From NCBI RefSeq assembly GCF_020034665.1, contig NZ_JAIQDI010000001.1:1612001-1676000 (forward strand): DNA of 64,000 nucleotides, given 5' to 3'. The notes under the pieces were generated by a model. That model searched no databases and was not told the origin of the DNA. It worked only from the letters and a program-made list of their open reading frames with translations. This DNA comes from Niabella beijingensis (lineage in GTDB: Bacteria > Bacteroidota > Bacteroidia > Chitinophagales > Chitinophagaceae). Both the position numbers and the translations under genes were made by a program. Positions 1-64,000 of the stretch are shown here, one piece after another. How positions within the stretch are numbered: position 1 is the stretch's first letter; every line of letters begins with the position of its first letter.

Positions 1-178
1 GCATTACCGATACTGCAGGCGTTACAGCCGCATCGGGCGCGGCAGGTTCCGGCATTGTTACCGTATCTGTTGCAGCAGGGGGTGTTCCTGCGGTATCATT
101 GGGTTGATCTTCATTCTTACAGGCAGTAAGGGTAGCAACCCCCAGCCCGATCATCAGTATAAAATAATTCAGTTTCAT
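1..178 (-). CDS. Lipoprotein, partial (N-terminal part only)
   Basis: The gene starts with an ATG at 178 and runs off the left edge, so only about 59 residues are visible. The N-terminus is a lipoprotein signal: a short basic start, a hydrophobic stretch, then the lipobox LTAC with cysteine near residue 20. A low-complexity Pro/Ala/Thr-rich tail follows, as is usual for the flexible tether of an exported lipoprotein. No domain is visible, so the function is unknown. The secretion call is good; the product beyond that is open. Confidence 0.7.
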   Translation of the reverse strand, partial: MKLNYFILMIGLGVATLTACKNEDQPNDTAGTPPAATDTVTMPEPAAPDAAVTPAVSVM

Positions 179-267
179 TGATTGTTTTTTGTGTCAGATT
201 AAGATAGCTGTTTGGTGCGTCCCTGTTCAGCTGCAGACGCCCTGTTCATATTGCTGTAAAAGCAGCA

Positions 268-558
268 TCAGCCACGCGGAGGTGTATAAATACCTTCCGG
301 AAACGGGTCTGCCGGGAACCGCGCACTGATCAGTGGATAATCGTTCCGGATCACGGTTGGTTCCGGCGGCTCACATTCAACTACCGCAAGACTGACCGCA
401 GGATTAACAGCACCGCAGGGAAGTTCCATATCATGAACGGGGGTCGGTCGTTTGGTAGCAGCCGCATTCTTAACATATACAGCACGCTTACAGGCAGGTT
501 TTGCCACCGGCATACCAACCAACAGCAGGGCGCCGGTTGTAAGCAGCAAAAACGACAT
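268..558 (-). CDS. Small secreted or membrane-anchored protein, unknown function
   Basis: An open frame of 96 residues counted from the ATG at 558. An upstream in-frame TTG at 588 is a less likely start. The N-terminus has one hydrophobic segment (about residues 1-20), consistent with a signal peptide or anchor. The rest is short and Pro-rich with three cysteines. I do not recognise a family. It sits between two other minus-strand genes, and coding status rests only on the frame and the signal-like start. Confidence 0.45.
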   Translation of the reverse strand: MSFLLLTTGALLLVGMPVAKPACKRAVYVKNAAATKRPTPVHDMELPCGAVNPAVSLAVVECEPPEPTVIRNDYPLISARFPADPFPEGIYTPPRG

Positions 559-609
559 TATGATACTCAGTATTTTCAAACCAGGCAAATTTAAAGAAAT
601 ACCGGCAAA

Positions 610-1572
610 TCAGATGGCGGCTTCGGGAAACCGGCTATAGTCATGCAATTTCGACAATTCGACGATCGTTCCCTTTCCCTCAGGAGAGTCATGATACACC
701 GGAACAAATTTTGCACCGTTCACCAATTCGCTGTAGGTATAGCTGGTACGTGCAATAACCGTATTGGAGAAATCCTCATCGAAAGCCTTGAGATAGATCA
801 TCATTTCAAAATCGGCCTGTTCCAGCTCTTCCATTGTCATGTTGTATACCGGGCTTTCCTCGTTGATGGGATGCACCACCGTCCAGGAGATGTGCAGCGC
901 GTTAATGGTATTGAACTGCAGCGGCAGGGAAAAATACCGGTAGCTGTCCTGTCCGTCCTCACTGACCAGCATGCTTACTGTCACCTGTATGGAGACTTCG
1001 CTGAGGGTCGCATTTTTAATGGGCGCCATGCGGAACATAAGTGCCTTTCCTCCTTTGAACGGGGCAATGATCGCGTGTTTGGAGAACCGGATATAAGCAC
1101 GGGGCTTTACAAACCGGCCGTAAAGCAATCCGGTAATGATGGCCAGGGTCAGGATCCCCACCAGGGCCTCAATGGAGGCAATGGTATTGGTGATAAAACC
1201 AATGGGGCTGATACGGCCATAACCTACCGTAGTCAGTGTTTGAGAAGAAAAAAAGTAGGCTTCTTCAAAGGTTTCCAGTGGTGTGCCCTTTACAAGACCC
1301 TGCAGGTGCGGGATACAAAAGACGTAATAAATCGTGGCAAACAACAGATTGATCGTTGTATAGAACCCGATAATGAGCAAACCAAACTTCCAGCTTTTCA
1401 GGTTGATCAGATAATTATAAATACTGTATTTATCAAATACAGAGCCGGAGCGGTTGATCACATTTACACTGCCGTCCTTATTGATAAAACGGGCATACTT
1501 AGCGGTTACCGATGTGTTCAGGCCGGTATTATCAACCGTCCTGCCCGATGTGCGTTTTCTTCCGATTGCCAT
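610..1572 (-). CDS. Inward-rectifier-type potassium channel (Kir/KirBac family)
   Basis: A 320-residue protein with the prokaryotic Kir architecture. There is a cytoplasmic N-terminal stretch, a first membrane helix (about 62-86), a pore loop with the selectivity filter TVGYG at 115-119, and a second helix (about 128-152). A long C-terminal immunoglobulin-like cytoplasmic domain follows (about 158-310). Length and order match KirBac proteins. It should pass K+ across the inner membrane with gating by the cytoplasmic domain. It lies 67 bp after the PAP2 phosphatase gene on the same strand and may be the last gene of a receptor-phosphatase-channel transcript. The family call is secure; the physiological role is not. 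Confidence 0.93.
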   Translation of the reverse strand: MAIGRKRTSGRTVDNTGLNTSVTAKYARFINKDGSVNVINRSGSVFDKYSIYNYLINLKSWKFGLLIIGFYTTINLLFATIYYVFCIPHLQGLVKGTPLETFEEAYFFSSQTLTTVGYGRISPIGFITNTIASIEALVGILTLAIITGLLYGRFVKPRAYIRFSKHAIIAPFKGGKALMFRMAPIKNATLSEVSIQVTVSMLVSEDGQDSYRYFSLPLQFNTINALHISWTVVHPINEESPVYNMTMEELEQADFEMMIYLKAFDEDFSNTVIARTSYTYSELVNGAKFVPVYHDSPEGKGTIVELSKLHDYSRFPEAAI

Positions 1573-1639
1573 ACTGTGAAATTATCGAAAAAAGGAATAG
1601 CCGCACCGGAGATGCCGGTATTGTGTGTGCGAAGGGCTG

Positions 1640-2422
1640 TTACAGGTTTTTTACCAGGCCGATCCCGAAACTCCTACCGGAAACAGCAGGAAAAAAATAA
1701 GTAGTTCCCTGTTCATGGTTCTTCTTCTGACCAATATGTAACTTATTATAGCAGAGATACGCCAGGTTTGTGGAAGCGATGCCAAACCCGGCGCCGGCCA
1801 CCACATCGCCCAGCCAGTGACGGTTGTTGTACATCCGGAGTAAACCGGTAGCCGTTGCTACCGCATACCCCCCGATCCCATACCAGGGTGATACCTCTTT
1901 GTATTCCCTCCTCAGGAATTCTGCAGAAGCAAACGCTGTAGAGGTATGTCCGGAGGGAAAGGACAGGCGGTTGCTCCCATCCGGGCGCTCCACTTTTGTA
2001 AGATGTTTTAATGGTGTTACCAACGCTGCATTAATGCCTAAAGACAGGGCATATAACATGGCCTCGTGTGCAACGGTATTTTTGCCCTTCACACCCAGAG
2101 CCCGTAACGCAAATACGGCAGCTCCGGGAGTATATTCCATCAGATTGTCGATATGTGTTCCAAAAGAAGGATGATCCTCTATAATTTCATCCCTGGTCGT
2201 TTTATTCAGCCCCTTAAACAGATTGGTGCCATCTGCCAGTCCGCCCAATGTAATCAGGGAAGCAGGCACAATAAAATTCTTTAACCGAACCTGGCTACCG
2301 AAGGCCGGCAGCTCCCGGAACCCGGAAGGCAGGGATTCCGTAACCGTTGCAAGAGTATCCTGTTGCGCCGGCAGGGAAAGCGGCAGGCCAAAACACAGGA
2401 ACAGGAATAACTTTTTCTTCAT
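1640..2422 (-). CDS. PAP2-family phosphatase, exported
   Basis: A 260-residue protein with a signal peptide (about 1-20) and the three PAP2/acid phosphatase motifs. Motif 1 is K139-x6-R146-P147, motif 2 is PSGH at 156-159, and motif 3 is R196-x5-H202-x3-D206. The two histidines and two arginines are the expected phosphohistidine catalytic set. It probably dephosphorylates a lipid phosphate or isoprenoid pyrophosphate at the periplasmic face. It starts two bases after the stop of the TonB-dependent receptor, so the two are almost certainly co-transcribed. The substrate cannot be predicted. Confidence 0.9.
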   Translation of the reverse strand: MKKKLFLFLCFGLPLSLPAQQDTLATVTESLPSGFRELPAFGSQVRLKNFIVPASLITLGGLADGTNLFKGLNKTTRDEIIEDHPSFGTHIDNLMEYTPGAAVFALRALGVKGKNTVAHEAMLYALSLGINAALVTPLKHLTKVERPDGSNRLSFPSGHTSTAFASAEFLRREYKEVSPWYGIGGYAVATATGLLRMYNNRHWLGDVVAGAGFGIASTNLAYLCYNKLHIGQKKNHEQGTTYFFPAVSGRSFGIGLVKNL

Positions 2423-2424
2423 AC

Positions 2425-4602
2425 TTATAGTTTAAAACGAAGCGACAGATTCACCACCCTTCCGTCAATAGGGGCCCACAGGGGTTTAAATAAGGGATCT
2501 GTTACAGATCCGGTATATAGAACTTCCGTATTGCTTTGTTTGTAGTTCAGCAGGTTTTCACAATTCAATACCAGTGTTACATGATCTCCAATATGTTTCT
2601 GCACAACCGCAGCCATAAACATATAATCAGGAGTATCGGATCCATCCAGTCTTTTCTGGCTTCCGTTATAGGAGCCTTCAAGACCAGCCATCATACCTGC
2701 ATCTTCAAAATCGTGCGCCAACACGAACGACATCCGGTTCCTGGGGGTCAGCGGCATAAATTGATGTTGCGAAAGATAATTCCGGGTCACTACTGTATAG
2801 GTATAGCCTGCATACAGCTCCCATTCCGCTATTGTTGCTTTTATATAGGTATCAAACCCTCGGCTGACCAGGTTCCTGCCCCCATTCTGGTACGACAATG
2901 TTCCATCCGTATTGGCGGTTCCATAAACAGGATCCCGGATCTGTGTAAGAAAAAAAGCCTGGTTAATAAACAGGGTATTCCCTTCACCCCATTCCGTTTT
3001 GTAATTCACTTCTGCATTATAGCCGATGGACCTTTCGGGTTTCAGAGCTGCCGGCAAGGCCGCGATCTTGTCGATGGTATATTCTATAAACCAGGACGTA
3101 AAAGGATTGGGGACTTTATACCCCCATCCCGCACCCAGGCGGGTAGCCCAGTGGTCATTGAAGCGGTTAAAAAATGCCAGGCGGGGCAAGAAAAAATTTC
3201 CATATTTCTGATGAATATCGTCCCGCAGACCCAGCTCGAGTGTGGTATTCGCTTTTACCAGCCAGGTATTCTGTGCAAAAAAACCAACGGTATTATTACT
3301 TAACGCAGGGATAGGGATGATCCGGTTCTGATGCGTGGCATTAAACCGGTCGCCGGTGATGTTCATGCCACCTACAAAACTGCTTTTATTGCCATAAGGG
3401 ATCAGCGTTGAGAGCTCGCTGTAATAACTCAGCTGGTTCCCTTTATAATTTAGCTGTGTTGCTGAAAAATTGTTGGTATAATCACTTATGGTATTTTTGA
3501 AGTACAGGCTTTTGCCATTGCTGAAACGATGTTCCGCAACCAGCTCGCCGGTATGGCGGACCGTATTGTTTTGCTCAAAATACTGATGCACCGCATCCGG
3601 ATTACCCTTTAGCACCTGCATATCTCCGCCTTTGGTATTATTTACATTCCCATTATATCCCAGGATGATGGTCGTGTTGTTCGGGTAGAAGAATAAACGG
3701 GGATGCAGGGTATAACTGTTCAGCTTTGGAAGATCAGAAAAGCCATCCTGGTTTACATCTACTGCTGACTGATGGGTATAACCTCCAAAAAAAGTGTAAC
3801 CAAAATTTTTATACCGTTTTGATAAAAATGTATTTCCATCTGTTTCTTTCAATATGGTCCGGTTCAGTGTAATCACCGCTTCCTGCGCTGCCGTCGGTCT
3901 TCTTGAAATAATGTTTACTAATCCCCCAATGGCACCGCCGCCGTATAGGGTGGAGGCCGATCCTTTTATCAGCTCTATCTGCTGCAGGTCGAGCGGGGGA
4001 ATGGTAAGAATACCAAATCCGCCGCTAAAGCCATCATAAAGCGGCATACCATCCCGGAGGATCTGTGTATAACGCCCGTCAAGCCCCTGTATCCGCACGT
4101 TGGAGTTACCGGATGTAGCACTCGACTGCTGTATCTGTACCCCGCTTACATCACCCAGGATACTGGCAATATTGGCGGGCCTGATGGTATTTTCCTCCCC
4201 CATTTCCTCCTTTCCCAGTACTTCCACTTTTATAGGTGCATTTTCAATCGGCTGATTGTTGCGGGTGGTAGCAATCACCACCACTTCATCCAACGCCTTA
4301 CTTACCGCCTTCAGCGGAACAGCGATCAGCGTGTCCTTTGTCAGCTGCAGGGACAGTACGAAACGCTCATACCCTACCGCCGAGAACAAAAAGATCTTAT
4401 TGCCGGCAGGGGTGTTCAGTGCGGCGATACCACTGCTGTCTGCCGTAGCGGCAATGGTATCATTTACGGAGACCGTAACCCCGGGAACCGCTTCCTGGTT
4501 ACTTTGGTTATAAACCCTGAAGGTAACTTTTGTCTGTGCCTGCAAATGAATGCACATTACAACAGCTATAAACACAAAAAAAACGATCCGGTACTTCTTC
4601 AT
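2425..4602 (-). CDS. TonB-dependent outer-membrane receptor with carboxypeptidase-like N-terminal domain
   Basis: A 725-residue receptor. A signal peptide (about 1-23) is followed by a carboxypeptidase-regulatory-like beta domain (about 24-108), a plug domain (about 115-230, containing the conserved IRPANIASILGDVSGVQIQ-type segment) and a C-terminal barrel ending in the aromatic-rich LSLRFKL. It lacks the size and partner of SusC proteins (no SusD next to it), so it looks like a classical siderophore, vitamin B12 or metal-complex receptor. No iron-box or cobalamin riboswitch was recognised upstream. It is translationally close to the PAP2 gene downstream. Confidence 0.92.
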   Translation of the reverse strand: MKKYRIVFFVFIAVVMCIHLQAQTKVTFRVYNQSNQEAVPGVTVSVNDTIAATADSSGIAALNTPAGNKIFLFSAVGYERFVLSLQLTKDTLIAVPLKAVSKALDEVVVIATTRNNQPIENAPIKVEVLGKEEMGEENTIRPANIASILGDVSGVQIQQSSATSGNSNVRIQGLDGRYTQILRDGMPLYDGFSGGFGILTIPPLDLQQIELIKGSASTLYGGGAIGGLVNIISRRPTAAQEAVITLNRTILKETDGNTFLSKRYKNFGYTFFGGYTHQSAVDVNQDGFSDLPKLNSYTLHPRLFFYPNNTTIILGYNGNVNNTKGGDMQVLKGNPDAVHQYFEQNNTVRHTGELVAEHRFSNGKSLYFKNTISDYTNNFSATQLNYKGNQLSYYSELSTLIPYGNKSSFVGGMNITGDRFNATHQNRIIPIPALSNNTVGFFAQNTWLVKANTTLELGLRDDIHQKYGNFFLPRLAFFNRFNDHWATRLGAGWGYKVPNPFTSWFIEYTIDKIAALPAALKPERSIGYNAEVNYKTEWGEGNTLFINQAFFLTQIRDPVYGTANTDGTLSYQNGGRNLVSRGFDTYIKATIAEWELYAGYTYTVVTRNYLSQHQFMPLTPRNRMSFVLAHDFEDAGMMAGLEGSYNGSQKRLDGSDTPDYMFMAAVVQKHIGDHVTLVLNCENLLNYKQSNTEVLYTGSVTDPLFKPLWAPIDGRVVNLSLRFKL

Positions 4603-5202
4603 TTCTTATATATCAACACTTATAAAATGCGGCAACCTGCGTGCCCAAAATGAACGCAGTCCTTCTTCACGGGGTTTTGTATTCCGGTTTGAAAAAAACT
4701 TTATAGCGCGCTTCTTTTTCCACTGAATTTTTACCCGGGGGTACGGATGCACCAAAAACAACACTCTTAAAACAGCGGCCTGGCTTACCTCTGTAAACAG
4801 ACCGGCCGGGAAAACAGCTGTTTTCATTTTTAGTTTTTAGAGCAGGATAAAAAATCGGACCGTGTAAAATTGTATCGCAATTTTGTAGAAAAATAGAATT
4901 TGCATTACCCGTATTTTGTCCTTAACAAAAAATTAGGAGGCAGCTGATCCCTGAAAAGAGTGCGGCGCGCGAACCGGTATCAAAGGTAACAGCAGTGTGG
5001 CTTACAAGGCATCCGTTCCGGGCGCCCGCTCTGCGAAGCAGCTGATTGTTTCCGAAACCGCTAAAGGTATCAATACCCTCACCCGGCATAAAGTACCGGA
5101 AGCAGCAGACCGGGTAAAACGGATTTTCCGTTTGAATCCGGCAGGTTTCCGGCCGGATGGTCTTTTTTGCTATAACAAATAATGCGGACTTAACTCCCGC
5201 TA
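4603..5202. other. Gene-poor 600-bp stretch upstream of the TonB-dependent receptor
   Basis: Only short, unconvincing frames occur here (73 codons on the minus strand, 61 codons on the plus strand), with no recognisable domain or start signal. The region should contain the receptor promoter and leader. I looked for cobalamin and TPP riboswitch signatures and did not find them. The one structured element noticed is the inverted repeat at 4866-4884. Confidence 0.5.
4866..4884. promoter_or_regulatory. Inverted repeat AAAATTG-N5-CAATTTT, possible operator
   Basis: A perfect 7-bp inverted repeat with a 5-bp spacer (TATCG) lies about 265 bp upstream of the TonB-dependent receptor start. It could be a repressor site for that gene. 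AT-rich repeats of this size also occur by chance, so confidence is low. Confidence 0.25.
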
Positions 5203-5469
5203 TTAAAAATGAACATCAATAATACTGTTCAGCGGGATAAGGATGCCTCCTTTTAAGGAAATATAGTTTTCCGTAAGCGACCATACGGTTGTTTCTACCG
5301 ATTTCGGTCCCTCGGAAGTATTGAATGTAACGGTTGTTTTACTTTTAAACTCATTGCCGAGACGTACGGCATAGTTCAACTGTTCTTTCCAGTAGGTACT
5401 CCTGTCCTCTTCAGCCTGAACGATATGATAATCCCCAATGGCCTCTTTTGGAATCAATTTTTCAAACAT
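5203..5469 (-). CDS. Small conserved-looking cytoplasmic protein, unknown function
   Basis: An 88-residue protein counted from the ATG at 5469 (MFEKLIPK...). An upstream TTG at 5487 is not preferred. There is no signal peptide or membrane segment. The C-terminal half alternates beta-like and turn residues and ends in an ILIPLNSIIDVHF-type strand pattern, suggesting a small beta fold. A good Bacteroidota promoter (TAAATTTG at 5495-5502) sits just upstream, which supports a real gene. No family recognised. Confidence 0.65.
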   Translation of the reverse strand: MFEKLIPKEAIGDYHIVQAEEDRSTYWKEQLNYAVRLGNEFKSKTTVTFNTSEGPKSVETTVWSLTENYISLKGGILIPLNSIIDVHF

Positions 5470-5494
5470 AGGATATCGTTTAATCAATTCTGAC

Positions 5495-5527
5495 CAAATT
5501 TACTGGTATTTGTTCTTTTCTGTTCAA
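5495..5527 (-). promoter_or_regulatory. Bacteroidota-type promoter for the 88-residue protein gene
   Basis: On the minus strand the -7 box TAAATTTG (5495-5502) matches TAnnTTTG exactly. A TTG (5525-5527) lies 22 bp upstream as the -33 element, slightly longer than the common 19-21 bp spacing. The predicted transcription start near 5488 leaves a leader of about 20 nt before the ATG at 5469. Confidence 0.5.
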
Positions 5528-5592
5528 AAAAAAATGCGAAAAAAAAGCAGGCATGAATGTTATCTGCTGGTTTTGTATCAGGAGATCAGCTA

Positions 5593-6390
5593 TCAATAAT
5601 AACTGGAAAGCTGTTGCAATACCGCATTACTGTCGGTAACCGACCCGAGTTTTTTTCCGTTGTAATAGCCCTCTTCCCAGTTGCCGTACATATGATTGGG
5701 AAGGACAATAAATTTACTGCCAAAATCAGCCTTATATTTTTCCGTCCATTCATGGCGGCTGTCCATGGAACGGTTGTCGAACAGGGACGAAAAATCCCCG
5801 AGATTATCACCCAGTAACATGATGATGTCATATGCTTTCAGTACGACCTGCCTCCGTGCTTCTTTATCCGACACAGCACCCATCAGCATTAAATGACTGG
5901 TATCCGCATTTGGGAAGTCATATTTTTTCAGGTTTTCTACTGTCTGCAGCCGGTCTTCCGCAATACGGTTTGTAATATAAAATACTGTTATCCCCTTTGA
6001 AGCAGCATATTGAAAAAACGATGGTGCGCCGGGCACCGAATCGCAAGCTACTTTCTTTGTCCAGTTGACCCACGAAGAATCCGAGTAACCGGCATGCTGC
6101 ACTGCCAGGTGCAGGTAGTAAGGACTATTATCCAGTACGGTTTCATCTACATCGGTCACAATGGCCCTGGGTCTTGCTGAAGGTTGCTCCAGCATCTGAT
6201 CCAACCGGAACCGGGCTGTATTATAGGCCTGATAGGATAACGCCCTGTATTCCGCTGCACGCTGCTGCCACAAAGCGCCCCAGGCCGGAGCTTCCGGCAT
6301 CAATGAAAGCGAATGGTGCGGCTCCTGTTGCGCCACCGGCCGGCAGGAACACAAAAACGCGATACCAATAAAAAAAGAAAACTGCTTCAT
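5593..6390 (-). CDS. e(P4)-family acid phosphatase / 5'-nucleotidase lipoprotein (HAD superfamily)
   Basis: A 265-residue lipoprotein counted from the ATG at 6390; an upstream TTG start at 6399 is less likely. The signal ends at the lipobox around LCSC (cysteine 14 or 16). The HAD nucleophile motif DVDETVLDN begins at D80 with the D-x-D-x-T pattern of class C (e(P4)) acid phosphatases. A late LLGDNLGDFS segment provides the acidic metal-binding motif. It should remove phosphate from nucleoside monophosphates or other small phosphoesters at the outer membrane or in the periplasm. It is followed on the same strand by the 88-residue gene and preceded by the LamG-endonuclease gene. Confidence 0.9.
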   Translation of the reverse strand: MKQFSFFIGIAFLCSCRPVAQQEPHHSLSLMPEAPAWGALWQQRAAEYRALSYQAYNTARFRLDQMLEQPSARPRAIVTDVDETVLDNSPYYLHLAVQHAGYSDSSWVNWTKKVACDSVPGAPSFFQYAASKGITVFYITNRIAEDRLQTVENLKKYDFPNADTSHLMLMGAVSDKEARRQVVLKAYDIIMLLGDNLGDFSSLFDNRSMDSRHEWTEKYKADFGSKFIVLPNHMYGNWEEGYYNGKKLGSVTDSNAVLQQLSSYY

Positions 6391-6451
6391 AATTTGCAAG
6401 AATTATTTCAAAAAAATAATATTCTGTATTCAGCGGGTCTGATACTGCTGA

Positions 6452-8473
6452 TCAAAAACCGGTAAGCCGGAAGGTGGTCAGTACCGCGGCATGATCCGAG
6501 GGCCATACACTATCGATCTCGGGCGTGGTTTTTATAATTTTGGAAGCCACCGCCTTTATATTGTTTCCTTTATAGTAAAGAAAGTCGATCCGGTAACGTT
6601 GCAGGTGGCCATAGATTACCGCCCAGGTACCTTCCGGTCTTGCCACTTCATCGGGGTTCATTTCGCGGAAACTGTCTTTATACCCTTCTTTCAGCAGATA
6701 ACGGGAAATGGGAAATGCAACCGGACCATACCCGAAATGCAGCGGGGCGGCAGCCTTTGTCCAGTCGAGGTGGCTGCAGGAATTGAAATCGCCGCCGATA
6801 ATGGCGGGCAGCGTATCATTCAGATAAGGGCCGGTATCCTTTTCGATAACGGCACGTGCATCTGCAAGTCCCAGCAGGGAATCCTCCGCGATCCAGGTCC
6901 TTGTGTCCTGCCCCGGTTCCTGGAAAACAGAAGTATATTCCGGCCGGTAGGCATAGCGGAGCCAGCAGGCATTAACCAGCATCCGGCGGCCTCCCGGCAG
7001 ACTGACCATTACCGGATTTGAGTTGAACGTTTTGTAAGCCGTGGGAATGCCTGTTACGGGGTACCGGCTGAACAGCGCCAGGTTGTCTTTGGAAGAAGCG
7101 GTGTTCAGATAATACCCCAGGGAATCCGCAATGCGTTGCTGCGATCCATAAGCTTCCTGCATGGTAATGAGGTCTGCATGTGTTGCCTTTATCAGATCAA
7201 TCACCTTGTTGGGTCCGTTATTACCCAGGTGCACGCCGCCGTGCCATATATTCCATTGCAATACTTTTATAATACCCTGGTCTGTTCTGCTGCTGCCGGT
7301 AATCCTTTTCGCGACCAGACCTATCCCTGTTTCCGGCTGGTAGCGGCGTTTATTCAACCGGAAGGAAGGAAGGGTTATTTCCACCCGGTTACCGGCCACG
7401 GCATTTTCTGCAATATCGGCAGTGACCAGAAAATAATTGATCCCGGGACCGAGACGAAACGGCCTGCCTGCAAACCGCAGCACCCGTTCCGGAGGTCTTC
7501 CATTGCCAAACAATTCCTCCCGGATCCCGGAAGATGGGGTCTTACCCGCATAATACACATGAATACGGCTGATATCCGGCAATGCAGCAACCTTCGACAG
7601 ATCGAGCATTAATTCATCCAGGTATAAAGGCGCTGCTGTTCCGGTAACAGCAATACGCAATTTGAGGAGCTGATCGTCTGATGTCCCTGCATCCGCGTCC
7701 CATTCGCTGGCCACTACCACGGCATTAAAAAGCCGTTGTCGGGTTGGTTTATCAAACCGCAACGCATCATTTACCACCGTTGAGGCCAATGGAGCATCGC
7801 CTCTGTAGTTGATCCGGCCATTGCGCAGGTGGTAGGCCTGATCCCCCTTTCCCACCCAATTCACTACCATATCCTCCAGCTCATCATCAAATGTATAGTA
7901 AGCGACAAGCGCTTTAAATCCCGGATGATCCGGTGTCAGCGAACGGTACCTCCATTCGCGCAGGATGCGCTGCGGAACAGCCGTGTTCCAGATGCGCACT
8001 TCATCCATCAGTCCGCCAAATACGGCAGCCGCATCTTCCTGCACCCCCAAGGCTCCCGGTAATATAGCAGCTGCACCCCGTTTACTGTCTGCCAGTACTC
8101 CGTCGAGGTACAGACGGGTGGTCTTACCATCGCAACTCAATGCTACATGATGCCATTTGTTGTCCAGCACTGTGGGCGACCAAAGACCTGCCTTTTCATT
8201 GTGCAACCGGCCCTTCTTTAAAACCAGCGGCAATGCATCCGTGGTACTCAGCTGACTGTACTCCCCGCCTCCAAAGATGACCTCCTGCTCTTTCCAGGAA
8301 GTATCATCCCCCTTTATCCAGGCTTCCAGGGTCCAGGGAGCTTTGATGATCCCCATGCCGGTACGCACATTGTTATCTTTTCCATCCAGGTGCAGGACCC
8401 TGTTGCCGGCAAACTGGGGGAATACGGTGGTTACAGACAGAAATGACAGCCATACAGTTAACAGATACCTCAC
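6452..8473 (-). CDS. Secreted LamG - BNR-associated - endonuclease/exonuclease/phosphatase fusion protein
   Basis: A 673-residue exported protein with a GTG start at 8473 giving a clean signal peptide (about 1-20). A LamG/concanavalin-like domain (about 22-215) is followed by a beta domain (about 235-380) that resembles the N-terminal domain associated with BNR neuraminidases. The C-terminal endonuclease/exonuclease/phosphatase domain (about 400-670) has WNIWHGG, MQEA, GGDFNS, RIDFLYY and a late SDHAAV. The Asp, Asn and His residues typical of metal-dependent phosphodiesterases are present. It could cleave extracellular nucleic acid, a phosphodiester in a glycan, or a lipid head group. A palindrome upstream (8597-8611) may control it. 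Confidence 0.85.
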   Translation of the reverse strand: MRYLLTVWLSFLSVTTVFPQFAGNRVLHLDGKDNNVRTGMGIIKAPWTLEAWIKGDDTSWKEQEVIFGGGEYSQLSTTDALPLVLKKGRLHNEKAGLWSPTVLDNKWHHVALSCDGKTTRLYLDGVLADSKRGAAAILPGALGVQEDAAAVFGGLMDEVRIWNTAVPQRILREWRYRSLTPDHPGFKALVAYYTFDDELEDMVVNWVGKGDQAYHLRNGRINYRGDAPLASTVVNDALRFDKPTRQRLFNAVVVASEWDADAGTSDDQLLKLRIAVTGTAAPLYLDELMLDLSKVAALPDISRIHVYYAGKTPSSGIREELFGNGRPPERVLRFAGRPFRLGPGINYFLVTADIAENAVAGNRVEITLPSFRLNKRRYQPETGIGLVAKRITGSSRTDQGIIKVLQWNIWHGGVHLGNNGPNKVIDLIKATHADLITMQEAYGSQQRIADSLGYYLNTASSKDNLALFSRYPVTGIPTAYKTFNSNPVMVSLPGGRRMLVNACWLRYAYRPEYTSVFQEPGQDTRTWIAEDSLLGLADARAVIEKDTGPYLNDTLPAIIGGDFNSCSHLDWTKAAAPLHFGYGPVAFPISRYLLKEGYKDSFREMNPDEVARPEGTWAVIYGHLQRYRIDFLYYKGNNIKAVASKIIKTTPEIDSVWPSDHAAVLTTFRLTGF

Positions 8474-8596
8474 CTTACAATCAATTTTATTATCGTAGTC
8501 TGCAGCATTATGTGCGCTTCTAAAGAGCTGGCGACCATGCTACGAAAACGGTAAGCTATTTTATTAAATTGATTGAACATTCATTTAATAAAAAAA

Positions 8597-8611
8597 TTAA
8601 CGTTCCGTTAA
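8597..8611. promoter_or_regulatory. Palindrome TTAACGTTCCGTTAA, candidate operator
   Basis: A perfect 6-bp inverted repeat with a 3-bp centre lies about 125 bp upstream of the LamG-endonuclease gene, within AT-rich DNA that also holds weaker inverted repeats. Nothing else explains the 8474-8730 interval, so this is the best candidate regulator site there. Confidence 0.3.
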
Positions 8612-8730
8612 TATTACACAGACGAACAGTTGTTTTATAACCGGAGCGATCGTATTGTTTTTCACCCGGTGCCATCAACCGCTTTATGTTGCCGGTCATA
8701 CAGCGGGTGACGGAAACATTACCACACTAT

Positions 8731-8759
8731 AAAAAAAGGCGGCCTGTTTCCAGGCCACC
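8731..8759 (-). terminator. Rho-independent terminator of katG
   Basis: Read on the minus strand, a 9-bp stem (GGTGGCCTG / CAGGCCGCC, one G-U pair) with a GAAA tetraloop is followed directly by seven T residues. It lies about 35 bp after the katG stop codon. Confidence 0.85.
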
Positions 8760-8793
8760 TCTGATATCTATGAAACTCAAACGGTGCGAATGG

Positions 8794-11094
<2,301 letters not shown>

Positions 11095-11110
11095 TCAGAT
11101 TTGTTCCAGA

Positions 11111-11141
11111 CAAACTTATGACTTTTGAGAAATAAACACAA
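11111..11141 (-). promoter_or_regulatory. katG promoter (Bacteroidota TTG-N20-TAAGTTTG)
   Basis: On the minus strand TTG (11139-11141) and TAAGTTTG (11111-11118) are separated by exactly 20 bp, matching the Bacteroidota consensus. Transcription should begin near 11104, giving a leader of about 34 nt before the katG ATG at 11070. The OxyR box lies upstream of the -33 element, an activator position. Confidence 0.75.
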
Positions 11142-11161
11142 TCAATTAATTTTATAATCTA

Positions 11162-11176
11162 ATAGTTAAAAACTAT
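11162..11176. promoter_or_regulatory. OxyR binding site in the katG-oxyR intergenic region
   Basis: The palindrome ATAGTTAAAAACTAT fits the ATAGntnnnanCTAT half-site pattern known for Escherichia coli OxyR at every fixed position. It sits about 20 bp upstream of the katG -33 element and ends one base before the oxyR ATG. It could therefore activate katG and repress oxyR. A second half-site expected for a tetramer is weak at best. Confidence 0.7.
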
Positions 11177-11177
11177 C

Positions 11178-12122
11178 ATGACATTCGTTCAACTGGAATA
11201 TATTATTGCACTGGAGCAGCTGAAACATTTTGCCCGGGCGGCAGCGCATTGCCATGTAACACAGCCCTCGCTGAGCATGCAGGTACAGAAACTGGAGGAA
11301 GAACTGGGCGTTACTCTGTTCGACCGCAGCAAGCAGCCGGTAGTGCCTACAGAAACCGGCCGTCTCATCCTGGAGCAGGCCAGAACGGTGCTTGCCGCAA
11401 GGGATGTATTGCTGCAACAGGTACAGCACCGGAAAGGCGTGATAGCGGGCGAATTACGCATCGGCATTATACCTACGCTGGCTCCTTACCTGTTACCCTT
11501 GTTTGTAAAACCCTTTGCAAAAAAATACCCTGCAGTCCGGCTGGTGGTACAGGAAATGATGACCGAACATATTGTGCGTGCCCTCCGCGAGGACAAAGTG
11601 GATGCGGGGATATTGGTGACCCCGTTACAGGAAGCCGGCATCCGGGAACATGTGTTATTCTATGAGGAACTGATGGTATATGTATCCAGAAAACATTCGG
11701 TCTATCATAAAACCTATGTCATCCCCCAGGACATTGACCCCGACCGGCTCTGGCTGCTGGAAGAAGGACATTGTTTCCGGTCGCAGATCGCCAATCTCTG
11801 TGAGCTGAAAAAGCTGAGCCGGGAACACAGTCTTTTTGACTATGAAGCCGGAAGCATTGAAACCCTCCGCCGTATGGTGGAAGTAAATGAAGGTATTACC
11901 ATATTGCCGGAACTGGCCACGCTGGGTATGCCTCCGCGGGAAATGCTGATGATCCGTCATTTTAAAAAGCCGGCTCCAATGCGGGAGGTCAGTCTTGTGG
12001 TGCACCGCAATTTTATGAAACAGAAGCTGATCGAACTGCTGAAAAAGGAAATTACCGGAACCATACCCGAAAAGATCCGGAATAATAAACCCAGCAGGGT
12101 CGTACCGGTGAATGAGCATTGA
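11178..12122 (+). CDS. oxyR: OxyR-type peroxide-sensing LysR-family regulator
   Basis: A 314-residue LysR-type regulator. The N-terminal winged helix-turn-helix (about 1-60) begins MTFVQLEYIIAL, very like known OxyR proteins, so the ATG at 11178 is well supported. The sensor domain (about 90-300) carries C199 and C208 in GHCFRSQIANLCEL, the same eight-residue spacing and numbering as the redox cysteines of E. coli OxyR. It should sense H2O2 by disulfide formation and activate the divergent katG. The start codon almost touches the palindromic OxyR box, suggesting tight autoregulation. Confidence 0.95.
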   Translation: MTFVQLEYIIALEQLKHFARAAAHCHVTQPSLSMQVQKLEEELGVTLFDRSKQPVVPTETGRLILEQARTVLAARDVLLQQVQHRKGVIAGELRIGIIPTLAPYLLPLFVKPFAKKYPAVRLVVQEMMTEHIVRALREDKVDAGILVTPLQEAGIREHVLFYEELMVYVSRKHSVYHKTYVIPQDIDPDRLWLLEEGHCFRSQIANLCELKKLSREHSLFDYEAGSIETLRRMVEVNEGITILPELATLGMPPREMLMIRHFKKPAPMREVSLVVHRNFMKQKLIELLKKEITGTIPEKIRNNKPSRVVPVNEH

Positions 12123-12510
12123 TCCGGCATTACGGGATTATGAAACTGTTACCGGTTATTTCTTATACCTTTTCAGGATAAAACAGGCTGTATTAAAACC
12201 GGACAGTTGGTGTGCTATTTCGTACGTTTTTCGGAGTGCCGAAATGCGTAATTTTCTGCAATTGAAACATTTGGGGAATCGGCACTATTTTTTGAGCGGT
12301 TTGACCTGGTTCTTATTGCCGACGATCAATACGTTCTCCTTTCAACAAAACTGATTGCAGTTAATTTGGAAATAGAATGTAGCAGGTAGAACAGAAATCG
12401 TTTGATCTGTCCAGAAAAGTAATGAAGAACCCGGTCGAAGCATTGCGAACACCGCAATACGGAAACGGTCGGTATGCCCCGGAACTGGTCCATATCTTTA
12501 AAGCTGATAT
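12123..12510. other. Gene-free 388-bp region between oxyR and the permease gene
   Basis: An 80-codon frame overlaps the oxyR end here, but it has no domain-like composition and no start signal, and I do not call it a gene. No hairpin-plus-T-run terminator and no exact TAnnTTTG box was recognised. The promoter of the downstream permease gene should be in this interval. Confidence 0.45.
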
Positions 12511-14898
12511 ATGTTCAGAAACTATTTAAAAATTGCCTGGAGAAATCTGTTTCGCAATAAAGCCTTTTCAGTGATTAATATCACCGGTTTGTCCATAGGC
12601 ATGGCCGTGGCGATGCTGATCGGCCTCTGGATCTGGGATGAATTTTCTTTTAACCGGCAATTCGCCCATCATGATCGTATCGCGCAGGTCATGCAGCATG
12701 TTACCAATAACGGAGAAGTACGTACCGGAAACGGAACGCCTTATCCGGTGGCCGAAGCGCTGCGGCAGGAATACGGCAGCCATTTCAAACAGGTCGTTCT
12801 CGAAGCGGGCAGATGGGAGCATACGTTATCTGCCGGACAGAAAAGGGTTTTTTATACGGGAGGCTTCTACGAACCCGGGATCGGGGAACTGCTGGATCTG
12901 CATATGATCGGCGGCAACAGGAACGGGCTTACAGATCCCAACGCTTTATTAATTTCTGAAACGGTGGCTGCAGCGCTGTTTGGCGGGCATAATGCGATAG
13001 GCAGAACGGTGACACTTGACCAACATTCTGAAGTAAAAATTGCGGGAGTGTACCGCAACCTCCCTTTAAACAGCAGTTTTGGCGATGTGGGATTTATGGG
13101 CGCCTGGAGATTGTTTGTCAATACGAGCGATTGGATGAAAACGATCGAAGATCCTTGGCGTCCCAATGCTTTTACAACTTATGTGCAGCTTACAGCCTCT
13201 ACAAACCTGCAGTCGGTATCGCATGTAATACGTGATCTGCGTCTGAGGCACGTGAATGAACGGCTTGCAAAGCAGCGGCCTGAACTTTTTTTATACCCTA
13301 TGGACCGATGGCATCTGTACGAGACATTCAAAGACGGCAGGAACGATGGCGGGCGTATCCGGTATATATGGCTTTTTGGTATCATCGGCGTCTTTGTGCT
13401 GATCCTGGGCTGTATCAACTTTATGAACCTGAGCACGGCACGTAGTGTAAAACGGGCAAAGGAAATTGGTGTACGCAAAACCGCTGGCTCCAGGCGATAT
13501 GAGCTTGTCCTGCAATTTTTTTGTGAATCATTTCTATGCGTGCTTTTATCCTTTTTGTTGTGCCTGGTACTCGTAGGTCTGTTGTTGCCGCTGTTCAATA
13601 CTATTTCGGGAAAACAAACCGCCATTCCATGGTCCCACCCCGTGTTCTGGATTTCCGCTTTGTTTTTTTGCTCGCTTACAGGACTGCTCGCGGGCCTGTA
13701 TCCTGCGTTCTATCTCTCCTCCTTTAATCCGGTAAAGGTGCTGAAGGGGCCTTTTCAGGCCGGTCGTTTTGCCGGTGTACAGCGTAAACTGCTGGTGGTC
13801 GTTCAATTTACCATCTCAGTGGTATTGATCATCGGAACCTTAACGGTTTTCCGCCAGATCGAATTTGCGCGGAAACGGCCACTGGGTTACGATCAGAACG
13901 GTCTGGTGGCGATTGAAATACCAGCACCTGACCTGCACGGGCATTTTGAAGTGATACAATCGGAACTGACAAACGGGGGATTGATCGCTGCTGTGGCAGA
14001 GGCGGATGATTTGCCCACCCAGGTGGGTGCAACCACTACAGGGATCGACTGGCCCGGCAAGGATCCCAACACGGGTTCAGACTTTCCCTTTTCCGGTGTA
14101 GGGTATGATTACGGAAAAACAGTAGGCTGGCAACTGCTGGAGGGCCGTGATTTTTCAAGAGCCTATCCCACCGATTCTTCAGCAGTAGTGCTGAACGAGG
14201 CAGCCGTAAAATTTATGGGATTAAAGCAGCCGGTGGGTACCATGATCCAATCGGAGGGCGTCCCGATGAAGGTCATCGGAGTTATAAAGGATATGATCAT
14301 GGAGTCGCCCTATGCCGCCATACGCCCCTCACTCTATTATCTTCATACAACAGCCCGGGATTATTACCTGCTTGCCCGGATCCGTCCGGATGCCAACGCC
14401 GGAAACGCTCTGCAACAGGTTGAAAAGCTTTATAAAAAATATCTACCCGGCGATCCCTTTCACTACCAGTTTGTGGATGCTGCCTACGATCAAAAATTCG
14501 GAGACGAAGAACGGATGGGCAGGTTGGGCGGCAGCCTGGCCATACTCGCTGTTTTTGTCAGCTGTCTGGGTTTGTTTGGGATGGCGTCCTTTATGGTGGA
14601 ACAACGCGTTAAGGAGATCGGCGTGCGTAAAGTGTTGGGCGCCTCTGAATTTGGCCTGTGGGAATTATTATCAAAGGATTTTGTGCAGCTGATGCTGCTT
14701 TCTATATCGATCGCTGTACCTGTTGCCTGGTACGGATTGCATAGCTGGCTTCAGCAATACAATTATCACGCCGGGATCCCCTGGTGGATATTTTGTCTTG
14801 CAGGTCTGGGCGCCTTCGTTGTAGCGTTGCTAACGGTAAGCTACCAAACCATCAAAGCAGTAAGCGTCAACCCGGTAAAAAGTTTGCGTACGGAATAA
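12511..14898 (+). CDS. ABC transporter permease, MacB/FtsX type (single-gene, two FtsX domains)
   Basis: A 795-residue inner-membrane protein. It has an N-terminal helix (about 20-43), a large periplasmic MacB-core-like domain, three helices (about 285-400), a helix near 428, a second periplasmic domain, and a final FtsX cluster of three helices (about 675-790). Both FtsX units carry the conserved EIGVRK motif (KEIGVRKTAG and KEIGVRKVLG). There is no ATP-binding cassette in the gene or beside it, which is usual for the many stand-alone permeases of this type in Bacteroidota. They partner with an ATPase encoded elsewhere and are thought to export peptides or lipids, or to do mechanotransmission. 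Confidence 0.9.
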   Translation: MFRNYLKIAWRNLFRNKAFSVINITGLSIGMAVAMLIGLWIWDEFSFNRQFAHHDRIAQVMQHVTNNGEVRTGNGTPYPVAEALRQEYGSHFKQVVLEAGRWEHTLSAGQKRVFYTGGFYEPGIGELLDLHMIGGNRNGLTDPNALLISETVAAALFGGHNAIGRTVTLDQHSEVKIAGVYRNLPLNSSFGDVGFMGAWRLFVNTSDWMKTIEDPWRPNAFTTYVQLTASTNLQSVSHVIRDLRLRHVNERLAKQRPELFLYPMDRWHLYETFKDGRNDGGRIRYIWLFGIIGVFVLILGCINFMNLSTARSVKRAKEIGVRKTAGSRRYELVLQFFCESFLCVLLSFLLCLVLVGLLLPLFNTISGKQTAIPWSHPVFWISALFFCSLTGLLAGLYPAFYLSSFNPVKVLKGPFQAGRFAGVQRKLLVVVQFTISVVLIIGTLTVFRQIEFARKRPLGYDQNGLVAIEIPAPDLHGHFEVIQSELTNGGLIAAVAEADDLPTQVGATTTGIDWPGKDPNTGSDFPFSGVGYDYGKTVGWQLLEGRDFSRAYPTDSSAVVLNEAAVKFMGLKQPVGTMIQSEGVPMKVIGVIKDMIMESPYAAIRPSLYYLHTTARDYYLLARIRPDANAGNALQQVEKLYKKYLPGDPFHYQFVDAAYDQKFGDEERMGRLGGSLAILAVFVSCLGLFGMASFMVEQRVKEIGVRKVLGASEFGLWELLSKDFVQLMLLSISIAVPVAWYGLHSWLQQYNYHAGIPWWIFCLAGLGAFVVALLTVSYQTIKAVSVNPVKSLRTE

Positions 14899-14944
14899 CT
14901 ACTATTAATTAATCGGTATCGATCTGCTATAGCTCCTAACGGAT

Positions 14945-16135
14945 TTATTGCAGAACAACCTTATTCTTATAAACAACAAGCCCTTGTACCAGGGTCGTTA
15001 TAATATTAATATTATCATCAAAAATCACCACATCTGCATCTTTACCAGCTTCCAGGCTTCCTTTCGTTTTGTCTATTCCCATGATCCGTGCGGGAGTTAA
15101 GGTCATCATCTTTACAGCCGCTGCCAATGGTATCTCCGCATCTTTTACAACCGTTCTTACCAGGCGATCGGCAGTAGCCACACTTCCTGCAAAAGCAGAC
15201 CGGTCCGGCAGTTTGGCAACGCCATCTTCAATGACCACTTTGAGACCGGCATTTATATTACCCAATATGCTTTCCCCTTCCGGCATACCTGCACCCCGCA
15301 TTGCATCTGTAATTAATGCAGTTCGTTCCGCTCCTTTTATTTTATAAATCAGTTTTAACAGCGGAGGAGGCAGGTGAATCCCATCGGCGATCGCTTCCAC
15401 ATCCATTTCATCTATTAAATAACCGGCCTCTATTGCTCCGGCATACCTGAAAGCGTTGCGCCGGGTCACCCCACTCATGGCGGAATAAAAATGAGTTGCC
15501 AGACTGTACCCATTGTTAAAGCCCTCCACTACTTCTTCATACAGGGCGTCTGTATGCGCCAGCGCTAATACCTTTCCTTTCGATTTTACATAGCGGCCAA
15601 ATTCAATGGCGCCCGGTAGTTCCGGAGCTGCGCTCCACCTGGCAATATCCTCCGAATATTCCAATATTTTCCGGTACTCCACGGGATCCGGGTTCCGGAT
15701 ATATTTGGGATCCTGCGCTCCTTTCTGGTTTATCGCAAAATAAGGGCCTTCCAGGTGCATGCCCATCAATTGCGCGCCCGTTCTATTTTGAGCTTTTGCT
15801 TCTTTAAAAGCGTCGAGTGTTATAAAAAGATCTTCAACTTCACTGGTTAGCGTCGTAGGGTACATCGCCGTAGTACCATACCGCGCATGCGTTCCGGCAG
15901 TGCCGATAAAAGCCTCCACTGTTCCATCCATAAAATCATAACCACCTCCACCGTGCACATGAATGTCGATAAAACCGGGTGAAACATAGTTGTCCCGGGC
16001 GTCTATGACCTCCTCACAGTAAACTTCAGGCAGTACTTCACTGATAGCTGTTATTTTTCCGTTATCAATTAATACGCTGCCTCCAGGGATGATCTTACCA
16101 GGTGTAATAATATTGCCATTGATAATTTTCAGCAT
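14945..16135 (-). CDS. nagA: N-acetylglucosamine-6-phosphate deacetylase
   Basis: A 396-residue amidohydrolase-superfamily enzyme removing acetate from GlcNAc-6-phosphate in the cytoplasm. Visible motifs are the metal-binding H59-x-H61 in DIHVHGGGG, the glutamate ligand in MHLEGPYF, histidines in LAHTD and THFYSAMSG, and the catalytic aspartate in ITDAMRGAG. Length is normal for the family. It is the last gene of the 32-kb utilization locus, 26 bp after the alpha/beta hydrolase gene, and complements the NagB-like deaminase near the beginning of the same run. It converges on the permease gene at 12511-14898. Confidence 0.93.
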   Translation of the reverse strand: MLKIINGNIITPGKIIPGGSVLIDNGKITAISEVLPEVYCEEVIDARDNYVSPGFIDIHVHGGGGYDFMDGTVEAFIGTAGTHARYGTTAMYPTTLTSEVEDLFITLDAFKEAKAQNRTGAQLMGMHLEGPYFAINQKGAQDPKYIRNPDPVEYRKILEYSEDIARWSAAPELPGAIEFGRYVKSKGKVLALAHTDALYEEVVEGFNNGYSLATHFYSAMSGVTRRNAFRYAGAIEAGYLIDEMDVEAIADGIHLPPPLLKLIYKIKGAERTALITDAMRGAGMPEGESILGNINAGLKVVIEDGVAKLPDRSAFAGSVATADRLVRTVVKDAEIPLAAAVKMMTLTPARIMGIDKTKGSLEAGKDADVVIFDDNINIITTLVQGLVVYKNKVVLQ

Positions 16136-16161
16136 GCGGCTCTTTTAATCATAAATGAGTT

Positions 16162-17073
16162 TTATTCAGAGGAGTGGCTGCTTTTGTCCCGCTTCGGAGC
16201 AGCTGCAAGATCAAAAATCTTTCTTATAAAGGATACCACTTCTTCACTTTTTTCGGTTTCAATGATCCTGTAAGCAGCATGCCCCTTACCTTCCATAATA
16301 TGAAATTCGGATAAACGGTTACCGGCTGCTGCCATTCGTTGCTGCAGGGCATGGGCATACGCTACATTAATTACCTTATCGCTGCTTCCGTGATACACCA
16401 ATACCGGTGGTGCATTTCTTTTAATTACGCTGGCATCCTCCAGGCCACCCCAGAAATCGATCACCCCGCTTATCTTCAGCGGGAGCGCGGGCTTTACGTA
16501 TGCAACATACAAGGCGGTCATGGCCCCCGCAGAACCACCGGAGATCATCATTTTCCCGGCATCCATTGAATAAAGTGCCGCATTATTTTTAAGCCATTGC
16601 ATCGCAAGCGCTACATCTCCGGCCGCCATCTCAATGGCTTTCTCAAGCTCCGGATGAAAATGTCCACCCGCCGGCAGCCCTTTGGCCATATTTGCCCCGG
16701 CGCTGGCTGCATCATTTTTATGGTACTTCAGATACAGCCGGTAATTGACCGCAACCACAGCGATCCCTGATTGCGCCAGTTTTTCACAGAGCGTTGCATT
16801 TCCCCGTTTATCACCGCCGGCAAATCCGCCGCCATGAACAAAGATCAGTACCGGCACTTTTCTTTCTGCCGGCTCCTGAGGAATATATAAATCGAGTGTT
16901 CTGTCACAGCTGGAATCCTTGTCAAAGGGCGCCGGAGGCAGGGGTGCGTACCGGATGTTTTTTATGCGTTTTACCGGGTTTCCCGCTGTTTGCGCCAATA
17001 AGACCACCGGAAAAAGCAGCGCGGCAGTGCTAAAAAACAGGCTACACATGATTGCTGATAGTTTAGAATACAT
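16162..17073 (-). CDS. Secreted alpha/beta-hydrolase, carboxylesterase type
   Basis: A 303-residue protein with a signal peptide (about 1-30). The oxyanion motif HGGGF is followed by the nucleophile elbow GGSAGA, the acid in HGSSDKV and the histidine in GKGHAAY, a complete Ser-Asp-His triad. This places it among hormone-sensitive-lipase/BD-FAE-like esterases that remove acetyl or aromatic acyl groups from sugars. It lies 11 bp after the preceding hydrolase gene and 26 bp before nagA. A role in de-esterifying the imported or surface glycan is likely; the acyl group is unknown. Confidence 0.85.
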   Translation of the reverse strand: MYSKLSAIMCSLFFSTAALLFPVVLLAQTAGNPVKRIKNIRYAPLPPAPFDKDSSCDRTLDLYIPQEPAERKVPVLIFVHGGGFAGGDKRGNATLCEKLAQSGIAVVAVNYRLYLKYHKNDAASAGANMAKGLPAGGHFHPELEKAIEMAAGDVALAMQWLKNNAALYSMDAGKMMISGGSAGAMTALYVAYVKPALPLKISGVIDFWGGLEDASVIKRNAPPVLVYHGSSDKVINVAYAHALQQRMAAAGNRLSEFHIMEGKGHAAYRIIETEKSEEVVSFIRKIFDLAAAPKRDKSSHSSE

Positions 17074-17084
17074 AGACGGATCTT

Positions 17085-18224
17085 TTATTTCTTAAGAAAA
17101 GAATCAAAAAAGAGATAGGCCGCTTCGTTGGACTCATCATTGGGGTCATGTTTGGGGCGGTTGGTCATGGCCACCCTGTTCGTGTAGCCCAATAAGGCAT
17201 TTACCCGAACCACCTGGTTGAGCGCTGTCCACCGGTCCACAGGGTCCGACGACCCGCCCGATACCAGGAACGGTCGTGGTGCCATCAGTGCCATGAGCTC
17301 ATGCAGGTCATAGCCTTCTTTGATCAACCGGGGATACAATCCTTTTGCATCTGCTGTGGATCCTGTTTTCCGCCAGGTATCTTTCCAGGGCGGCGGATAA
17401 TATCCCAAGTACCAGGGCTCCCAGTAATTGACAGCACTGCCCTTGGTATCATCAAATACCACACCGGGGTCCGACCATACGGCGCAGGCAAATTTATCAA
17501 ACAGACAGGAGGCGAACATGGCCCACTTTCCTCCGAATGAATGCCCCATGATCCCGATCCGCTTGTTATCAACATAAGGTAAATCGGCCAAAAGATACCA
17601 GGCGTTCGCAGCCGTATAAGCCAGCATCGATAAAGGTGCTACCGTTGCATTTTTTATAGACGGGTAATAAACAGAATAGGTACCTGCTTTTGAAGCCTCA
17701 GTAGTGCCTATCGACAAAGTAACATAGCCTCTCCTGGCCAGCTGGCAGGCAAAATCGCGGTTGGGTTTCCCCTTTCCAATGGCGGTTTCCGGTTCGTAAA
17801 ATGTTGTTATTACGGCCGGCAGTTTCCCCTTTGTTTGGGGTACGCACAGGTAAGCAATGGTTTTTTCAACGGGGGTCCAGTTAAACCGGATCCGGTACTG
17901 GATAAAGCCTTCCCTTTGTATAGAGTCCAGCAGCTCCATTTTCTGTTTTTTGATAAACGAGGGCCACCGGCCCATCATCCGGTGCCATGTGGTTTCTATT
18001 TCGGTCCTCCTCTTCTGCCATGCCTGTTTGGTCAGAACGGTGTCCCCGTTATAAAATCTTAACAGCGGCCGGTAAGGACCAAGATCATCCTTTAATGCAG
18101 CAGGAGGGTAAAAATACCGGGAGATACGATCATCGATCGTCTCCTTTGCTGATCGCTGACCATTCGCCGTATCCGTTATAACAACCATTAGCAGTAATAA
18201 GAGCAGTATACTTTTATTTTTCAT
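17085..18224 (-). CDS. Secreted alpha/beta-hydrolase of the prolyl-oligopeptidase / large esterase type
   Basis: A 379-residue exported protein (signal peptide about 1-22). The catalytic serine is in GHSFGGKWA, the acid in SGGSSDPVDRW and the histidine in NRPKHDPND. The large insert-rich fold and the GHSFGGK elbow resemble glucuronoyl-esterase (CE15) and acetyl-xylan-esterase-like enzymes from Bacteroidota rather than true peptidases. It is the third esterase-like enzyme of the locus, supporting a heavily acylated or ester-linked substrate. The exact family is uncertain. Confidence 0.75.
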   Translation of the reverse strand: MKNKSILLLLLLMVVITDTANGQRSAKETIDDRISRYFYPPAALKDDLGPYRPLLRFYNGDTVLTKQAWQKRRTEIETTWHRMMGRWPSFIKKQKMELLDSIQREGFIQYRIRFNWTPVEKTIAYLCVPQTKGKLPAVITTFYEPETAIGKGKPNRDFACQLARRGYVTLSIGTTEASKAGTYSVYYPSIKNATVAPLSMLAYTAANAWYLLADLPYVDNKRIGIMGHSFGGKWAMFASCLFDKFACAVWSDPGVVFDDTKGSAVNYWEPWYLGYYPPPWKDTWRKTGSTADAKGLYPRLIKEGYDLHELMALMAPRPFLVSGGSSDPVDRWTALNQVVRVNALLGYTNRVAMTNRPKHDPNDESNEAAYLFFDSFLKK

Positions 18225-18249
18225 ATCCGCTTTTAATATTCTGTTTTCC

Positions 18250-18354
18250 TTATTGTTCTATATTATTTTTTGCCACACCTGAAGGTTCAACTTCACCGGT
18301 CTTATTATTAAAACCTGTGTGGATACCGGTTACCGTGGCAATCACATCCGTGGT
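18250..18354 (-). pseudogene. Possible gene remnant (about 34 open codons), unidentified
   Basis: In the 162-bp gap between the DHDPS-family gene and the hydrolase gene, one minus-strand frame is open for 34 codons, closed by TAA at both ends, with no start codon. It reads DVIATVTGIHTGFNNKTG and onwards, with codon choice like the neighbouring genes. It may be the C-terminal end of a lost gene, but an open stretch this short can be chance. I could not assign it to a family. Confidence 0.25.
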
Positions 18355-18386
18355 TTATCACTACCTATATCGGTCACTGGCTCGAT

Positions 18387-19442
18387 TTAGCTAAGCCCGG
18401 CCTCTTTCTCCAAAAATGCACGAACAAAATCCGTATCTGTTAAATGCGGATATTGTTGTATCACCCTTGTTATTTCATCTGCCTGGCCGGGTGAAAGTTT
18501 TTCTTCAGGATTAAGGCACCAGCGGCCTCTCATTAATCCGCCCCTTCTCAACACTTCATGAATACCGGCAATGGAGCCTTTGAACTGATGGGATGCATCA
18601 AAAACAGCTGCATTCATATCCGTTACGGCAACGCCCGTTGCCAATAAAGCGTCGGCATCTGCTGCGGCTTTGATCTGTGAAAAAAGGGATACGGAGGCGC
18701 GTGTCCATACGGAATAATGACCTAATAACCCGCCCGCAAACCGTTTTTCTATATTGCGTCCACCGATCGTAAAACGATACGGTGTTAAAAGATCTGCCAC
18801 AATATTATCATCGTTGCCGGTGTATAATGCAATTTCTTCAGCACGCGCTGATTCGCATACGGCCCGCACCACATCTAATGTCTGATACCGGTTGAAGGCC
18901 GCCACTTTGATGGCCATTACATTTTTTATTTCGCAAAATGCCTTCCAGAATTCATAACTCAATACGCGTCCGCCCACGGCAGGTTGCAGATAAAAACCAA
19001 ACAGTGGAATTTTATCCGCCACCTGCTGCGCATGCTGAATGAGTTCTTTTTCCGAAAGAGCATTCAGGCCGCCCATGCTCAACAGCCCCAGGTGGTACCC
19101 GTATTTAAGGGCCAACCCGGCCTCTTTTGTCGCCTGGGGAGCAGGCCCGCAAATACCGGCCACTTTTATAATAGTTCGTTGTTGCCTGTCTATTTCTTCC
19201 GCAGCTAACCGCAACACCGGTTCCAGATAATTAAACGCTGGTTGCCGTATTTCAAATTGTGTGGTATGTACGCCTACGGCCAATCCGCCTACACCACAGG
19301 CCAGGTAGTATCGTGTCAGGCGCCGCTGCGTTTCTTCATCTATTGTAAGGTCTTCGTGCAGTGCCAGGGGATGTGCCGGAATAAAAGCGCCCTGTTGCAG
19401 GGCTGTCCTTATCCCGGGCTGAAGTATCGTATGATCTGTCAT
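18387..19442 (-). CDS. Dihydrodipicolinate synthase/N-acetylneuraminate lyase-family aldolase, divergent subgroup
   Basis: A 351-residue TIM-barrel aldolase. The Schiff-base lysine is most likely K179 (MAIKVAAFN) and the catalytic tyrosine Y151 (GFYLQPA). The pyruvate-binding GxTGE motif of classical members is replaced by GVHTTQ (57-62), so it belongs to an uncharacterised branch. It is cytoplasmic, without a signal peptide. It starts 3 bp after the SDR gene, so the two probably act in sequence. It may split or form a 2-keto-3-deoxy sugar acid, or be a sialic-acid-lyase-like enzyme; neither can be decided here. Confidence 0.85.
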   Translation of the reverse strand: MTDHTILQPGIRTALQQGAFIPAHPLALHEDLTIDEETQRRLTRYYLACGVGGLAVGVHTTQFEIRQPAFNYLEPVLRLAAEEIDRQQRTIIKVAGICGPAPQATKEAGLALKYGYHLGLLSMGGLNALSEKELIQHAQQVADKIPLFGFYLQPAVGGRVLSYEFWKAFCEIKNVMAIKVAAFNRYQTLDVVRAVCESARAEEIALYTGNDDNIVADLLTPYRFTIGGRNIEKRFAGGLLGHYSVWTRASVSLFSQIKAAADADALLATGVAVTDMNAAVFDASHQFKGSIAGIHEVLRRGGLMRGRWCLNPEEKLSPGQADEITRVIQQYPHLTDTDFVRAFLEKEAGLS

Positions 19443-19445
19443 AAC

Positions 19446-20465
19446 TTAAAAAATTCCTTTTCGTTCCTGAAAATGGGTGGGTTTATCTAAGGTTGCGCCG
19501 CCCTCCTGTACCCAACGGGCAATAAGATGGGTCATTTGCGCTACGCTTACCTGCGGCTGCCCGAAGTAAGCTGCCGATTTTTGTGCGTTGCTCAGCAATG
19601 CCTCCGGTTGTTCAGTGCCGGTAAATTTTGGGATTTTGTCAAACAGTTTTCCAAAATTTTGGGCCATTCTTTTTACCGAAATGGTTTCTGTGCCGGTAAA
19701 GTTGATTATCCGGGCGGGCACAGAACAATGCATTAAAGAGCGGATCGCCATTTCGTTGGCATCACCCTGCCAAATAACGTTGACGTAGCCCATTGTCAGA
19801 TCGATTTCTTTTTCCTCATACACCGACTTCGCTATTTCAAGTAATACTCCGTAACTGACATCAACTGCATAGTTTAACCGGTAGATCAATACCGGCGTAT
19901 TATGTATCGATGAAAAATATTGAAAAAGACGCTCCCGTCCCAGGCAGGATTGCGCATATTCACCCAATGGTGCGGGAGCCGTTTCCTCCGTAGCCCCTCC
20001 CGATTCAATACCGGTAAACGGGTAAATATTTCCTGAAGAAAAAACGACAATGCGGGCTTTTTTATATTTTTCGGCCACGCGTCCCGCCAGATAGCTGTTC
20101 ATTGCCCAGGTGTAAGGTTCTTTTCCCGTAGTGCCAAATTTATGCCCTGCCATATAAATAACATTGTCCGCATCCGGCAGATCAAATAGTGCATCATCAT
20201 CCAGCAGGTCAGCTTTTATCAATTCAATGCCCGCTGCTGTAAGTTTTTCTGCTACTGCCTGATCTGAGAAACGAGACACTGCAATAATTTTGTTGGTACC
20301 ACCCGTCTTTTCTACCGCCTTACGCGCTATCAATGCCAGTGCAGGCCCCATTTTTCCACCGGCTCCCAATATGAGTATATCGCCTTTTATTTTCTGAACA
20401 TCATTTAACAGCGCTTCAGAAGGTTGTAATAAGTCAGCGAGGGTTTCTTCTTTTGTTTTTGTCAT
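19446..20465 (-). CDS. NAD-dependent epimerase/dehydratase-like extended SDR without the usual catalytic lysine
   Basis: A 339-residue Rossmann protein with the nucleotide-binding GAGGKMG at 34-40 and a serine-containing FSSGNIYPF strand at 142-150. The expected YxxxK catalytic pair is Y170-AQS-C174: the lysine is replaced by cysteine, although the surrounding LGRER segment aligns with known family members. It may still bind NAD(P) and catalyse a different step. It lies 30 bp after the sugar-dehydrogenase gene and 3 bp before the aldolase gene, within one transcript. Confidence 0.82.
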   Translation of the reverse strand: MTKTKEETLADLLQPSEALLNDVQKIKGDILILGAGGKMGPALALIARKAVEKTGGTNKIIAVSRFSDQAVAEKLTAAGIELIKADLLDDDALFDLPDADNVIYMAGHKFGTTGKEPYTWAMNSYLAGRVAEKYKKARIVVFSSGNIYPFTGIESGGATEETAPAPLGEYAQSCLGRERLFQYFSSIHNTPVLIYRLNYAVDVSYGVLLEIAKSVYEEKEIDLTMGYVNVIWQGDANEMAIRSLMHCSVPARIINFTGTETISVKRMAQNFGKLFDKIPKFTGTEQPEALLSNAQKSAAYFGQPQVSVAQMTHLIARWVQEGGATLDKPTHFQERKGIF

Positions 20466-20495
20466 TGTTTGTTATTGAAGGTGGTTGAAGATTGT

Positions 20496-22040
20496 TTAAT
20501 GTGATTTAGCGGCTCTGTATGCCTGTACCGCTTCTTTTGTTATGGAATCCTTATTATTGTTTCCCCAGCTCGACCGCACATAATTGAGTATGGCAGCAGC
20601 TTCATCATCATTCAGAAATTTAAAGGAAGGCATTTTTTCCTGTACTCCTTTTGTGCTTTTTCCCCATAAAAATACATCGATCAGATTACTTTTATTATGC
20701 ACTACGGGAGATGCGATGAGTGCGGGAAAAACACCCGGGCTTCCCGAGCCGTCCTGTTTATGACAGCCGGAGCAATAGACTTCGTACAGGCTGGCGACGT
20801 TTGCGCTACCAAGGATCCGCTCCGGTTTTTTTCCATGCAAGACCTCCGCCGAAATCTTTTTTACAGGGGTAATGCGCAATATTTTATCATCATCAGGTGC
20901 GGGATGACGGTAAGGGTTCCAATCCTTATTGCTGGTAGACAGGTATACATCTCCATCAGGCGATACACAAACGGCACGCAATCTGCCATAAACTTTATCC
21001 AGATAGATCGTTTCATCGGCAATGCGCGCTCCATTGGCAGACCGTTTTAATACCCGCAGGCTTCTGTCTTTTAAAGACACCAGCAGCAGGCTGTTTTTCC
21101 ACTCAGGAATCCGGCTGTTGTTATAAAAGGTTAAACCTGCAGGTGCAATAGTAGGTGTCCATGCCATTACCGGTTCGATAATCCGGGTGCCGCCGGCGAA
21201 TGCCTTTTCTGCATCGGTATCTGCAGCTCCTTCAATTTTATCCCAACCATAATTTCCTCCCTTTTGTACAATATTCACTTCATCGTCAGATGCATCCCCA
21301 TGCTCTGAAGTGTATAATAAATTGTTGCCGGAGAAAACCATTCCCTGTATATTTCTAAATCCGCGTGCCCATACCGGGCTGCCCGCTATCGGATTGTCCG
21401 AAGGAACTGTTCCATCTAGATTGAAACGCAATACCTTTCCTTTTAAATCCGCTGCGTCCAACGCCGCACCGCTTACAGCTCCATCCCCGGTAGCCCAGAA
21501 CAGCTTCTTATCTGCCGACAGAACGATCCTGCTTCCGAAATGCCCGCGGTACCCTGTTATAGTGCAAAAGGTTTTCGGACGCATCAATGTATCCTTCTCA
21601 ATCAGGTAACGTACCAGTTTTAACCCAACATTGTCTTTGTTTTTAAAAGAATAGGCAACAAATAAAAAAGACTCCGGGTTTTGGGTGTCGGAAGCAACAG
21701 CAACCATTCCCAAAAGTCCGGATGTATTTTTTTGATACACATCTTTTATCGCAAGCAGCAGTTTGGATTTTCCGGTTTTATGATCAATTTTGAAAATCCT
21801 GCCGTCCTGTTCATTATACCACAAGGTATTATCCGGTCCCCACATGAGCTCCCAGGGTACTTTATTATTTATTGATACCGCCTGTACGGCCAACAGTGTG
21901 GAATCCAGCTGTATGTTATATTGTGGTTTTATACTATCAAAACGCGTTTCCACAGAATACGTGCATTGAACTAAAATGCAGCTCAAAAAAATAACTGTTG
22001 AAGCAAAGGACAGGGTAAACTTGACGCTTGTCTTTTTCAT
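20496..22040 (-). CDS. Lipoprotein sugar dehydrogenase (glucose/sorbosone type) fused to a cytochrome c domain
   Basis: A 514-residue protein with a lipoprotein signal (lipobox LVQC, cysteine about 26). A six-bladed soluble glucose/sorbosone dehydrogenase-like propeller (about 50-395) includes GYRGHFGSRI and the conserved EHGDASDDEVN. A C-terminal cytochrome c domain has the heme motif CSGCH at 423-427 and a methionine ligand near 470 (KMPSF). It should oxidise a sugar in the periplasm and pass electrons through its own heme to the respiratory chain. Its neighbour NRAMP-like gene ends 3 bp before it, so translation is probably coupled. Confidence 0.9.
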   Translation of the reverse strand: MKKTSVKFTLSFASTVIFLSCILVQCTYSVETRFDSIKPQYNIQLDSTLLAVQAVSINNKVPWELMWGPDNTLWYNEQDGRIFKIDHKTGKSKLLLAIKDVYQKNTSGLLGMVAVASDTQNPESFLFVAYSFKNKDNVGLKLVRYLIEKDTLMRPKTFCTITGYRGHFGSRIVLSADKKLFWATGDGAVSGAALDAADLKGKVLRFNLDGTVPSDNPIAGSPVWARGFRNIQGMVFSGNNLLYTSEHGDASDDEVNIVQKGGNYGWDKIEGAADTDAEKAFAGGTRIIEPVMAWTPTIAPAGLTFYNNSRIPEWKNSLLLVSLKDRSLRVLKRSANGARIADETIYLDKVYGRLRAVCVSPDGDVYLSTSNKDWNPYRHPAPDDDKILRITPVKKISAEVLHGKKPERILGSANVASLYEVYCSGCHKQDGSGSPGVFPALIASPVVHNKSNLIDVFLWGKSTKGVQEKMPSFKFLNDDEAAAILNYVRSSWGNNNKDSITKEAVQAYRAAKSH

Positions 22041-22043
22041 TCT

Positions 22044-23252
22044 TTAGCTTAAAAAAAGTTGACGGATATTTATTACAGCCAGACCAATAATAATAACCAG
22101 ACCAAGCAGCCCGGATACTCTGAAAAAAAGATTGTTCCTGTTCTGCCCCATTATTTTTTCGTCATTGGCAATCAGGTACATGGCGATGCCTATGGCCGGT
22201 GCAATAAAAATAGTAACGCTTTGCGCCAGAACAATGAGCTCCAACGGCAATTTGCCAAAAATCAGTGCAATGGCCGAACCAACGATCATCACCACAGTAA
22301 TAAGCACCCGCACACCACGGGAACTAAAATTATTTCCAAAACCCAATGCTTCCCCCAATAACGTGCCGCCAATGCTTGCCGTGCCGACAATGGACGAAAA
22401 AGCTGCGGCAAATAACCCGATTAAAAAAAGGCCGGCAGCGTAACTGCCAAAAACGGGTTGCAATGCCAGAGACATATCCGTAGCCGAGTTCACTACAATA
22501 CCTTTGGGATGCAATACCGCTGCTGCGCTGATAAGTACAATCGCGCTCAGCAGGCCCAACACGATGATACCGGTAACACTACCACTGCCTTTCAAATCCG
22601 AAGCAGCTCCGGTCCTCCTTCTTTCCTGTACCAAATAGGCATTATAAAACGCCCCTACAATAGAAAAACAGGAGGCCATAAAAGCAATGATCAGTCCGTG
22701 CGATCCTTCGGGCACAGCGGGTACAAACCCGTTAATAACGCCGCCCAGATCGGGTTTCGCAAAAAATAATGTAATCACAAAACACAGCAACATCAGCAGG
22801 ATGAGATAAATCATCAATTGCTCCAGTACTTTATAAAAACTCCGGAAAAATAACAGGGTTATGGCAATAAGCGTAAACAAAATAATCCAGATGGTTTTAG
22901 GCGTATGCGTAAGTTCGCCAATGGCGATGCCCACACCCACCGAGTTACCCGCCTGAAAAGATACACATACCAAAAAAACGCCGATACCCACTAATTTTCC
23001 AATTGTACGTCCCCATTTTTTGGTAATAGTTGCCAACAGCGACTGTTCTGTTGCCCTACCAATACGGGCTGCCATAGACGTAAAAAGGATCATGAAAAAT
23101 ATCGCCACCGCAATAATCCATAACAGGCTATAACCATATACCGCACCCAGTTTGGAAGTGATGGTCATTTTACTGGGGCCAAATACCAGCGCAGCTACAA
23201 TTAGTCCCGGCCCCAGGCTACGCAGCCATTTTAAGATCAGATTTTGTTTCAT
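22044..23252 (-). CDS. NRAMP-superfamily membrane transporter lacking the metal-binding motifs
   Basis: A 402-residue polytopic protein with about eleven helices and the overall NRAMP pattern. In helix 1 the canonical DPGN metal motif is replaced by GPSK (25-28). In helix 6 the canonical MPH motif is absent (GAFYNAYLVQ around 199-208). It is therefore unlikely to be an ordinary Mn/Fe symporter and may carry another ion or an organic solute. It follows a SusD remnant by 10 bp and is coupled to the sugar dehydrogenase gene, linking it to the utilization locus. Confidence 0.82.
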   Translation of the reverse strand: MKQNLILKWLRSLGPGLIVAALVFGPSKMTITSKLGAVYGYSLLWIIAVAIFFMILFTSMAARIGRATEQSLLATITKKWGRTIGKLVGIGVFLVCVSFQAGNSVGVGIAIGELTHTPKTIWIILFTLIAITLLFFRSFYKVLEQLMIYLILLMLLCFVITLFFAKPDLGGVINGFVPAVPEGSHGLIIAFMASCFSIVGAFYNAYLVQERRRTGAASDLKGSGSVTGIIVLGLLSAIVLISAAAVLHPKGIVVNSATDMSLALQPVFGSYAAGLFLIGLFAAAFSSIVGTASIGGTLLGEALGFGNNFSSRGVRVLITVVMIVGSAIALIFGKLPLELIVLAQSVTIFIAPAIGIAMYLIANDEKIMGQNRNNLFFRVSGLLGLVIIIGLAVINIRQLFLS

Positions 23253-23262
23253 TTATTTTCCA

Positions 23263-23388
23263 TTATTTTTTGTTGAGCAACATTTCTCTTTCAGGAATGG
23301 GGTTCAGGCCGACCTTATCCGATTTAAAACCTTATCCGGAAGGTAATACATTCCGGAACAGATCAAAAACAAGTATTCCCTTTTCATA
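23263..23388 (-). pseudogene. Remnant of a SusD/RagB C-terminus
   Basis: Between the CE7-type esterase gene and the NRAMP-like gene, one minus-strand frame encodes the last 40 or so residues of a SusD protein, with an in-frame TAA at 23332-23334 and a final TAA at 23263. Motifs LPSG-stop-GFK, LNPIPE and EMLLN align with LPSGYGFK, LNSIPE and EILLN at the C-terminus of the SusD gene at 27859-29577; nucleotide identity over about 78 bp is near 70 percent by eye. The rest of the gene is missing. It implies a lost or displaced SusC/SusD pair. Confidence 0.75.
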
Positions 23389-23402
23389 TACTCTTTTTAT
23401 TG

Positions 23403-24692
23403 TTATTTGCTCCCGGTTAATTTCTCCTGCAACCAGTTATCCATCCCTACCCGTTGCTCCGGAGTATACTGGTGTCCCGATTCCTTAACAAGGAGCAGTT
23501 CTTTAGGCGCCCGGATCGTATTGTAAACGGCATATGCGGTTGTTGGCGGACAGGTTTCGTCATTAAACCCCCAGCTATAAAAGCCGGGAATTTTGATCAG
23601 CCGGGCAAAATTGGCCATATCATAATACCTGGAAGTTTCCACCTCCTTTTTAGTTACTTTATCTGCATCTTTAAGCAGGTGCGGCCAGCCACCGGTTCTG
23701 CCATACAGGTAGCCTGTTAAATCAGAAAGTCCGGGGAAATAAGCTACCATATATTTAACCCGATGATCCAGGGCGGCTGTTGCAATGGTGAGCGCGCCAC
23801 CCTGGCTGCCGCCGGCCACGGCAAGATTTGTTCCATCAAATTGTGGTAAACCGCACAAAAAATCAACGGAACGGATGCACCCCATAAATACGCGTTTAAA
23901 ATAATAGGCATCCCTGTTATCATGTCCAAACAAAGGATATCCTTTCAGTCTTCCGTTTGCAATGGCTTTATAAGCGCTGTCTGAAAGTGTGAAAGGCAGG
24001 CCATGAATTTCGATCCGGAGTACGATCATTCCTTTTTCCGACAGGGTAATATCGGGACTATAGCTTCCCACTCCTGCCCCGGGAACTTTTAAAACAGCCG
24101 GGTACCTGCCCTCTTTTTTAGGCATACTCAATATTCCATAAATACGGGATCCCTGCCGGTAATTCTGAACACTCACTTGATATACATTTACTGTTCCGGT
24201 ACACTTATCGGGCAGCAATCTCATCTGTGCATCCATCGGAATCCGGGCTGCTTCAGCCGTTGCCTGCTTCCAGAAAGCCACAAAGTCTGCAGGCATCGTT
24301 GTAGTGGGTTTGATATGTTCAGGTTCATAGGCGGCCGTTGCAAGCCCCCGGTACTGCTTCCCATCAACGCCGACAGTAACAATGCAGCGAAGAAAACCAG
24401 GCTCTTTCAAAGAGCCGCCTTCTATTACCCCGCTGCCCTTTTCTAAAACCAGATCGCCCGTAACAGCGGGAGATATACGCTCCAGCCCTGTCTGGTAATT
24501 AACCGTAACACCCTCCAGCGGCTTGTTATCCCTGGTTACTTCAACTGAAAACAGCGCCTTTTCCCCTGTCTTATAAATCCAGTCCGGATGATCCGCCTTC
24601 ACGGCAACAAATACAGACTGAGCAGCAGCAGGCATCAACGTTGCCACCCAAACCAGGCAGACCGCCATCAATTGTATAAAATATTTTGCCAT
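23403..24692 (-). CDS. Secreted acetyl-xylan-esterase-like alpha/beta hydrolase (CE7-type)
   Basis: A 429-residue exported protein (signal about 1-24). An N-terminal beta domain (about 27-110) precedes a CE7/AXE1-like hydrolase (about 125-425). The nucleophile elbow is GGSQGGA, the acid lies in WGFNDETCPPT, and the histidine in ESGHQYTPEQ, all typical of the acetyl-xylan esterase/cephalosporin-C deacetylase family. It should remove acetyl groups from sugars in the periplasm or outside the cell. It starts 18 bp after the enolase-superfamily gene, clearly in the same transcript. Confidence 0.87.
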   Translation of the reverse strand: MAKYFIQLMAVCLVWVATLMPAAAQSVFVAVKADHPDWIYKTGEKALFSVEVTRDNKPLEGVTVNYQTGLERISPAVTGDLVLEKGSGVIEGGSLKEPGFLRCIVTVGVDGKQYRGLATAAYEPEHIKPTTTMPADFVAFWKQATAEAARIPMDAQMRLLPDKCTGTVNVYQVSVQNYRQGSRIYGILSMPKKEGRYPAVLKVPGAGVGSYSPDITLSEKGMIVLRIEIHGLPFTLSDSAYKAIANGRLKGYPLFGHDNRDAYYFKRVFMGCIRSVDFLCGLPQFDGTNLAVAGGSQGGALTIATAALDHRVKYMVAYFPGLSDLTGYLYGRTGGWPHLLKDADKVTKKEVETSRYYDMANFARLIKIPGFYSWGFNDETCPPTTAYAVYNTIRAPKELLLVKESGHQYTPEQRVGMDNWLQEKLTGSK

Positions 24693-24710
24693 AAAACTGA
24701 ATATTTCTTA

Positions 24711-26099
24711 TTACCGAAATTGCTTAAACATATTTTCATAATGTGCCGCTTTCTGAAATATGCCCCCGCTCCGTTCATAAAAGTCATTATTCAACTCAAA
24801 CACGCCTTGTTTTACCTGCTGCCAGGATGCATTTTGTATGGGGTGAAAGGTTTTCATTTGCTCCCAGTTTTTATAATTCACATCGCCATTAGCTTCGATT
24901 ACCGGCATTCCTATTCCCGGAAATGGTTGCAACCGCGCAGCCAGGTTCTTATGCCAATCTACCAACAGGGGGTTCACGGTCAGGTCTGCGCAAACACAGG
25001 CCACATTATGTTCGCAGGCGATTTTGGCGATCCTTAAACTCATACTCAGGGTCTTTGCAATTCCTTTTAATACCATCGCCTTATATCCCTGCTGAATTCT
25101 TTTTATGGCATCGGCTTCTGTATGCACACTTTCATCGGCGCCGATAATTACCCCGATATCGTCCACATCATCATTATTCGATTCGGGAAAGGGCTCTTCT
25201 ATTAATCTTATTTGCTCAAAAGCCCCTATTGTTTTTGCGTGATCGAGGTATCGTAATAAGCTTTCTTTCTTCTCATAACGGCCATTGGCATCCAGCGTAT
25301 ACACAAGCCTGCCATCTTTTGTTTGAGATGTTCTCAAATCTTTCAGTGAGTTATGAATCAATGAGAGTCGTTCCATATCCGATTTCAGCATTTGCTCCTG
25401 ATCTCCCGGCAGTCCTGTTTTAATTTTAAAAACAAAATAGCCGTCTGCAGCCGCCTTTACCAAATCGGTCATGGGCATCCCATACGGTATCGGGTACATT
25501 ACGGCAATACCTGGACTTCGGTTGGAGAGCGATTTTTTGTACACATCGGGGATCATCGCATCAAAATCCGCAGATTTATTTTCTGATGCATACACCAACC
25601 ATGCAGCATTATCAACGCTTACCAATGCATTATAAATAAAGTTGGGATTCACCTTGTTGAGTCCCGTAAGCGCCCTGGCGTATTTGGCAACCTCCGGAAA
25701 ACTGGTTAATAAAAAATCAACCGGTGTGTCAAAAGGCGTTTCCTTTATCAGCCGCAATGCTTTTTCAGACAAGGCGTACATCAATGCATTTCCGGCACTT
25801 TCCGTATGCCCAGAAAAAACATCCGGATCACCGTACAAAACGCTTTGTGTGGCAAGACCAATTTTAGGGCTGCCCGATGTGGTTTGCATTAAAGAAACGG
25901 TTTGCCACAGTTCTGTTAAGTAACCGCCTTTAAACCCGAACGGCCGCACCAGGGGCTGCCTTTCAAAATCGGATGCGATATGGTCTATTTTGATTTTCAT
26001 ATTTTTAGATTGAATAGCCAGCCCAGCTAAAGGCTTTATCATTGGCAGCAATGATAATGAAGCGGTATCACTGATAAAAGTTCTTCTTTTCATCTTCAT
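24711..26099 (-). CDS. Enolase-superfamily protein (mandelate racemase/muconate lactonizing group) with a Tat-like leader
   Basis: A 462-residue protein beginning MKMKRRTFISDT, a twin-arginine-like export leader that is unusual for this superfamily. The barrel carries the K-x-K pair at 225-227 (FKIKTG), metal ligands D270 (LDANG), E301/E302 (EEPF) and D322 (GADES), and an opposing K345 (VLKGIAK). These are the acid/base residues of the muconate-lactonizing/dipeptide-epimerase subgroup. It probably abstracts an alpha proton from a carboxylate, giving racemisation, epimerisation or dehydration of a sugar acid. Substrate unknown. Confidence 0.82.
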   Translation of the reverse strand: MKMKRRTFISDTASLSLLPMIKPLAGLAIQSKNMKIKIDHIASDFERQPLVRPFGFKGGYLTELWQTVSLMQTTSGSPKIGLATQSVLYGDPDVFSGHTESAGNALMYALSEKALRLIKETPFDTPVDFLLTSFPEVAKYARALTGLNKVNPNFIYNALVSVDNAAWLVYASENKSADFDAMIPDVYKKSLSNRSPGIAVMYPIPYGMPMTDLVKAAADGYFVFKIKTGLPGDQEQMLKSDMERLSLIHNSLKDLRTSQTKDGRLVYTLDANGRYEKKESLLRYLDHAKTIGAFEQIRLIEEPFPESNNDDVDDIGVIIGADESVHTEADAIKRIQQGYKAMVLKGIAKTLSMSLRIAKIACEHNVACVCADLTVNPLLVDWHKNLAARLQPFPGIGMPVIEANGDVNYKNWEQMKTFHPIQNASWQQVKQGVFELNNDFYERSGGIFQKAAHYENMFKQFR

Positions 26100-26252
26100 T
26101 TAAAACATGCCCAACAAGGTGTAATTTTATGCGCCGGTATTTTATTTTTTTTATCGCACCGCGGCGGATAGAGCAAAAAAACCAGGACCGCTCACCATGG
26201 TGCAGGGTAACAACCCACACAGTACACTTCAACACCGCCATACACTTCAAAA

Positions 26253-27677
26253 TCATGTTAACTTCCAGGGTCTTCTGTACTCATATGAAAGTAATTTATT
26301 AGCTTCTGCTGAATTGGTGAATCTTTCATTTACCGCATCCCACTCCAGCCTTTTTTTTGTTTGCATTGCTATTGTACCTAAATGGGCCATTGTTGTGGAG
26401 CGATGGCCTGTTTCCAGTGTGGCCCACGGCTCTTTGCGCGATTTTACACAATCCAGGAAGTTTCGTATATTACCAAAGGTGCTGTTCTTATAGCCGCCCC
26501 CGGGGAGTGCCGGATCATTCTTATCCAACACAAAATTTTCCGCCTGCATCTGCGATGACCAGGTCTGGAATTGTCCGGGCTGGGCAGGCAGCACTTTATA
26601 ATCATCCTCTCCCGTATATAAGGTTCCGTTCGTACCTCTGAGCTCAAGAAAGCCATGCGGCACAAAACTGCCGCTACTTGCCTCAAGGATCGTTACCGTT
26701 ACTAAAACGCCGGATCCAAATTCGTACGTTACATGCATGGTATCCGGGATCGTACGGTCATCATCCAGCACATATTTACCTCCATGTGCACTAACGGCAA
26801 CCGGGGCTTCTTCGCCGATGAGCCAGCGGATGAGGTCCAGGTAGTGAATGCCGTTGTTTGATAACTGGTTGGCATAATCATCCCACCAGCGGAACATATA
26901 GGGTGCAATATTGTATTGATAGGGCCGGTATGCCCTTGGCCCCAGCCACAAATCCCAATCAAAATTTTCGGGCGGGGTCTCCGGCCTCAGCTTTCCAATG
27001 CCCTTGGAGCACATATTGCTTACGTGGCAGCAGGTTCCAAAAGTTATTTTTCCGATCTTACCCGCCGGTATTTCTTTGGCCAGTTTCTGAAACGTAGGCG
27101 CCGCCCTCCGGTTGAGCCCCACCGTAATGATCTGTTTGCTGTTCTTTCCTGTATCCACCATTGCTCTTCCTTCCCGGATGGTTTTTGACAGCGGCTTTTC
27201 AACATACACATCCTTCCCGGCCTTAATGGCATCCACGGTCTGTAGTGCATGCCAGTGATCGGGCGTGGCAATACATACGGCATCAATACTTTTATCGTCC
27301 AGCACCCTGCGATAATCTTTAAACCGTTTTACCTGACCGGAAAATTGTTCTCCCATTTTAGGGATCTGGCGGGGCATTGCTTTTATATACCGCGGGTCTA
27401 CCTCCGCATAATTGCGTGTAACATAAGGTTTGTATACATCACAGAGCGCTGCTACTTCACAGTCCGGCTGCTCCATAAATACCTGTAATAACTGGGTTCC
27501 GCGGTTGCCTACCCCAATAAAGCCGGTGCGTACGCGATCATTAGCTCCTATTATTCGCCGCCTGGAATCAATTAATGGTGCAGCAAATGTTGTTGCACCT
27601 AATCCGGACACTGTTAAGCCAGCCAGGGCCAATGAGGATTTTTTAATAAAATTTCTTCTTGCAGGTTGAATTGTCAT
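26253..27677 (-). CDS. Tat-exported Gfo/Idh/MocA-family oxidoreductase
   Basis: A 474-residue protein with a Tat signal (ARRNFIKKS then a hydrophobic run to about residue 33). The Rossmann domain starts with the NAD(P)-binding IGVGNRG, and the conserved EKP motif follows in VYVEKPLSK. The C-terminal alpha/beta domain (about 210-460) should bind the sugar. Exported members carry a trapped nicotinamide cofactor and can oxidise, reduce or, as in GH109, cleave glycosides through a keto intermediate. It follows the second SusD gene in the locus, the fourth such protein in this window. Confidence 0.9.
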   Translation of the reverse strand: MTIQPARRNFIKKSSLALAGLTVSGLGATTFAAPLIDSRRRIIGANDRVRTGFIGVGNRGTQLLQVFMEQPDCEVAALCDVYKPYVTRNYAEVDPRYIKAMPRQIPKMGEQFSGQVKRFKDYRRVLDDKSIDAVCIATPDHWHALQTVDAIKAGKDVYVEKPLSKTIREGRAMVDTGKNSKQIITVGLNRRAAPTFQKLAKEIPAGKIGKITFGTCCHVSNMCSKGIGKLRPETPPENFDWDLWLGPRAYRPYQYNIAPYMFRWWDDYANQLSNNGIHYLDLIRWLIGEEAPVAVSAHGGKYVLDDDRTIPDTMHVTYEFGSGVLVTVTILEASSGSFVPHGFLELRGTNGTLYTGEDDYKVLPAQPGQFQTWSSQMQAENFVLDKNDPALPGGGYKNSTFGNIRNFLDCVKSRKEPWATLETGHRSTTMAHLGTIAMQTKKRLEWDAVNERFTNSAEANKLLSYEYRRPWKLT

Positions 27678-27858
27678 ACGCTTATTTTTAGTTATTGAGG
27701 TGGTTAGCTGCTTTTTTATAATGACGCCGTTTAAACCCCGGGATGCTGTTGTATTTCCTACAGATTTTCTCGGAAAATCACCCGGTGATCGCTACTACTG
27801 AACAATCCGGCAACCGGGATATCCTTCTGCTTGGGTGTAGCATAACGACATCCCTTCA

Positions 27859-29577
27859 TCACCAGCCCGGATTTTGTTTTAAATTATCGTTCAATAAAAT
27901 TTCACTTTCCGGAATGGAGTTCAGGTAGTCTCTGTCTAATTTAAATCCATACCCGGAGGGCAGGGATTCCTGGAACGGGTCGAGGAACCCCTGCTCATCT
28001 ACCGGGAAGGGATTCTTTGTGATCTGCGAAGCCTTGAAGCCCTTTGGCCGGCTGCCTACGATCAACTCGTCGGCGGCGGCCCAGCGGGCGATATCATCCC
28101 ACCTGAAACCTTCTGCTGCCAGCTCCACCCTGCGTTCGCGGCGGATCTCATTGATCAGGGGCGATAATTCAGGGAAATCCCATTTGGGATCAGTAGTAAT
28201 AGCAGACATCAGCAGGTTGGGCATCCCCACCCGGTCACGCAAGAGTTTTATGGATTTGTCTATATCTTCCTGGGTAATGGTACCCAGTTCGGCTTTGGCC
28301 TCGGCATAGTTGAGCAGCACCTCTGCATAGCGGTAGATAATACCGGGCGACTCTTCATATTGCTGTACGTGGTATGCCGTATTGGGGTTGTATCCTTTTT
28401 GAATAATATAGCCACAGGGCGCATTATACGCAGCAGTAGAATTGAGCCGACCATAAGCCACACTCCAATTTTCTGTTGAACCATTTGAATTAATCTTCCA
28501 AATCTGATCCGGCATGGCGATGGTTTGAGTAAAGCGGGGATCCCTGTTCTCTCCTTCCTGAGCGAGTGTATTGTATCCGTTAAACAATGGATTATCGGTA
28601 ATGGGCTTACCATCAGAGCACAGGTAGGCATCAGCCAGCTGTTTGGTAACGGTATTGTTATCTGGTGTTGCCATTCGATAGAAACGGGTATTGACAAAAG
28701 CTGCATCCCCACCGGTCAGGTTATTATCATATTTGCGCCAAAACATCATTTCACTGTTCGTGGCATAATCCAATAATGAAAAAAAGCTTTTGTAATCGGA
28801 TCGAGGGTTGCCGGTACTGTACACTTTGTAAATATTACTGTTAATTACCTGTTCCGCCGCCGCCGCCGCTATTGTAAAATATTTTTCAGGATCGGCATTT
28901 TCCACGCCAAAAGGAGTGCCGGCATGGTACTTTTCCCAGGTCCCTTCGTACAGGGCTACACGGCTTTGAAAAAGCAAGGCAATCCATTTGTTGATGCGTC
29001 CGGCCCCGGAAGTTTTATCGGCCATCAGGTAGGTGACGGCGGAATCCAGCTGATCAATAATAAAATCCGCCACTTTATCGCGCGGGTCGCGCGGGTTGTA
29101 CAGTTCAGCCGATTCAGTGGTTAATTCTTTTGTTACAATTTGTATAGCACCATAGCTCTGCAACAATTTATAATAGATCAGCGCACGAAAGAAATAGGCT
29201 TCCCCCAGATATTGCTGGTATGCGCTAAGCTCGTGACCGTCCTTCACCCTGTGGTAGTTGTCAAAGAAAAAATTAATGCGCCGCACATCGGCAAAGCTGA
29301 TGGTACCCGATGTGGCGACTACCCTGGTTCCCTGCAATCGGGTATTGGGGCTGTTGTTGACCTCATTATCACTGTCAAAATCGCTTCCATGATTGGCATA
29401 TTGAGGAAAATTGGCGGAACTATAGAACGAATTGATATAGGTACGCATCTGATCGGGGGTTTCAAAAAACACGTCCGACGTAGTAGCATCCAGCGGCCGG
29501 CGGTCCAGAAAACTTTTATTACATGCACTATTTAGCAAGGCAACCAATGCAAGGATAATGATATAATACTTTTTCAT
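27859..29577 (-). CDS. SusD/RagB-family glycan-binding lipoprotein (pair A)
   Basis: A 572-residue surface lipoprotein counted from the ATG at 29577 (MKKYYIII...). A longer in-frame start at 29628 would spoil the signal. The lipobox is LNSAC, followed by an alpha-helical TPR-like SusD fold. The C-terminal SusD domain ends in the typical LPSGYGFKLDRDYLNSIPE-type segment. It caps the SusC channel encoded 100 bp upstream and captures the glycan ligand. Its C-terminus resembles the SusD remnant at 23263-23388. Confidence 0.95.
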   Translation of the reverse strand: MKKYYIIILALVALLNSACNKSFLDRRPLDATTSDVFFETPDQMRTYINSFYSSANFPQYANHGSDFDSDNEVNNSPNTRLQGTRVVATSGTISFADVRRINFFFDNYHRVKDGHELSAYQQYLGEAYFFRALIYYKLLQSYGAIQIVTKELTTESAELYNPRDPRDKVADFIIDQLDSAVTYLMADKTSGAGRINKWIALLFQSRVALYEGTWEKYHAGTPFGVENADPEKYFTIAAAAAEQVINSNIYKVYSTGNPRSDYKSFFSLLDYATNSEMMFWRKYDNNLTGGDAAFVNTRFYRMATPDNNTVTKQLADAYLCSDGKPITDNPLFNGYNTLAQEGENRDPRFTQTIAMPDQIWKINSNGSTENWSVAYGRLNSTAAYNAPCGYIIQKGYNPNTAYHVQQYEESPGIIYRYAEVLLNYAEAKAELGTITQEDIDKSIKLLRDRVGMPNLLMSAITTDPKWDFPELSPLINEIRRERRVELAAEGFRWDDIARWAAADELIVGSRPKGFKASQITKNPFPVDEQGFLDPFQESLPSGYGFKLDRDYLNSIPESEILLNDNLKQNPGW

Positions 29578-29677
29578 CTGTTTATTTTTTATTGTTTTAA
29601 TGGTCAGATGGAATTCGCCAGTAATCATTCTTTTGGGTATAAAGAATTTGTACGGCTCATTTCATAATCATTAACTA

Positions 29678-32600
29678 TTAAAAAGTAAGATTTAATCCGA
29701 AAGAGAGCGACCGGGTTTGCGGATATATTTCGCCGGTATTTTGATAGCCGCCAAAGTCCGGATCTGAAGCTACCATGGTTTCGGGGTCCAGGGATTTGGG
29801 AAGCCCGGTAAATAATATGATGTTATCCCCCGAAACATATACCCGCAGATTGCTCACCTTAAACCGTTTCAGCAGTTCCCGTGGCAATGTATAGCCAATC
29901 TGAGCATTTCGAAGCCTTAAATAACCGGCCTGCAATACATAGCGACTTTGGATTTGCCGGTTTTTAGTTGTCTCTGCTGTAAAATAGGGCTTTGCAAAAT
30001 AGGCATTGGTATTGGGTCCAAGGAAACTGGTTTCATCGGCGGGACGCCAATAGTCCAGATTGTAGGAGTTTTTAAATATACCTGAAGAACCCCAGGCGGA
30101 GGTCAGGCCCCAAAATAAGGCGGAACTGGCATCCGGATAATAATCCTGTTTGCCAACACCCTGCCAGAACATTGAAAAATCAAGCTGTCCCCAATTTACA
30201 CCACCGGTGATACCGATGTTGTATCGCGGCTGGTTGTTGCCGATCACCACCAGGTCGCCATGGTCATTCAGTGATCGCTGCCCATCATTAATAATGCCAT
30301 CACCATTTACATCTTTATACTTCATATCGCCCGGGCCCCAGGCACTAAAATATTTAGATTGATCCGCCATGGCTTCTCCCTGAGTTTGTATCAATCCATC
30401 GCTCACAAATCCCCAGATTTCGCCCACATATTTGCCGGCATACCAGGTGTCTATCAGTCCTTTCCCATTCAGGTATTGGAGCACTTTCGACCGGCTGTCG
30501 CCCAGGCTTAGCCCCACATTGTATCCCAACCGCGGCGAAAGCTGATCCCTCCAGTTAAGCACCAGTTCATAACCTTTTGTGCCCATCGAAGCATTATTGA
30601 CAAGCGGGGGCGTTGCGCCCAGCTGGTAGGGCAGGGCAATGGCCGGACCTACCATATCGGAAGTAACCCGGTTGTACCAGTCAAAAGTAAGGCTCAACCG
30701 GTTATTTAAAAATGCGGCATCAATGCCCGCGTTAAAGGAGGTAATGGTTTCCCAGGTAAGCGTGTTACTGATCAGCAGCGGTACATTGGCAAAAGGCGGC
30801 CGCTCGCCGTCGATGATCCAGTTTACCTGGTTGCCCGTAGGTATGGTAGCCAGGTAGCGGTAGTTGATTGCATTTTGCCCCCCCGCATTAATTATGTTCT
30901 GATTTCCAAGAGCACCATAGGAAACCCGGAGTTTGAGGTTATTAACAACCTGTTGAATTGGTGCCCAAAACTTTTCCTTGGAAATGGCATAGCCAACTGC
31001 ACCGGACGGAAAAAAGCCCCATCGGCGCCCTGGTGCAAACCGCGAAGACCCGTTGTACCGCGCACTGAATTCAATGAGATACTTTTCGTCGAAATTATAA
31101 TTGAACCGGCCAAAAACACCCTGTGTGGCCCAGTGGTACATTTGATCACTTACCACCCGCGGGCCTAATGAGGTACTGATCGATGGCACATCATCATTGA
31201 TGAGGATCGATCCGGAACCACTAAGGCCGGTATAATACCGGTACTCCTGTTCATAGCCTACCATTGCCTTTATATAATGCCGGTCGAGCTTTGTTTCATA
31301 GGCGCTGGTACCATTAATCATCGTATAAATATTCTGGGAAAATACCGAACTGTATCCCGACACAGGTTTTCCTACATTGCCAAACTCACCCGTCCCCAGC
31401 TCAACCATTACCGGCCTGGGATTGGAAGTGCTTCTATTACTTTGATTGTTATAATTGTAGGAGAAATTGGTTTTCCATCCCTTAATAGGTTCCAGTTCAC
31501 CACCCAGGGTAAGGAAGAAATCATTTGCAAATCCATTATCCCGCCCCGTGCTCTGCAGGTACCGCACCAAGGGGTTTTGTACCGTGCCATTGATATTATA
31601 AAACGGCATCATCGGGGCAAAAGTGAGCATCCCATTAAACACGTGCTCACGTCCTACCGTGGTATAACCAATGGGAAAATCGGTTTTTCCGACTGCATAT
31701 TTTACACTGGAATTGAATTTGAGCCAGGAAGTTAATGTGGTATTGTAATTACCGAGAAAATTATAGCGCTTATAACTGTCGTTTCCCCATTGATAAAGCC
31801 CGTTTTGTTCTATATAACCGCCGCCGATATAGTATTGATTTTTTTCATTTCCTCCAGAGACATTTATATTGTGTTTCTGGCTGAAGGAATTATCCCGCAT
31901 TAAGATGCGCGGCCAGTCGTTATTAGCATTCCCTTCACGCCGTCCGGCCCAAATATTTTCAATTGGCCTTTCCGGGTCATACTCGGTAAGATACGTGCCA
32001 TCGAGGTAACCTCTGATGCGTTGCATTTGTTCATCGCTATACACCGCCGTTATCTTGGCGTTTGCAGCAGCCTGGTTATAAGCGGTAGCCCATGTCCAGG
32101 AGTCTACAAAGCTGGGCAACCGCGCCGGGCTGTTGAACGACAGGTTGTTTGTGTATTGAATATTAGCGCCGCCGTCTTTGCTTCCCTTTTTGGTGGTGAT
32201 TAAAATAACCCCGAACGGTGCCCGTGAGCCATACACCGCCGATGCCGAGGCATCTTTTAGCACAGATACGCTTTCAATAGATTCCGGATCCACATTATTT
32301 ACATTCATCTCTACACCATCCACCAGGATCAATGGTGAAGAATTTCCCTGGATGGATCCCATACCTCTTATGTTCCAGTTACTGGCGGCACCCGGTTCGC
32401 CACCGCGCATATTCATAGTGATATTGAGGTTGGGTGAGGCCCCTTTAATCAAATTCGCAACATTATTTGCCGCACGGTTTTTAAGCCGGTCGCCCGAAAT
32501 CACATCCACAGCACCTGTAAGGTTACTTTTTTTCTGTGTTCCATAGCCCACAACGATGACTTCGTCCATTGCATTTTTTGACACTTTCATCGTAGCATCC

Positions 32601-32890
32601 ACCGTTGCGGAGGCGCCCACCTCCAGCCGTAAGGTATCCATCCCTATATACGTAAATACAAGCCACTTCCCGGGGCTAGCCGAAATGGTATACCGGCCGT
32701 TCTGATCCGAAAGAGCGGCATCGGTGGCGCCCTCCACATTTACGGTAACGCCCTCTAAAAGGGTATTGCTTCCTTCCTGTGTGATCTGACCCGTAATCGT
32801 TTTTGTTTGTGCATTCAGTTCCAAACGGGATGCGCCCGCAAACAAAAACCAAAGAAGCAGACACAGGTACAAAAGATGTTCTTTTTTCAT
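29678..32890 (-). CDS. SusC/RagA-family TonB-linked outer-membrane transporter (pair A)
   Basis: A 1070-residue transporter counted from the ATG at 32890 (a TTG at 32899 is in frame but not preferred). Signal peptide about 1-28, a carboxypeptidase-like domain (about 30-110), the SusC signature DEVIVVGYGTQKK, a plug and a large barrel ending in LSFGLNLTF. It imports the ligand captured by the downstream SusD partner. Its first 130 codons and the untranslated leader resemble those of the second SusC gene, whereas the barrel is divergent, suggesting different ligands. Confidence 0.96.
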   Translation of the reverse strand: MKKEHLLYLCLLLWFLFAGASRLELNAQTKTITGQITQEGSNTLLEGVTVNVEGATDAALSDQNGRYTISASPGKWLVFTYIGMDTLRLEVGASATVDATMKVSKNAMDEVIVVGYGTQKKSNLTGAVDVISGDRLKNRAANNVANLIKGASPNLNITMNMRGGEPGAASNWNIRGMGSIQGNSSPLILVDGVEMNVNNVDPESIESVSVLKDASASAVYGSRAPFGVILITTKKGSKDGGANIQYTNNLSFNSPARLPSFVDSWTWATAYNQAAANAKITAVYSDEQMQRIRGYLDGTYLTEYDPERPIENIWAGRREGNANNDWPRILMRDNSFSQKHNINVSGGNEKNQYYIGGGYIEQNGLYQWGNDSYKRYNFLGNYNTTLTSWLKFNSSVKYAVGKTDFPIGYTTVGREHVFNGMLTFAPMMPFYNINGTVQNPLVRYLQSTGRDNGFANDFFLTLGGELEPIKGWKTNFSYNYNNQSNRSTSNPRPVMVELGTGEFGNVGKPVSGYSSVFSQNIYTMINGTSAYETKLDRHYIKAMVGYEQEYRYYTGLSGSGSILINDDVPSISTSLGPRVVSDQMYHWATQGVFGRFNYNFDEKYLIEFSARYNGSSRFAPGRRWGFFPSGAVGYAISKEKFWAPIQQVVNNLKLRVSYGALGNQNIINAGGQNAINYRYLATIPTGNQVNWIIDGERPPFANVPLLISNTLTWETITSFNAGIDAAFLNNRLSLTFDWYNRVTSDMVGPAIALPYQLGATPPLVNNASMGTKGYELVLNWRDQLSPRLGYNVGLSLGDSRSKVLQYLNGKGLIDTWYAGKYVGEIWGFVSDGLIQTQGEAMADQSKYFSAWGPGDMKYKDVNGDGIINDGQRSLNDHGDLVVIGNNQPRYNIGITGGVNWGQLDFSMFWQGVGKQDYYPDASSALFWGLTSAWGSSGIFKNSYNLDYWRPADETSFLGPNTNAYFAKPYFTAETTKNRQIQSRYVLQAGYLRLRNAQIGYTLPRELLKRFKVSNLRVYVSGDNIILFTGLPKSLDPETMVASDPDFGGYQNTGEIYPQTRSLSFGLNLTF

Positions 32891-32914
32891 TTGTAACAAG
32901 TTTTTCGTTTAGTA
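32761..32914 (-). repeat. 5' segment shared with the second susC gene (copy A)
   Basis: The leader CATTTGTAACAAG and the signal/early coding region of this susC match 37914-38066 at roughly four of five positions by eye, including non-coding bases just before the ATG. Similarity fades after the DEV(I/V)VVGYG motif. Confidence 0.6.
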
Positions 32915-32936
32915 TTTATAAGCGCTCCGGTAATCG

Positions 32937-32953
32937 CCCTGAAAACTTCAGGG
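32937..32953 (-). promoter_or_regulatory. Intercistronic hairpin between susD (pair B) and susC (pair A)
   Basis: A perfect 7-bp stem (CCCTGAA / TTCAGGG) with a 3-nt loop lies in the 179-bp gap between the two pairs. No T-run follows, so it is not an intrinsic terminator. It could stabilise or process the long transcript. Confidence 0.3.
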
Positions 32954-33069
32954 TGACCGGTTATTTCAGAAGGATTCACCGAACGATTCTCCAAAGCCAT
33001 GTCTGAAAAACCGCTGCATGATCCATTATTAATCCGCTAACCTCGCCCCGGATACCCGCATAAAACAGA

Positions 33070-34911
33070 TTAATCAATTGTTTCCTTTGGCGGCTGGTTC
33101 CGTCCGGCTCCCACATACCCTTTATTCTGATTGATGATTCCCTGGGAGTTGGCATCAATTACTGTTTGAGGCACCGGCCACAGTACATGATAGGGGCTCA
33201 GTGTGAATTCATCCCCCGCAACTGTTTTGACCCCCTTGTTAAAGAATTCTGTTTTTTCTATCATCCGGTCATACCAGAAATTCGTCTCTGAAAAATTCTG
33301 CAGGGTATATACTTTACCGTTATAGGCCGCTTTGCCGGTTTTTGCAAAAATGAATGCGATCCTTGTCAGCTCACATTTCCGGGGCTCCTCATAAAAAAGT
33401 TCCCTTGCCCGCTCATCCAGAATGGTTCCGATATTCAGCGCGCCGGCATCGGTATAGGAGGCTGCGCCGGCACGGGTCCTTACGGCATTTATATCGGCCA
33501 GGGCCAATGCATTCTCCCCTTTCCAGTAATGGGCCTCTGCGCGCAGCAGGTAGGTTTCTGCCAGCCGGAAAATATACCAGTCCGTATTGCCTCCGCGGGG
33601 TTGTACCCGTATGGGATCCGGAATAAACAATTTGTAATGGGGCCATCCGCCGCACCAGTTACGAATGGAATCTTTTGTTAATACACGTCCCTGATCATCT
33701 TTGAGCTGCAAATGCTTTCCATAATAGGGATCTTTACCCTTTAGCTGCGGGTTATTATAGACCAGGTCTTCCATCCGCATCCAGTTGCCCGGAGCATGCC
33801 GCAGATCATTGGGGTCATCCCATATCATGCGGGTACTGTAATTGGTACCCCTGCCCTTGTTTACACCACCACCCACCTGTTCTACCTGCGGGATCTCCAG
33901 GCCATTTACCTTGGAGCATCCGGGATTGCCGTTCGGGGTCATAATAGCATTGGTAGTATTTCCCCAGTTGGGCGTAAAAATATACATCGACGTCATGCCA
34001 TTGGCTATATTGCCCGGCATCCCGTACCGGTCGATCACCGAAAATATTTCTTCCTTATTAGCTGGACTTGTTTTGTTCAAAGGCCGGTGCAGATCCCATA
34101 TTACATTCTTTGCCGGGTCATTGGCATCCGTTCCAAACCGGGTAGTCATAAGACTATAATTACCACTAATAACTTTTGTAGCCGCTTCGACGGCAGCGTC
34201 AAACTCACCAAGCGCCAGACATACTTTTGCAAGCAGGTGATAACAGGCCGCGCGGGAAATTTTTCCCTTATCAATGGTTTCCGGAACCCATTGTGTGGCA
34301 AATACCAGGTCGGTTCTGAGTCGCTTCAGGATCGCTTCCCTGCTTGTGGAATAAAAGTCAAGCTGCGGTGCGGTTATCTGCTTTGAGATCCAGGGCACAT
34401 CCCCAAAGCGGTTTACCAGCAGGTAATACCAGAAGGCGCGGTGAAAATAAGCTGTTCCCAGAACGGCATTTTTTTCATTATCGCTGGCATAAACGGGTTT
34501 GTCGATATTATAAATAACAAGGGAGGCGCTTTTTACAGCATCGTATGCTTTGTTCCAGCAATCGCCGATGCGGTTGTAGCTCGGGTCGTTCAGCACACCA
34601 TCAGGGATCACCAGACGGTTCATGTCCCTGCTGGGAAAGGTTTTATCCGTTGTACCATCTATCATCGATTCAGTAAACAAATATTCAGTAAACATAGCAG
34701 GTGCAAAAGTGCCGTCCATATAATGGTCCCGGATGTTCCTGGTGCTGGAGGCCAGCACGGCATACATGGCTTTTGCATCCACCAGGGTTGCGTCAGGAGT
34801 GCTGACGGATAGCGGATTCGGACGTAGAAAATCTCTTTTACAGCCCGGTGCCATACAGATTGCTGTAAATAAAAGTGCTGCTCCTTTTATATATATTAAT
34901 AACCGATTCAT
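33070..34911 (-). CDS. SusD/RagB-family glycan-binding lipoprotein (pair B)
   Basis: A 613-residue lipoprotein with signal and lipobox APGC (cysteine about 24), a TPR-like helical body and the C-terminal SusD domain ([21 protein letters not shown] segment, then [11 protein letters not shown]). It starts 21 bp after the stop of its SusC partner. It is only distantly similar to the other SusD of the locus, so the two pairs probably take different glycans or different breakdown products. Confidence 0.95.
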
Positions 34912-34932
34912 AATAAAATCATTTTAATTTTT

Positions 34933-37900
34933 CTATAATGAAAGATTCAAACCAAACGTTACATAGGAAGGCGCCGGCCCGATGTACTCGGGATCCCAGA
35001 ATACATAGTTCTTTGTCCATACGGCCACATTCCTGGCTGATACGTTGAATCTTAACTGCGATATTTTGGCGCGTTCGAGCAGCTTTTTAGGCACGGTATA
35101 TCCCAGGGAAATATTATCGAGCCGTATAAACGAGATATTCTGCCATACGTCGAATGTAACGCCCCCTACATTTGAATTGAGGCGGGCAAAATCATCGCGC
35201 GGGTGTTCCGGTGTCCAATAAGGGATCTTAAATGAATTGTACCGTTCCAGTGTAATGGAATAGCTGTGTTTTGCCTCATTGAACAATCGTTTATGTCCCC
35301 AGTAGGAATAGGCCGAAAATGAGAAATCAAAATTCTTAAACAACTGGAATTCGTTCCGTAAAGAGAACCGGAAACGGGGTTCGGTATTTCCCATGAATTG
35401 CTTATCATCATTGGTAAATGCATAATCCTTATTTACATCTTCCAGCTTCATATCGCCGGGTGAGAGCTTATATTTCGCGGCCTCTGCTTCTTCTCCTTCC
35501 TGCCAAACACCGATCACTTTAAAACCCCAGATCGCGTCAATGGCATGCCCTATAAACCATTTATTCAGCAGATCATCCGATTCCCGCTGTCCCACAATAT
35601 TACCCTGCGCGTCCAGCACATTTGTTTTATTGCCGTACAATGCAACAATTTTATTCCGGTTCAATGAGAAATTGAAGGTCGTATTCCAGGAAAAATTATT
35701 CTTTATAATGTTTTTTGACTGCAGGCTGATCTCAAAACCCTTGTTATTCACCTGTCCCAGGTTGGAGGGCACCGATACATACCCCGTAACTGATGGGAGT
35801 GCGCGGTTTACCAGTAAATTATTGGTCATCATGGAATATCCTTCAATGCTCCCGCTGATCCGCTGGTCAAACAGGCTGAAATCCAATCCCACATTGAGCG
35901 ATCGGGTGCGCTCCCATTGCAGGAATGCATTTCCCATGGTGTTCGGATACAAATAGGACTCCTGGTATGGGTTGCCACTGGCGTCTACATAAGTGATCAG
36001 CCCGTTGCTTAATGTGGGTAGCGCATCGTAGATGCCAACAGAACGGTTACCCGTTTCACCCCAGGATACCCGCAGCTTTCCATAATTGAGCCAGGATGTT
36101 TTCATAAAAGGCTCATCGGAAAATACATAGCCCAGGGCTACTGAAGGAAAAGTAGCCCGCGGATTGTTGATACCAAACGCTGAATAACCGTCCCGGCGAA
36201 CCGTTCCCGTGATCATATAACGTGACTTAAAGGAATAAAACAAACGGGCCATATAAGCATCTCCCGTGCTGTACGTGTCGGCACTGGTCAGTTTTGTTAT
36301 AGTAGCAGCCCCCATATCATGATAGCCCAACACATCGCTCGGTGCAAATCCCCGTCCATCCATCGATTGCTGCCAGGTTTGGTATTTCTCTGCATTTGCC
36401 AGTAATGTTACATCAAACTGATGGATATTATTAATGGTACGGCTCCACTTTAACAGGTTATCTACCTGCCAGTTAAATGCGCTGGAAGTATTACGGACCG
36501 CGATCCCGCCCTGCACCTTGTACTCCGGGTGCTGCGACATATTGTGCAAGTAAAGCTCGTTATTGGTGAACCGTGGTGAATAGTATACTTCATAGGAGAT
36601 CCCTAACGGAAGCGATAGTTTGGCGAACAGCGTATTGTCGAGCGATTTATAGGTATAGGACCGCTCGGTGTAATACCGGTCAATCAATGGGTGCCGGTTG
36701 GCTACTGCATCGTCGATGGGATAAATCTTGTAGGTTCCATCCGGGTTGGTAGGCTGTCCCCAGGGCGAGATACCATCATATTGCCCCCATGCAACAGGTG
36801 CACCGCTTTCATCCCTTACAGAAAACATAGAATTGATCCCTACCATTAAAAAATCAGTAACATTTGCATTGAGTCGCAGCCGGCTCCGGTATATCGAATA
36901 GTCATCCCCAACTACAGCGCCTTCATTCTTATCATGACCTACGGACCAGTAATAATTGACCCGGTTTGATTTACCAGAGAGGTTGGCATTATAGCTCTGT
37001 TGCGAGCCCGTTCTGAAAACCATATCCTTCCAATCCGTACTTTGTCCTTTGACATAGTTTTCCCGTTCCACCTGTGACATGCCCAGGCGGCGGAGCCAGA
37101 TATCGGTAGGGTCTCCCTGTGCATTGTCAAAAGCCAGCCAGTCTGCCAATGTAACACCGGCAGGAAGTTTATTGGGGTCTTCGAACGCATAGGCCGGTGC
37201 CGTTCTGTTACCGCTTTTTAATACATCTGATCGCCAGTTAATAAATTCATAAGGACCGTACACGTCTTCCGAACGGAAAAGATTCACAATACCTCTTGTA
37301 ATATTGACACCGATCCTTGGTTTCTCGGTACGGCCGGTCCGGGTATTTATAATGATAACACCATTTGCAGATTTGGCACCAAAAACGGCGGCGGAGCTGG
37401 CATCTTTTAACACATCCATTGATTCGATATCAGTCGGGTTAATGTCGGCAAGATCTCCATTATAAATGACCCCATCCAATACGATGAGCGGGTCTGTGCT
37501 GGCTTTTAGTGTGCGGCGTCCCCGTATTTCAATACTACCGCCGCCTTTGGCGGTTGTTGTTAATCCGATATTGAGTCCGGGCACATTACCCCGCATCAGC
37601 TCCTGGATATTCTTCGGATTTTCAATCTCCAGCTTTGCGGTCTTTATGGTGCTTACAGACCCTGTCAGGTCCCTCTTCCGCATGGTTCCATACCCTACCA
37701 CCACTACTTCATCCATTGAACCTTTTGATAATTTCATAACAACATCCATTGTTGCCGACGCGCCTGCTTCCATCCGTACCGTATCCATCCCTACATAGGT
37801 AAATACCAATACCTCCGAAGGCCTGACCGCAATAGCATACCGCCCGTTCTTATCAGAAACGGCGTTATCAGTGGCCCCTTCCACAGTTACAGTAACACCT

Positions 37901-38037
37901 TCCAGGGGGGCATTACTCCCTTCCTGGGTGATTTTTCCCTTAATCGATTTTGTTTGTGCATGCAGTTGGAAATGGGTCGCGCCTGCAAACAAAAACCCAA
38001 AAAGCAGGCACAGGTACAAAAGGTTTCTTTTTTTCAT
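34933..38037 (-). CDS. SusC/RagA-family TonB-linked outer-membrane transporter (pair B)
   Basis: A 1034-residue transporter counted from the ATG at 38037 (a TTG at 38046 is the upstream alternative). Signal peptide about 1-28, carboxypeptidase-like domain (about 30-110), SusC signature DEVVVVGYGTMRKRDLTG, plug domain, and a barrel ending in VTFGLNLSL. It pairs with the SusD gene 21 bp downstream. The shared 5' segment with the other susC points to partial duplication or recombination. Confidence 0.96.
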   Translation of the reverse strand: MKKRNLLYLCLLFGFLFAGATHFQLHAQTKSIKGKITQEGSNAPLEGVTVTVEGATDNAVSDKNGRYAIAVRPSEVLVFTYVGMDTVRMEAGASATMDVVMKLSKGSMDEVVVVGYGTMRKRDLTGSVSTIKTAKLEIENPKNIQELMRGNVPGLNIGLTTTAKGGGSIEIRGRRTLKASTDPLIVLDGVIYNGDLADINPTDIESMDVLKDASSAAVFGAKSANGVIIINTRTGRTEKPRIGVNITRGIVNLFRSEDVYGPYEFINWRSDVLKSGNRTAPAYAFEDPNKLPAGVTLADWLAFDNAQGDPTDIWLRRLGMSQVERENYVKGQSTDWKDMVFRTGSQQSYNANLSGKSNRVNYYWSVGHDKNEGAVVGDDYSIYRSRLRLNANVTDFLMVGINSMFSVRDESGAPVAWGQYDGISPWGQPTNPDGTYKIYPIDDAVANRHPLIDRYYTERSYTYKSLDNTLFAKLSLPLGISYEVYYSPRFTNNELYLHNMSQHPEYKVQGGIAVRNTSSAFNWQVDNLLKWSRTINNIHQFDVTLLANAEKYQTWQQSMDGRGFAPSDVLGYHDMGAATITKLTSADTYSTGDAYMARLFYSFKSRYMITGTVRRDGYSAFGINNPRATFPSVALGYVFSDEPFMKTSWLNYGKLRVSWGETGNRSVGIYDALPTLSNGLITYVDASGNPYQESYLYPNTMGNAFLQWERTRSLNVGLDFSLFDQRISGSIEGYSMMTNNLLVNRALPSVTGYVSVPSNLGQVNNKGFEISLQSKNIIKNNFSWNTTFNFSLNRNKIVALYGNKTNVLDAQGNIVGQRESDDLLNKWFIGHAIDAIWGFKVIGVWQEGEEAEAAKYKLSPGDMKLEDVNKDYAFTNDDKQFMGNTEPRFRFSLRNEFQLFKNFDFSFSAYSYWGHKRLFNEAKHSYSITLERYNSFKIPYWTPEHPRDDFARLNSNVGGVTFDVWQNISFIRLDNISLGYTVPKKLLERAKISQLRFNVSARNVAVWTKNYVFWDPEYIGPAPSYVTFGLNLSL

Positions 38038-38066
38038 TTGTAACAAGTTTTTTCGTTTAATATTCG
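37914..38066 (-). repeat. 5' segment shared with the first susC gene (copy B)
   Basis: Counterpart of 32761-32914. The block CATTTGTAACAAGTTTTTT followed by CGTTTA lies outside the coding region and is kept in both copies, so selection on the protein alone does not explain it. Confidence 0.6.
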
Positions 38067-38174
38067 TTAGTTTTTTGGTCCTCCGCCGGCAACAGCGCCA
38101 ACTGTCTATGGGTCCGCATCATTATTTGTGCATTACTACCGGATAATTGCAACAACCCGGTGTCGTCCCTGATC

Positions 38175-39479
38175 CTACCTGATCATCTTAAGGTTGGTAT
38201 CAAAATCCGTGTAGTGATAGTAGTTCCCTGCCATCCAGAAAAGAACCGGCGTACGGCCCCGGCCCCTGCTTACCGCGTAGGGACGTATGTTATCCACCAC
38301 AGAACGGCTGGTAACAGAAATCCGTTGTGCTGCAGCTTCCGCTTTTAATGCTTCTATTTCAAACTTTCCGTTTATTTGCCGGGACAGATATATGTTTCCG
38401 GGGTTATCGTGATCGAGTACGATACCTCCCGAATAATGGGCTTCCAGTAATTTTTTTCCCGGTTTGATTATGGTCATATAAGGCCCCGCATCCGCGATCT
38501 TTTTTGTATTCCATTGATGTCCGTCCCATCGGGCATAGTAATACTGGTGCCTTGTTTCGGAAGGGTACCTTGCATAGGTAACCACCGGTCTGTTTGCAGC
38601 ATCCAGCGCGATATCCCATATCCAGCTCCGTGCCTTTCCCGCTGCCGGATCATATACTTTATCAACATCCCTGATCAGCACAGGCAGGTCTTTCAGCGTT
38701 CCGATTTTTTTTCCGTTTGTCTGAAAAAAAGCCCCCTTTTCATAATACATGTGATGTACCGAGATATCGGCGCCTTGTTTGGGATGCCCGTTCGTAAATA
38801 AGAAATCGATCCTCGATTTGTTATCGGTTGCATATTTTACGTACTGGGGTGTATTACGACCACTGTTGTCCAGAAGGTTCGCTTTCTTGCTCCAGGTAGC
38901 GCCGTAGTCATCACTGTAAATACAATAAATACCCGTTTCGCCCCAGGGCTGATTTATGCCGTTCTTCCGGCGAACGATATTCCTTCCAAAAAGATAGATC
39001 CGGTTGTGCTCATCCCGCAGCATAACGGGATTCATGTAGCAATAAAAATTAGCCGAATCTTTCTTCAGGATCACCCGTTCCTCTTCCCACGATGTGATAT
39101 CCTCCGGGTTCACCGTTTTACGCATAAAGATGTCGCCGTTGTGATGACAGTAAAATGTGAGCAGCCTGTGATCGGGCAGGAATAAAAAGGAAGGAACATC
39201 GTGATCATCTTTCTGCAGCTTTTCATGTAGTGTATATTCCTGCATTTTATTGGTGCGCAGCTCCAGTGACCGCACCATTACATCTCCTTCACTATTGATA
39301 TATCCAAAATACACCGCCTCCTTTTTTTCCTTGTGATATACCGCACGGGGGTCCGAAAACCAACACCAGGCGGCATCTTCCGCTGCTACCGTACTGGTCC
39401 GGGTATCCATCTCCTGTGCCCATGCAGATCCGGTTACAGAAAGCAGCGCCAGCAAAAAGACAAATAGACGACACTTCAT
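38175..39479 (-). CDS. Secreted BNR-repeat beta-propeller protein (BNR_4 type)
   Basis: A 434-residue exported protein counted from the ATG at 39479 (MKCRLFVFLL..., signal about 1-21); an upstream in-frame start at 39533 would prevent export. The body is a beta-propeller with AAWCWFSDPRA near the N-terminus and one clear Asp-box, SDDYGATW. BNR_4 proteins include polysaccharide lyases acting on ulvan-like glycans and uncharacterised hydrolases; sialidases have a related fold. It is the only candidate glycan-cleaving propeller of the locus. It lies between the NagB-like gene and susC. Confidence 0.82.
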   Translation of the reverse strand: MKCRLFVFLLALLSVTGSAWAQEMDTRTSTVAAEDAAWCWFSDPRAVYHKEKKEAVYFGYINSEGDVMVRSLELRTNKMQEYTLHEKLQKDDHDVPSFLFLPDHRLLTFYCHHNGDIFMRKTVNPEDITSWEEERVILKKDSANFYCYMNPVMLRDEHNRIYLFGRNIVRRKNGINQPWGETGIYCIYSDDYGATWSKKANLLDNSGRNTPQYVKYATDNKSRIDFLFTNGHPKQGADISVHHMYYEKGAFFQTNGKKIGTLKDLPVLIRDVDKVYDPAAGKARSWIWDIALDAANRPVVTYARYPSETRHQYYYARWDGHQWNTKKIADAGPYMTIIKPGKKLLEAHYSGGIVLDHDNPGNIYLSRQINGKFEIEALKAEAAAQRISVTSRSVVDNIRPYAVSRGRGRTPVLFWMAGNYYHYTDFDTNLKMIR

Positions 39480-39532
39480 ATATATAATTATTTGTTGTCT
39501 GTTATCCATCGGCTCATCATTCATCCGCACCA

Positions 39533-40318
39533 TTATTCTTTTGGTTGCAACAATTCGTCATCCAGCAACCGGGCACTTTCTTCATCCAAAAACACAAATG
39601 CATTGCGGTGTGTTCTTAAGATCGTAGAAGGATATAGTGGTGATAATGCTTTATAAAAAGTATTGTATACCGCCTGTGCCTTTGCGGCAGATGGAACAAT
39701 GCAGTACAAACTGGTTCCTTTCATCAATGCCGGAATGGTGAGCGTTAATGCCGTTGCCGGTACTGCTGCCAGTAACTCAAAACAGCCGTCATTCACCTGC
39801 TGCTGCCGGCAAATGCTGTCCAGCGTCACCACTTTGACCGTTTTGCTATCTTCAAAATCTGCAACAGGCGGGTCATTAAAAGCAAGATGCCCGTTCTCTC
39901 CAATACCTAAACATACGATATCGGGTAGGTTTTCCTTTACCAGTTGCGCATACCGGTCACATTCCGCATCCAGATCCGGCGCATTCCCATCTAAATAATA
40001 CACGGACCGAAATGGCTTCCTGGAAAACAACCTGTCTTTTAGAAAATTGCCGAACCCCTGCGGCGCATCGGCCGGCAGTCCCACATACTCATCCATATGA
40101 AAAGCGTTGATCCGTGTCCAGTCAATTTCCTGCAACAACAGGGCCTCCAGAAACTCGTTCTGAGAGGGCGCTGCCGCAAAAATGACACTCACCACTTCCT
40201 GTTGCTGAAGCAGCTGCCCGATCTGCCCGGCTACGGCAACCGCAGCCGCCTCACCCATTGCCTGGCGCGCAGGATATTTTTTTATACGCACTGTACTTTT
40301 TACTTCACCCATTTCCAT
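39533..40318 (-). CDS. nagB: Glucosamine-6-phosphate deaminase-like protein (NagB family)
   Basis: A 261-residue cytoplasmic protein of the NagB/6-phosphogluconolactonase superfamily. FHMDEYVGL carries the catalytic-base aspartate D76, and GIGENGHLAFNDP carries H144. The usual DGH triplet is NGH (N142) and the following glutamate is D149, so two secondary active-site positions differ from E. coli NagB. It may still deaminate glucosamine-6-phosphate or act on a related amino-sugar phosphate. It begins 49 bp after the MFS transporter gene. No sugar kinase is present nearby to supply its substrate. Confidence 0.85.
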   Translation of the reverse strand: MEMGEVKSTVRIKKYPARQAMGEAAAVAVAGQIGQLLQQQEVVSVIFAAAPSQNEFLEALLLQEIDWTRINAFHMDEYVGLPADAPQGFGNFLKDRLFSRKPFRSVYYLDGNAPDLDAECDRYAQLVKENLPDIVCLGIGENGHLAFNDPPVADFEDSKTVKVVTLDSICRQQQVNDGCFELLAAVPATALTLTIPALMKGTSLYCIVPSAAKAQAVYNTFYKALSPLYPSTILRTHRNAFVFLDEESARLLDDELLQPKE

Positions 40319-40367
40319 TTATTTCTTATTAATTGGTTCTATTTTAAATCGTTTCCCACCCTTTAAC

Positions 40368-41696
40368 TCATCCGTTCCTGCTCAATTTTATTTCACCCCG
40401 CCGCCAGTTCCTGATCCTGTATCCCCGCACCGCATAAAAAATTAAATAGGCATAACAGGGAACCAGTATTCCGTATGCGGCACGAACATTGAAAACATCC
40501 GCAAAATAGCCATACACCAACGGCATGATGGCATTGCCGCAAAGTCCCATGATCATCAGCGATGCACCCAGTTTTGTAAAGCGTCCCAGTCCGTCCAGGG
40601 CCAGCGGCCAGATACCGGCCCATACCAGGGAATTGGCCAGTCCTAATAATACCAGGAACCATATGGAGACATCGGCCTGATGTCCCAATAGGGTAACCTG
40701 CCCCTTTGTAAAAAGGAGCAGTAAGGAAAAGAGCAACCCGAGAAAGGTGCATATCTTTAAAGCGGTACCCTGGCTAAAAAACCGGGGTATACAAATAATC
40801 CCGATCATATACCCGGTAATCGTGGCTGCCAATGTATAAGAGGGAAAGGACTTGGCTTCCAGCAGCTGGATGCCCATGCTCCCTGCATAATTGATAATGG
40901 TATCAATAGCAACAATCTGCGTTCCCACGTGTAAAAAAATAGCAACAGCCCCCAGCACCAGATGCGGAAACTGGAAAATGGAGGTCTTCCCCGAATTGGC
41001 CAGGGCCACGGTTCCGTTCTCCTCCTCCGTATTGATCTCGGGCAACGGAGAGTACCGTACCATGATCCCTAAAACAAAGAGCACACAGCCTACTACCGTA
41101 TAGGGTATGATCACTCTTCGGATCAGTTCATCCAACGCCGCCGCCTTCTGATCAGGAGCCATTGCGGGGATCTGCTGAAATAGTGCGGCGTCGGAAGACC
41201 GGAGAATAACTGCCGCAAAAATGAGCGGAGCCAGAATGCCGGCACCTTTATTACAGATACCCATAATACTGATCCGCTGAGCAGCTCGCTCCTTTGAACC
41301 CAGTATCGTGATATAGGGATTGGCTGCGGTTTGCATAATCGCAAGACCGGTTCCCAGTAAAAAAAGGCCTGTCAGGAAAAGGCCATAGGTACGGCTCAAT
41401 GCTGCCGGCACAAACATAAATGCCCCTGCCGCCATCACCCATAATGCAATCATCATTCCTTTTTTAAAACCCGTGCGCTTCAGAAGGTAGGATGAGGGAA
41501 CAGAGATCAGTAAATAGGAAATATAAAATGCCAGGGCCACCAGGTAGGATTGAAAATGGGTAAGCTCGCAGGCTATTTTAAAATAGGGGATCAGGATCGC
41601 ATTGATCCAGGAGACAAATCCAAAGATAAAAAACAGCACCCCTATGATCACCAGGGATACGACCGTATCTCTTTTACTTAACAGGCTTCCTTCCAT
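40368..41696 (-). CDS. Sugar MFS transporter of the FucP/GluP/NagP type
   Basis: A 442-residue inner-membrane protein with twelve predicted helices. The FHS-family hallmarks are FFIFGFVSWINAILIPYFK in helix 1 and QTAANPYITILG in helix 4. Such transporters bring fucose, glucose/galactose or, for NagP, N-acetylglucosamine across the inner membrane by proton symport. The adjacent nagB-like gene and the nagA gene at the end of the locus make an N-acetylated amino sugar the leading candidate. A hairpin lies just upstream. Confidence 0.9.
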   Translation of the reverse strand: MEGSLLSKRDTVVSLVIIGVLFFIFGFVSWINAILIPYFKIACELTHFQSYLVALAFYISYLLISVPSSYLLKRTGFKKGMMIALWVMAAGAFMFVPAALSRTYGLFLTGLFLLGTGLAIMQTAANPYITILGSKERAAQRISIMGICNKGAGILAPLIFAAVILRSSDAALFQQIPAMAPDQKAAALDELIRRVIIPYTVVGCVLFVLGIMVRYSPLPEINTEEENGTVALANSGKTSIFQFPHLVLGAVAIFLHVGTQIVAIDTIINYAGSMGIQLLEAKSFPSYTLAATITGYMIGIICIPRFFSQGTALKICTFLGLLFSLLLLFTKGQVTLLGHQADVSIWFLVLLGLANSLVWAGIWPLALDGLGRFTKLGASLMIMGLCGNAIMPLVYGYFADVFNVRAAYGILVPCYAYLIFYAVRGYRIRNWRRGEIKLSRNG

Positions 41697-41767
41697 TAGC
41701 GGTATTCTTTATCTGTAAAAAATTAATGACAAACCACTCCCATTACTGCTCCTGTCCGGAACAGTAT

Positions 41768-41792
41768 GCCTGGGACTGTCTGTTACCCAGGC
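41768..41792. promoter_or_regulatory. Hairpin between the Gfo/Idh gene and the MFS transporter gene
   Basis: A perfect 7-bp inverted repeat (GCCTGGG / CCCAGGC) with an 11-nt loop, without a following T-run on either strand. It may be a processing or attenuation structure within the long transcript. Confidence 0.35.
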
Positions 41793-41826
41793 CGCTCTAT
41801 TTATAAAAATGGTTTATTTGCTTAAA

Positions 41827-43182
41827 TCATATATGCGGCTCCCAGCCTTTTTCATAACTGCGTCCCCACAACTTCATGGCCGCCGCATCGGAGCGTATGT
41901 GTCCGTTAGCGGGATCGGTCACAAGCATTCCGGAGGTTCGCTGTGCGATGTTACCCAACTGCACCAGCAAGGTACTTTTATATCCCTCCTGAATATCCGA
42001 ATGCAGGGTGGCATTGCCTTTTATGGCATCAAACAGATTCTGAAAATGAAACCCGTCCAGCTTTTCTGTTGGGTTCGACAAATCGCCGGCTTTAAATTCA
42101 GTAGTATCCTTTACTTCCTTTTGCAGCTTATTGTCGAGCCCGTAAATGCTGTAGCTGTTGCCGCCATTGATCTGCAGCGAGCCCTTTTCACCATAAAATA
42201 TTACACCTACGGAAGCGCCTTCGTTGTATTTGCCATTCGCACTGCGGCCCTCCCAGGTGATCATACTTTTATCAGCAAATTCTAAAGAAATCATTTGTGT
42301 GTCGGGTGTTTCCCAATCATCCGAAAAAGCAAAAGTTCCTCCGCTGGATTGTACCTTTGTAGGGTAATCCACCTGCAGGCCCCAGCGGGCCAGATCCACC
42401 ATATGCGTGCCATTATTCAGGGCTTCGCCGGTGCCCCAATGCCAGAACCAATGCCAGTTATAATGGATCAGATTATCCTTATAGGGTTTCCTGGGTGCAG
42501 GGCCCTGCCATAAATCATAATTCAGCCAGGTTGGAACTGCCGTAACTTTTCCGGTTCCAATTGGTTTACGACTATTCGTATACCAGGTTTTTGCAAAATA
42601 AGGTTTGCCGATAACGCCTTCGTGTATTTCTTTAATTGCTTGTGCCACATTGGGCCAGGAACGGCGCTGGTTACCCATCTGCAACACTTTGCCATATTTT
42701 TTCTGAGCCGCCACCAGCAACTCTCCTTCTCTTGGATTATGGCTGCAGGGTTTTTCCAGGTATACATGTTTACCGGCCTGCATCGCCAGCAGTGCTGCGG
42801 GTGCATGCCAGTGATCCGGAGCTGCTACCACCAGTACATCCAGGTCTTTTTTCTCCAGCGCTTTCCTGAAATCCGGCTGTGCCACCGGTTTAAAATGCTG
42901 GATCGTTTCCAAACGGGTTATGCATTTATCTGCAGCCCGCTGGTCCACATCACTTATATAGCGCACCAGGCAATTGGGCTGTTTGGCAAAGTTGCTGGCC
43001 AAAGCCAGTCCACGGCTGTTTACGCCCATTACGCCCACATTAAACTTTTCGTTGGCGCCCAAAATACTTTTATAACTACGGGCAGTAAATCCTGGCAAAA
43101 CACCTCCAACGGTAAGCGCTGCTGAACTTAAAATGGCTTTCTTTACAAAATCCCGTCTTGAATTGACTGGTTGTTTCTCCAT
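41827..43182 (-). CDS. Tat-exported Gfo/Idh/MocA-family oxidoreductase
   Basis: A 451-residue protein with a Tat signal (NSRRDFVKKA, hydrophobic to about residue 31). GVMGVNSRG marks the nucleotide-binding fold and VYLEKPCSH the EKP motif. A long C-terminal domain contains WHWFWHWGTGEALNNGTHM, whose histidines resemble the active-site region of exported family members. It is one of three consecutive Gfo/Idh genes behind the regulator, separated by only 10 bp from the next one, so a multi-step sugar oxidation/reduction scheme is plausible. Confidence 0.9.
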   Translation of the reverse strand: MEKQPVNSRRDFVKKAILSSAALTVGGVLPGFTARSYKSILGANEKFNVGVMGVNSRGLALASNFAKQPNCLVRYISDVDQRAADKCITRLETIQHFKPVAQPDFRKALEKKDLDVLVVAAPDHWHAPAALLAMQAGKHVYLEKPCSHNPREGELLVAAQKKYGKVLQMGNQRRSWPNVAQAIKEIHEGVIGKPYFAKTWYTNSRKPIGTGKVTAVPTWLNYDLWQGPAPRKPYKDNLIHYNWHWFWHWGTGEALNNGTHMVDLARWGLQVDYPTKVQSSGGTFAFSDDWETPDTQMISLEFADKSMITWEGRSANGKYNEGASVGVIFYGEKGSLQINGGNSYSIYGLDNKLQKEVKDTTEFKAGDLSNPTEKLDGFHFQNLFDAIKGNATLHSDIQEGYKSTLLVQLGNIAQRTSGMLVTDPANGHIRSDAAAMKLWGRSYEKGWEPHI

Positions 43183-43192
43183 AAACTAATTT

Positions 43193-44197
43193 TTATCGTT
43201 TTAATAATGCAGACACATCCACTGCATTGCCGTCCTTTTTTTTGCTGATATCCGCCGCTTCCATAAACGCCAGTATTTCCAGTGTTTCTGCTTCCGTAAC
43301 AGGGGGAACGCCTGTTTCAAAAAAACGTGTGATCTCCACTAATAACGGATCGTATCCGGTAAATGCTCCCAGTACCAGTGGTCCTTTTTCTCCAAATACA
43401 ATGCCCCCGTAACCATCTTTACCGCTGCGTGTACCTCTAAATGTACCAATCCTCCCATCTTCCCAGGTGCCAATTACAACATCGGTATTGGTGGTATGCA
43501 CCCTGCGTACTGTTTTACACCCGGTGCCCATTGCGGCAAACAGGGTTTCCACCCCGTGTATGCCGTACCAGAACAAATCGGGGTGTGTAGGTTCCAATTT
43601 AGCAGGGCTATATGTTTCCGCTCCGGTCACTTTCCCGATTTTCCCATCTTTTACATCGCTCATTCCTGTTATAAACCGCAGCGATGAACTCGAAAATACA
43701 GGTGTATTGTTTTGACGGGCAGCATTAAAAATAGCTTTGGCATCTTTCAAAGAAGCAGCCATGGGTTTATCAATAAACAGCGGCTTGCGTGCTTTCAATA
43801 CCTGCAACGCCTGCTCCAGGTGCAGGCGGCCGTCGTTTGTTTCCAAAAACACCACATCCACCTGTCTTAGCAACTCCGGAATGGAGCCGGCGATTTTTAC
43901 CCCCAGCTTTTTCACGTCTTCCGTATATCCCGGCATACGCTCCACGCTGGTCCGGATGTCCCGGCTTCCATAAGGATAGGCGGTCACTACCTGGTATCCC
44001 TGCCACTTCGCATCCGGATTCGCGGCATTCAACGCCTTTGTAAATGCAACTGCGTGGGAGGTATCCAGGCCAATAATGCCCACTCGTTTTCCTGCTGCTT
44101 TTTTACCGGTTGCCGTGGTCATTGCTGCCAGGCTATTGCCCATGATGCCGGCAATGGATACGGCTCCAACTGTTTTTACAAATTTTCTTCTATGCAT
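43193..44197 (-). CDS. Gfo/Idh/MocA-family oxidoreductase with a Tat-like leader
   Basis: A 334-residue protein, shorter than its neighbours. The leader MHRRKFVKTVGAVSIAG is Tat-like. The nucleotide-binding strand reads GIIGLDTSHA, and the usual EKP motif is DKP in LFIDKPMAA. It is 12 bp downstream of the 397-residue paralogue and 10 bp upstream of the 451-residue paralogue. The three differ strongly, so they likely act on different substrates or different positions. Reaction unknown. Confidence 0.85.
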   Translation of the reverse strand: MHRRKFVKTVGAVSIAGIMGNSLAAMTTATGKKAAGKRVGIIGLDTSHAVAFTKALNAANPDAKWQGYQVVTAYPYGSRDIRTSVERMPGYTEDVKKLGVKIAGSIPELLRQVDVVFLETNDGRLHLEQALQVLKARKPLFIDKPMAASLKDAKAIFNAARQNNTPVFSSSSLRFITGMSDVKDGKIGKVTGAETYSPAKLEPTHPDLFWYGIHGVETLFAAMGTGCKTVRRVHTTNTDVVIGTWEDGRIGTFRGTRSGKDGYGGIVFGEKGPLVLGAFTGYDPLLVEITRFFETGVPPVTEAETLEILAFMEAADISKKKDGNAVDVSALLKR

Positions 44198-44209
44198 AAA
44201 ATACGATCA

Positions 44210-45403
44210 TTATTTGTATCGGTCTTCCCATTTTTGTAAAATGCCTGATTCCGCCGCCGCATTACCCATATGCACTGCAATCGCCGTTTCTTTTCCTGTA
44301 TGTACATTGGAAACCGGCAGCTGGCCGTCCCGTACACTTTTTACAAAACCACGTAATGCAAAAGTGGTGGGCTCTGTTTTTTCGGTATCATTGAAAATCA
44401 CAATCCCCTCGCCCTTATTCAATACTTCCTTGGTAGCACCGGTAACCCCATCTACGATCATCTGCTCTTTTTTCAATTTTTCAGGAAACAGCAATGCACG
44501 GTCCCGTGTCATTTCAATAGTTCCGGTGCTTCCCAGGATTCTCGTAAGATATCCATTGTATTCATTACTTAAAACAGATACAATACTTGATTTTACGCCC
44601 CCTTCATAGTCATATATCACTCTCACATTATCGAAAGTAGTACGTCCGTCTCTCCAGAAATTAACATCGCCCATACCTATCGCTTTTAGAGGATGCCCGT
44701 CCTGCAGCCAGTTCACTATATCGATCTGGTGGGCGGAAAGCTCTGCCAGCGGACCTCCTGAAAACTCTTTATACATCCGCCAGTTCACCTGTTTTTCCAT
44801 AGATGGATCGGTTACAGGCCGGCGCCAGTCTGAGTTCCGGTTATACTGGCATTCATAATGTGTTACTTTCCCGATCAATCCGTCTGCAATAAGCTTTTTT
44901 ATTTTAGGGTACATTCCATAGTACCGGTATTGATGCCCTACCTGTATTATAATTTGGGGCCGACTTTCAGACAACGCTTCCAGCTTAAGTGCCTGATCGA
45001 TATCATAAGTCATCGTTTTTTCTACATAAATGTGCTTACCTGCTTCAATTGCATCCCTGGCTATCTGGTAATGCAGGTATAAAGGCGTTGCAATAATTAC
45101 CGCATCCACCGATCTATCCTGTATCAGTTTTTGATATTCCGGATATAATTTGGCATCGGGAACTACTGTCTTACACCGCTGTAAGTGGCTGTTGTCAATA
45201 TCACAACAGGCAGTTACTTTAGCACCATCAACCCTGGTAAGTAAATTCAGCAACCCCGATCCACGCTGACCAACGCCGATGAGCCCAATATTTACAGTAC
45301 TCTTAAAAATACCGGCCTTGCCAATCGATGGTCCTGCCAGAAAACCAGCGGTACCCAGGGAGCTGGCATATAAAAAATCTCTTCTTGTAAAATTTTTTCT
45401 CAT
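44210..45403 (-). CDS. Tat-exported Gfo/Idh/MocA-family oxidoreductase, first gene after the regulator
   Basis: A 397-residue protein with a Tat signal (FTRRDFLYASS). NIGLIGVGQRG is the cofactor loop. The conserved EKP is altered to EKT in IYVEKTMTYD; in this family that lysine normally helps catalysis and the proline shapes the loop, so the lysine is kept. The C-terminal domain includes ELSAHQIDIVNWL with a candidate active-site histidine. It is the first structural gene after the XylR-like regulator gene and likely opens the main transcript. Confidence 0.88.
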   Translation of the reverse strand: MRKNFTRRDFLYASSLGTAGFLAGPSIGKAGIFKSTVNIGLIGVGQRGSGLLNLLTRVDGAKVTACCDIDNSHLQRCKTVVPDAKLYPEYQKLIQDRSVDAVIIATPLYLHYQIARDAIEAGKHIYVEKTMTYDIDQALKLEALSESRPQIIIQVGHQYRYYGMYPKIKKLIADGLIGKVTHYECQYNRNSDWRRPVTDPSMEKQVNWRMYKEFSGGPLAELSAHQIDIVNWLQDGHPLKAIGMGDVNFWRDGRTTFDNVRVIYDYEGGVKSSIVSVLSNEYNGYLTRILGSTGTIEMTRDRALLFPEKLKKEQMIVDGVTGATKEVLNKGEGIVIFNDTEKTEPTTFALRGFVKSVRDGQLPVSNVHTGKETAIAVHMGNAAAESGILQKWEDRYK

Positions 45404-45659
45404 TTGATCTCTTGCGTAAATATATTATGGGTTGTTCCTGGAAGGCTTTCCGGCGCCCTCTTCACAACCGGACATTCGGCATACTCAGCCGGCATGTGCG
45501 TCTCATTCAATAATTCTATCCGTTATTTATGGCATCTAAATTCTAAAAGCAATCAAAGACGAGATCTCAAAAACTTCGCTTATCGTGGTATAAAATTAGA
45601 CTCCCTTCTAAAGATTTAATTATCGAATCACGCAATCCCTACTTCAAAAAACGCAAAAT
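45404..45659 (-). promoter_or_regulatory. Intergenic region likely holding the main promoter of the utilization locus
   Basis: A 256-bp gap separates the regulator gene from the first structural gene, the largest gap in the 32-kb run. No exact TAnnTTTG box was found on the minus strand; TAATTTTA (one mismatch) is the nearest. A GAGATCTC palindrome and AT-rich flanks are present. Assignment as a promoter rests on position, not on a motif. Confidence 0.35.
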
Positions 45660-46820
45660 TTACTTTTTCTCTGCAAATTTCTTCAGGTACTCCGTGGGCG
45701 TGCAGTTCATAAATTTTTTAAAGATACGAGACAGGTTGCGGGAATCACTAAAACCGGATCGTATAGCAAGATCCAATAAAGACAGTTCCGGATGGGTAAG
45801 CAAGAGGTTTGCAAGATGTTCTATGCGGCATTTTAAAATAAACTGATAAACAGAGACGCCCATTTCATTTTTAAACTTGGTTTCCAGGTTTCTTCTGGAT
45901 AAAGGCACCATACGGGTTAGCGCTTCAATGGAAAGTGCAGTGGTATAAGCAGACTCTATATATTGTACCAGTTCTCTTATATATTCATTAGCAACATTGT
46001 ATCTTTCTGTAGACTGCCTCAGCTCTATACGCACGGGGTTTACAATAACATTATGGGGCATCGTCCGTTTGTCTAAAACCAGCTGATGCAGCAGTCTTCC
46101 TACCTCATATCCGCCCTTTTCCACATCCAGTACAATGGAAGAGAGCGGTGGATCAGAAAGATTACAGATCAAGTCATCATTATCGACACCAAGCAGGGCT
46201 ATATCACCAGGGATCGAAATATTATTAAGCTTGCAAATGTCCGATACCTGCAGTGCAAAATAATCATCACATGCAAACAAGGCAACCGGCCTGGGAAGGC
46301 TCATGAGCCATTGGTTCAACCGTTCATACCCGCCGCCCCATTGCTCTTCGTTAAGATTCTCTGTTTCGAAATGGAAATACCTGCCACCCTGTTTTTCAAT
46401 TTCACTTCTGAATCCTTCGGCTCTTTCTATTGACCAAACCACATTTTTATTTCCGTAAAAAGCAAAATCCCGGTAGCGCCGTTGTATAAAAAACCGGGCA
46501 GCCATCACTCCTGTACCCCGATAATCGCCCGTCAAATTCGAAAAATAGTCGCTTCGCTCTTTATAGTTCTGAACAATTACCGGAATACCGAGGCCTTTAA
46601 GATAATTGACGTCATCACTGTCTGCCTGTGCAATTACCGCATCTGCTTTCCATTCCCTGACCGATTTCAGAACCCCTTTTTCTCCATATAAAGTTTTATA
46701 ATAAGGAGGCAGGCGATAGAACAACCATGGTCCGTAATCTTTTGAGTACTTTATCAGGCCCCTGAGCACCCTCCTACTGAATTTACTCGAATGATCGATC
46801 AATAGTAAAATCCGTATCAA
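45660..46820 (-). CDS. XylR-like transcriptional regulator (LacI-type sensor plus AraC DNA-binding domain)
   Basis: A 386-residue protein joining a periplasmic-binding-protein-like sugar sensor (about 1-275) to a C-terminal AraC-type double helix-turn-helix (about 285-384). The sensor contains ALFACDDYFALQV and IALLGVDNDD, typical of LacI/GalR sensors. The second helix-turn-helix reads LAIRSGFSDSRNLSRIFKK. The start is TTG at 46820, with an in-frame stop three codons upstream and no usable ATG nearby. It should sense a sugar or sugar derivative and activate the locus that follows on the same strand. Confidence 0.9.
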   Translation of the reverse strand: MIRILLLIDHSSKFSRRVLRGLIKYSKDYGPWLFYRLPPYYKTLYGEKGVLKSVREWKADAVIAQADSDDVNYLKGLGIPVIVQNYKERSDYFSNLTGDYRGTGVMAARFFIQRRYRDFAFYGNKNVVWSIERAEGFRSEIEKQGGRYFHFETENLNEEQWGGGYERLNQWLMSLPRPVALFACDDYFALQVSDICKLNNISIPGDIALLGVDNDDLICNLSDPPLSSIVLDVEKGGYEVGRLLHQLVLDKRTMPHNVIVNPVRIELRQSTERYNVANEYIRELVQYIESAYTTALSIEALTRMVPLSRRNLETKFKNEMGVSVYQFILKCRIEHLANLLLTHPELSLLDLAIRSGFSDSRNLSRIFKKFMNCTPTEYLKKFAEKK

Positions 46821-47733
46821 AATAGTTTAGTTTAAAATAATTTCCCGAATACCATTCATAAAATTATATTTTTTAGCGTATAATCTTCACAGAAACAAAG
46901 AAAAGTATAATGGCTGACTGATGCAGACCCCCGACTTATGAATGGGCAGGGCAAATCAGTTTCATTAGTATTAATAACCTTATTTATTTTATAAACACCG
47001 CTTTCCGATAATCAATTCAGAACGCCAAAAATGCCATGAAAATGCAGCGCTAAAGCCGGCTGAAAATGATTCACCAGAAAATAACTTCTTTAACCTGCGG
47101 CAGTACGTTTTACCTGCAATACCTGATATCACAGGTCTGAACTTCTGCTATGAACCATTCTCCCTTTGATGGTTCATGCCCAAAAAAGCAACCGGATCCT
47201 ATCTTAATCATTGAAATTATTCGTTGCGTATCCAGTCATCAATAGGGTTTGAAACCTCAAACAACCGACACAATCCTTTCATTTTTTATTCGTTTCATAT
47301 TCTTTGATTTTTTATTGATATTTAAAACGTAAATTTGGTAAACCGCATTAATAACCAGTCCTCTTATTTCTGTAATGCACAAAAGTTGCTGCAATTTTTT
47401 CTGGTATTTTATCGGGCTGACCGGCTCCGGTTCAGTGATTGTTTCGTTTAGAAAAAAAAATCGCCTTTTACTTCTTTGTCCCCGGTTTGGGAAAAAGATA
47501 ATCCAGAACTCATTAGAAAGCCTTTTTCTTTCTGGTATTTCGGATAAATCTTCGGTTGATGTACAATATGGTTGCCGGCATTCCGGTGCGTTAACATTGG
47601 CCGTAAACGCTCCCCTGTATCAGTAACCAACTCCGGACAAGCACAGGTTCTGGTTCAGTATTGATAATGATGATCAAAAACAATCTTTTATAATCAGGAT
47701 TGCACTATTAAAAATCAATAAAACTCCTCAACT
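46821..47733. other. Gene-poor 913-bp region upstream of the M20 peptidase gene
   Basis: The only longer frames are 83 codons (plus, 47375-47626) and 60 codons (minus, 47448-47630), neither with recognisable features. A 21-residue minus-strand ORF (47217-47282) is noted but not called. TAAATTTG at 47330-47337 (plus strand) with TTG 23 bp upstream is a possible promoter pointing at the peptidase gene, leaving a long leader. One perfect inverted repeat lies at 47150-47177. Codon decay suggests old, lost genes, but none could be identified. Confidence 0.45.
47150..47177. repeat. Inverted repeat ATGAACCAT-N10-ATGGTTCAT
   Basis: A perfect 9-bp inverted repeat with a 10-bp spacer, not followed by a T-run on either strand. 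It could be an operator or the end of a small lost element. Confidence 0.35.
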
Positions 47734-49275
47734 ATGAAAATTATGAGAAAAATCCTTTTATGGTCTTTGATCATCCTGGTCATTTTGATCGGTTTTATTC
47801 TGGTTAAAACAATCACCTACCCCTTTAAAAAAGCACCGGCAAGTAAAACTGAAGCCATCAATATTCCAAAAGACGATTCTGCCGTTTACCGGTTCTCCGG
47901 CGGTTTAAAGGTTCCAACGATCTCTACCGGCGAATTAGGTGATTTTGATTATACCCCCTTTGATGCATTTAAAATATACCTGAGAAATAATTATCCTTTG
48001 GTTTATCAAAACACGGAAAACTATGAAGTGAATGGCTATGGGTTGGTTTTCCGATGGAAAGGCCACAACGCTGCTCTAAAGCCCATCTTATTTTTATCGC
48101 ATATGGATGTGGTTCCTCCGGGAGCTGCTTCCGTTAAAAATAAAGACTCCGCTATCTTTAAACCCCTGGATAAAGCAGCCTCCGCTGTAACAATGATAGC
48201 CAAGGAGTGGGATTACCCTCCTTTTTCCGGAGCCGTTGCTAATGGAAGGATTTATGGAAGAGGCGCTTTGGATATGAAGGGCATGCTTTTTTCCTTAATG
48301 GAATCCATGACCCGCCTGATGAAAGAAGGCTATATTCCTCAACGTGATATCTATCTGGCGTTTGGGTTTGATGAGGAGGTAGGAGGAAGAAAAGGAGCAC
48401 AGGAAATTGCAGCGAATTTTAAACAAAAAGGGCTGGAATTTGATGCAGTCTACGATGAAGGCGGAGTCATATTAGAAAAGGGAAGTATCGGCGGAATCGA
48501 TGCGGATCTTGCATTGATTGGTTGTGCAGAGAAAGGTTTTTTGTCTGCGCGGATAAAAGTAAAGGGCCTCGGCGGGCATTCCTCTGTGCCGCCTCTGGAA
48601 AGTGCCATTGGCAAAGCTGCAATCATTATGCGGCGATTGGAAGATCATCAGATGAAACCGGTCATTACCCCGCTTATACAGGAGTTTTTTGATAATGTGG
48701 GAGGGGCCATGTCCTTTTCAACCCGTCTGGCTGTTGCCAATAAATGGCTTTTGAAAAAAGTACTGCTATCCCAGCTGACCAAGAACAACTCTACAAATGC
48801 GTTGGTGCGTACCACCACCGCTTTGACAATGATGAAGGGTAGTGACGGGACCAATGTGCTGTCACCGGAAGTGTCGTTTGTGGTCAATTTCAGGCTGCTT
48901 CCCGGCAATTCGGTTGAAGAGGTAAAAGCGCACATTGCAAATGCCACAAAAGGTTTCGACGTGGAGGTGGAAGAGATAGACAATACAAGAGCAGCTTCCG
49001 CTGTATCATCGACGAATACCAGGGCCTATCAGGTGGTAGAAGCCGGAATCAAGACGGTCTTCCCCGGGGTTTTGACGACCCCCTATCTTACGGTAGGCGG
49101 AACGGATGCATATAAATACCAGATTGTCAGCAAAAACATCTACCGCTTCATCCCCTTTAAAATCAATAGTGCGGAGCAGCAGAGTATTCATAGTACCAAT
49201 GAATATATCAGCATCGAAAATTACGAGAAGATGCTGTTTTATTTTAAATATATAATGCAGCACTATGACAAGTAA
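47734..49275 (+). CDS. M20-family metallopeptidase, membrane-anchored (carboxypeptidase PM20D1-like)
   Basis: A 513-residue protein with an N-terminal membrane anchor (about 7-27). The di-zinc site is visible: H in LSHMDVVPPG, bridging D in GRGALDMKG, EE in FGFDEEVGG, D in YDEGG, and H in HSTNEY near the C-terminus. The dimerisation/lid domain lies in the middle (GHSSVPP). Length and motifs resemble PM20D1/carboxypeptidase S proteins, which hydrolyse small peptides or N-acyl amino acids. It stands alone on the plus strand between gene-poor stretches. Confidence 0.92.
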   Translation: MKIMRKILLWSLIILVILIGFILVKTITYPFKKAPASKTEAINIPKDDSAVYRFSGGLKVPTISTGELGDFDYTPFDAFKIYLRNNYPLVYQNTENYEVNGYGLVFRWKGHNAALKPILFLSHMDVVPPGAASVKNKDSAIFKPLDKAASAVTMIAKEWDYPPFSGAVANGRIYGRGALDMKGMLFSLMESMTRLMKEGYIPQRDIYLAFGFDEEVGGRKGAQEIAANFKQKGLEFDAVYDEGGVILEKGSIGGIDADLALIGCAEKGFLSARIKVKGLGGHSSVPPLESAIGKAAIIMRRLEDHQMKPVITPLIQEFFDNVGGAMSFSTRLAVANKWLLKKVLLSQLTKNNSTNALVRTTTALTMMKGSDGTNVLSPEVSFVVNFRLLPGNSVEEVKAHIANATKGFDVEVEEIDNTRAASAVSSTNTRAYQVVEAGIKTVFPGVLTTPYLTVGGTDAYKYQIVSKNIYRFIPFKINSAEQQSIHSTNEYISIENYEKMLFYFKYIMQHYDK

Positions 49276-49295
49276 ACTCAGAATTTCTGCCAGGT

Positions 49296-49559
49296 TCAGG
49301 CCCTGTTTCCTAAAGCGTGAAAGTTAAAATTGAATTTTGCTGATTCGTTTTTTGATTTGTCGCGGGTTATTTCCAAATCAACATCATATCTTTTTAAGCC
49401 ATCTTCAGTATAGTTAAATGTTGAAATATACACTAGTTGGTTTTTTTAATCCTATCGCACAAAGATCAGCTTCCCAGAAATCAACAATCTTTAGTAGGTT
49501 GAAGTTAATTGTCAACTTCACTCTACTAATTAATTTATTATAGTGCTATCTTTTTCCAT
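49296..49559 (-). pseudogene. Frameshifted small gene, immunity-protein-like
   Basis: An ATG at 49559 opens MEKDST, the frame then shifts to read LLKIVDFWEADLCAIGLKK, and shifts back near a run of seven T (plus strand, 49441-49447) to read LVYISTFNYTEDGLKRYDV up to a TGA at 49296. The two shifts compensate: start to stop is exactly 88 codons. The protein-like pieces resemble small acidic immunity-type proteins, but no family is claimed. Its ATG overlaps the stop of the upstream remnant as TAATG, a coupled arrangement. Confidence 0.6.
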
Positions 49560-49838
49560 TATTTTACAAATATTCCGTCAGTTAATAGTTTAAGTATTGT
49601 TGTGTTGCCACTTTTCAGTGCCTGTTCTACAGTTTGCCCTAAAAATTCCCCAGGTAGTTCTGCCTTCAATTTAAACCTCAATTTTTTAGAAGTGTTGTCG
49701 TACCAATGGGAGCGGATATAGGTTGGGCGCCAATCGACAAAAATTTAATTTTTCTATTCCTGGAGCTACGTTTGCGCCCATTACAAACAAGTAATAGCAG
49801 TCGTAAGCAGCCGGCAAAGTCAGTTTTTTTATATTCAT
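49559..49838 (-). pseudogene. Frameshifted small gene, possible toxin C-terminal fragment
   Basis: From an ATG at 49838 the frame reads MNIKKLTLPAAYDCYYLF up to ...IEKLNF, then must skip one base in a run of five A (plus strand, 49739-49743) to continue VDWRPTYIRSHWYDN up to LLTDGIFVK and a TAA at 49559. Both halves have sensible protein composition; the unshifted frames end quickly. The composite is about 92 residues. It precedes the immunity-like remnant with a one-base overlap, as in toxin/immunity modules, but this reading is inference. Confidence 0.55.
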
Positions 49839-49877
49839 TTTACTATTTTTTCCTTTCTTTATTAAACACTCCACCAA

Positions 49878-50191
49878 TCCGGATCAATAACAAGCGCTTG
49901 AAAATAGTTATTTGTTTACATTCAAGACCATCTAATAACCGATTCATTGGCACACACCAATCCCTCTTCTGGTTAAACATCAACATAAATGGTCAAGTAT
50001 GTAAGTACTCGCATATATCATTCTTGATATGTATGTTTAGTAATTTCCTTACATAGCACTTTGCAGAACAGGCGATAGATTTTACAGATACTCTGATCTG
50101 TATTGAAATACTGCTTAGCTTCTTCCATTGCCGCTCTATGTAATTGTACCGGGTAGAAATTGGTTGGCTTTAGATATGATGTTTCTTATGT
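49878..50191. other. Gene-free 314-bp stretch before mnmE
   Basis: AT-rich DNA with only broken short frames on both strands (for example a 39-codon minus-strand piece near 50130-50010). It may be a continuation of the decayed gene pair next to it. No terminator hairpin for mnmE and no repeat was recognised. Confidence 0.4.
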
Positions 50192-51580
50192 TTATTTCCC
50201 GATACAAAACTTCCCGAAGATCGTTCCCAGGATATCACGGTCCACTTCCACCTGCCCGGTGATCTCACCCAGGTAATGCAAGGTGCGGCGGATATCGATG
50301 GAAAGCAGGTCACCGGTCAGCTGCCGGTCCATACCCGCTTCGATGCTGTTCAGACTTTCCATCATTTTTGAAAGCGCATCATAATGCCGGGCATTGGTAA
50401 CGATACTATTTTCGGGTTGAATGACCTCCCCTACCGCTTTTTCATACATCCGGTTCCTGAGCACTTCAATACCGAGATTATTTTTTGCGCTGATAAGGAT
50501 TGGAGGTTGGGGATTTGAAATCCGATCGCTGCCAGCTGACAGCTGATGGCTGTCTTCGCGGTCTATCTTATTTTTTACAAGGATCGTTTTTTCTGCAAAA
50601 GGTTTCAGCCAGCCGATCTCCGATGTATCCGGATCGGTTACATCCACCAGGTGCAATAGAATCGTTGCTTTTTCCGCGTTCTGTTTGCTGCGCTCCATAC
50701 CGATACTTTCGATCTGATCGGTAGTATGCTCCCGGATCCCTGCCGTATCAATGAGCCGGAACAGGACACCCTTTATGTTCAGGGTTTCTTCTATCGTATC
50801 TCTTGTAGTTCCCGCAATATCGCTTACGATGGCGCGCTCTTCATTCAACAAGGCATTGAGCAGGGTGCTTTTCCCGGAATTGGGCTTCCCGATGATCGCC
50901 ACACGGACCCCGTTCTTGATCACATTGCCAAGACGGAAAGAATCCAGGAGCGTTGAAACCTGGGATTTAAGATCGGTGATCAATGCGCTGAACTGTGCCC
51001 GGTCGGCAAATTCGACATCCTCATCACTGAAATCCAGCTCCAGCTCGATCAATGCGGCAAAGTTGATCAACTGCTCCCGTAGTTTTGCCAGATCTCCCGA
51101 GAATCCGCCACGCAGCTGTTGCAATGCTGCCTGCTGCTGCGCCCGGCTATCCGCAGCGATCAGGTCCGCTACCGCTTCCGCCTGCGCCAGGTCCAGCTTT
51201 CCGTTGAGAAAGGCACGCTGCGTATATTCTCCCGCGGTTGCCAGCCGTGCACCGGCTGAAACAGCGGCTTCCAGTATCTTTTGTAATATATAGGGGGACC
51301 CATGTCCGCTGATCTCCACCACATCTTCACCCGTATAGCTCCTGGGCGACCGGAAGAGGGTCACTACCACTTCATCGATCAGCGTGCCATCCTCCGGAGC
51401 AATAATATGTCCGAAGTGAACCGTATGTGAGGGCTGCTTTTCCAGCTTTTTTCCTTTAAATATCGCATCCGCCACCGGAATGGCTGCCCTGCCGCTCAGC
51501 CGGATAACGCCGATCGCGCCAATTCCGGGAGGAGTGGCAATAGCAGCAATAGTATCATCAAAACCAGAAAGCACCTTCAT
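50192..51580 (-). CDS. mnmE: tRNA uridine-5-carboxymethylaminomethyl modification GTPase MnmE
   Basis: A full-length 462-residue MnmE, which with MnmG modifies the wobble uridine of several tRNAs. The N-terminal tetrahydrofolate-binding domain (about 1-120) is followed by helices and an inserted G domain. G1 is GKPNSGKST, G3 is DTAG, and G4 is NKID. The C-terminal CIGK motif supplies the catalytic cysteine. Between G4 and the SAK motif, residues about 342-360 are encoded by DNA resembling intergenic repeats nearby (50501-50554), apparently tolerated in frame. The start is the ATG at 51580. Confidence 0.97.
   Translation of the reverse strand: MKVLSGFDDTIAAIATPPGIGAIGVIRLSGRAAIPVADAIFKGKKLEKQPSHTVHFGHIIAPEDGTLIDEVVVTLFRSPRSYTGEDVVEISGHGSPYILQKILEAAVSAGARLATAGEYTQRAFLNGKLDLAQAEAVADLIAADSRAQQQAALQQLRGGFSGDLAKLREQLINFAALIELELDFSDEDVEFADRAQFSALITDLKSQVSTLLDSFRLGNVIKNGVRVAIIGKPNSGKSTLLNALLNEERAIVSDIAGTTRDTIEETLNIKGVLFRLIDTAGIREHTTDQIESIGMERSKQNAEKATILLHLVDVTDPDTSEIGWLKPFAEKTILVKNKIDREDSHQLSAGSDRISNPQPPILISAKNNLGIEVLRNRMYEKAVGEVIQPENSIVTNARHYDALSKMMESLNSIEAGMDRQLTGDLLSIDIRRTLHYLGEITGQVEVDRDILGTIFGKFCIGK
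50501..50554. repeat. Dispersed repeat-like sequence inside mnmE (copy A)
   Basis: The words GAGGTT, GCTGACAG and GCTGATGGCTG shared with the intergenic element at 56411-56479 occur here within coding DNA, on the linker between G4 and G5 of MnmE. The minus-strand reading is SHQLSAGSDRISNPQPP, low-complexity and atypical for this conserved protein. Confidence 0.45.
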
Positions 51581-51666
51581 TTTTCAAAAGTACGCATTCA
51601 GTCGCAGATGAAAGAAGGTGAAAAACAACCGGTATCCGTTAACTTTACGTTTTACAACAGCATTCC

Positions 51667-52446
51667 ATGAAACGTGTATTTGCCCTTTCCCTTTTACTGC
51701 TGATGATCGTCAACCGGTCCGCAGCGCAAGCCGGATCGATAAGAGAATATTTTCAGCTACAGGTCTTTTACTATACCAGCCAACAGCAGGAAGCCCAACT
51801 GGATCAATACCTGCAACAGGCACTTGTGCCGGCATTGCACCGGCTGCAGCTGCAACGGGTCGGAGTTTTCAGGGCCCTTACGAATGACACAGCCGCGGAG
51901 AAAAAGATCTATGTCCTCACCCCGTTCCGCGAACTCCGGCAATGGACAGCGCTTCCAGACCGCCTGCAAAAGGATCCGGTTTATCTGAAGGCGGCAACAG
52001 ATTATTACAACAGCGCTAACAAGGCCGGGATCTATGACCGTATCGAAACCATCTTTTTAAAATCGTTTTCGGGGGCACCGGTACTGCAACAACCCCGGCT
52101 GAATGGCCCGAAAGACCAGCGGGTCTATGAATTACGCAGTTATGAAAGCAGCTCGGAAAAGCGGTTCCGCAGCAAAGTAAAAATGTTTAACGAGGGCGGT
52201 GAGATCGGTATCTTTAAACGGCTTGGTTTCAATGCTGTTTTTTACGGAGCGGTTCTGGCAGGAAAGCGTATGCCCAACCTGATGTACCTTACAACACATG
52301 CCAATATGGACGCCCGTAGCCAGAACTGGAAAAACTTTGGAGCTGATGCTGCATGGAAACAACTGAACACACAGGATGAATACAAAGAAAATGTTTCTCA
52401 TATAGACGTCACCTTTTTGAAGACCGCTTCTTATTCCGATCTCTGA
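51667..52446 (+). CDS. Secreted NIPSNAP-family protein
   Basis: A 259-residue exported protein (signal about 1-21, ending near AAQAG). Two NIPSNAP/ferredoxin-like repeats follow: EYFQLQVFYYTSQQQ with a late ALVPALHRLQLQRVGVF, and VYELRSYESSSEKRF with IFKRLGFNAVFYG and LMYLTTH. The family is widespread in Bacteroidota but has no clear biochemical role. It is 73 bp before the truB gene on the same strand. Confidence 0.87.
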   Translation: MKRVFALSLLLLMIVNRSAAQAGSIREYFQLQVFYYTSQQQEAQLDQYLQQALVPALHRLQLQRVGVFRALTNDTAAEKKIYVLTPFRELRQWTALPDRLQKDPVYLKAATDYYNSANKAGIYDRIETIFLKSFSGAPVLQQPRLNGPKDQRVYELRSYESSSEKRFRSKVKMFNEGGEIGIFKRLGFNAVFYGAVLAGKRMPNLMYLTTHANMDARSQNWKNFGADAAWKQLNTQDEYKENVSHIDVTFLKTASYSDL

Positions 52447-52519
52447 TCCTCGTTTGCGATGGAATCCCTGTTAAAATGAAATGGCGTTTTCTTGCTCCGG
52501 ATACTTATTTTCGCGGCAG

Positions 52520-53209
52520 ATGAAAAAAGAAGATTTAAAAAATACTGATTTTGCAGAAGGCGCTGTACTGCTGATCGACAAACCGCTCGAATGGACCTCC
52601 TTTGATGCCGTCCGGAAAGTGCGGAACCTGATCCGTATTAAAAAGGTAGGACATGCAGGTACGCTGGATCCCCTGGCCAGCGGCCTTCTCATCATCTGCA
52701 CCGGCAAGTTCACCAAACAGATCAATGCCTATATGGCCAAGGAAAAAGAATATACGGGCAGTTTTACCATCGGGGCCGTTACACCTACCTACGACCTGGA
52801 AAGCGAGCCAACGGATTTCAAATCCTTCGATCACCTTACCATCTTTGATATGGAAACTGCCACAAAAAAATTTGTGGGCGACATCCTGCAGATCCCCCCG
52901 GCACACTCGGCGATCAAAAAAGACGGAAAACGGGTATATGAACTGGCCCGCAAAGGGATCGATGTAAAGCTGGACCCGCGCCCCGTAACCATTTCCAGCT
53001 TTGAAATAGATGCCACACATCTGCCGGAGATCTCCTTTAAAGTGGTCTGCTCCACCGGCACCTATATCCGGAGCCTCGCACACGACTTCGGACAGGCACT
53101 CGGATGCGGGGCCTACCTCAGCAGCCTGCGCCGCACCCGTATCGGTGATTTTTCAGTGAACGATGCGCTGACGATCGAAGAATTTACTGCGGGAATAAAA
53201 GAGGTTTAA
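52520..53209 (+). CDS. truB: tRNA pseudouridine-55 synthase TruB
   Basis: A 229-residue protein counted from the ATG at 52520 (MKKEDLKN); a longer in-frame start at 52481 adds an unlikely leader. Catalytic motif HAGTLDPLASGLL contains the nucleophile aspartate; QIPPAHSAIKKDGKRVYELAR and STGTYIRSLAHDFG are further TruB motifs. It isomerises U55 to pseudouridine in the T loop of tRNAs. It lacks a PUA domain, as is common in this phylum. It is one of several RNA-modification genes in this segment. Confidence 0.96.
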   Translation: MKKEDLKNTDFAEGAVLLIDKPLEWTSFDAVRKVRNLIRIKKVGHAGTLDPLASGLLIICTGKFTKQINAYMAKEKEYTGSFTIGAVTPTYDLESEPTDFKSFDHLTIFDMETATKKFVGDILQIPPAHSAIKKDGKRVYELARKGIDVKLDPRPVTISSFEIDATHLPEISFKVVCSTGTYIRSLAHDFGQALGCGAYLSSLRRTRIGDFSVNDALTIEEFTAGIKEV

Positions 53210-53253
53210 CGTTTTGCAGGCCTGAAACAGCGCAGATCCGTTATGATAACCAC

Positions 53254-53290
53254 TCCCAATTCTCGATTCTCAAATCTGAAAGCTGACCGC
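53254..53290. repeat. Intergenic repeat-like element (copy B)
   Basis: Between the convergent truB and BamA/TamA-like genes. It contains CCCAATTCTCGATTCTCAAA followed by AGCTGACCGC, the same kind of AATTCTC/GCTGAC words as copy C. It is short and diverged. Confidence 0.4.
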
Positions 53291-55665
53291 TAAAAAATAA
53301 ACGGATAGCCGATACCGATCTGCAGCTGGCTTCCCTTGATGAACGGATAGGCAAACAATTTATTTCTGTAGGAAACATTATCAGGCGAGGGGCTCGGGTC
53401 CTTTACCTTATATGCATAATCCAGGCGGATCACAAAAAAACCAAGATCGACCCGAACGCCCGCCCCGGAGCCAACGGCAAGATCAGTACCCAGCCGGCCC
53501 AGCTTGAATATCTCGTCCTCCAGGCCCGCCTCTTTTTTGAGCAGCCATACATTTCCCACATCTGTAAATACAGCACCGTTCACAGGTATCCCTCCCATTT
53601 TAAACAGGGGCATCCGGTATTCAATATTCGCCTCCAGCTGCATATCACCAAAGCGATCAGGGAAGCTGTAGGACCCCTGGAAGCTTTTTATAGTGGAGCC
53701 AGGCCCAAGCCTTCGCAACTGCCAGGCCCGCATACTGTTGGGTCCGCCGCTGTAATATTGTTTAAAGAAGGGCAGCTGTGTACGCTTATCCGGATTGGCC
53801 GTGGATTCCAGCTCATAGCCTGCCCCTGCAAACCCGCGCAGCACCAGTGAGGTCTTTGTCCATTTATACAATTTGGCATACTCCACATCCAGTTTGGCAA
53901 ACCGGTATAAATGCTGATCCATAAAACTATTCCGGATCAGCCCCGTCAACAGACCCGATTCTTCAAAATTAGCCCGCAGCACATTGGTATTCCGGCCATT
54001 CACATCGCCCCAGGGCATAATAAACTTGGCAATGGTAGAGGTGATCAGCCCGTCCGAAAACAGGTTCTTGATAGAAGGGTTCTGGGCGATCATTTTATCC
54101 AGACTGTCCCTGCGTATCAGGTACGAGTATTCAATATTGGGTATTTTGATCGACAGGTTAAACGTGCGGTTATTACGGATATAATCCCTTCCGCGCCAGC
54201 CAAATTCGTACCCCCAGGAACTGCTGAAGGAAGTAAGATTGAACAGGTAACGACGCTCGGTACTGGCACCGCTCACGATAAACAGCGACCGGAAGTTTCC
54301 TCTGAAATTATCCTTAAAACCCTGCAAACCGGGGAAAATGAACCGGGGATAGGAAATGGTATTGGTAGCGCTGAACTGCTGCGTTTGTATAATATCTCCT
54401 CCTGTAAACCGGCCCAGTTCTACCAGGTAGTTCACATTGGTGCTCATCAGGTTGGCCGCCCGCGCAAAGTTCCTGTTCTGCAGCCCCAGGCTGAAACCCA
54501 GTCCTACGAAGTTGCCGGAAAGAACGCTCTGGCTGAAACTGCCTTCCACATTGGTGGTAAAATTATATTTTTTTGCGGGCAGCATCCGGATGGCAAAATC
54601 CACCGTATCCTGGTTGTCACGGGGCAGCTGGGCAATGTCCACCATGCGCCACGAACCGATATTATTAAAGCGGTTCAGTGTCCGGATATAGCGGCGCTGA
54701 TCATAGGGATCACCTTTTTTGAGATAAATATTCGGCGGGAATATCTTCGGCTTGAATGCATATTTATTCTGGATGACCGTAACATTGCCCAGCACCGCTT
54801 CCTTCCGGCCGGCGCCTGTGGTATCGTTGCTGTTGGGATACACGGTAAAATTCCCCACATAATATTTCCGGATGGCAGCACTGTCTTCAATCGGTCGTGT
54901 CCGGATCTCCAGGTTGGCCGTAGGATTAAGTCGCCTGTTTTTAAGCCGCTCCAGCTGCGCTACCTGTTCCAGCGGGTCCAGTGTGGGTTCCAGCAACGAT
55001 ACATCAAGCGTGTCCCAGAGGCCGAACAGCAATCCCCGAGAGAACCGGAGATACCCGTTGTTCCGGTACAGCTCCACCAGCCGGTCCATTTCCGAAGAGA
55101 TCGGCCCCTGCGCGAACGGGTTCCCTTTTTTTATAAGCGCGTTCTGAAGCGATGCGTCGGTCACTTTCTGCAGGCTGTCGCCCGGCAATACATAGGTCAG
55201 CGAGTCGATCCTTGTTACCTGTCTTGGCCACACATAAAACTGAATGGTGGCGCGCTGCTGGTCATCTACTTTTTTTACCGCTGTTGAATAACTGATCGAG
55301 TCCCGGAAATACCCCTCTGCATTCAGGTAGTAGTGCATGTTCTGTATCGACTGGCTGATCTGTGCGGTATCCAGCCGCGGAGGGCTTTTTATTACCGCCC
55401 ACAATACCTTATCCACTTTACGCGACTGGATGCTATCGTCCAGCTGCTCATAAAGTCCTGCCTCCAGCCGGGCTTTTTCATCTTTCGTCACCGCATCGCC
55501 TACTTTTATCCGGGTTTCAAAAACAAACGGAGCATCCTTTGGATGTTTTTTTACCACTGTAAAGATGTTGCAGGAGGATAAAAATAACAACGTAAGGCCG
55601 GCTGCTAAAGGAAGAAATGTATTTTTGAATGTTTTTACCAGGACCGTATGGTTTAATTTTTTAAT
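53290..55665 (-). CDS. BamA/TamA-like outer-membrane assembly protein, lipoprotein signal, start unresolved
   Basis: A protein of about 790 residues with a lipoprotein signal (lipobox LSSC just before NIFTVVKK), POTRA-like repeats in the first half, and a BamA-type C-terminal barrel ending in QLQIGIGYPFIF. It resembles the BamA/TamA family proteins that insert or translocate outer-membrane proteins. No ATG lies in frame near the signal. The next in-frame ATG is at 55845, deep in the divergent methyltransferase gene. An ATG at 55676 would give a good start if one more A were present in the A6 run at 55657-55662. The coordinate given uses an in-frame ATT. Confidence 0.85.
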   Translation of the reverse strand: MKKLNHTVLVKTFKNTFLPLAAGLTLLFLSSCNIFTVVKKHPKDAPFVFETRIKVGDAVTKDEKARLEAGLYEQLDDSIQSRKVDKVLWAVIKSPPRLDTAQISQSIQNMHYYLNAEGYFRDSISYSTAVKKVDDQQRATIQFYVWPRQVTRIDSLTYVLPGDSLQKVTDASLQNALIKKGNPFAQGPISSEMDRLVELYRNNGYLRFSRGLLFGLWDTLDVSLLEPTLDPLEQVAQLERLKNRRLNPTANLEIRTRPIEDSAAIRKYYVGNFTVYPNSNDTTGAGRKEAVLGNVTVIQNKYAFKPKIFPPNIYLKKGDPYDQRRYIRTLNRFNNIGSWRMVDIAQLPRDNQDTVDFAIRMLPAKKYNFTTNVEGSFSQSVLSGNFVGLGFSLGLQNRNFARAANLMSTNVNYLVELGRFTGGDIIQTQQFSATNTISYPRFIFPGLQGFKDNFRGNFRSLFIVSGASTERRYLFNLTSFSSSWGYEFGWRGRDYIRNNRTFNLSIKIPNIEYSYLIRRDSLDKMIAQNPSIKNLFSDGLITSTIAKFIMPWGDVNGRNTNVLRANFEESGLLTGLIRNSFMDQHLYRFAKLDVEYAKLYKWTKTSLVLRGFAGAGYELESTANPDKRTQLPFFKQYYSGGPNSMRAWQLRRLGPGSTIKSFQGSYSFPDRFGDMQLEANIEYRMPLFKMGGIPVNGAVFTDVGNVWLLKKEAGLEDEIFKLGRLGTDLAVGSGAGVRVDLGFFVIRLDYAYKVKDPSPSPDNVSYRNKLFAYPFIKGSQLQIGIGYPFIF

Positions 55666-55674
55666 TGATAGATC

Positions 55675-56412
55675 ATGCTCAGTAAATCTGAAATCAAATA
55701 TATTCAAAGTTTGTTCCAAAAAAAATTCAGGGATACAGAAAACTGTTACCTGGCCGAAGGGCCAAAAATAGTGGATGAAGCCCTGAAAACACCCGGTGTG
55801 ACTGTTAAAAAGGTCTGGGCGCTGGAACAATGGATACAGATCCACGCAGTATTACATCCTCAAACCGATATAACTGCAGTAGCGGCCTTCGAACTGGAGA
55901 AGATCTCCCAGCTGAAAACCCCTAATGAAGTGGTCGCTCTTATCGAAAAGCCGCCGCATAACAGCGCTCCGGACTGCCGGACCAGCCTGGTACTGGCCCT
56001 GGACGGGATCCAGGACCCTGGCAACCTGGGTACTATTGTGCGTATTGCTGATTGGTTTGGTGTGCCGGGTATCGTTTGCAGTCTGGATTGCGCCGATGTT
56101 TATAACAGCAAGGTAGTTCAGGCCACCATGGGCAGTCTGTTCCGGATACCGGTGATCTATGCCGGTCTTTCCGCCTGGCTGCAAGACCAGAACGAGGTAC
56201 CTGTGTATGGTGCTGTGCTCGATGGTACACCTTTGGGCAAAAGCGCCCCGGCAACCAGCGGCGTTCTGGTGATCGGTAATGAATCCAAAGGCATCCGCAA
56301 AGAAGTAACGGCCTGTATCACCGAAAAAATAACCATAGAACGGATCGGGGGCGCCGAATCGTTGAACGCCGCCGTGGCTACGGGTATCTTATTATCGCAT
56401 CTGAAGCTGTGA
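55675..56412 (+). CDS. TrmH/SpoU-family RNA 2'-O-methyltransferase
   Basis: A 245-residue SPOUT-fold methyltransferase. After an N-terminal substrate-recognition domain (about 1-90, with the NEVVALIEKP segment), the catalytic domain has motif 1 DGIQDPGNLGTIVRIADWFG, motif 2 VIGNESKGI and motif 3 AESLNAAVATGILL. It transfers a methyl group from S-adenosylmethionine to a ribose 2'-OH in rRNA or tRNA. The ATG at 55675 overlaps the putative start of the divergent BamA/TamA-like gene in a shared CATG. Confidence 0.94.
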   Translation: MLSKSEIKYIQSLFQKKFRDTENCYLAEGPKIVDEALKTPGVTVKKVWALEQWIQIHAVLHPQTDITAVAAFELEKISQLKTPNEVVALIEKPPHNSAPDCRTSLVLALDGIQDPGNLGTIVRIADWFGVPGIVCSLDCADVYNSKVVQATMGSLFRIPVIYAGLSAWLQDQNEVPVYGAVLDGTPLGKSAPATSGVLVIGNESKGIRKEVTACITEKITIERIGGAESLNAAVATGILLSHLKL

Positions 56413-56479
56413 TTGCTGAATTGAGAATTGAGGTTCGAGAATTGAGCTCTCAGACCGCTGATGGCTGACTGCTGACAGT
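56411..56479. repeat. Intergenic repeat-like element (copy C)
   Basis: Lies between the convergent methyltransferase and FtsX-type permease genes. It is built of TTGAGAATTGAGG/GAGAATTGAG words followed by GCTGATGGCTGACTGCTGAC. The longest of three related copies within 6 kb; sequences of this sort may act as bidirectional terminators or be inactive relics. Confidence 0.5.
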
Positions 56480-56482
56480 ATC

Positions 56483-57718
56483 CTACCTGAAATGAATCGC
56501 CTTTACCACCTGTACTTTTTTTACAATATAGGTGGGGATCAGCAGTACCAGCAGGCATACCAGGAAGGTTCCGGCACAAATGGCAAGCACTTCCCAGGAC
56601 GAGATCTTTACTGCCGCCTGGCTGAGGTAATAGGCACTTTCATCCAGTTTTATAAAGCCGGTCCTTACCTGCACATACAGCAATCCCAACGCACCAGCTG
56701 CCCCCGCGGCAATGCCGGAAAGCGTGATCAGCAGGCTGTGGCGCAGAAAGATCTTCTGTACGGTCCAGTCTGTGGCACCAACAGCTTTCAGCACCCCGAT
56801 CATCCGCATACGTTCCAGCACCAGGATGATCAGGCAGGTGATCAGGTTGATGACCGCTACAACGATCATAATAGCGATCAGCAGGTTCCGTGTTACATCC
56901 TGCATATTGAGCCAGTCAAAAATATTGGGTGCGAAATTTTTGATGTCCTGGGCATCCCATTCCTCCGGCATTTGCGGTAAACGGGTCAGCTCATCGGATA
57001 CGGCCCCGATCTGTTTATAGTCTTTCAAAAAGATCTCATATCCCCCGATCTGATCCGGCTCCCAGTCGTTCAGCCGGCGGATCAGTCGGATATCCCCGAT
57101 GGCAAAGGTCTTATCATACTCTTCGATCCCGGTTTTATAGATCCCGGTTACTGTAAGGCGGTCCGGACGCAGGGAATTATCAGGACGTATAAAATAGATC
57201 AGCACCCTGCTGCCCGTATCCAGCTTCATTTGTGTGGCAGTATACTCCGAGATCATGATCTCCCGGCTATAGGTGGAATCTTTAAATACGGGTGGACGGC
57301 CGCGCCGGATAAAGGATTGCAGATTTTTGAAATTATACGTACTGTCCACTCCCTTTACCAGTACTCCTTCCAGGTCATCTTTTGTTTTTACAATTGCATA
57401 ACGGGTGGCAAAAGGCTGTACGGTGGTCACCTGCGGATTCTTTTTTATCTGCGCCACCAGTGCCGGACTGGCCGTAATGGGTATTTCTTCCGATACGACA
57501 TATTGATAAGGGGCCATCTCCTGGATACGGATATGCCCCCAAAAACTGAATACTTTTTCGCTTACCTTCTGCTGAAAACCATTGGCAAAAGCCAGCGTAA
57601 TGATCATTACCGCCACACTGATCGCCGTGGCTATAACCGACAATCTGATTATAAACCGTGAAAAAGAACGCTGTTTATTAAAGGCGATCCGGTGGGCAAT
57701 AAAGGAAGCTGTGTTCAA
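56483..57718 (-). CDS. FtsX-type ABC transporter permease, LolC/LolE-like
   Basis: A 411-residue inner-membrane protein with a helix near residues 23-48, a periplasmic domain (about 50-270) and three C-terminal helices forming an FtsX domain (about 275-405; RMIGVLKAVGATD motif). The size and topology match lipoprotein-releasing LolC/E permeases, which move outer-membrane lipoproteins with an ATPase LolD; that gene is not in the window. The start appears to be TTG at 57718; the frame has a stop four codons upstream and no nearby ATG. Confidence 0.88.
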   Translation of the reverse strand: MNTASFIAHRIAFNKQRSFSRFIIRLSVIATAISVAVMIITLAFANGFQQKVSEKVFSFWGHIRIQEMAPYQYVVSEEIPITASPALVAQIKKNPQVTTVQPFATRYAIVKTKDDLEGVLVKGVDSTYNFKNLQSFIRRGRPPVFKDSTYSREIMISEYTATQMKLDTGSRVLIYFIRPDNSLRPDRLTVTGIYKTGIEEYDKTFAIGDIRLIRRLNDWEPDQIGGYEIFLKDYKQIGAVSDELTRLPQMPEEWDAQDIKNFAPNIFDWLNMQDVTRNLLIAIMIVVAVINLITCLIILVLERMRMIGVLKAVGATDWTVQKIFLRHSLLITLSGIAAGAAGALGLLYVQVRTGFIKLDESAYYLSQAAVKISSWEVLAICAGTFLVCLLVLLIPTYIVKKVQVVKAIHFR

Positions 57719-57742
57719 TTGCGAATGTTATTTTCCGCGAAT

Positions 57743-58396
57743 TTATTGAAGCTTCTTTGCATCATCTAAAAATTTCGCTAATCCGCTGTCCGTAAGCGGG
57801 TGCTTCAGCAATCCGAGAATGGCATCCAGCGGACTGGTAACCACATGTGCACCCACTTCAGCGCAACGGATAATATGGTTGGCGCTGCGCATGGAGGCCG
57901 CCAGCACCTGCGTTTTAAAGCCCTGTATATTGTAGATGTGCACGATCTGCTCTACCAGCTGTACACCATCCCAGCCGCTGTCATCGATCCTGCCTACAAA
58001 CGGGGACACATATTTTGCGCCTGCCTTTGCACATAAAATAGCCTGTCCTGCGTTGAATACAAGCGTACAATTGGTCTTTATGCCATTATCCGTAAACCAT
58101 TTGATCGCTTTTACACCGTCCTTGATCATCGGCACTTTCACCACTATGTTCGGATGGATGGCGGCCAGTTTTTTTCCTTCTTCAATAATATCCTTAAACT
58201 CGGTGCTTACCACTTCTGCGCTGATATCCCCATCCACCATCTCACAGATATCCTTATAATGCTTGACGATCGCATCCTGCCCCTTGATCCCTTCCTTCGC
58301 CATCAGGGAGGGGTTGGTGGTAACTCCGTCAAGGATCCCCAGTTCATTAGCTTCTTTGATCTGGTCTAAATTCGCGGTATCAATAAAAAATTTCAT
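57743..58396 (-). CDS. Transaldolase / fructose-6-phosphate aldolase-like protein
   Basis: A 217-residue, single-domain member of the short transaldolase (TalC/FSA) group. MKFFIDTANLDQIKEA opens the fold, VTTNPSLMAKEG is the phosphate-binding motif, and the Schiff-base lysine is K87 in VVKVPM. It may transfer dihydroxyacetone units between sugar phosphates in the pentose phosphate pathway, or cleave fructose-6-phosphate; sequence alone does not separate the two. A plausible promoter lies about 60 bp upstream. Confidence 0.92.
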   Translation of the reverse strand: MKFFIDTANLDQIKEANELGILDGVTTNPSLMAKEGIKGQDAIVKHYKDICEMVDGDISAEVVSTEFKDIIEEGKKLAAIHPNIVVKVPMIKDGVKAIKWFTDNGIKTNCTLVFNAGQAILCAKAGAKYVSPFVGRIDDSGWDGVQLVEQIVHIYNIQGFKTQVLAASMRSANHIIRCAEVGAHVVTSPLDAILGLLKHPLTDSGLAKFLDDAKKLQ

Positions 58397-58454
58397 GCTT
58401 TTTATTTTTAGTTATTAATTCATCATTGTGCCACACCGGCGGCATCGCATTTTT

Positions 58455-58462
58455 CAAAACTA
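58455..58462 (-). promoter_or_regulatory. -7 box TAGTTTTG upstream of the transaldolase-like gene
   Basis: An exact TAnnTTTG match on the minus strand with a start about 50 nt before the ATG. No clear TTG is found at the -33 position, so support is moderate. Confidence 0.4.
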
Positions 58463-58625
58463 TGTTAAGTTTTGCATGCAGAAATTTTGTGCACACTGCA
58501 TTTTTTGACGTACCGGTAATTGTAAATTTCCTATTTTTTAGGAACAAGAGGAAGAAAAAATTGTTCGGTGTCGGGAAAGGCATTCGTTATCTCATTGACA
58601 AACCATCAGTTGAGGCAATAAAAAA

Positions 58626-58724
58626 GGGCAGGCTACTCACATCGCGCCGCTACAACCACCTATCCTTGCTGTCTTCCGACCCTGGGGAGGTTCAGTAGGA
58701 GCTGGCCGTATGAGACCTGCCGGC
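58626..58724 (-). ncRNA. ffs: Signal recognition particle RNA (small bacterial type)
   Basis: Read on the minus strand, this 99-nt element has the conserved SRP domain-IV core, GGGTCGGAAGACAGCAAGG, with the GGAA-type apical region and the AGCA side of the symmetrical loop. The outer ends pair (GGCAGG with CCTGCC, TCTCA with TGAG). A run of six T follows, as in intrinsic termination. A perfect TATATTTG -7 box lies just upstream (58727-58734), placing transcription start at the predicted 5' end. It is the RNA scaffold for Ffh in membrane-protein targeting. Confidence 0.9.
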
Positions 58725-58726
58725 GG

Positions 58727-58734
58727 CAAATATA
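58727..58734 (-). promoter_or_regulatory. Promoter -7 box of the SRP RNA (TATATTTG)
   Basis: Exact TAnnTTTG match on the minus strand, positioned so that transcription would start at about 58720-58724, the predicted RNA end. A TTT lies 20 bp upstream in place of the usual TTG. Confidence 0.65.
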
Positions 58735-58774
58735 GGGTAAAGCAGCTAAAAGGAAAAGAAACCCTCCAGGAAAA

Positions 58775-59947
58775 TCATTTTTTACTTTCGTTTTTCGGGC
58801 CGCTGGTCACCGCTTTTGAAACCGCTGTTTTTCCAAAACGGTTTTTGATGGCATCAACAGCCTTATACAGGTTCAGTTTCTCATGCTGACGGTTGAACAG
58901 ATCCATCTGCATCCCGTCGTCTGCCAGCTGGCTGAAACGCACACCGATCAACCGTACCGGGCGTCCCTGCTGGTAAAATTTATCAAAGATCATTTTTGCT
59001 TTTTTGATCAGTTCATCGTCCAGTGCCGTGTAGGGTATGGCCTCCTGCCTGCTGGTGGTTTCAAAATCGCTGTAACGGATCTTTACGGTGATGCAGCCCG
59101 TCAGTTTATTGTCCTGCCGCAGATCGTAGGCATTGCGCTCTGTGAGGGCCACCAGTTTTCTGTGTAAGAAATCCGTGTCCAGTTGATTGTCATGAAACGT
59201 TGTCTCATGGCTCATGCTTTTCTGCTCCCAGTGCTGCTCTATTTCCCCGCTACCGATACCCTGTGATTTTCTCCAGAGGTCTTCGCCCCATTTACCCAGC
59301 TGACTGATCAGCAGGTCCTTTGGAGTAAGGGCAATATCGCGGATCGTATGCAACCCCATTTTACGCAGCCGCTGCTCCGTCTGTTTTCCCACACCATTGA
59401 TTTTTTCGATACCCAGGGGCCACAGGAAATCTTTTTCCTTTCCATGAGGGATCTCTAAAAACCCATTGGGTTTGGCTTCATTGGTGGCCATTTTGCTGAT
59501 GAATTTTGCCGATGATAACCCGCAGGAGATGGGAAGACGGGTCTCTTTAATGATGTATTCCCGGAGCTGGCGGGTATACTGGCTTACGCCAAAGAAACGG
59601 TCCATCCCGGTAAGATCACAATAGAATTCATCGATCGAAGCTTTCTGGTACAGGGGTACTTTGGACGCGATGATATCCGTGACCAAAGCCGAATATTTTC
59701 CATACTCCTCGTAGTGCCCCCGCAGCACAACAGCATGGGGACAGAGCCGCATCGCCGTCTGCATGGGCATGGCAGAATGCACGCCGTATTTACGGGCCTC
59801 ATAGCTGCAGGTAGATACAACGCCCCGCTTTGCTGAACCACCTACAATTACCGGCTTGCCCTTTAAGGAGGGGTCCAGGAGGATCTCCACTGCTACAAAA
59901 AAGGAATCCAGGTCAAAATGAACAATATAAGGCTTCGGATCACTCAC
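58775..59947 (-). CDS. dinB: DNA polymerase IV (Y-family, error-prone)
   Basis: A 390-residue Y-family polymerase. The catalytic acidic residues lie in VHFDLDSFFVAVE and in KASIDEFYCDLTG, with CSYEARKYGVHSAMP between. The little-finger domain occupies about 250-350, followed by a short C-terminal tail (MDLFNRQHEK, near the expected clamp-binding region). It carries out translesion synthesis. The start is a GTG at 59947; a TAACTTTG sequence lies only 5 bp upstream of it, so the transcript may be nearly leaderless. No LexA box was recognised. Confidence 0.95.
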   Translation of the reverse strand: MSDPKPYIVHFDLDSFFVAVEILLDPSLKGKPVIVGGSAKRGVVSTCSYEARKYGVHSAMPMQTAMRLCPHAVVLRGHYEEYGKYSALVTDIIASKVPLYQKASIDEFYCDLTGMDRFFGVSQYTRQLREYIIKETRLPISCGLSSAKFISKMATNEAKPNGFLEIPHGKEKDFLWPLGIEKINGVGKQTEQRLRKMGLHTIRDIALTPKDLLISQLGKWGEDLWRKSQGIGSGEIEQHWEQKSMSHETTFHDNQLDTDFLHRKLVALTERNAYDLRQDNKLTGCITVKIRYSDFETTSRQEAIPYTALDDELIKKAKMIFDKFYQQGRPVRLIGVRFSQLADDGMQMDLFNRQHEKLNLYKAVDAIKNRFGKTAVSKAVTSGPKNESKK

Positions 59948-60230
59948 CTGTCAAAGTTAGAACCCCGATCCCAATACCTATGAATTTTATTGGATTCCCT
60001 GTTGCGTTACCGCTCCTCTTCGCGTTACATATAATAAATCTGGTCATATGAACAGCCGTATAGAATTATAAAAACCCAGACTATTGTATCTTATGACCCC
60101 GCCGGAGACAACACCGGCATTTCCCGGAAACCGTGGCTGATCCGGAAGCGGAAAGAGGGATAAAACCGGATGACTGTAATAAAAATATAAAACGCTGTTG
60201 TTATTGTCCAACCATATAAATAATCATTAA

Positions 60231-60566
60231 ATGAAAATGCTGAAAATCTCATTAATGCTTTTTACTGTAACTGCTTTCTTTGCCTGTCATAAGAACGGAA
60301 CCTCCGGCAAAAGCTGCGATGATTACTGGATCGCTAAAAAAAAGGAAGAATGGAAGGCACTGTCCAGCTGCAGTCCTGAATTCAAACACTACCTTGGGAA
60401 AGGCGTATACCAGGGTACTGTTCTTTATTATACCAGCATCAGCTGTGTCGCCTGCGATGTTACCCCGCCTGAATACGGTCTGACCTGTAAAGGCGATACG
60501 ATCCGGGTCGCCAGCTGGAGCGAGGTGCAGGACACCAGGATCCTGGCCACCTGCAGGGATCTTTAG
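60231..60566 (+). CDS. Small cysteine-containing lipoprotein, unknown function
   Basis: A 111-residue lipoprotein with signal and lipobox FFAC (cysteine about 19). The mature part has six further cysteines (for example SCDDYW, SCSPEF, SCVACD, TCKG, TCRDL), suggesting disulfides in the periplasm. No family recognised. It overlaps the 3' end of the convergent DinB-fold gene by four bases. Confidence 0.7.
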   Translation: MKMLKISLMLFTVTAFFACHKNGTSGKSCDDYWIAKKKEEWKALSSCSPEFKHYLGKGVYQGTVLYYTSISCVACDVTPPEYGLTCKGDTIRVASWSEVQDTRILATCRDL

Positions 60567-61030
60567 CCTGCCCACCGAAGGTATTTCTTTAGCAGCAGGA
60601 TCTGTCCCAGGTGATAATGGGCATGCTCCACCTGCCCCTGAAAGTTTTTGTAAGCACTGCTATGTTCCGGCAATATGGGAGCATCCAGTTTTTCTTCGTC
60701 AAAACGGCGGATCACTTCCGCCAGTGCGGCAGCCGACCGGAATAATTCTGTTTTAATCGCTTCCCAATGTTCCGGAGCCGCTTCCGGGATATCAAAGCCG
60801 TTGTGGTCCGCTATCACCGGTTTTATCCCCAGCCCCCGCTCTGCCACTACCTGGTTCCAGTAACTGATATGGTTTAACAAAGACGCAATGGTATTGGGTG
60901 AAAACGGTACCGGTGTATATGCTTCATTCCAGCTCACATCACCGATCACATCGGTAATGGTTACGCTGGTCCAGTTTTCACCGTTGTGTACATCCATCAG
61001 GTGCTGCGCGATCAATTCCGTTTTTTTCAT
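60563..61030 (-). CDS. DinB-family (four-helix bundle) protein
   Basis: A 155-residue protein counted from the ATG at 61030 (MKKTELIAQHLMDVH). The frame extends upstream to 61249 but would overlap the plus-strand esterase gene and adds non-family sequence. The family is a four-helix bundle with histidines for a metal: H near LNHISYW, and H in EHAHYHLGQILLLKKYL at the C-terminus. Members include thiol-S-transferases and damage-inducible proteins. It is unrelated to the DNA polymerase IV gene despite the family name. Function not predicted. Confidence 0.85.
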   Translation of the reverse strand: MKKTELIAQHLMDVHNGENWTSVTITDVIGDVSWNEAYTPVPFSPNTIASLLNHISYWNQVVAERGLGIKPVIADHNGFDIPEAAPEHWEAIKTELFRSAAALAEVIRRFDEEKLDAPILPEHSSAYKNFQGQVEHAHYHLGQILLLKKYLRWAG

Positions 61031-61169
61031 GGTGCTTATTTTGTATTTGGTATTGAAACATCCTGTTACAAGGTACTCAAACTTTTTAGTTTCACCGGCT
61101 GCCTTTATCTTTATCACCGGATAAAAAAACGATCCAACTGTTAATTCCCCGGTACAATCCATTTGCAGC

Positions 61170-62909
61170 ATGAAACGATTACAACTTACCACTGCCTTTT
61201 TACTGATCTTTTTTATTTCCGCCGTAACTGCCCAAACCCGCTGGTACAACCCGCTTCAATCCGAAGCACCCGTGATCCAGAACCAGGGATGGAGCACCGA
61301 AATCGGCCATACTTTTACCCGCCTGCCCGAAAGAGCAGAAAAAGAGGTCCGCAAAGTGGTATGGAATCTTTCCAAAAATGCCGCCGGCCTCAGCATTCAT
61401 TTTTATTCCAGCGCACCCGAGATCACCGTCCGTTACAATGTTAAGGGGCCTTTTGCCATGAATCATATGCCCGCCACAGGTGTATCGGGGGTGGACCTGT
61501 ACGCTATTGATGAGGAGGGGCGGTGGAAACGGGCCTGGGGTATTTACTCCTTTTCAGACACCATCGTTTATCAGTATAAAAATCTTTTTCCCAGCCGCTA
61601 TCATAAAAAAGGATTTGAATACCGGCTGTACCTGCCGCTCTACAACAGTGTAAACTGGCTGGAAATAGGGGTTCCGGAAGATGCTTATTTTGAATTCATT
61701 CCCGTACTGAAGGAAAAACCGGTTATTGTTTATGGTACTTCCATCGCCCAGGGCGGATGTGCTTCGCGGCCTGCAATGGGCTGGACCAATATCTTATCGC
61801 GCAAACTCGATTACCCGGTTGTCAACCTTGCGTTTTCAGGGAATGGCCCGTTTGAAAAGGCAGTGGTAGATCTCATCAACGAACAGGATGCAGCCGCTTA
61901 TGTATTTGACTGTCTTCCCAATATGGGAGCGCTTTCCCAGGAAGAAGTATACAACCGGATCATTTACGGAGTGACAACAATCCGTAAACAGCACAAGGCC
62001 CCCATCCTTCTCACCGACCATATCGGATACTTTAATGATCAGACCGATTCCACAAGAGCGGTCATCTGGCAGCGGTTAAATGCCACACAATGGAAAGCCT
62101 ATAACGCATTAAAGCAACAGGGTGTACAGGATCTTTACTATCTGACCAGGGATTCGATCCGGTTCCCGGAAGATGGCACAGTGGATTATGTACATCCTAA
62201 TGATCTTGGCATGCAGGCGTACGCAGATGCTTATGAACGGCAACTACGGGCCGTTTTAAAAATGCCGGCAGGCAGCCTGGTTACGGAACACCCCATAAGC
62301 CAGCGAAGGGAAGCGGGTGGTTACGAATGGAAAAAAAGACATGAACAGGAGTTGCAGCTGAACGTCCAGCAGCCGCCCGTAAATGTGATCATTGGCAATT
62401 CCATTACCCATTACTGGGCCGGCGAGCCAAAAGCGCATATCGCGCGGGGCGAAAAAAGCTGGAACCGGTATCTGGCCGGTTTCCGCAATATGGGCTTTGG
62501 ATGGGACCGTATTGAAAATGTGCTGTGGCGCATCTATCATGGTGAACTTGACGGTTTTTCCGCAAAGAATATCGTGCTGATGATCGGCACCAACAATATC
62601 GGCAATTGTACGGATGATGAAATAGTGAAAGGCATCGATTTTTTATTGCAACAGATCCGTCAACGGCAACCACAGGCGCATATCAAACTGGTGGGTATCC
62701 TTCCGAGAAGAAATACCGAAACACGCATCGTTTCTTTAAACAAACGGTTGCAGCAGGTAGCCGGAAGCCGCCGGCTGCAATTTGCAGACCCGGGAAAACA
62801 CCTGCTGCTGCCCTCCGGTAAAATAGATGAATCGCTGTTTACTGATGGGCTGCATCCCAATGAGGACGGGTATTCCAGGCTGGCCCCGGAAATAGCGCCG
62901 GGCCATTGA
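61170..62909 (+). CDS. Secreted double-SGNH/GDSL esterase (GxDLY and GDSL-3 part plus GDSL part)
   Basis: A 579-residue exported protein (signal about 1-21). The N-terminal beta domain holds GVDLYAIDE (GxDLY type) and is followed by a first SGNH hydrolase (about 185-370): YGTSIAQGGCA, LAFSGNG and the late DYVHPND. A second SGNH/GDSL domain (about 400-575) has IGNSITHYW, MIGTNNIGN and DGLHPNEDGY, like acetylhydrolases of the PAF-AH type. Both carry the catalytic serine and histidine. It probably deacylates glycans at two different sites, as bifunctional sugar esterases do. Confidence 0.9.
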   Translation: MKRLQLTTAFLLIFFISAVTAQTRWYNPLQSEAPVIQNQGWSTEIGHTFTRLPERAEKEVRKVVWNLSKNAAGLSIHFYSSAPEITVRYNVKGPFAMNHMPATGVSGVDLYAIDEEGRWKRAWGIYSFSDTIVYQYKNLFPSRYHKKGFEYRLYLPLYNSVNWLEIGVPEDAYFEFIPVLKEKPVIVYGTSIAQGGCASRPAMGWTNILSRKLDYPVVNLAFSGNGPFEKAVVDLINEQDAAAYVFDCLPNMGALSQEEVYNRIIYGVTTIRKQHKAPILLTDHIGYFNDQTDSTRAVIWQRLNATQWKAYNALKQQGVQDLYYLTRDSIRFPEDGTVDYVHPNDLGMQAYADAYERQLRAVLKMPAGSLVTEHPISQRREAGGYEWKKRHEQELQLNVQQPPVNVIIGNSITHYWAGEPKAHIARGEKSWNRYLAGFRNMGFGWDRIENVLWRIYHGELDGFSAKNIVLMIGTNNIGNCTDDEIVKGIDFLLQQIRQRQPQAHIKLVGILPRRNTETRIVSLNKRLQQVAGSRRLQFADPGKHLLLPSGKIDESLFTDGLHPNEDGYSRLAPEIAPGH

Positions 62910-62922
62910 CCGGTATAACTGT

Positions 62923-64000
62923 TCATTTTTGTTTTTGAGGCGTTATACGCACATTGACCGGCAAATTCACCCGCTCGTCCTTAAAACGGAGCACTTCGAT
63001 CTTGTCTACGGGAGCCTGTGTTCTGTAAACCAGGGAGGTTCCGGAGCTGTCGGCCTGTTCTTTAATGCGGATATCCAGTAGTGGGGTATTCCCGTTATAC
63101 AGGTTTATTTTAGCCGGATACATATCATTGGGAACCAGTACCTGCTTCCGGTCGCTACTGATATTAAAACCCTGCGGAAGATTTGAACTATTATAGGCTG
63201 AAGTTTGCATGGGCAGCAGTGAAAAGTCGGTTATACAGATATAAGCATTGATCGCTACCCCCGGTTTTGGGATGGTCACCGCCGCTATATGATCAGCGGG
63301 AAGCAACGACAGGTCCGCCGGCAGCAGGTACTGTACATTCTCCGTATTCTTTATTTCAATCGTATCTCCTTTTGCTGTGATCCCCAGGACTTCACGGATA
63401 TACGGATAAAAAACAGATTTCCGGCCAACCGAAAAAAGATTCTGTTCCAGTATGTTTTCAGTAACCGGTACCGACACATAAAGGCATATATTTTTTGAAA
63501 GATCCCTGTTGTGCACTTCAAAGGAACCCGCACGAATGAAATCCGATACGTTCTGCGCGTTGACCTCCGGTATTTTTCCGGACCGGTTTAAATCCATCAT
63601 TTTGATCGGCAGACAAAACAGGAAATTGCCCCAATACCATTTCTTCTGTTTTCCCTTTTGAAGACCGGATAACTCCTTCCACCTTTTGCAGCTTTCCGGC
63701 AACAGCAATGGTCATGATGTACAGGGGACTGAAAAAATGATCCGGGTTTTTACCGGGTTCCCGGAAAGCCGACCGGACTATGGCATAATCGCTGACCATA
63801 TCAGGGTAAGGCATATCATGGTTCCGGTACCACAGATAATGCCTGAAATCTTCCTGTCTGCACGACATAAATAAAGCAGCCCCGTTCTTATTTACCCCTT
63901 TGAGCTGCAACCGGGAGTTGTCAAAATAAACCGTGCTGTCCACCAGTCTCCGGTTCAGGAAACTCTGGGCGGATACATTGTAATCGTTGGAAAAAAGATT
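62923..64000 (-). CDS. Unidentified protein, partial at the right edge, apparent frameshift
   Basis: A minus-strand reading frame enters from the right edge (AQSFLNRRL ... HYLWYRNHDMPYPDM ... LQKVEGVIRSSKGK) and would stop at 63518. A second frame continues from about 63655 as QKKWYWGNFLFCLPIKMM up to VNVRITPQKQK and a stop at 62923. Removing one A in one of two short A runs (plus-strand T runs at 63649-63652 and 63656-63659) joins them into a coherent protein. This may be a real mutation or a base-calling error. The product is a beta-rich, probably secreted protein of unknown family. The N-terminus is outside the window. Confidence 0.5.

Follow-up and report, generated by a model that had tools for sequence, protein, structure and literature searches.

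Bacteroidota reportedly have a 3-keto-glycoside pathway with BT2158, described by Nasseri et al. in 2024. The locus of Niabella beijingensis analyzed here resembles that pathway in its exported Gfo/Idh dehydrogenases, but differs from it in having NagA and a NagB-like protein. The GalNAc locus BT4240-50 of B. theta has SusCD proteins, an inner-membrane transporter and amino-sugar catabolism in common with the present locus, but according to excerpts of its description it also includes GH2, GH109, an M60-like protease and a kinase (PMC11992087), none of which was reported in our scans. The oxidative chitin pathway ong, as far as excerpts of the source describe it, includes the PLP deaminase OngC, the RidA protein OngD and the kinase KdgK (PMC9537276). 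The conversion of an oxidised amino sugar to a deoxy-keto acid is conceivable also in our locus, but an ong-type pathway as such was rejected, as domains of the OngC, OngD and KdgK types were not found among the 21 locus proteins (a comparison of domains, not of the sequences directly). Among the polysaccharide lyases, PL25 (PLSV_3936) and PL42 (FoRham1), to which PL24 is related, share the Pfam domain BNR_4 with one locus protein, according to parts of their descriptions (PMC13193363, PMC8377490). The whole-length similarity of that protein to the PL24, PL25 and PL42 lyases is very low, and unlike them it is surrounded by Nag genes.

The window, i.e. the whole stretch of 64,000 nucleotides that was analyzed, included 21 consecutive ORFs on the minus strand between positions 14945 and 46820:

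14945..16135, minus strand, NagA, GlcNAc-6-phosphate deacetylase (TIGR00221, 273.4 bits, cut-off 225.65)
16162..17073, minus strand, BD-FAE-like esterase (PF20434, 3.9e-24)
17085..18224, minus strand, Est2, esterase-like alpha/beta hydrolase (PF00326, 1.3e-6; GCE_fung 26.1 bits, just under the cut-off of 27)
18387..19442, minus strand, DHDPS/NAL-family protein, probable class I aldolase (PF00701, 8.6e-9)
19446..20465, minus strand, extended SDR (PF01370, 2.5e-7)
20496..22040, minus strand, PQQ-type sugar dehydrogenase (GSDH) fused to cytochrome c (PF07995, 6e-66, and PF13442)
22044..23252, minus strand, Nramp-family transporter (PF01566, 5.3e-69)
23403..24692, minus strand, AXE1-family esterase (PF05448, 2.6e-47)
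24711..26099, minus strand, enolase-superfamily-like protein with RR leader (KxK, D, E, D, K residues)
26253..27677, minus strand, GfoD, Gfo/Idh/MocA protein with RR leader (PF19051, 1.3e-24; PDB 8tdf, 3.9e-25, and 8tdh, 6e-25)
27859..29628, minus strand, SusD-like lipoprotein 2 (PF07980, 7.8e-49)
29678..32899, minus strand, SusC-like TonB-dependent transporter 2 (TIGR04056, 818.6 bits)
33070..34911, minus strand, SusD-like lipoprotein 1 (PF07980, 1.4e-43)
34933..38046, minus strand, SusC-like TonB-dependent transporter 1 (TIGR04056, 697.3 bits)
38175..39533, minus strand, BNR_4 protein, probable polysaccharide lyase (PF15892, 4.2e-35, 121.9 bits, cut-off 27.3)
39533..40318, minus strand, NagB-like protein (TIGR00502, 1.7e-34, 119.3 bits, below the cut-off of 236.9)
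40368..41696, minus strand, NagP-like FHS sugar permease (NF046060, 8e-110, below cut-off; TIGR01272 above cut-off)
41827..43182, minus strand, GfoC, Gfo/Idh/MocA protein with RR leader (PF19051/PF01408; PDB 8tdf, 5.1e-31)
43193..44197, minus strand, GfoB, Gfo/Idh/MocA protein with RR leader and GIIGLDTSH loop (PF01408, 2.5e-11)
44210..45403, minus strand, GfoA, Gfo/Idh/MocA protein with RR leader (PF01408, 7.4e-19)
45660..46820, minus strand, regulator with periplasmic-binding-protein-like domain and AraC HTH (PF13377 and PF12833; N. pedocola counterpart L075, 78%)

All 21 proteins were scanned with Pfam and 19 with NCBIfam, the two SusD proteins being left out of the latter. ORFs and scans bore out the gene content of the original prediction, in which the Nramp-family transporter had been overlooked. 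The enolase-superfamily call was supported by the KxK, D, E, D and K residues, which we take to mark the superfamily and which were conserved in 7/7 sequences, but not by Pfam, where no match was found even at E ≤ 10. The GHSFGGK motif of Est2 was kept in 4/4 sequences. The locus is composed like a Bacteroidota PUL, its SusC/SusD proteins being encoded on the same strand as a regulator and enzymes of degradation; the large number of exported oxidising enzymes is unusual. Some of the intergenic gaps hold promoter-like sites, their number being no more than expected by chance.

The proposed comparison of gene order with relatives was carried out, and N. pedocola was found to share the order of 16 of the 21 genes. 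As the genes are all on one strand with gaps of at most 256 bases (by ORF coordinates) and share this order, it is very unlikely that they are clustered by chance. The N. pedocola locus lacks the GfoA, enolase-like, Nramp, SDR and DHDPS genes, the last four of which stand elsewhere in that genome, and the 32 kb might accordingly be a patchwork of an older 16-gene PUL and five later insertions of other purpose, or the five might have been lost in N. pedocola. We consider such a patchwork unlikely: the five genes are interleaved with the others on the same strand, no minus-strand terminator-like site was listed within the gaps between the 21 genes, and GfoB is linked to the DHDPS gene also in other loci. 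One region, L159, included none of the locus genes, and L162 was left out because its contig did not have the length expected for L078.

The original prediction of a locus without classical glycoside hydrolases held in so far as no glycoside-hydrolase Pfam family was reported among the 21 proteins. The absence of a known-type glycan cutter was not confirmed, because the BNR_4 protein has the domain of PL25 and PL42 and has kept the catalytic residues of PL25; such a cutter is likely present. With two aligners, H111, Y166 and R184 aligned with the catalytic His123, Tyr188 and Arg204 of PL25 (5uam), and H131 with the neighbouring His143. These four residues were invariant in 33/33 aligned BNR_4 members and also in 17/17 further homologues with 28–88% identity (18 were detectable by BLAST, of which L076_3 was identical to a row of the 33-sequence alignment and was not counted). 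Five remoter proteins (18–21% identity) had the four residues only with a Tyr–Arg spacing of 20 instead of 18. Two substrate residues of PL25, Asn122 and Lys125, are replaced by D110 and V113.

The similarity to PL25 was weak at the profile level. A profile of residues 92–190 gave PL25 a full-sequence E-value of 0.0034 and the aligned domain alone an i-E of 1.1; PL25 made up the top two of four hits, and no sialidase was listed at E ≤ 10. With the full-length profile, sialidases ranked above PL25 (best 6.3e-7 vs 0.012), and when membership in PL24, PL25 or PL42 was considered over the full length, the profiles reached PL25 only, with the E-values 0.012 and 0.0034. The PDB search with the single BNR_4 sequence gave no lyase match. 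When the PL25 stretch, which had been picked for its match, was shuffled, the best of the 1779 scored shuffles (2000 were made) reached 7.8 bits vs 24.9 for the real one. In the four displayed alignments the sialidases matched in several pieces of ca. 30–100 residues on Asp-box-type repeats, and 8ub5 and 8um0 matched in one piece over positions 101–210, the same stretch as PL25, 8ub5 at 1.3e-5. A relative of ca. 60% identity adjoins a GH88-family gene, GfoB and GfoC (locus L077). Judged from these residues and alignments the BNR_4 protein is probably a lyase, a reading that we judge better than a sialidase-type one.

The four Gfo/Idh/MocA proteins all have an RR-type leader, as judged by eye, and had been predicted to cut the glycan by oxidation and elimination instead of hydrolysis. 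The exported proteins would then break it through C3 oxidation and elimination, the BNR_4 protein being a binding or accessory propeller. For GfoC and GfoD the best NCBIfam model was indeed that of a glycoside 3-dehydrogenase, BT_2158_fam, but with 157.1 and 140.8 bits they stay far below its cut-off of 750; the nearest solved structures, 8tdf and 8tdh, are named only as dehydrogenases. GfoB, the GIIGLDTSH loop of which was identical in 24/25 sequences (the remaining one had Thr for Ser), is tied to amino-sugar genes and stood directly beside GfoC in 9/12 loci where GfoC reached 56% identity or more; these loci had been picked partly for GfoB or NagB. The lyase residues are, however, kept in the BNR_4 protein, and the partners of the 3-keto pathway are missing: a PF01261-type protein was not reported by Pfam among the 21 proteins, and PF06439 (3-keto-disaccharide hydrolase) was absent from the window in the profile search, its 16 matches in the genome, 14 of them over the cut-off, all being elsewhere. 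A complete 3-keto pathway inside the locus was rejected on the missing PF06439, and with a probable lyase in the operon the predicted oxidative cutting step is improbable.

Also GH109 chemistry had been suggested for these proteins, one of which would free the amino sugar as an NAD-recycling N-acetylhexosaminidase. That exported Gfo proteins occur in a locus for amino sugars would fit this, and GfoD was matched over its N-terminal part by the GH109 structures 6t2b and 2ixa, weakly (7.2e-8 and 1.6e-7) and far less well than by 8tdf and 8tdh. GfoC had no GH109 chain among its 57 PDB matches. Pfam, which we assume to have a GH109-named model, gave no such family for any of the four proteins at E ≤ 10. 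Membership in GH109 was thus rejected for GfoC and GfoD on the Pfam and PDB searches and for GfoA and GfoB on Pfam, and we regard this chemistry as very improbable here.

The predicted connection to amino sugars was supported by the NagA, NagB-like and NagP-like genes. In NagA, E129, H194, H215 and D277, which we take to be metal or catalytic residues, were conserved in 8/8 sequences, and D76, N142, H144 and D149 of the NagB-like protein were kept in 17/17; the NagP model gave the permease 367.7 bits vs a cut-off of 625. GfoB was at most 8 kb from the NagB-like gene in 9/21 comparable loci (0.15 expected) and from the DHDPS gene in 9/22 (0.10 expected), odds that are optimistic since uniform placement ignores shared ancestry. 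The test covered 32/37 DHDPS, 49/50 GfoB and 36/37 NagB rows, leaving out the window's own loci and the weak or partial DHDPS rows G107, G205:C538, G101 and G204, and the GfoB and NagB lists included at most 7 or 8 scored candidates per genome. The counts in the regions L165–L180 are biased because the regions were chosen for holding NagB or GfoB. The DHDPS gene was directly near the NagB-like gene in only 2/15 loci. As GfoB is near both genes above expectation, the oxidoreductase genes of the locus are not random cargo.

The DHDPS/NAL-family protein, which matched the N-acetylneuraminate lyase 8u8w at 2e-6, is a probable class I aldolase, with K179 and Y151 present in 31/31 sequences. The SDR adjoined its gene in 30/30 regions of 20 kb; of the shorter DHDPS loci one of 30, L017, which ends at the contig end, was without it. 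An enolase-like gene was beside the DHDPS gene in L046, L047, L056, L160 and L163. In 26 DHDPS neighbourhoods an Nramp-family gene was present in 15, one type of M20-family gene in 17, GSDH in 6 and GH20 in 6, the last three by Pfam of representatives. These associations would suit an oxidative route in which GlcNAc, once made into the aldonate by the PQQ dehydrogenase (PDB matches 3a9g, 9.4e-40, and quinoprotein glucose dehydrogenase 8re0, 1.3e-36), would lose its acetyl group to an amidohydrolase, and the DHDPS-type aldolase would then cleave the deoxy-keto acid so formed; marine bacteria have a GlcNAc-aldonate route according to parts of PMC9537276. By Pfam, though, the operon has no M20 gene, the M20 protein at 47734–49275 being outside it on the opposite strand; PLP-enzyme, RidA and sugar-kinase domains were not found among the 21 proteins; and the known deacetylase OngB is, in the same excerpts, a D-aminoacylase relative (PMC9537276). 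The route is therefore quite unlikely.

Our main reading, to which we give a probability of about 0.5, is that the locus is a Bacteroidota PUL for an acylated glycan that includes N-acetyl-amino sugar and probably uronate, cut by the BNR_4 lyase and processed in part oxidatively. We infer every substrate and every reaction of the locus. The esterases would strip acyl groups from the glycan, the BNR_4 protein would cleave the 1,4-bond to uronate through His/Tyr/Arg beta-elimination, and the SusCD pairs would take up the fragments. The exported GfoC and GfoD, with GfoB and GfoA, may oxidise or re-reduce a sugar hydroxyl, by analogy at C3, while the PQQ dehydrogenase would hand electrons to cytochrome c. 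The NagP-like permease would import the amino sugar for NagA and then the NagB-like enzyme, and the SDR and the DHDPS-type aldolase might handle the deoxy-keto acid. Against this reading are the weak PL25 match with sialidases ahead in the full-length profile, the two replaced PL25 substrate residues, the altered Tyr–Arg spacing in the remoter proteins, the rarity of DHDPS directly near NagB-like, the lack of a GH88 gene in the window and of a sugar-kinase domain among the 21 proteins, and the scores of the NagB-like and NagP-like proteins below their NCBIfam cut-offs.

What appeared as a PUL with no glycoside hydrolase is thus probably one with an unrecognised propeller lyase, and the locus offers a concrete lyase candidate within BNR_4, a large group of which 990 proteins were found at E ≤ 0.001. 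It could conceivably, although this is rather improbable, represent a new PUL type, in which a BNR_4 lyase of an uncharacterised family frees the amino sugar directly from a HexNAc-1,4-uronate bond and a recurrent GfoB–GfoC–NagA–NagB cassette acts on N-acetylhexosamine via a periplasmic 3-keto step, that of GfoB with its GIIGLDTSH loop being novel for Gfo proteins. In Chitinophagaceae an exported Gfo/Idh enzyme is encoded recurrently alongside genes of amino-sugar catabolism, and if C3 oxidation of amino sugars is truly what the cassette carries out, the recently described oxidative glycan pathway would be extended to N-acetylhexosamines.

The locus (14945-46820) comprises 21 genes, all on the minus strand and separated by gaps of at most 256 bases, in a genome of 6.59 Mb whose contig C1 includes the window. 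Its main members, together with two features outside it, are as follows.

22044-23252, minus strand: Nramp-family transporter
24711-26099, minus strand: enolase-like protein with an RR leader
26253-27677, minus strand: GfoD, Gfo/Idh/MocA protein with an RR leader
38175-39533, minus strand: BNR_4 protein
41827-43182, minus strand: GfoC, as GfoD
43193-44197, minus strand: GfoB, as GfoD
44210-45403, minus strand: GfoA, as GfoD
47734-49275, opposite strand: M20-family peptidase, adjoining the regulator
58622-58729, minus strand: Bacteroidales small SRP RNA

The gene list of the original prediction was borne out by Pfam (all 21 proteins) and NCBIfam (19 of the 21), and these scans added the Nramp-family transporter. 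Its statement that the locus lacks a classical glycoside hydrolase holds in that the Pfam scan reported no glycoside-hydrolase family among the 21 proteins, but a probable lyase, the BNR_4 protein, had gone unrecognised. The locus is a real, well-organised PUL. Among the minus-strand terminator-like sites listed, none lies in a gap between locus genes; promoter-like sites are no more numerous than expected by chance, and as some of them lie within gaps, the locus may have separate transcripts.

The protein originally read as a BNR propeller contains the BNR_4 domain (PF15892; 121.9 bits against a Pfam cut-off of 27.3). According to two papers (PMC8377490, PMC13193363), both PL42 FoRham1 and a PL25 ulvan lyase bear the BNR_4 Pfam domain, and the catalytic residues of PL25 are His123, Tyr188 and Arg204, with His143 adjoining them. 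The BNR_4 alignment included the window protein and 32 of the 120 homologues listed, and ten of these 33 sequences were used for a profile of residues 92-190. Searched against all PDB sequences, the profile gave four matches at E ≤ 10, the top two being both PL25 entries, 5uam (full-sequence E 0.0034; i-E 1.1 for the aligned domain alone) and 5uas (E 0.06). The 5uam alignment pairs H111, H131, Y166 and R184 of the window protein with His123, His143, Tyr188 and Arg204, respectively, and a second aligner reproduced all four pairs. The 5uam stretch, preselected as matching, scored 24.9 bits, which none of 2000 shuffles reached (1779 scored, best 7.8). The four residues are invariant in all 33 aligned members, and all of the 17 additional homologues taken from the compared loci (28-88% identity) retain them. 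Five remoter proteins (18-21%) also keep all four, their Arg being less certain because the Tyr-Arg spacing is 20 instead of 17-18. The PL25 substrate residues N122 and K125, however, are replaced by D110 and V113. Used as a single-sequence query of PDB, the window protein found no lyase, and with the full-length profile sialidases outranked PL25 (best 6.3e-7 versus 0.012), 8ub5 and 8um0 covering the same stretch 101-210. On these results taken together, the protein is classed as a probable lyase, without assignment to a named PL family.

The BNR_4 gene is rare, being present, own genome counted, in six of 294 family genomes (E ≤ 0.001) and in seven of 395 phylum genomes (E ≤ 1e-60). Its closest named relatives, at 87% identity each, come from Niabella pedocola and a Niabella MAG, which together with the gene order points to a host related to Niabella. 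A BNR_4 gene of about 60% identity occurs in a Sphingobacteriales MAG (L077), flanked on one side by a gene for a PQQ-type sugar dehydrogenase (GSDH) and on the other by a GH88-family gene that scored 47.2 bits (cut-off 26.6) and matched GH47 and GH127 more weakly; GfoB and GfoC come next. GH88 enzymes process unsaturated uronate products of lyases; no GH88 gene was found in the 64-kb window, and the rest of the genome has 13 matches over the cut-off. BNR_4 proteins with 18-21% identity to the window protein form a second group (L052, L060, L061, L070, L073), whose neighbours are SusCD, GSDH, Nramp, SDR, DHDPS and a protein of 651-671 aa, a representative of which had no Pfam match. The homologues in L086, L087 and L091 (34-36% by BLAST) have a C-terminal extension of about 350 residues.

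For the exported Gfo proteins, the suggested GH109 activity was left unsupported by Pfam (all four) and by PDB searches (GfoC and GfoD). The nearest solved structures of GfoC and GfoD were 8tdf/8tdh, named only as dehydrogenases, and 8tdi, named glucuronide-3-dehydrogenase, was a weaker match of GfoD (1.1e-7). Their best NCBIfam model was the glycoside 3-dehydrogenase BT_2158 family, with 157.1 and 140.8 bits, far under the cut-off of 750. PF06439, which we equate with DUF1080 (putative 3'-ketolactose hydrolases), was absent from the window (16 matches elsewhere in the genome, 14 over the cut-off), and Pfam reported no protein of the PF01261 type, presumably the family of the sugar-phosphate-isomerase-like eliminase, among the 21 locus proteins. 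The locus thus differs from the 3-keto-glycoside pathway in missing both usual partners. The respective papers describe BT2158 as a periplasmic glycoside 3-dehydrogenase required for disaccharide use (PMC11300592), DUF1080 proteins as putative 3'-ketolactose hydrolases (PMC9007349), and the eliminase as sugar-phosphate-isomerase-like (PMC10628242). In the GfoB family, the place of the usual GxGxxG nucleotide loop is taken by GIIGLDTSH, which 24 of 25 sequences share exactly (the other has Thr for Ser), so cofactor use by GfoB may be unusual. The enolase-like protein had no Pfam match of enolase kind at E ≤ 10, and its conserved residues are, we assume, MLE-type.

Two N. pedocola regions (L075 and L158) jointly carry 16 of the 21 genes with their order unchanged; the exact 21-gene set was found in no other compared region. 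The N. pedocola locus is without GfoA, enolase, Nramp, SDR and DHDPS, and has a beta-helix gene between SusD1 and SusC2. SDR and DHDPS are present at two other places in that genome, one with GSDH, Nramp and SusCD, the other with enolase, Nramp, GH20, a NagP-like gene and a gene presumed from its sequence to be MurQ-like. As far as the searched literature and compared regions show, the gene combination is new.

Judged from the protein families, the esterases would strip acyl groups, the BNR_4 lyase would cut the glycan, the SusCD pairs would take in the fragments and the Gfo enzymes would oxidise or reduce them; amino sugar would pass to the NagP-like, NagA and NagB-like proteins, and keto acid to the SDR and the DHDPS-type aldolase, in which Lys179 and Tyr151 are present in 31 of 31 sequences. 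The locus is probably linked to amino sugar, since NagA passes its NCBIfam cut-off and the neighbours elsewhere are GH20, NagB, NagP and MurQ-like genes. In four Niabella-group genomes (L160:4802-18850, L163, L046, L047), Nramp-SDR-DHDPS-enolase lies beside GH20, MurQ-like and DegT aminotransferase genes, in three of them also with a NagP-like gene; these are possibly muramic/amino-sugar loci. M20 genes of another type than the peptidase at 47734-49275 are often beside SDR-DHDPS elsewhere.

Among the 294 family genomes, own counted, DHDPS was present in 35 (E ≤ 0.001), GfoB in 35 and NagB-like in 33 (both E ≤ 1e-60), and SDR adjoined DHDPS in all 30 compared 20-kb regions. GfoB was within 8 kb of DHDPS in 9/22 loci (0.10 expected) and of NagB-like in 9/21 (0.15 expected), while DHDPS and NagB-like were that close in only 2/15 (0.05 expected); the expected values assume uniform placement and ignore kinship. 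On this clustering, the parts of the locus belong to one predicted functional network, with GfoB therefore as its hinge, and the cassette of exported oxidoreductases and amino-sugar genes, its chemistry putative, recurs among the relatives.
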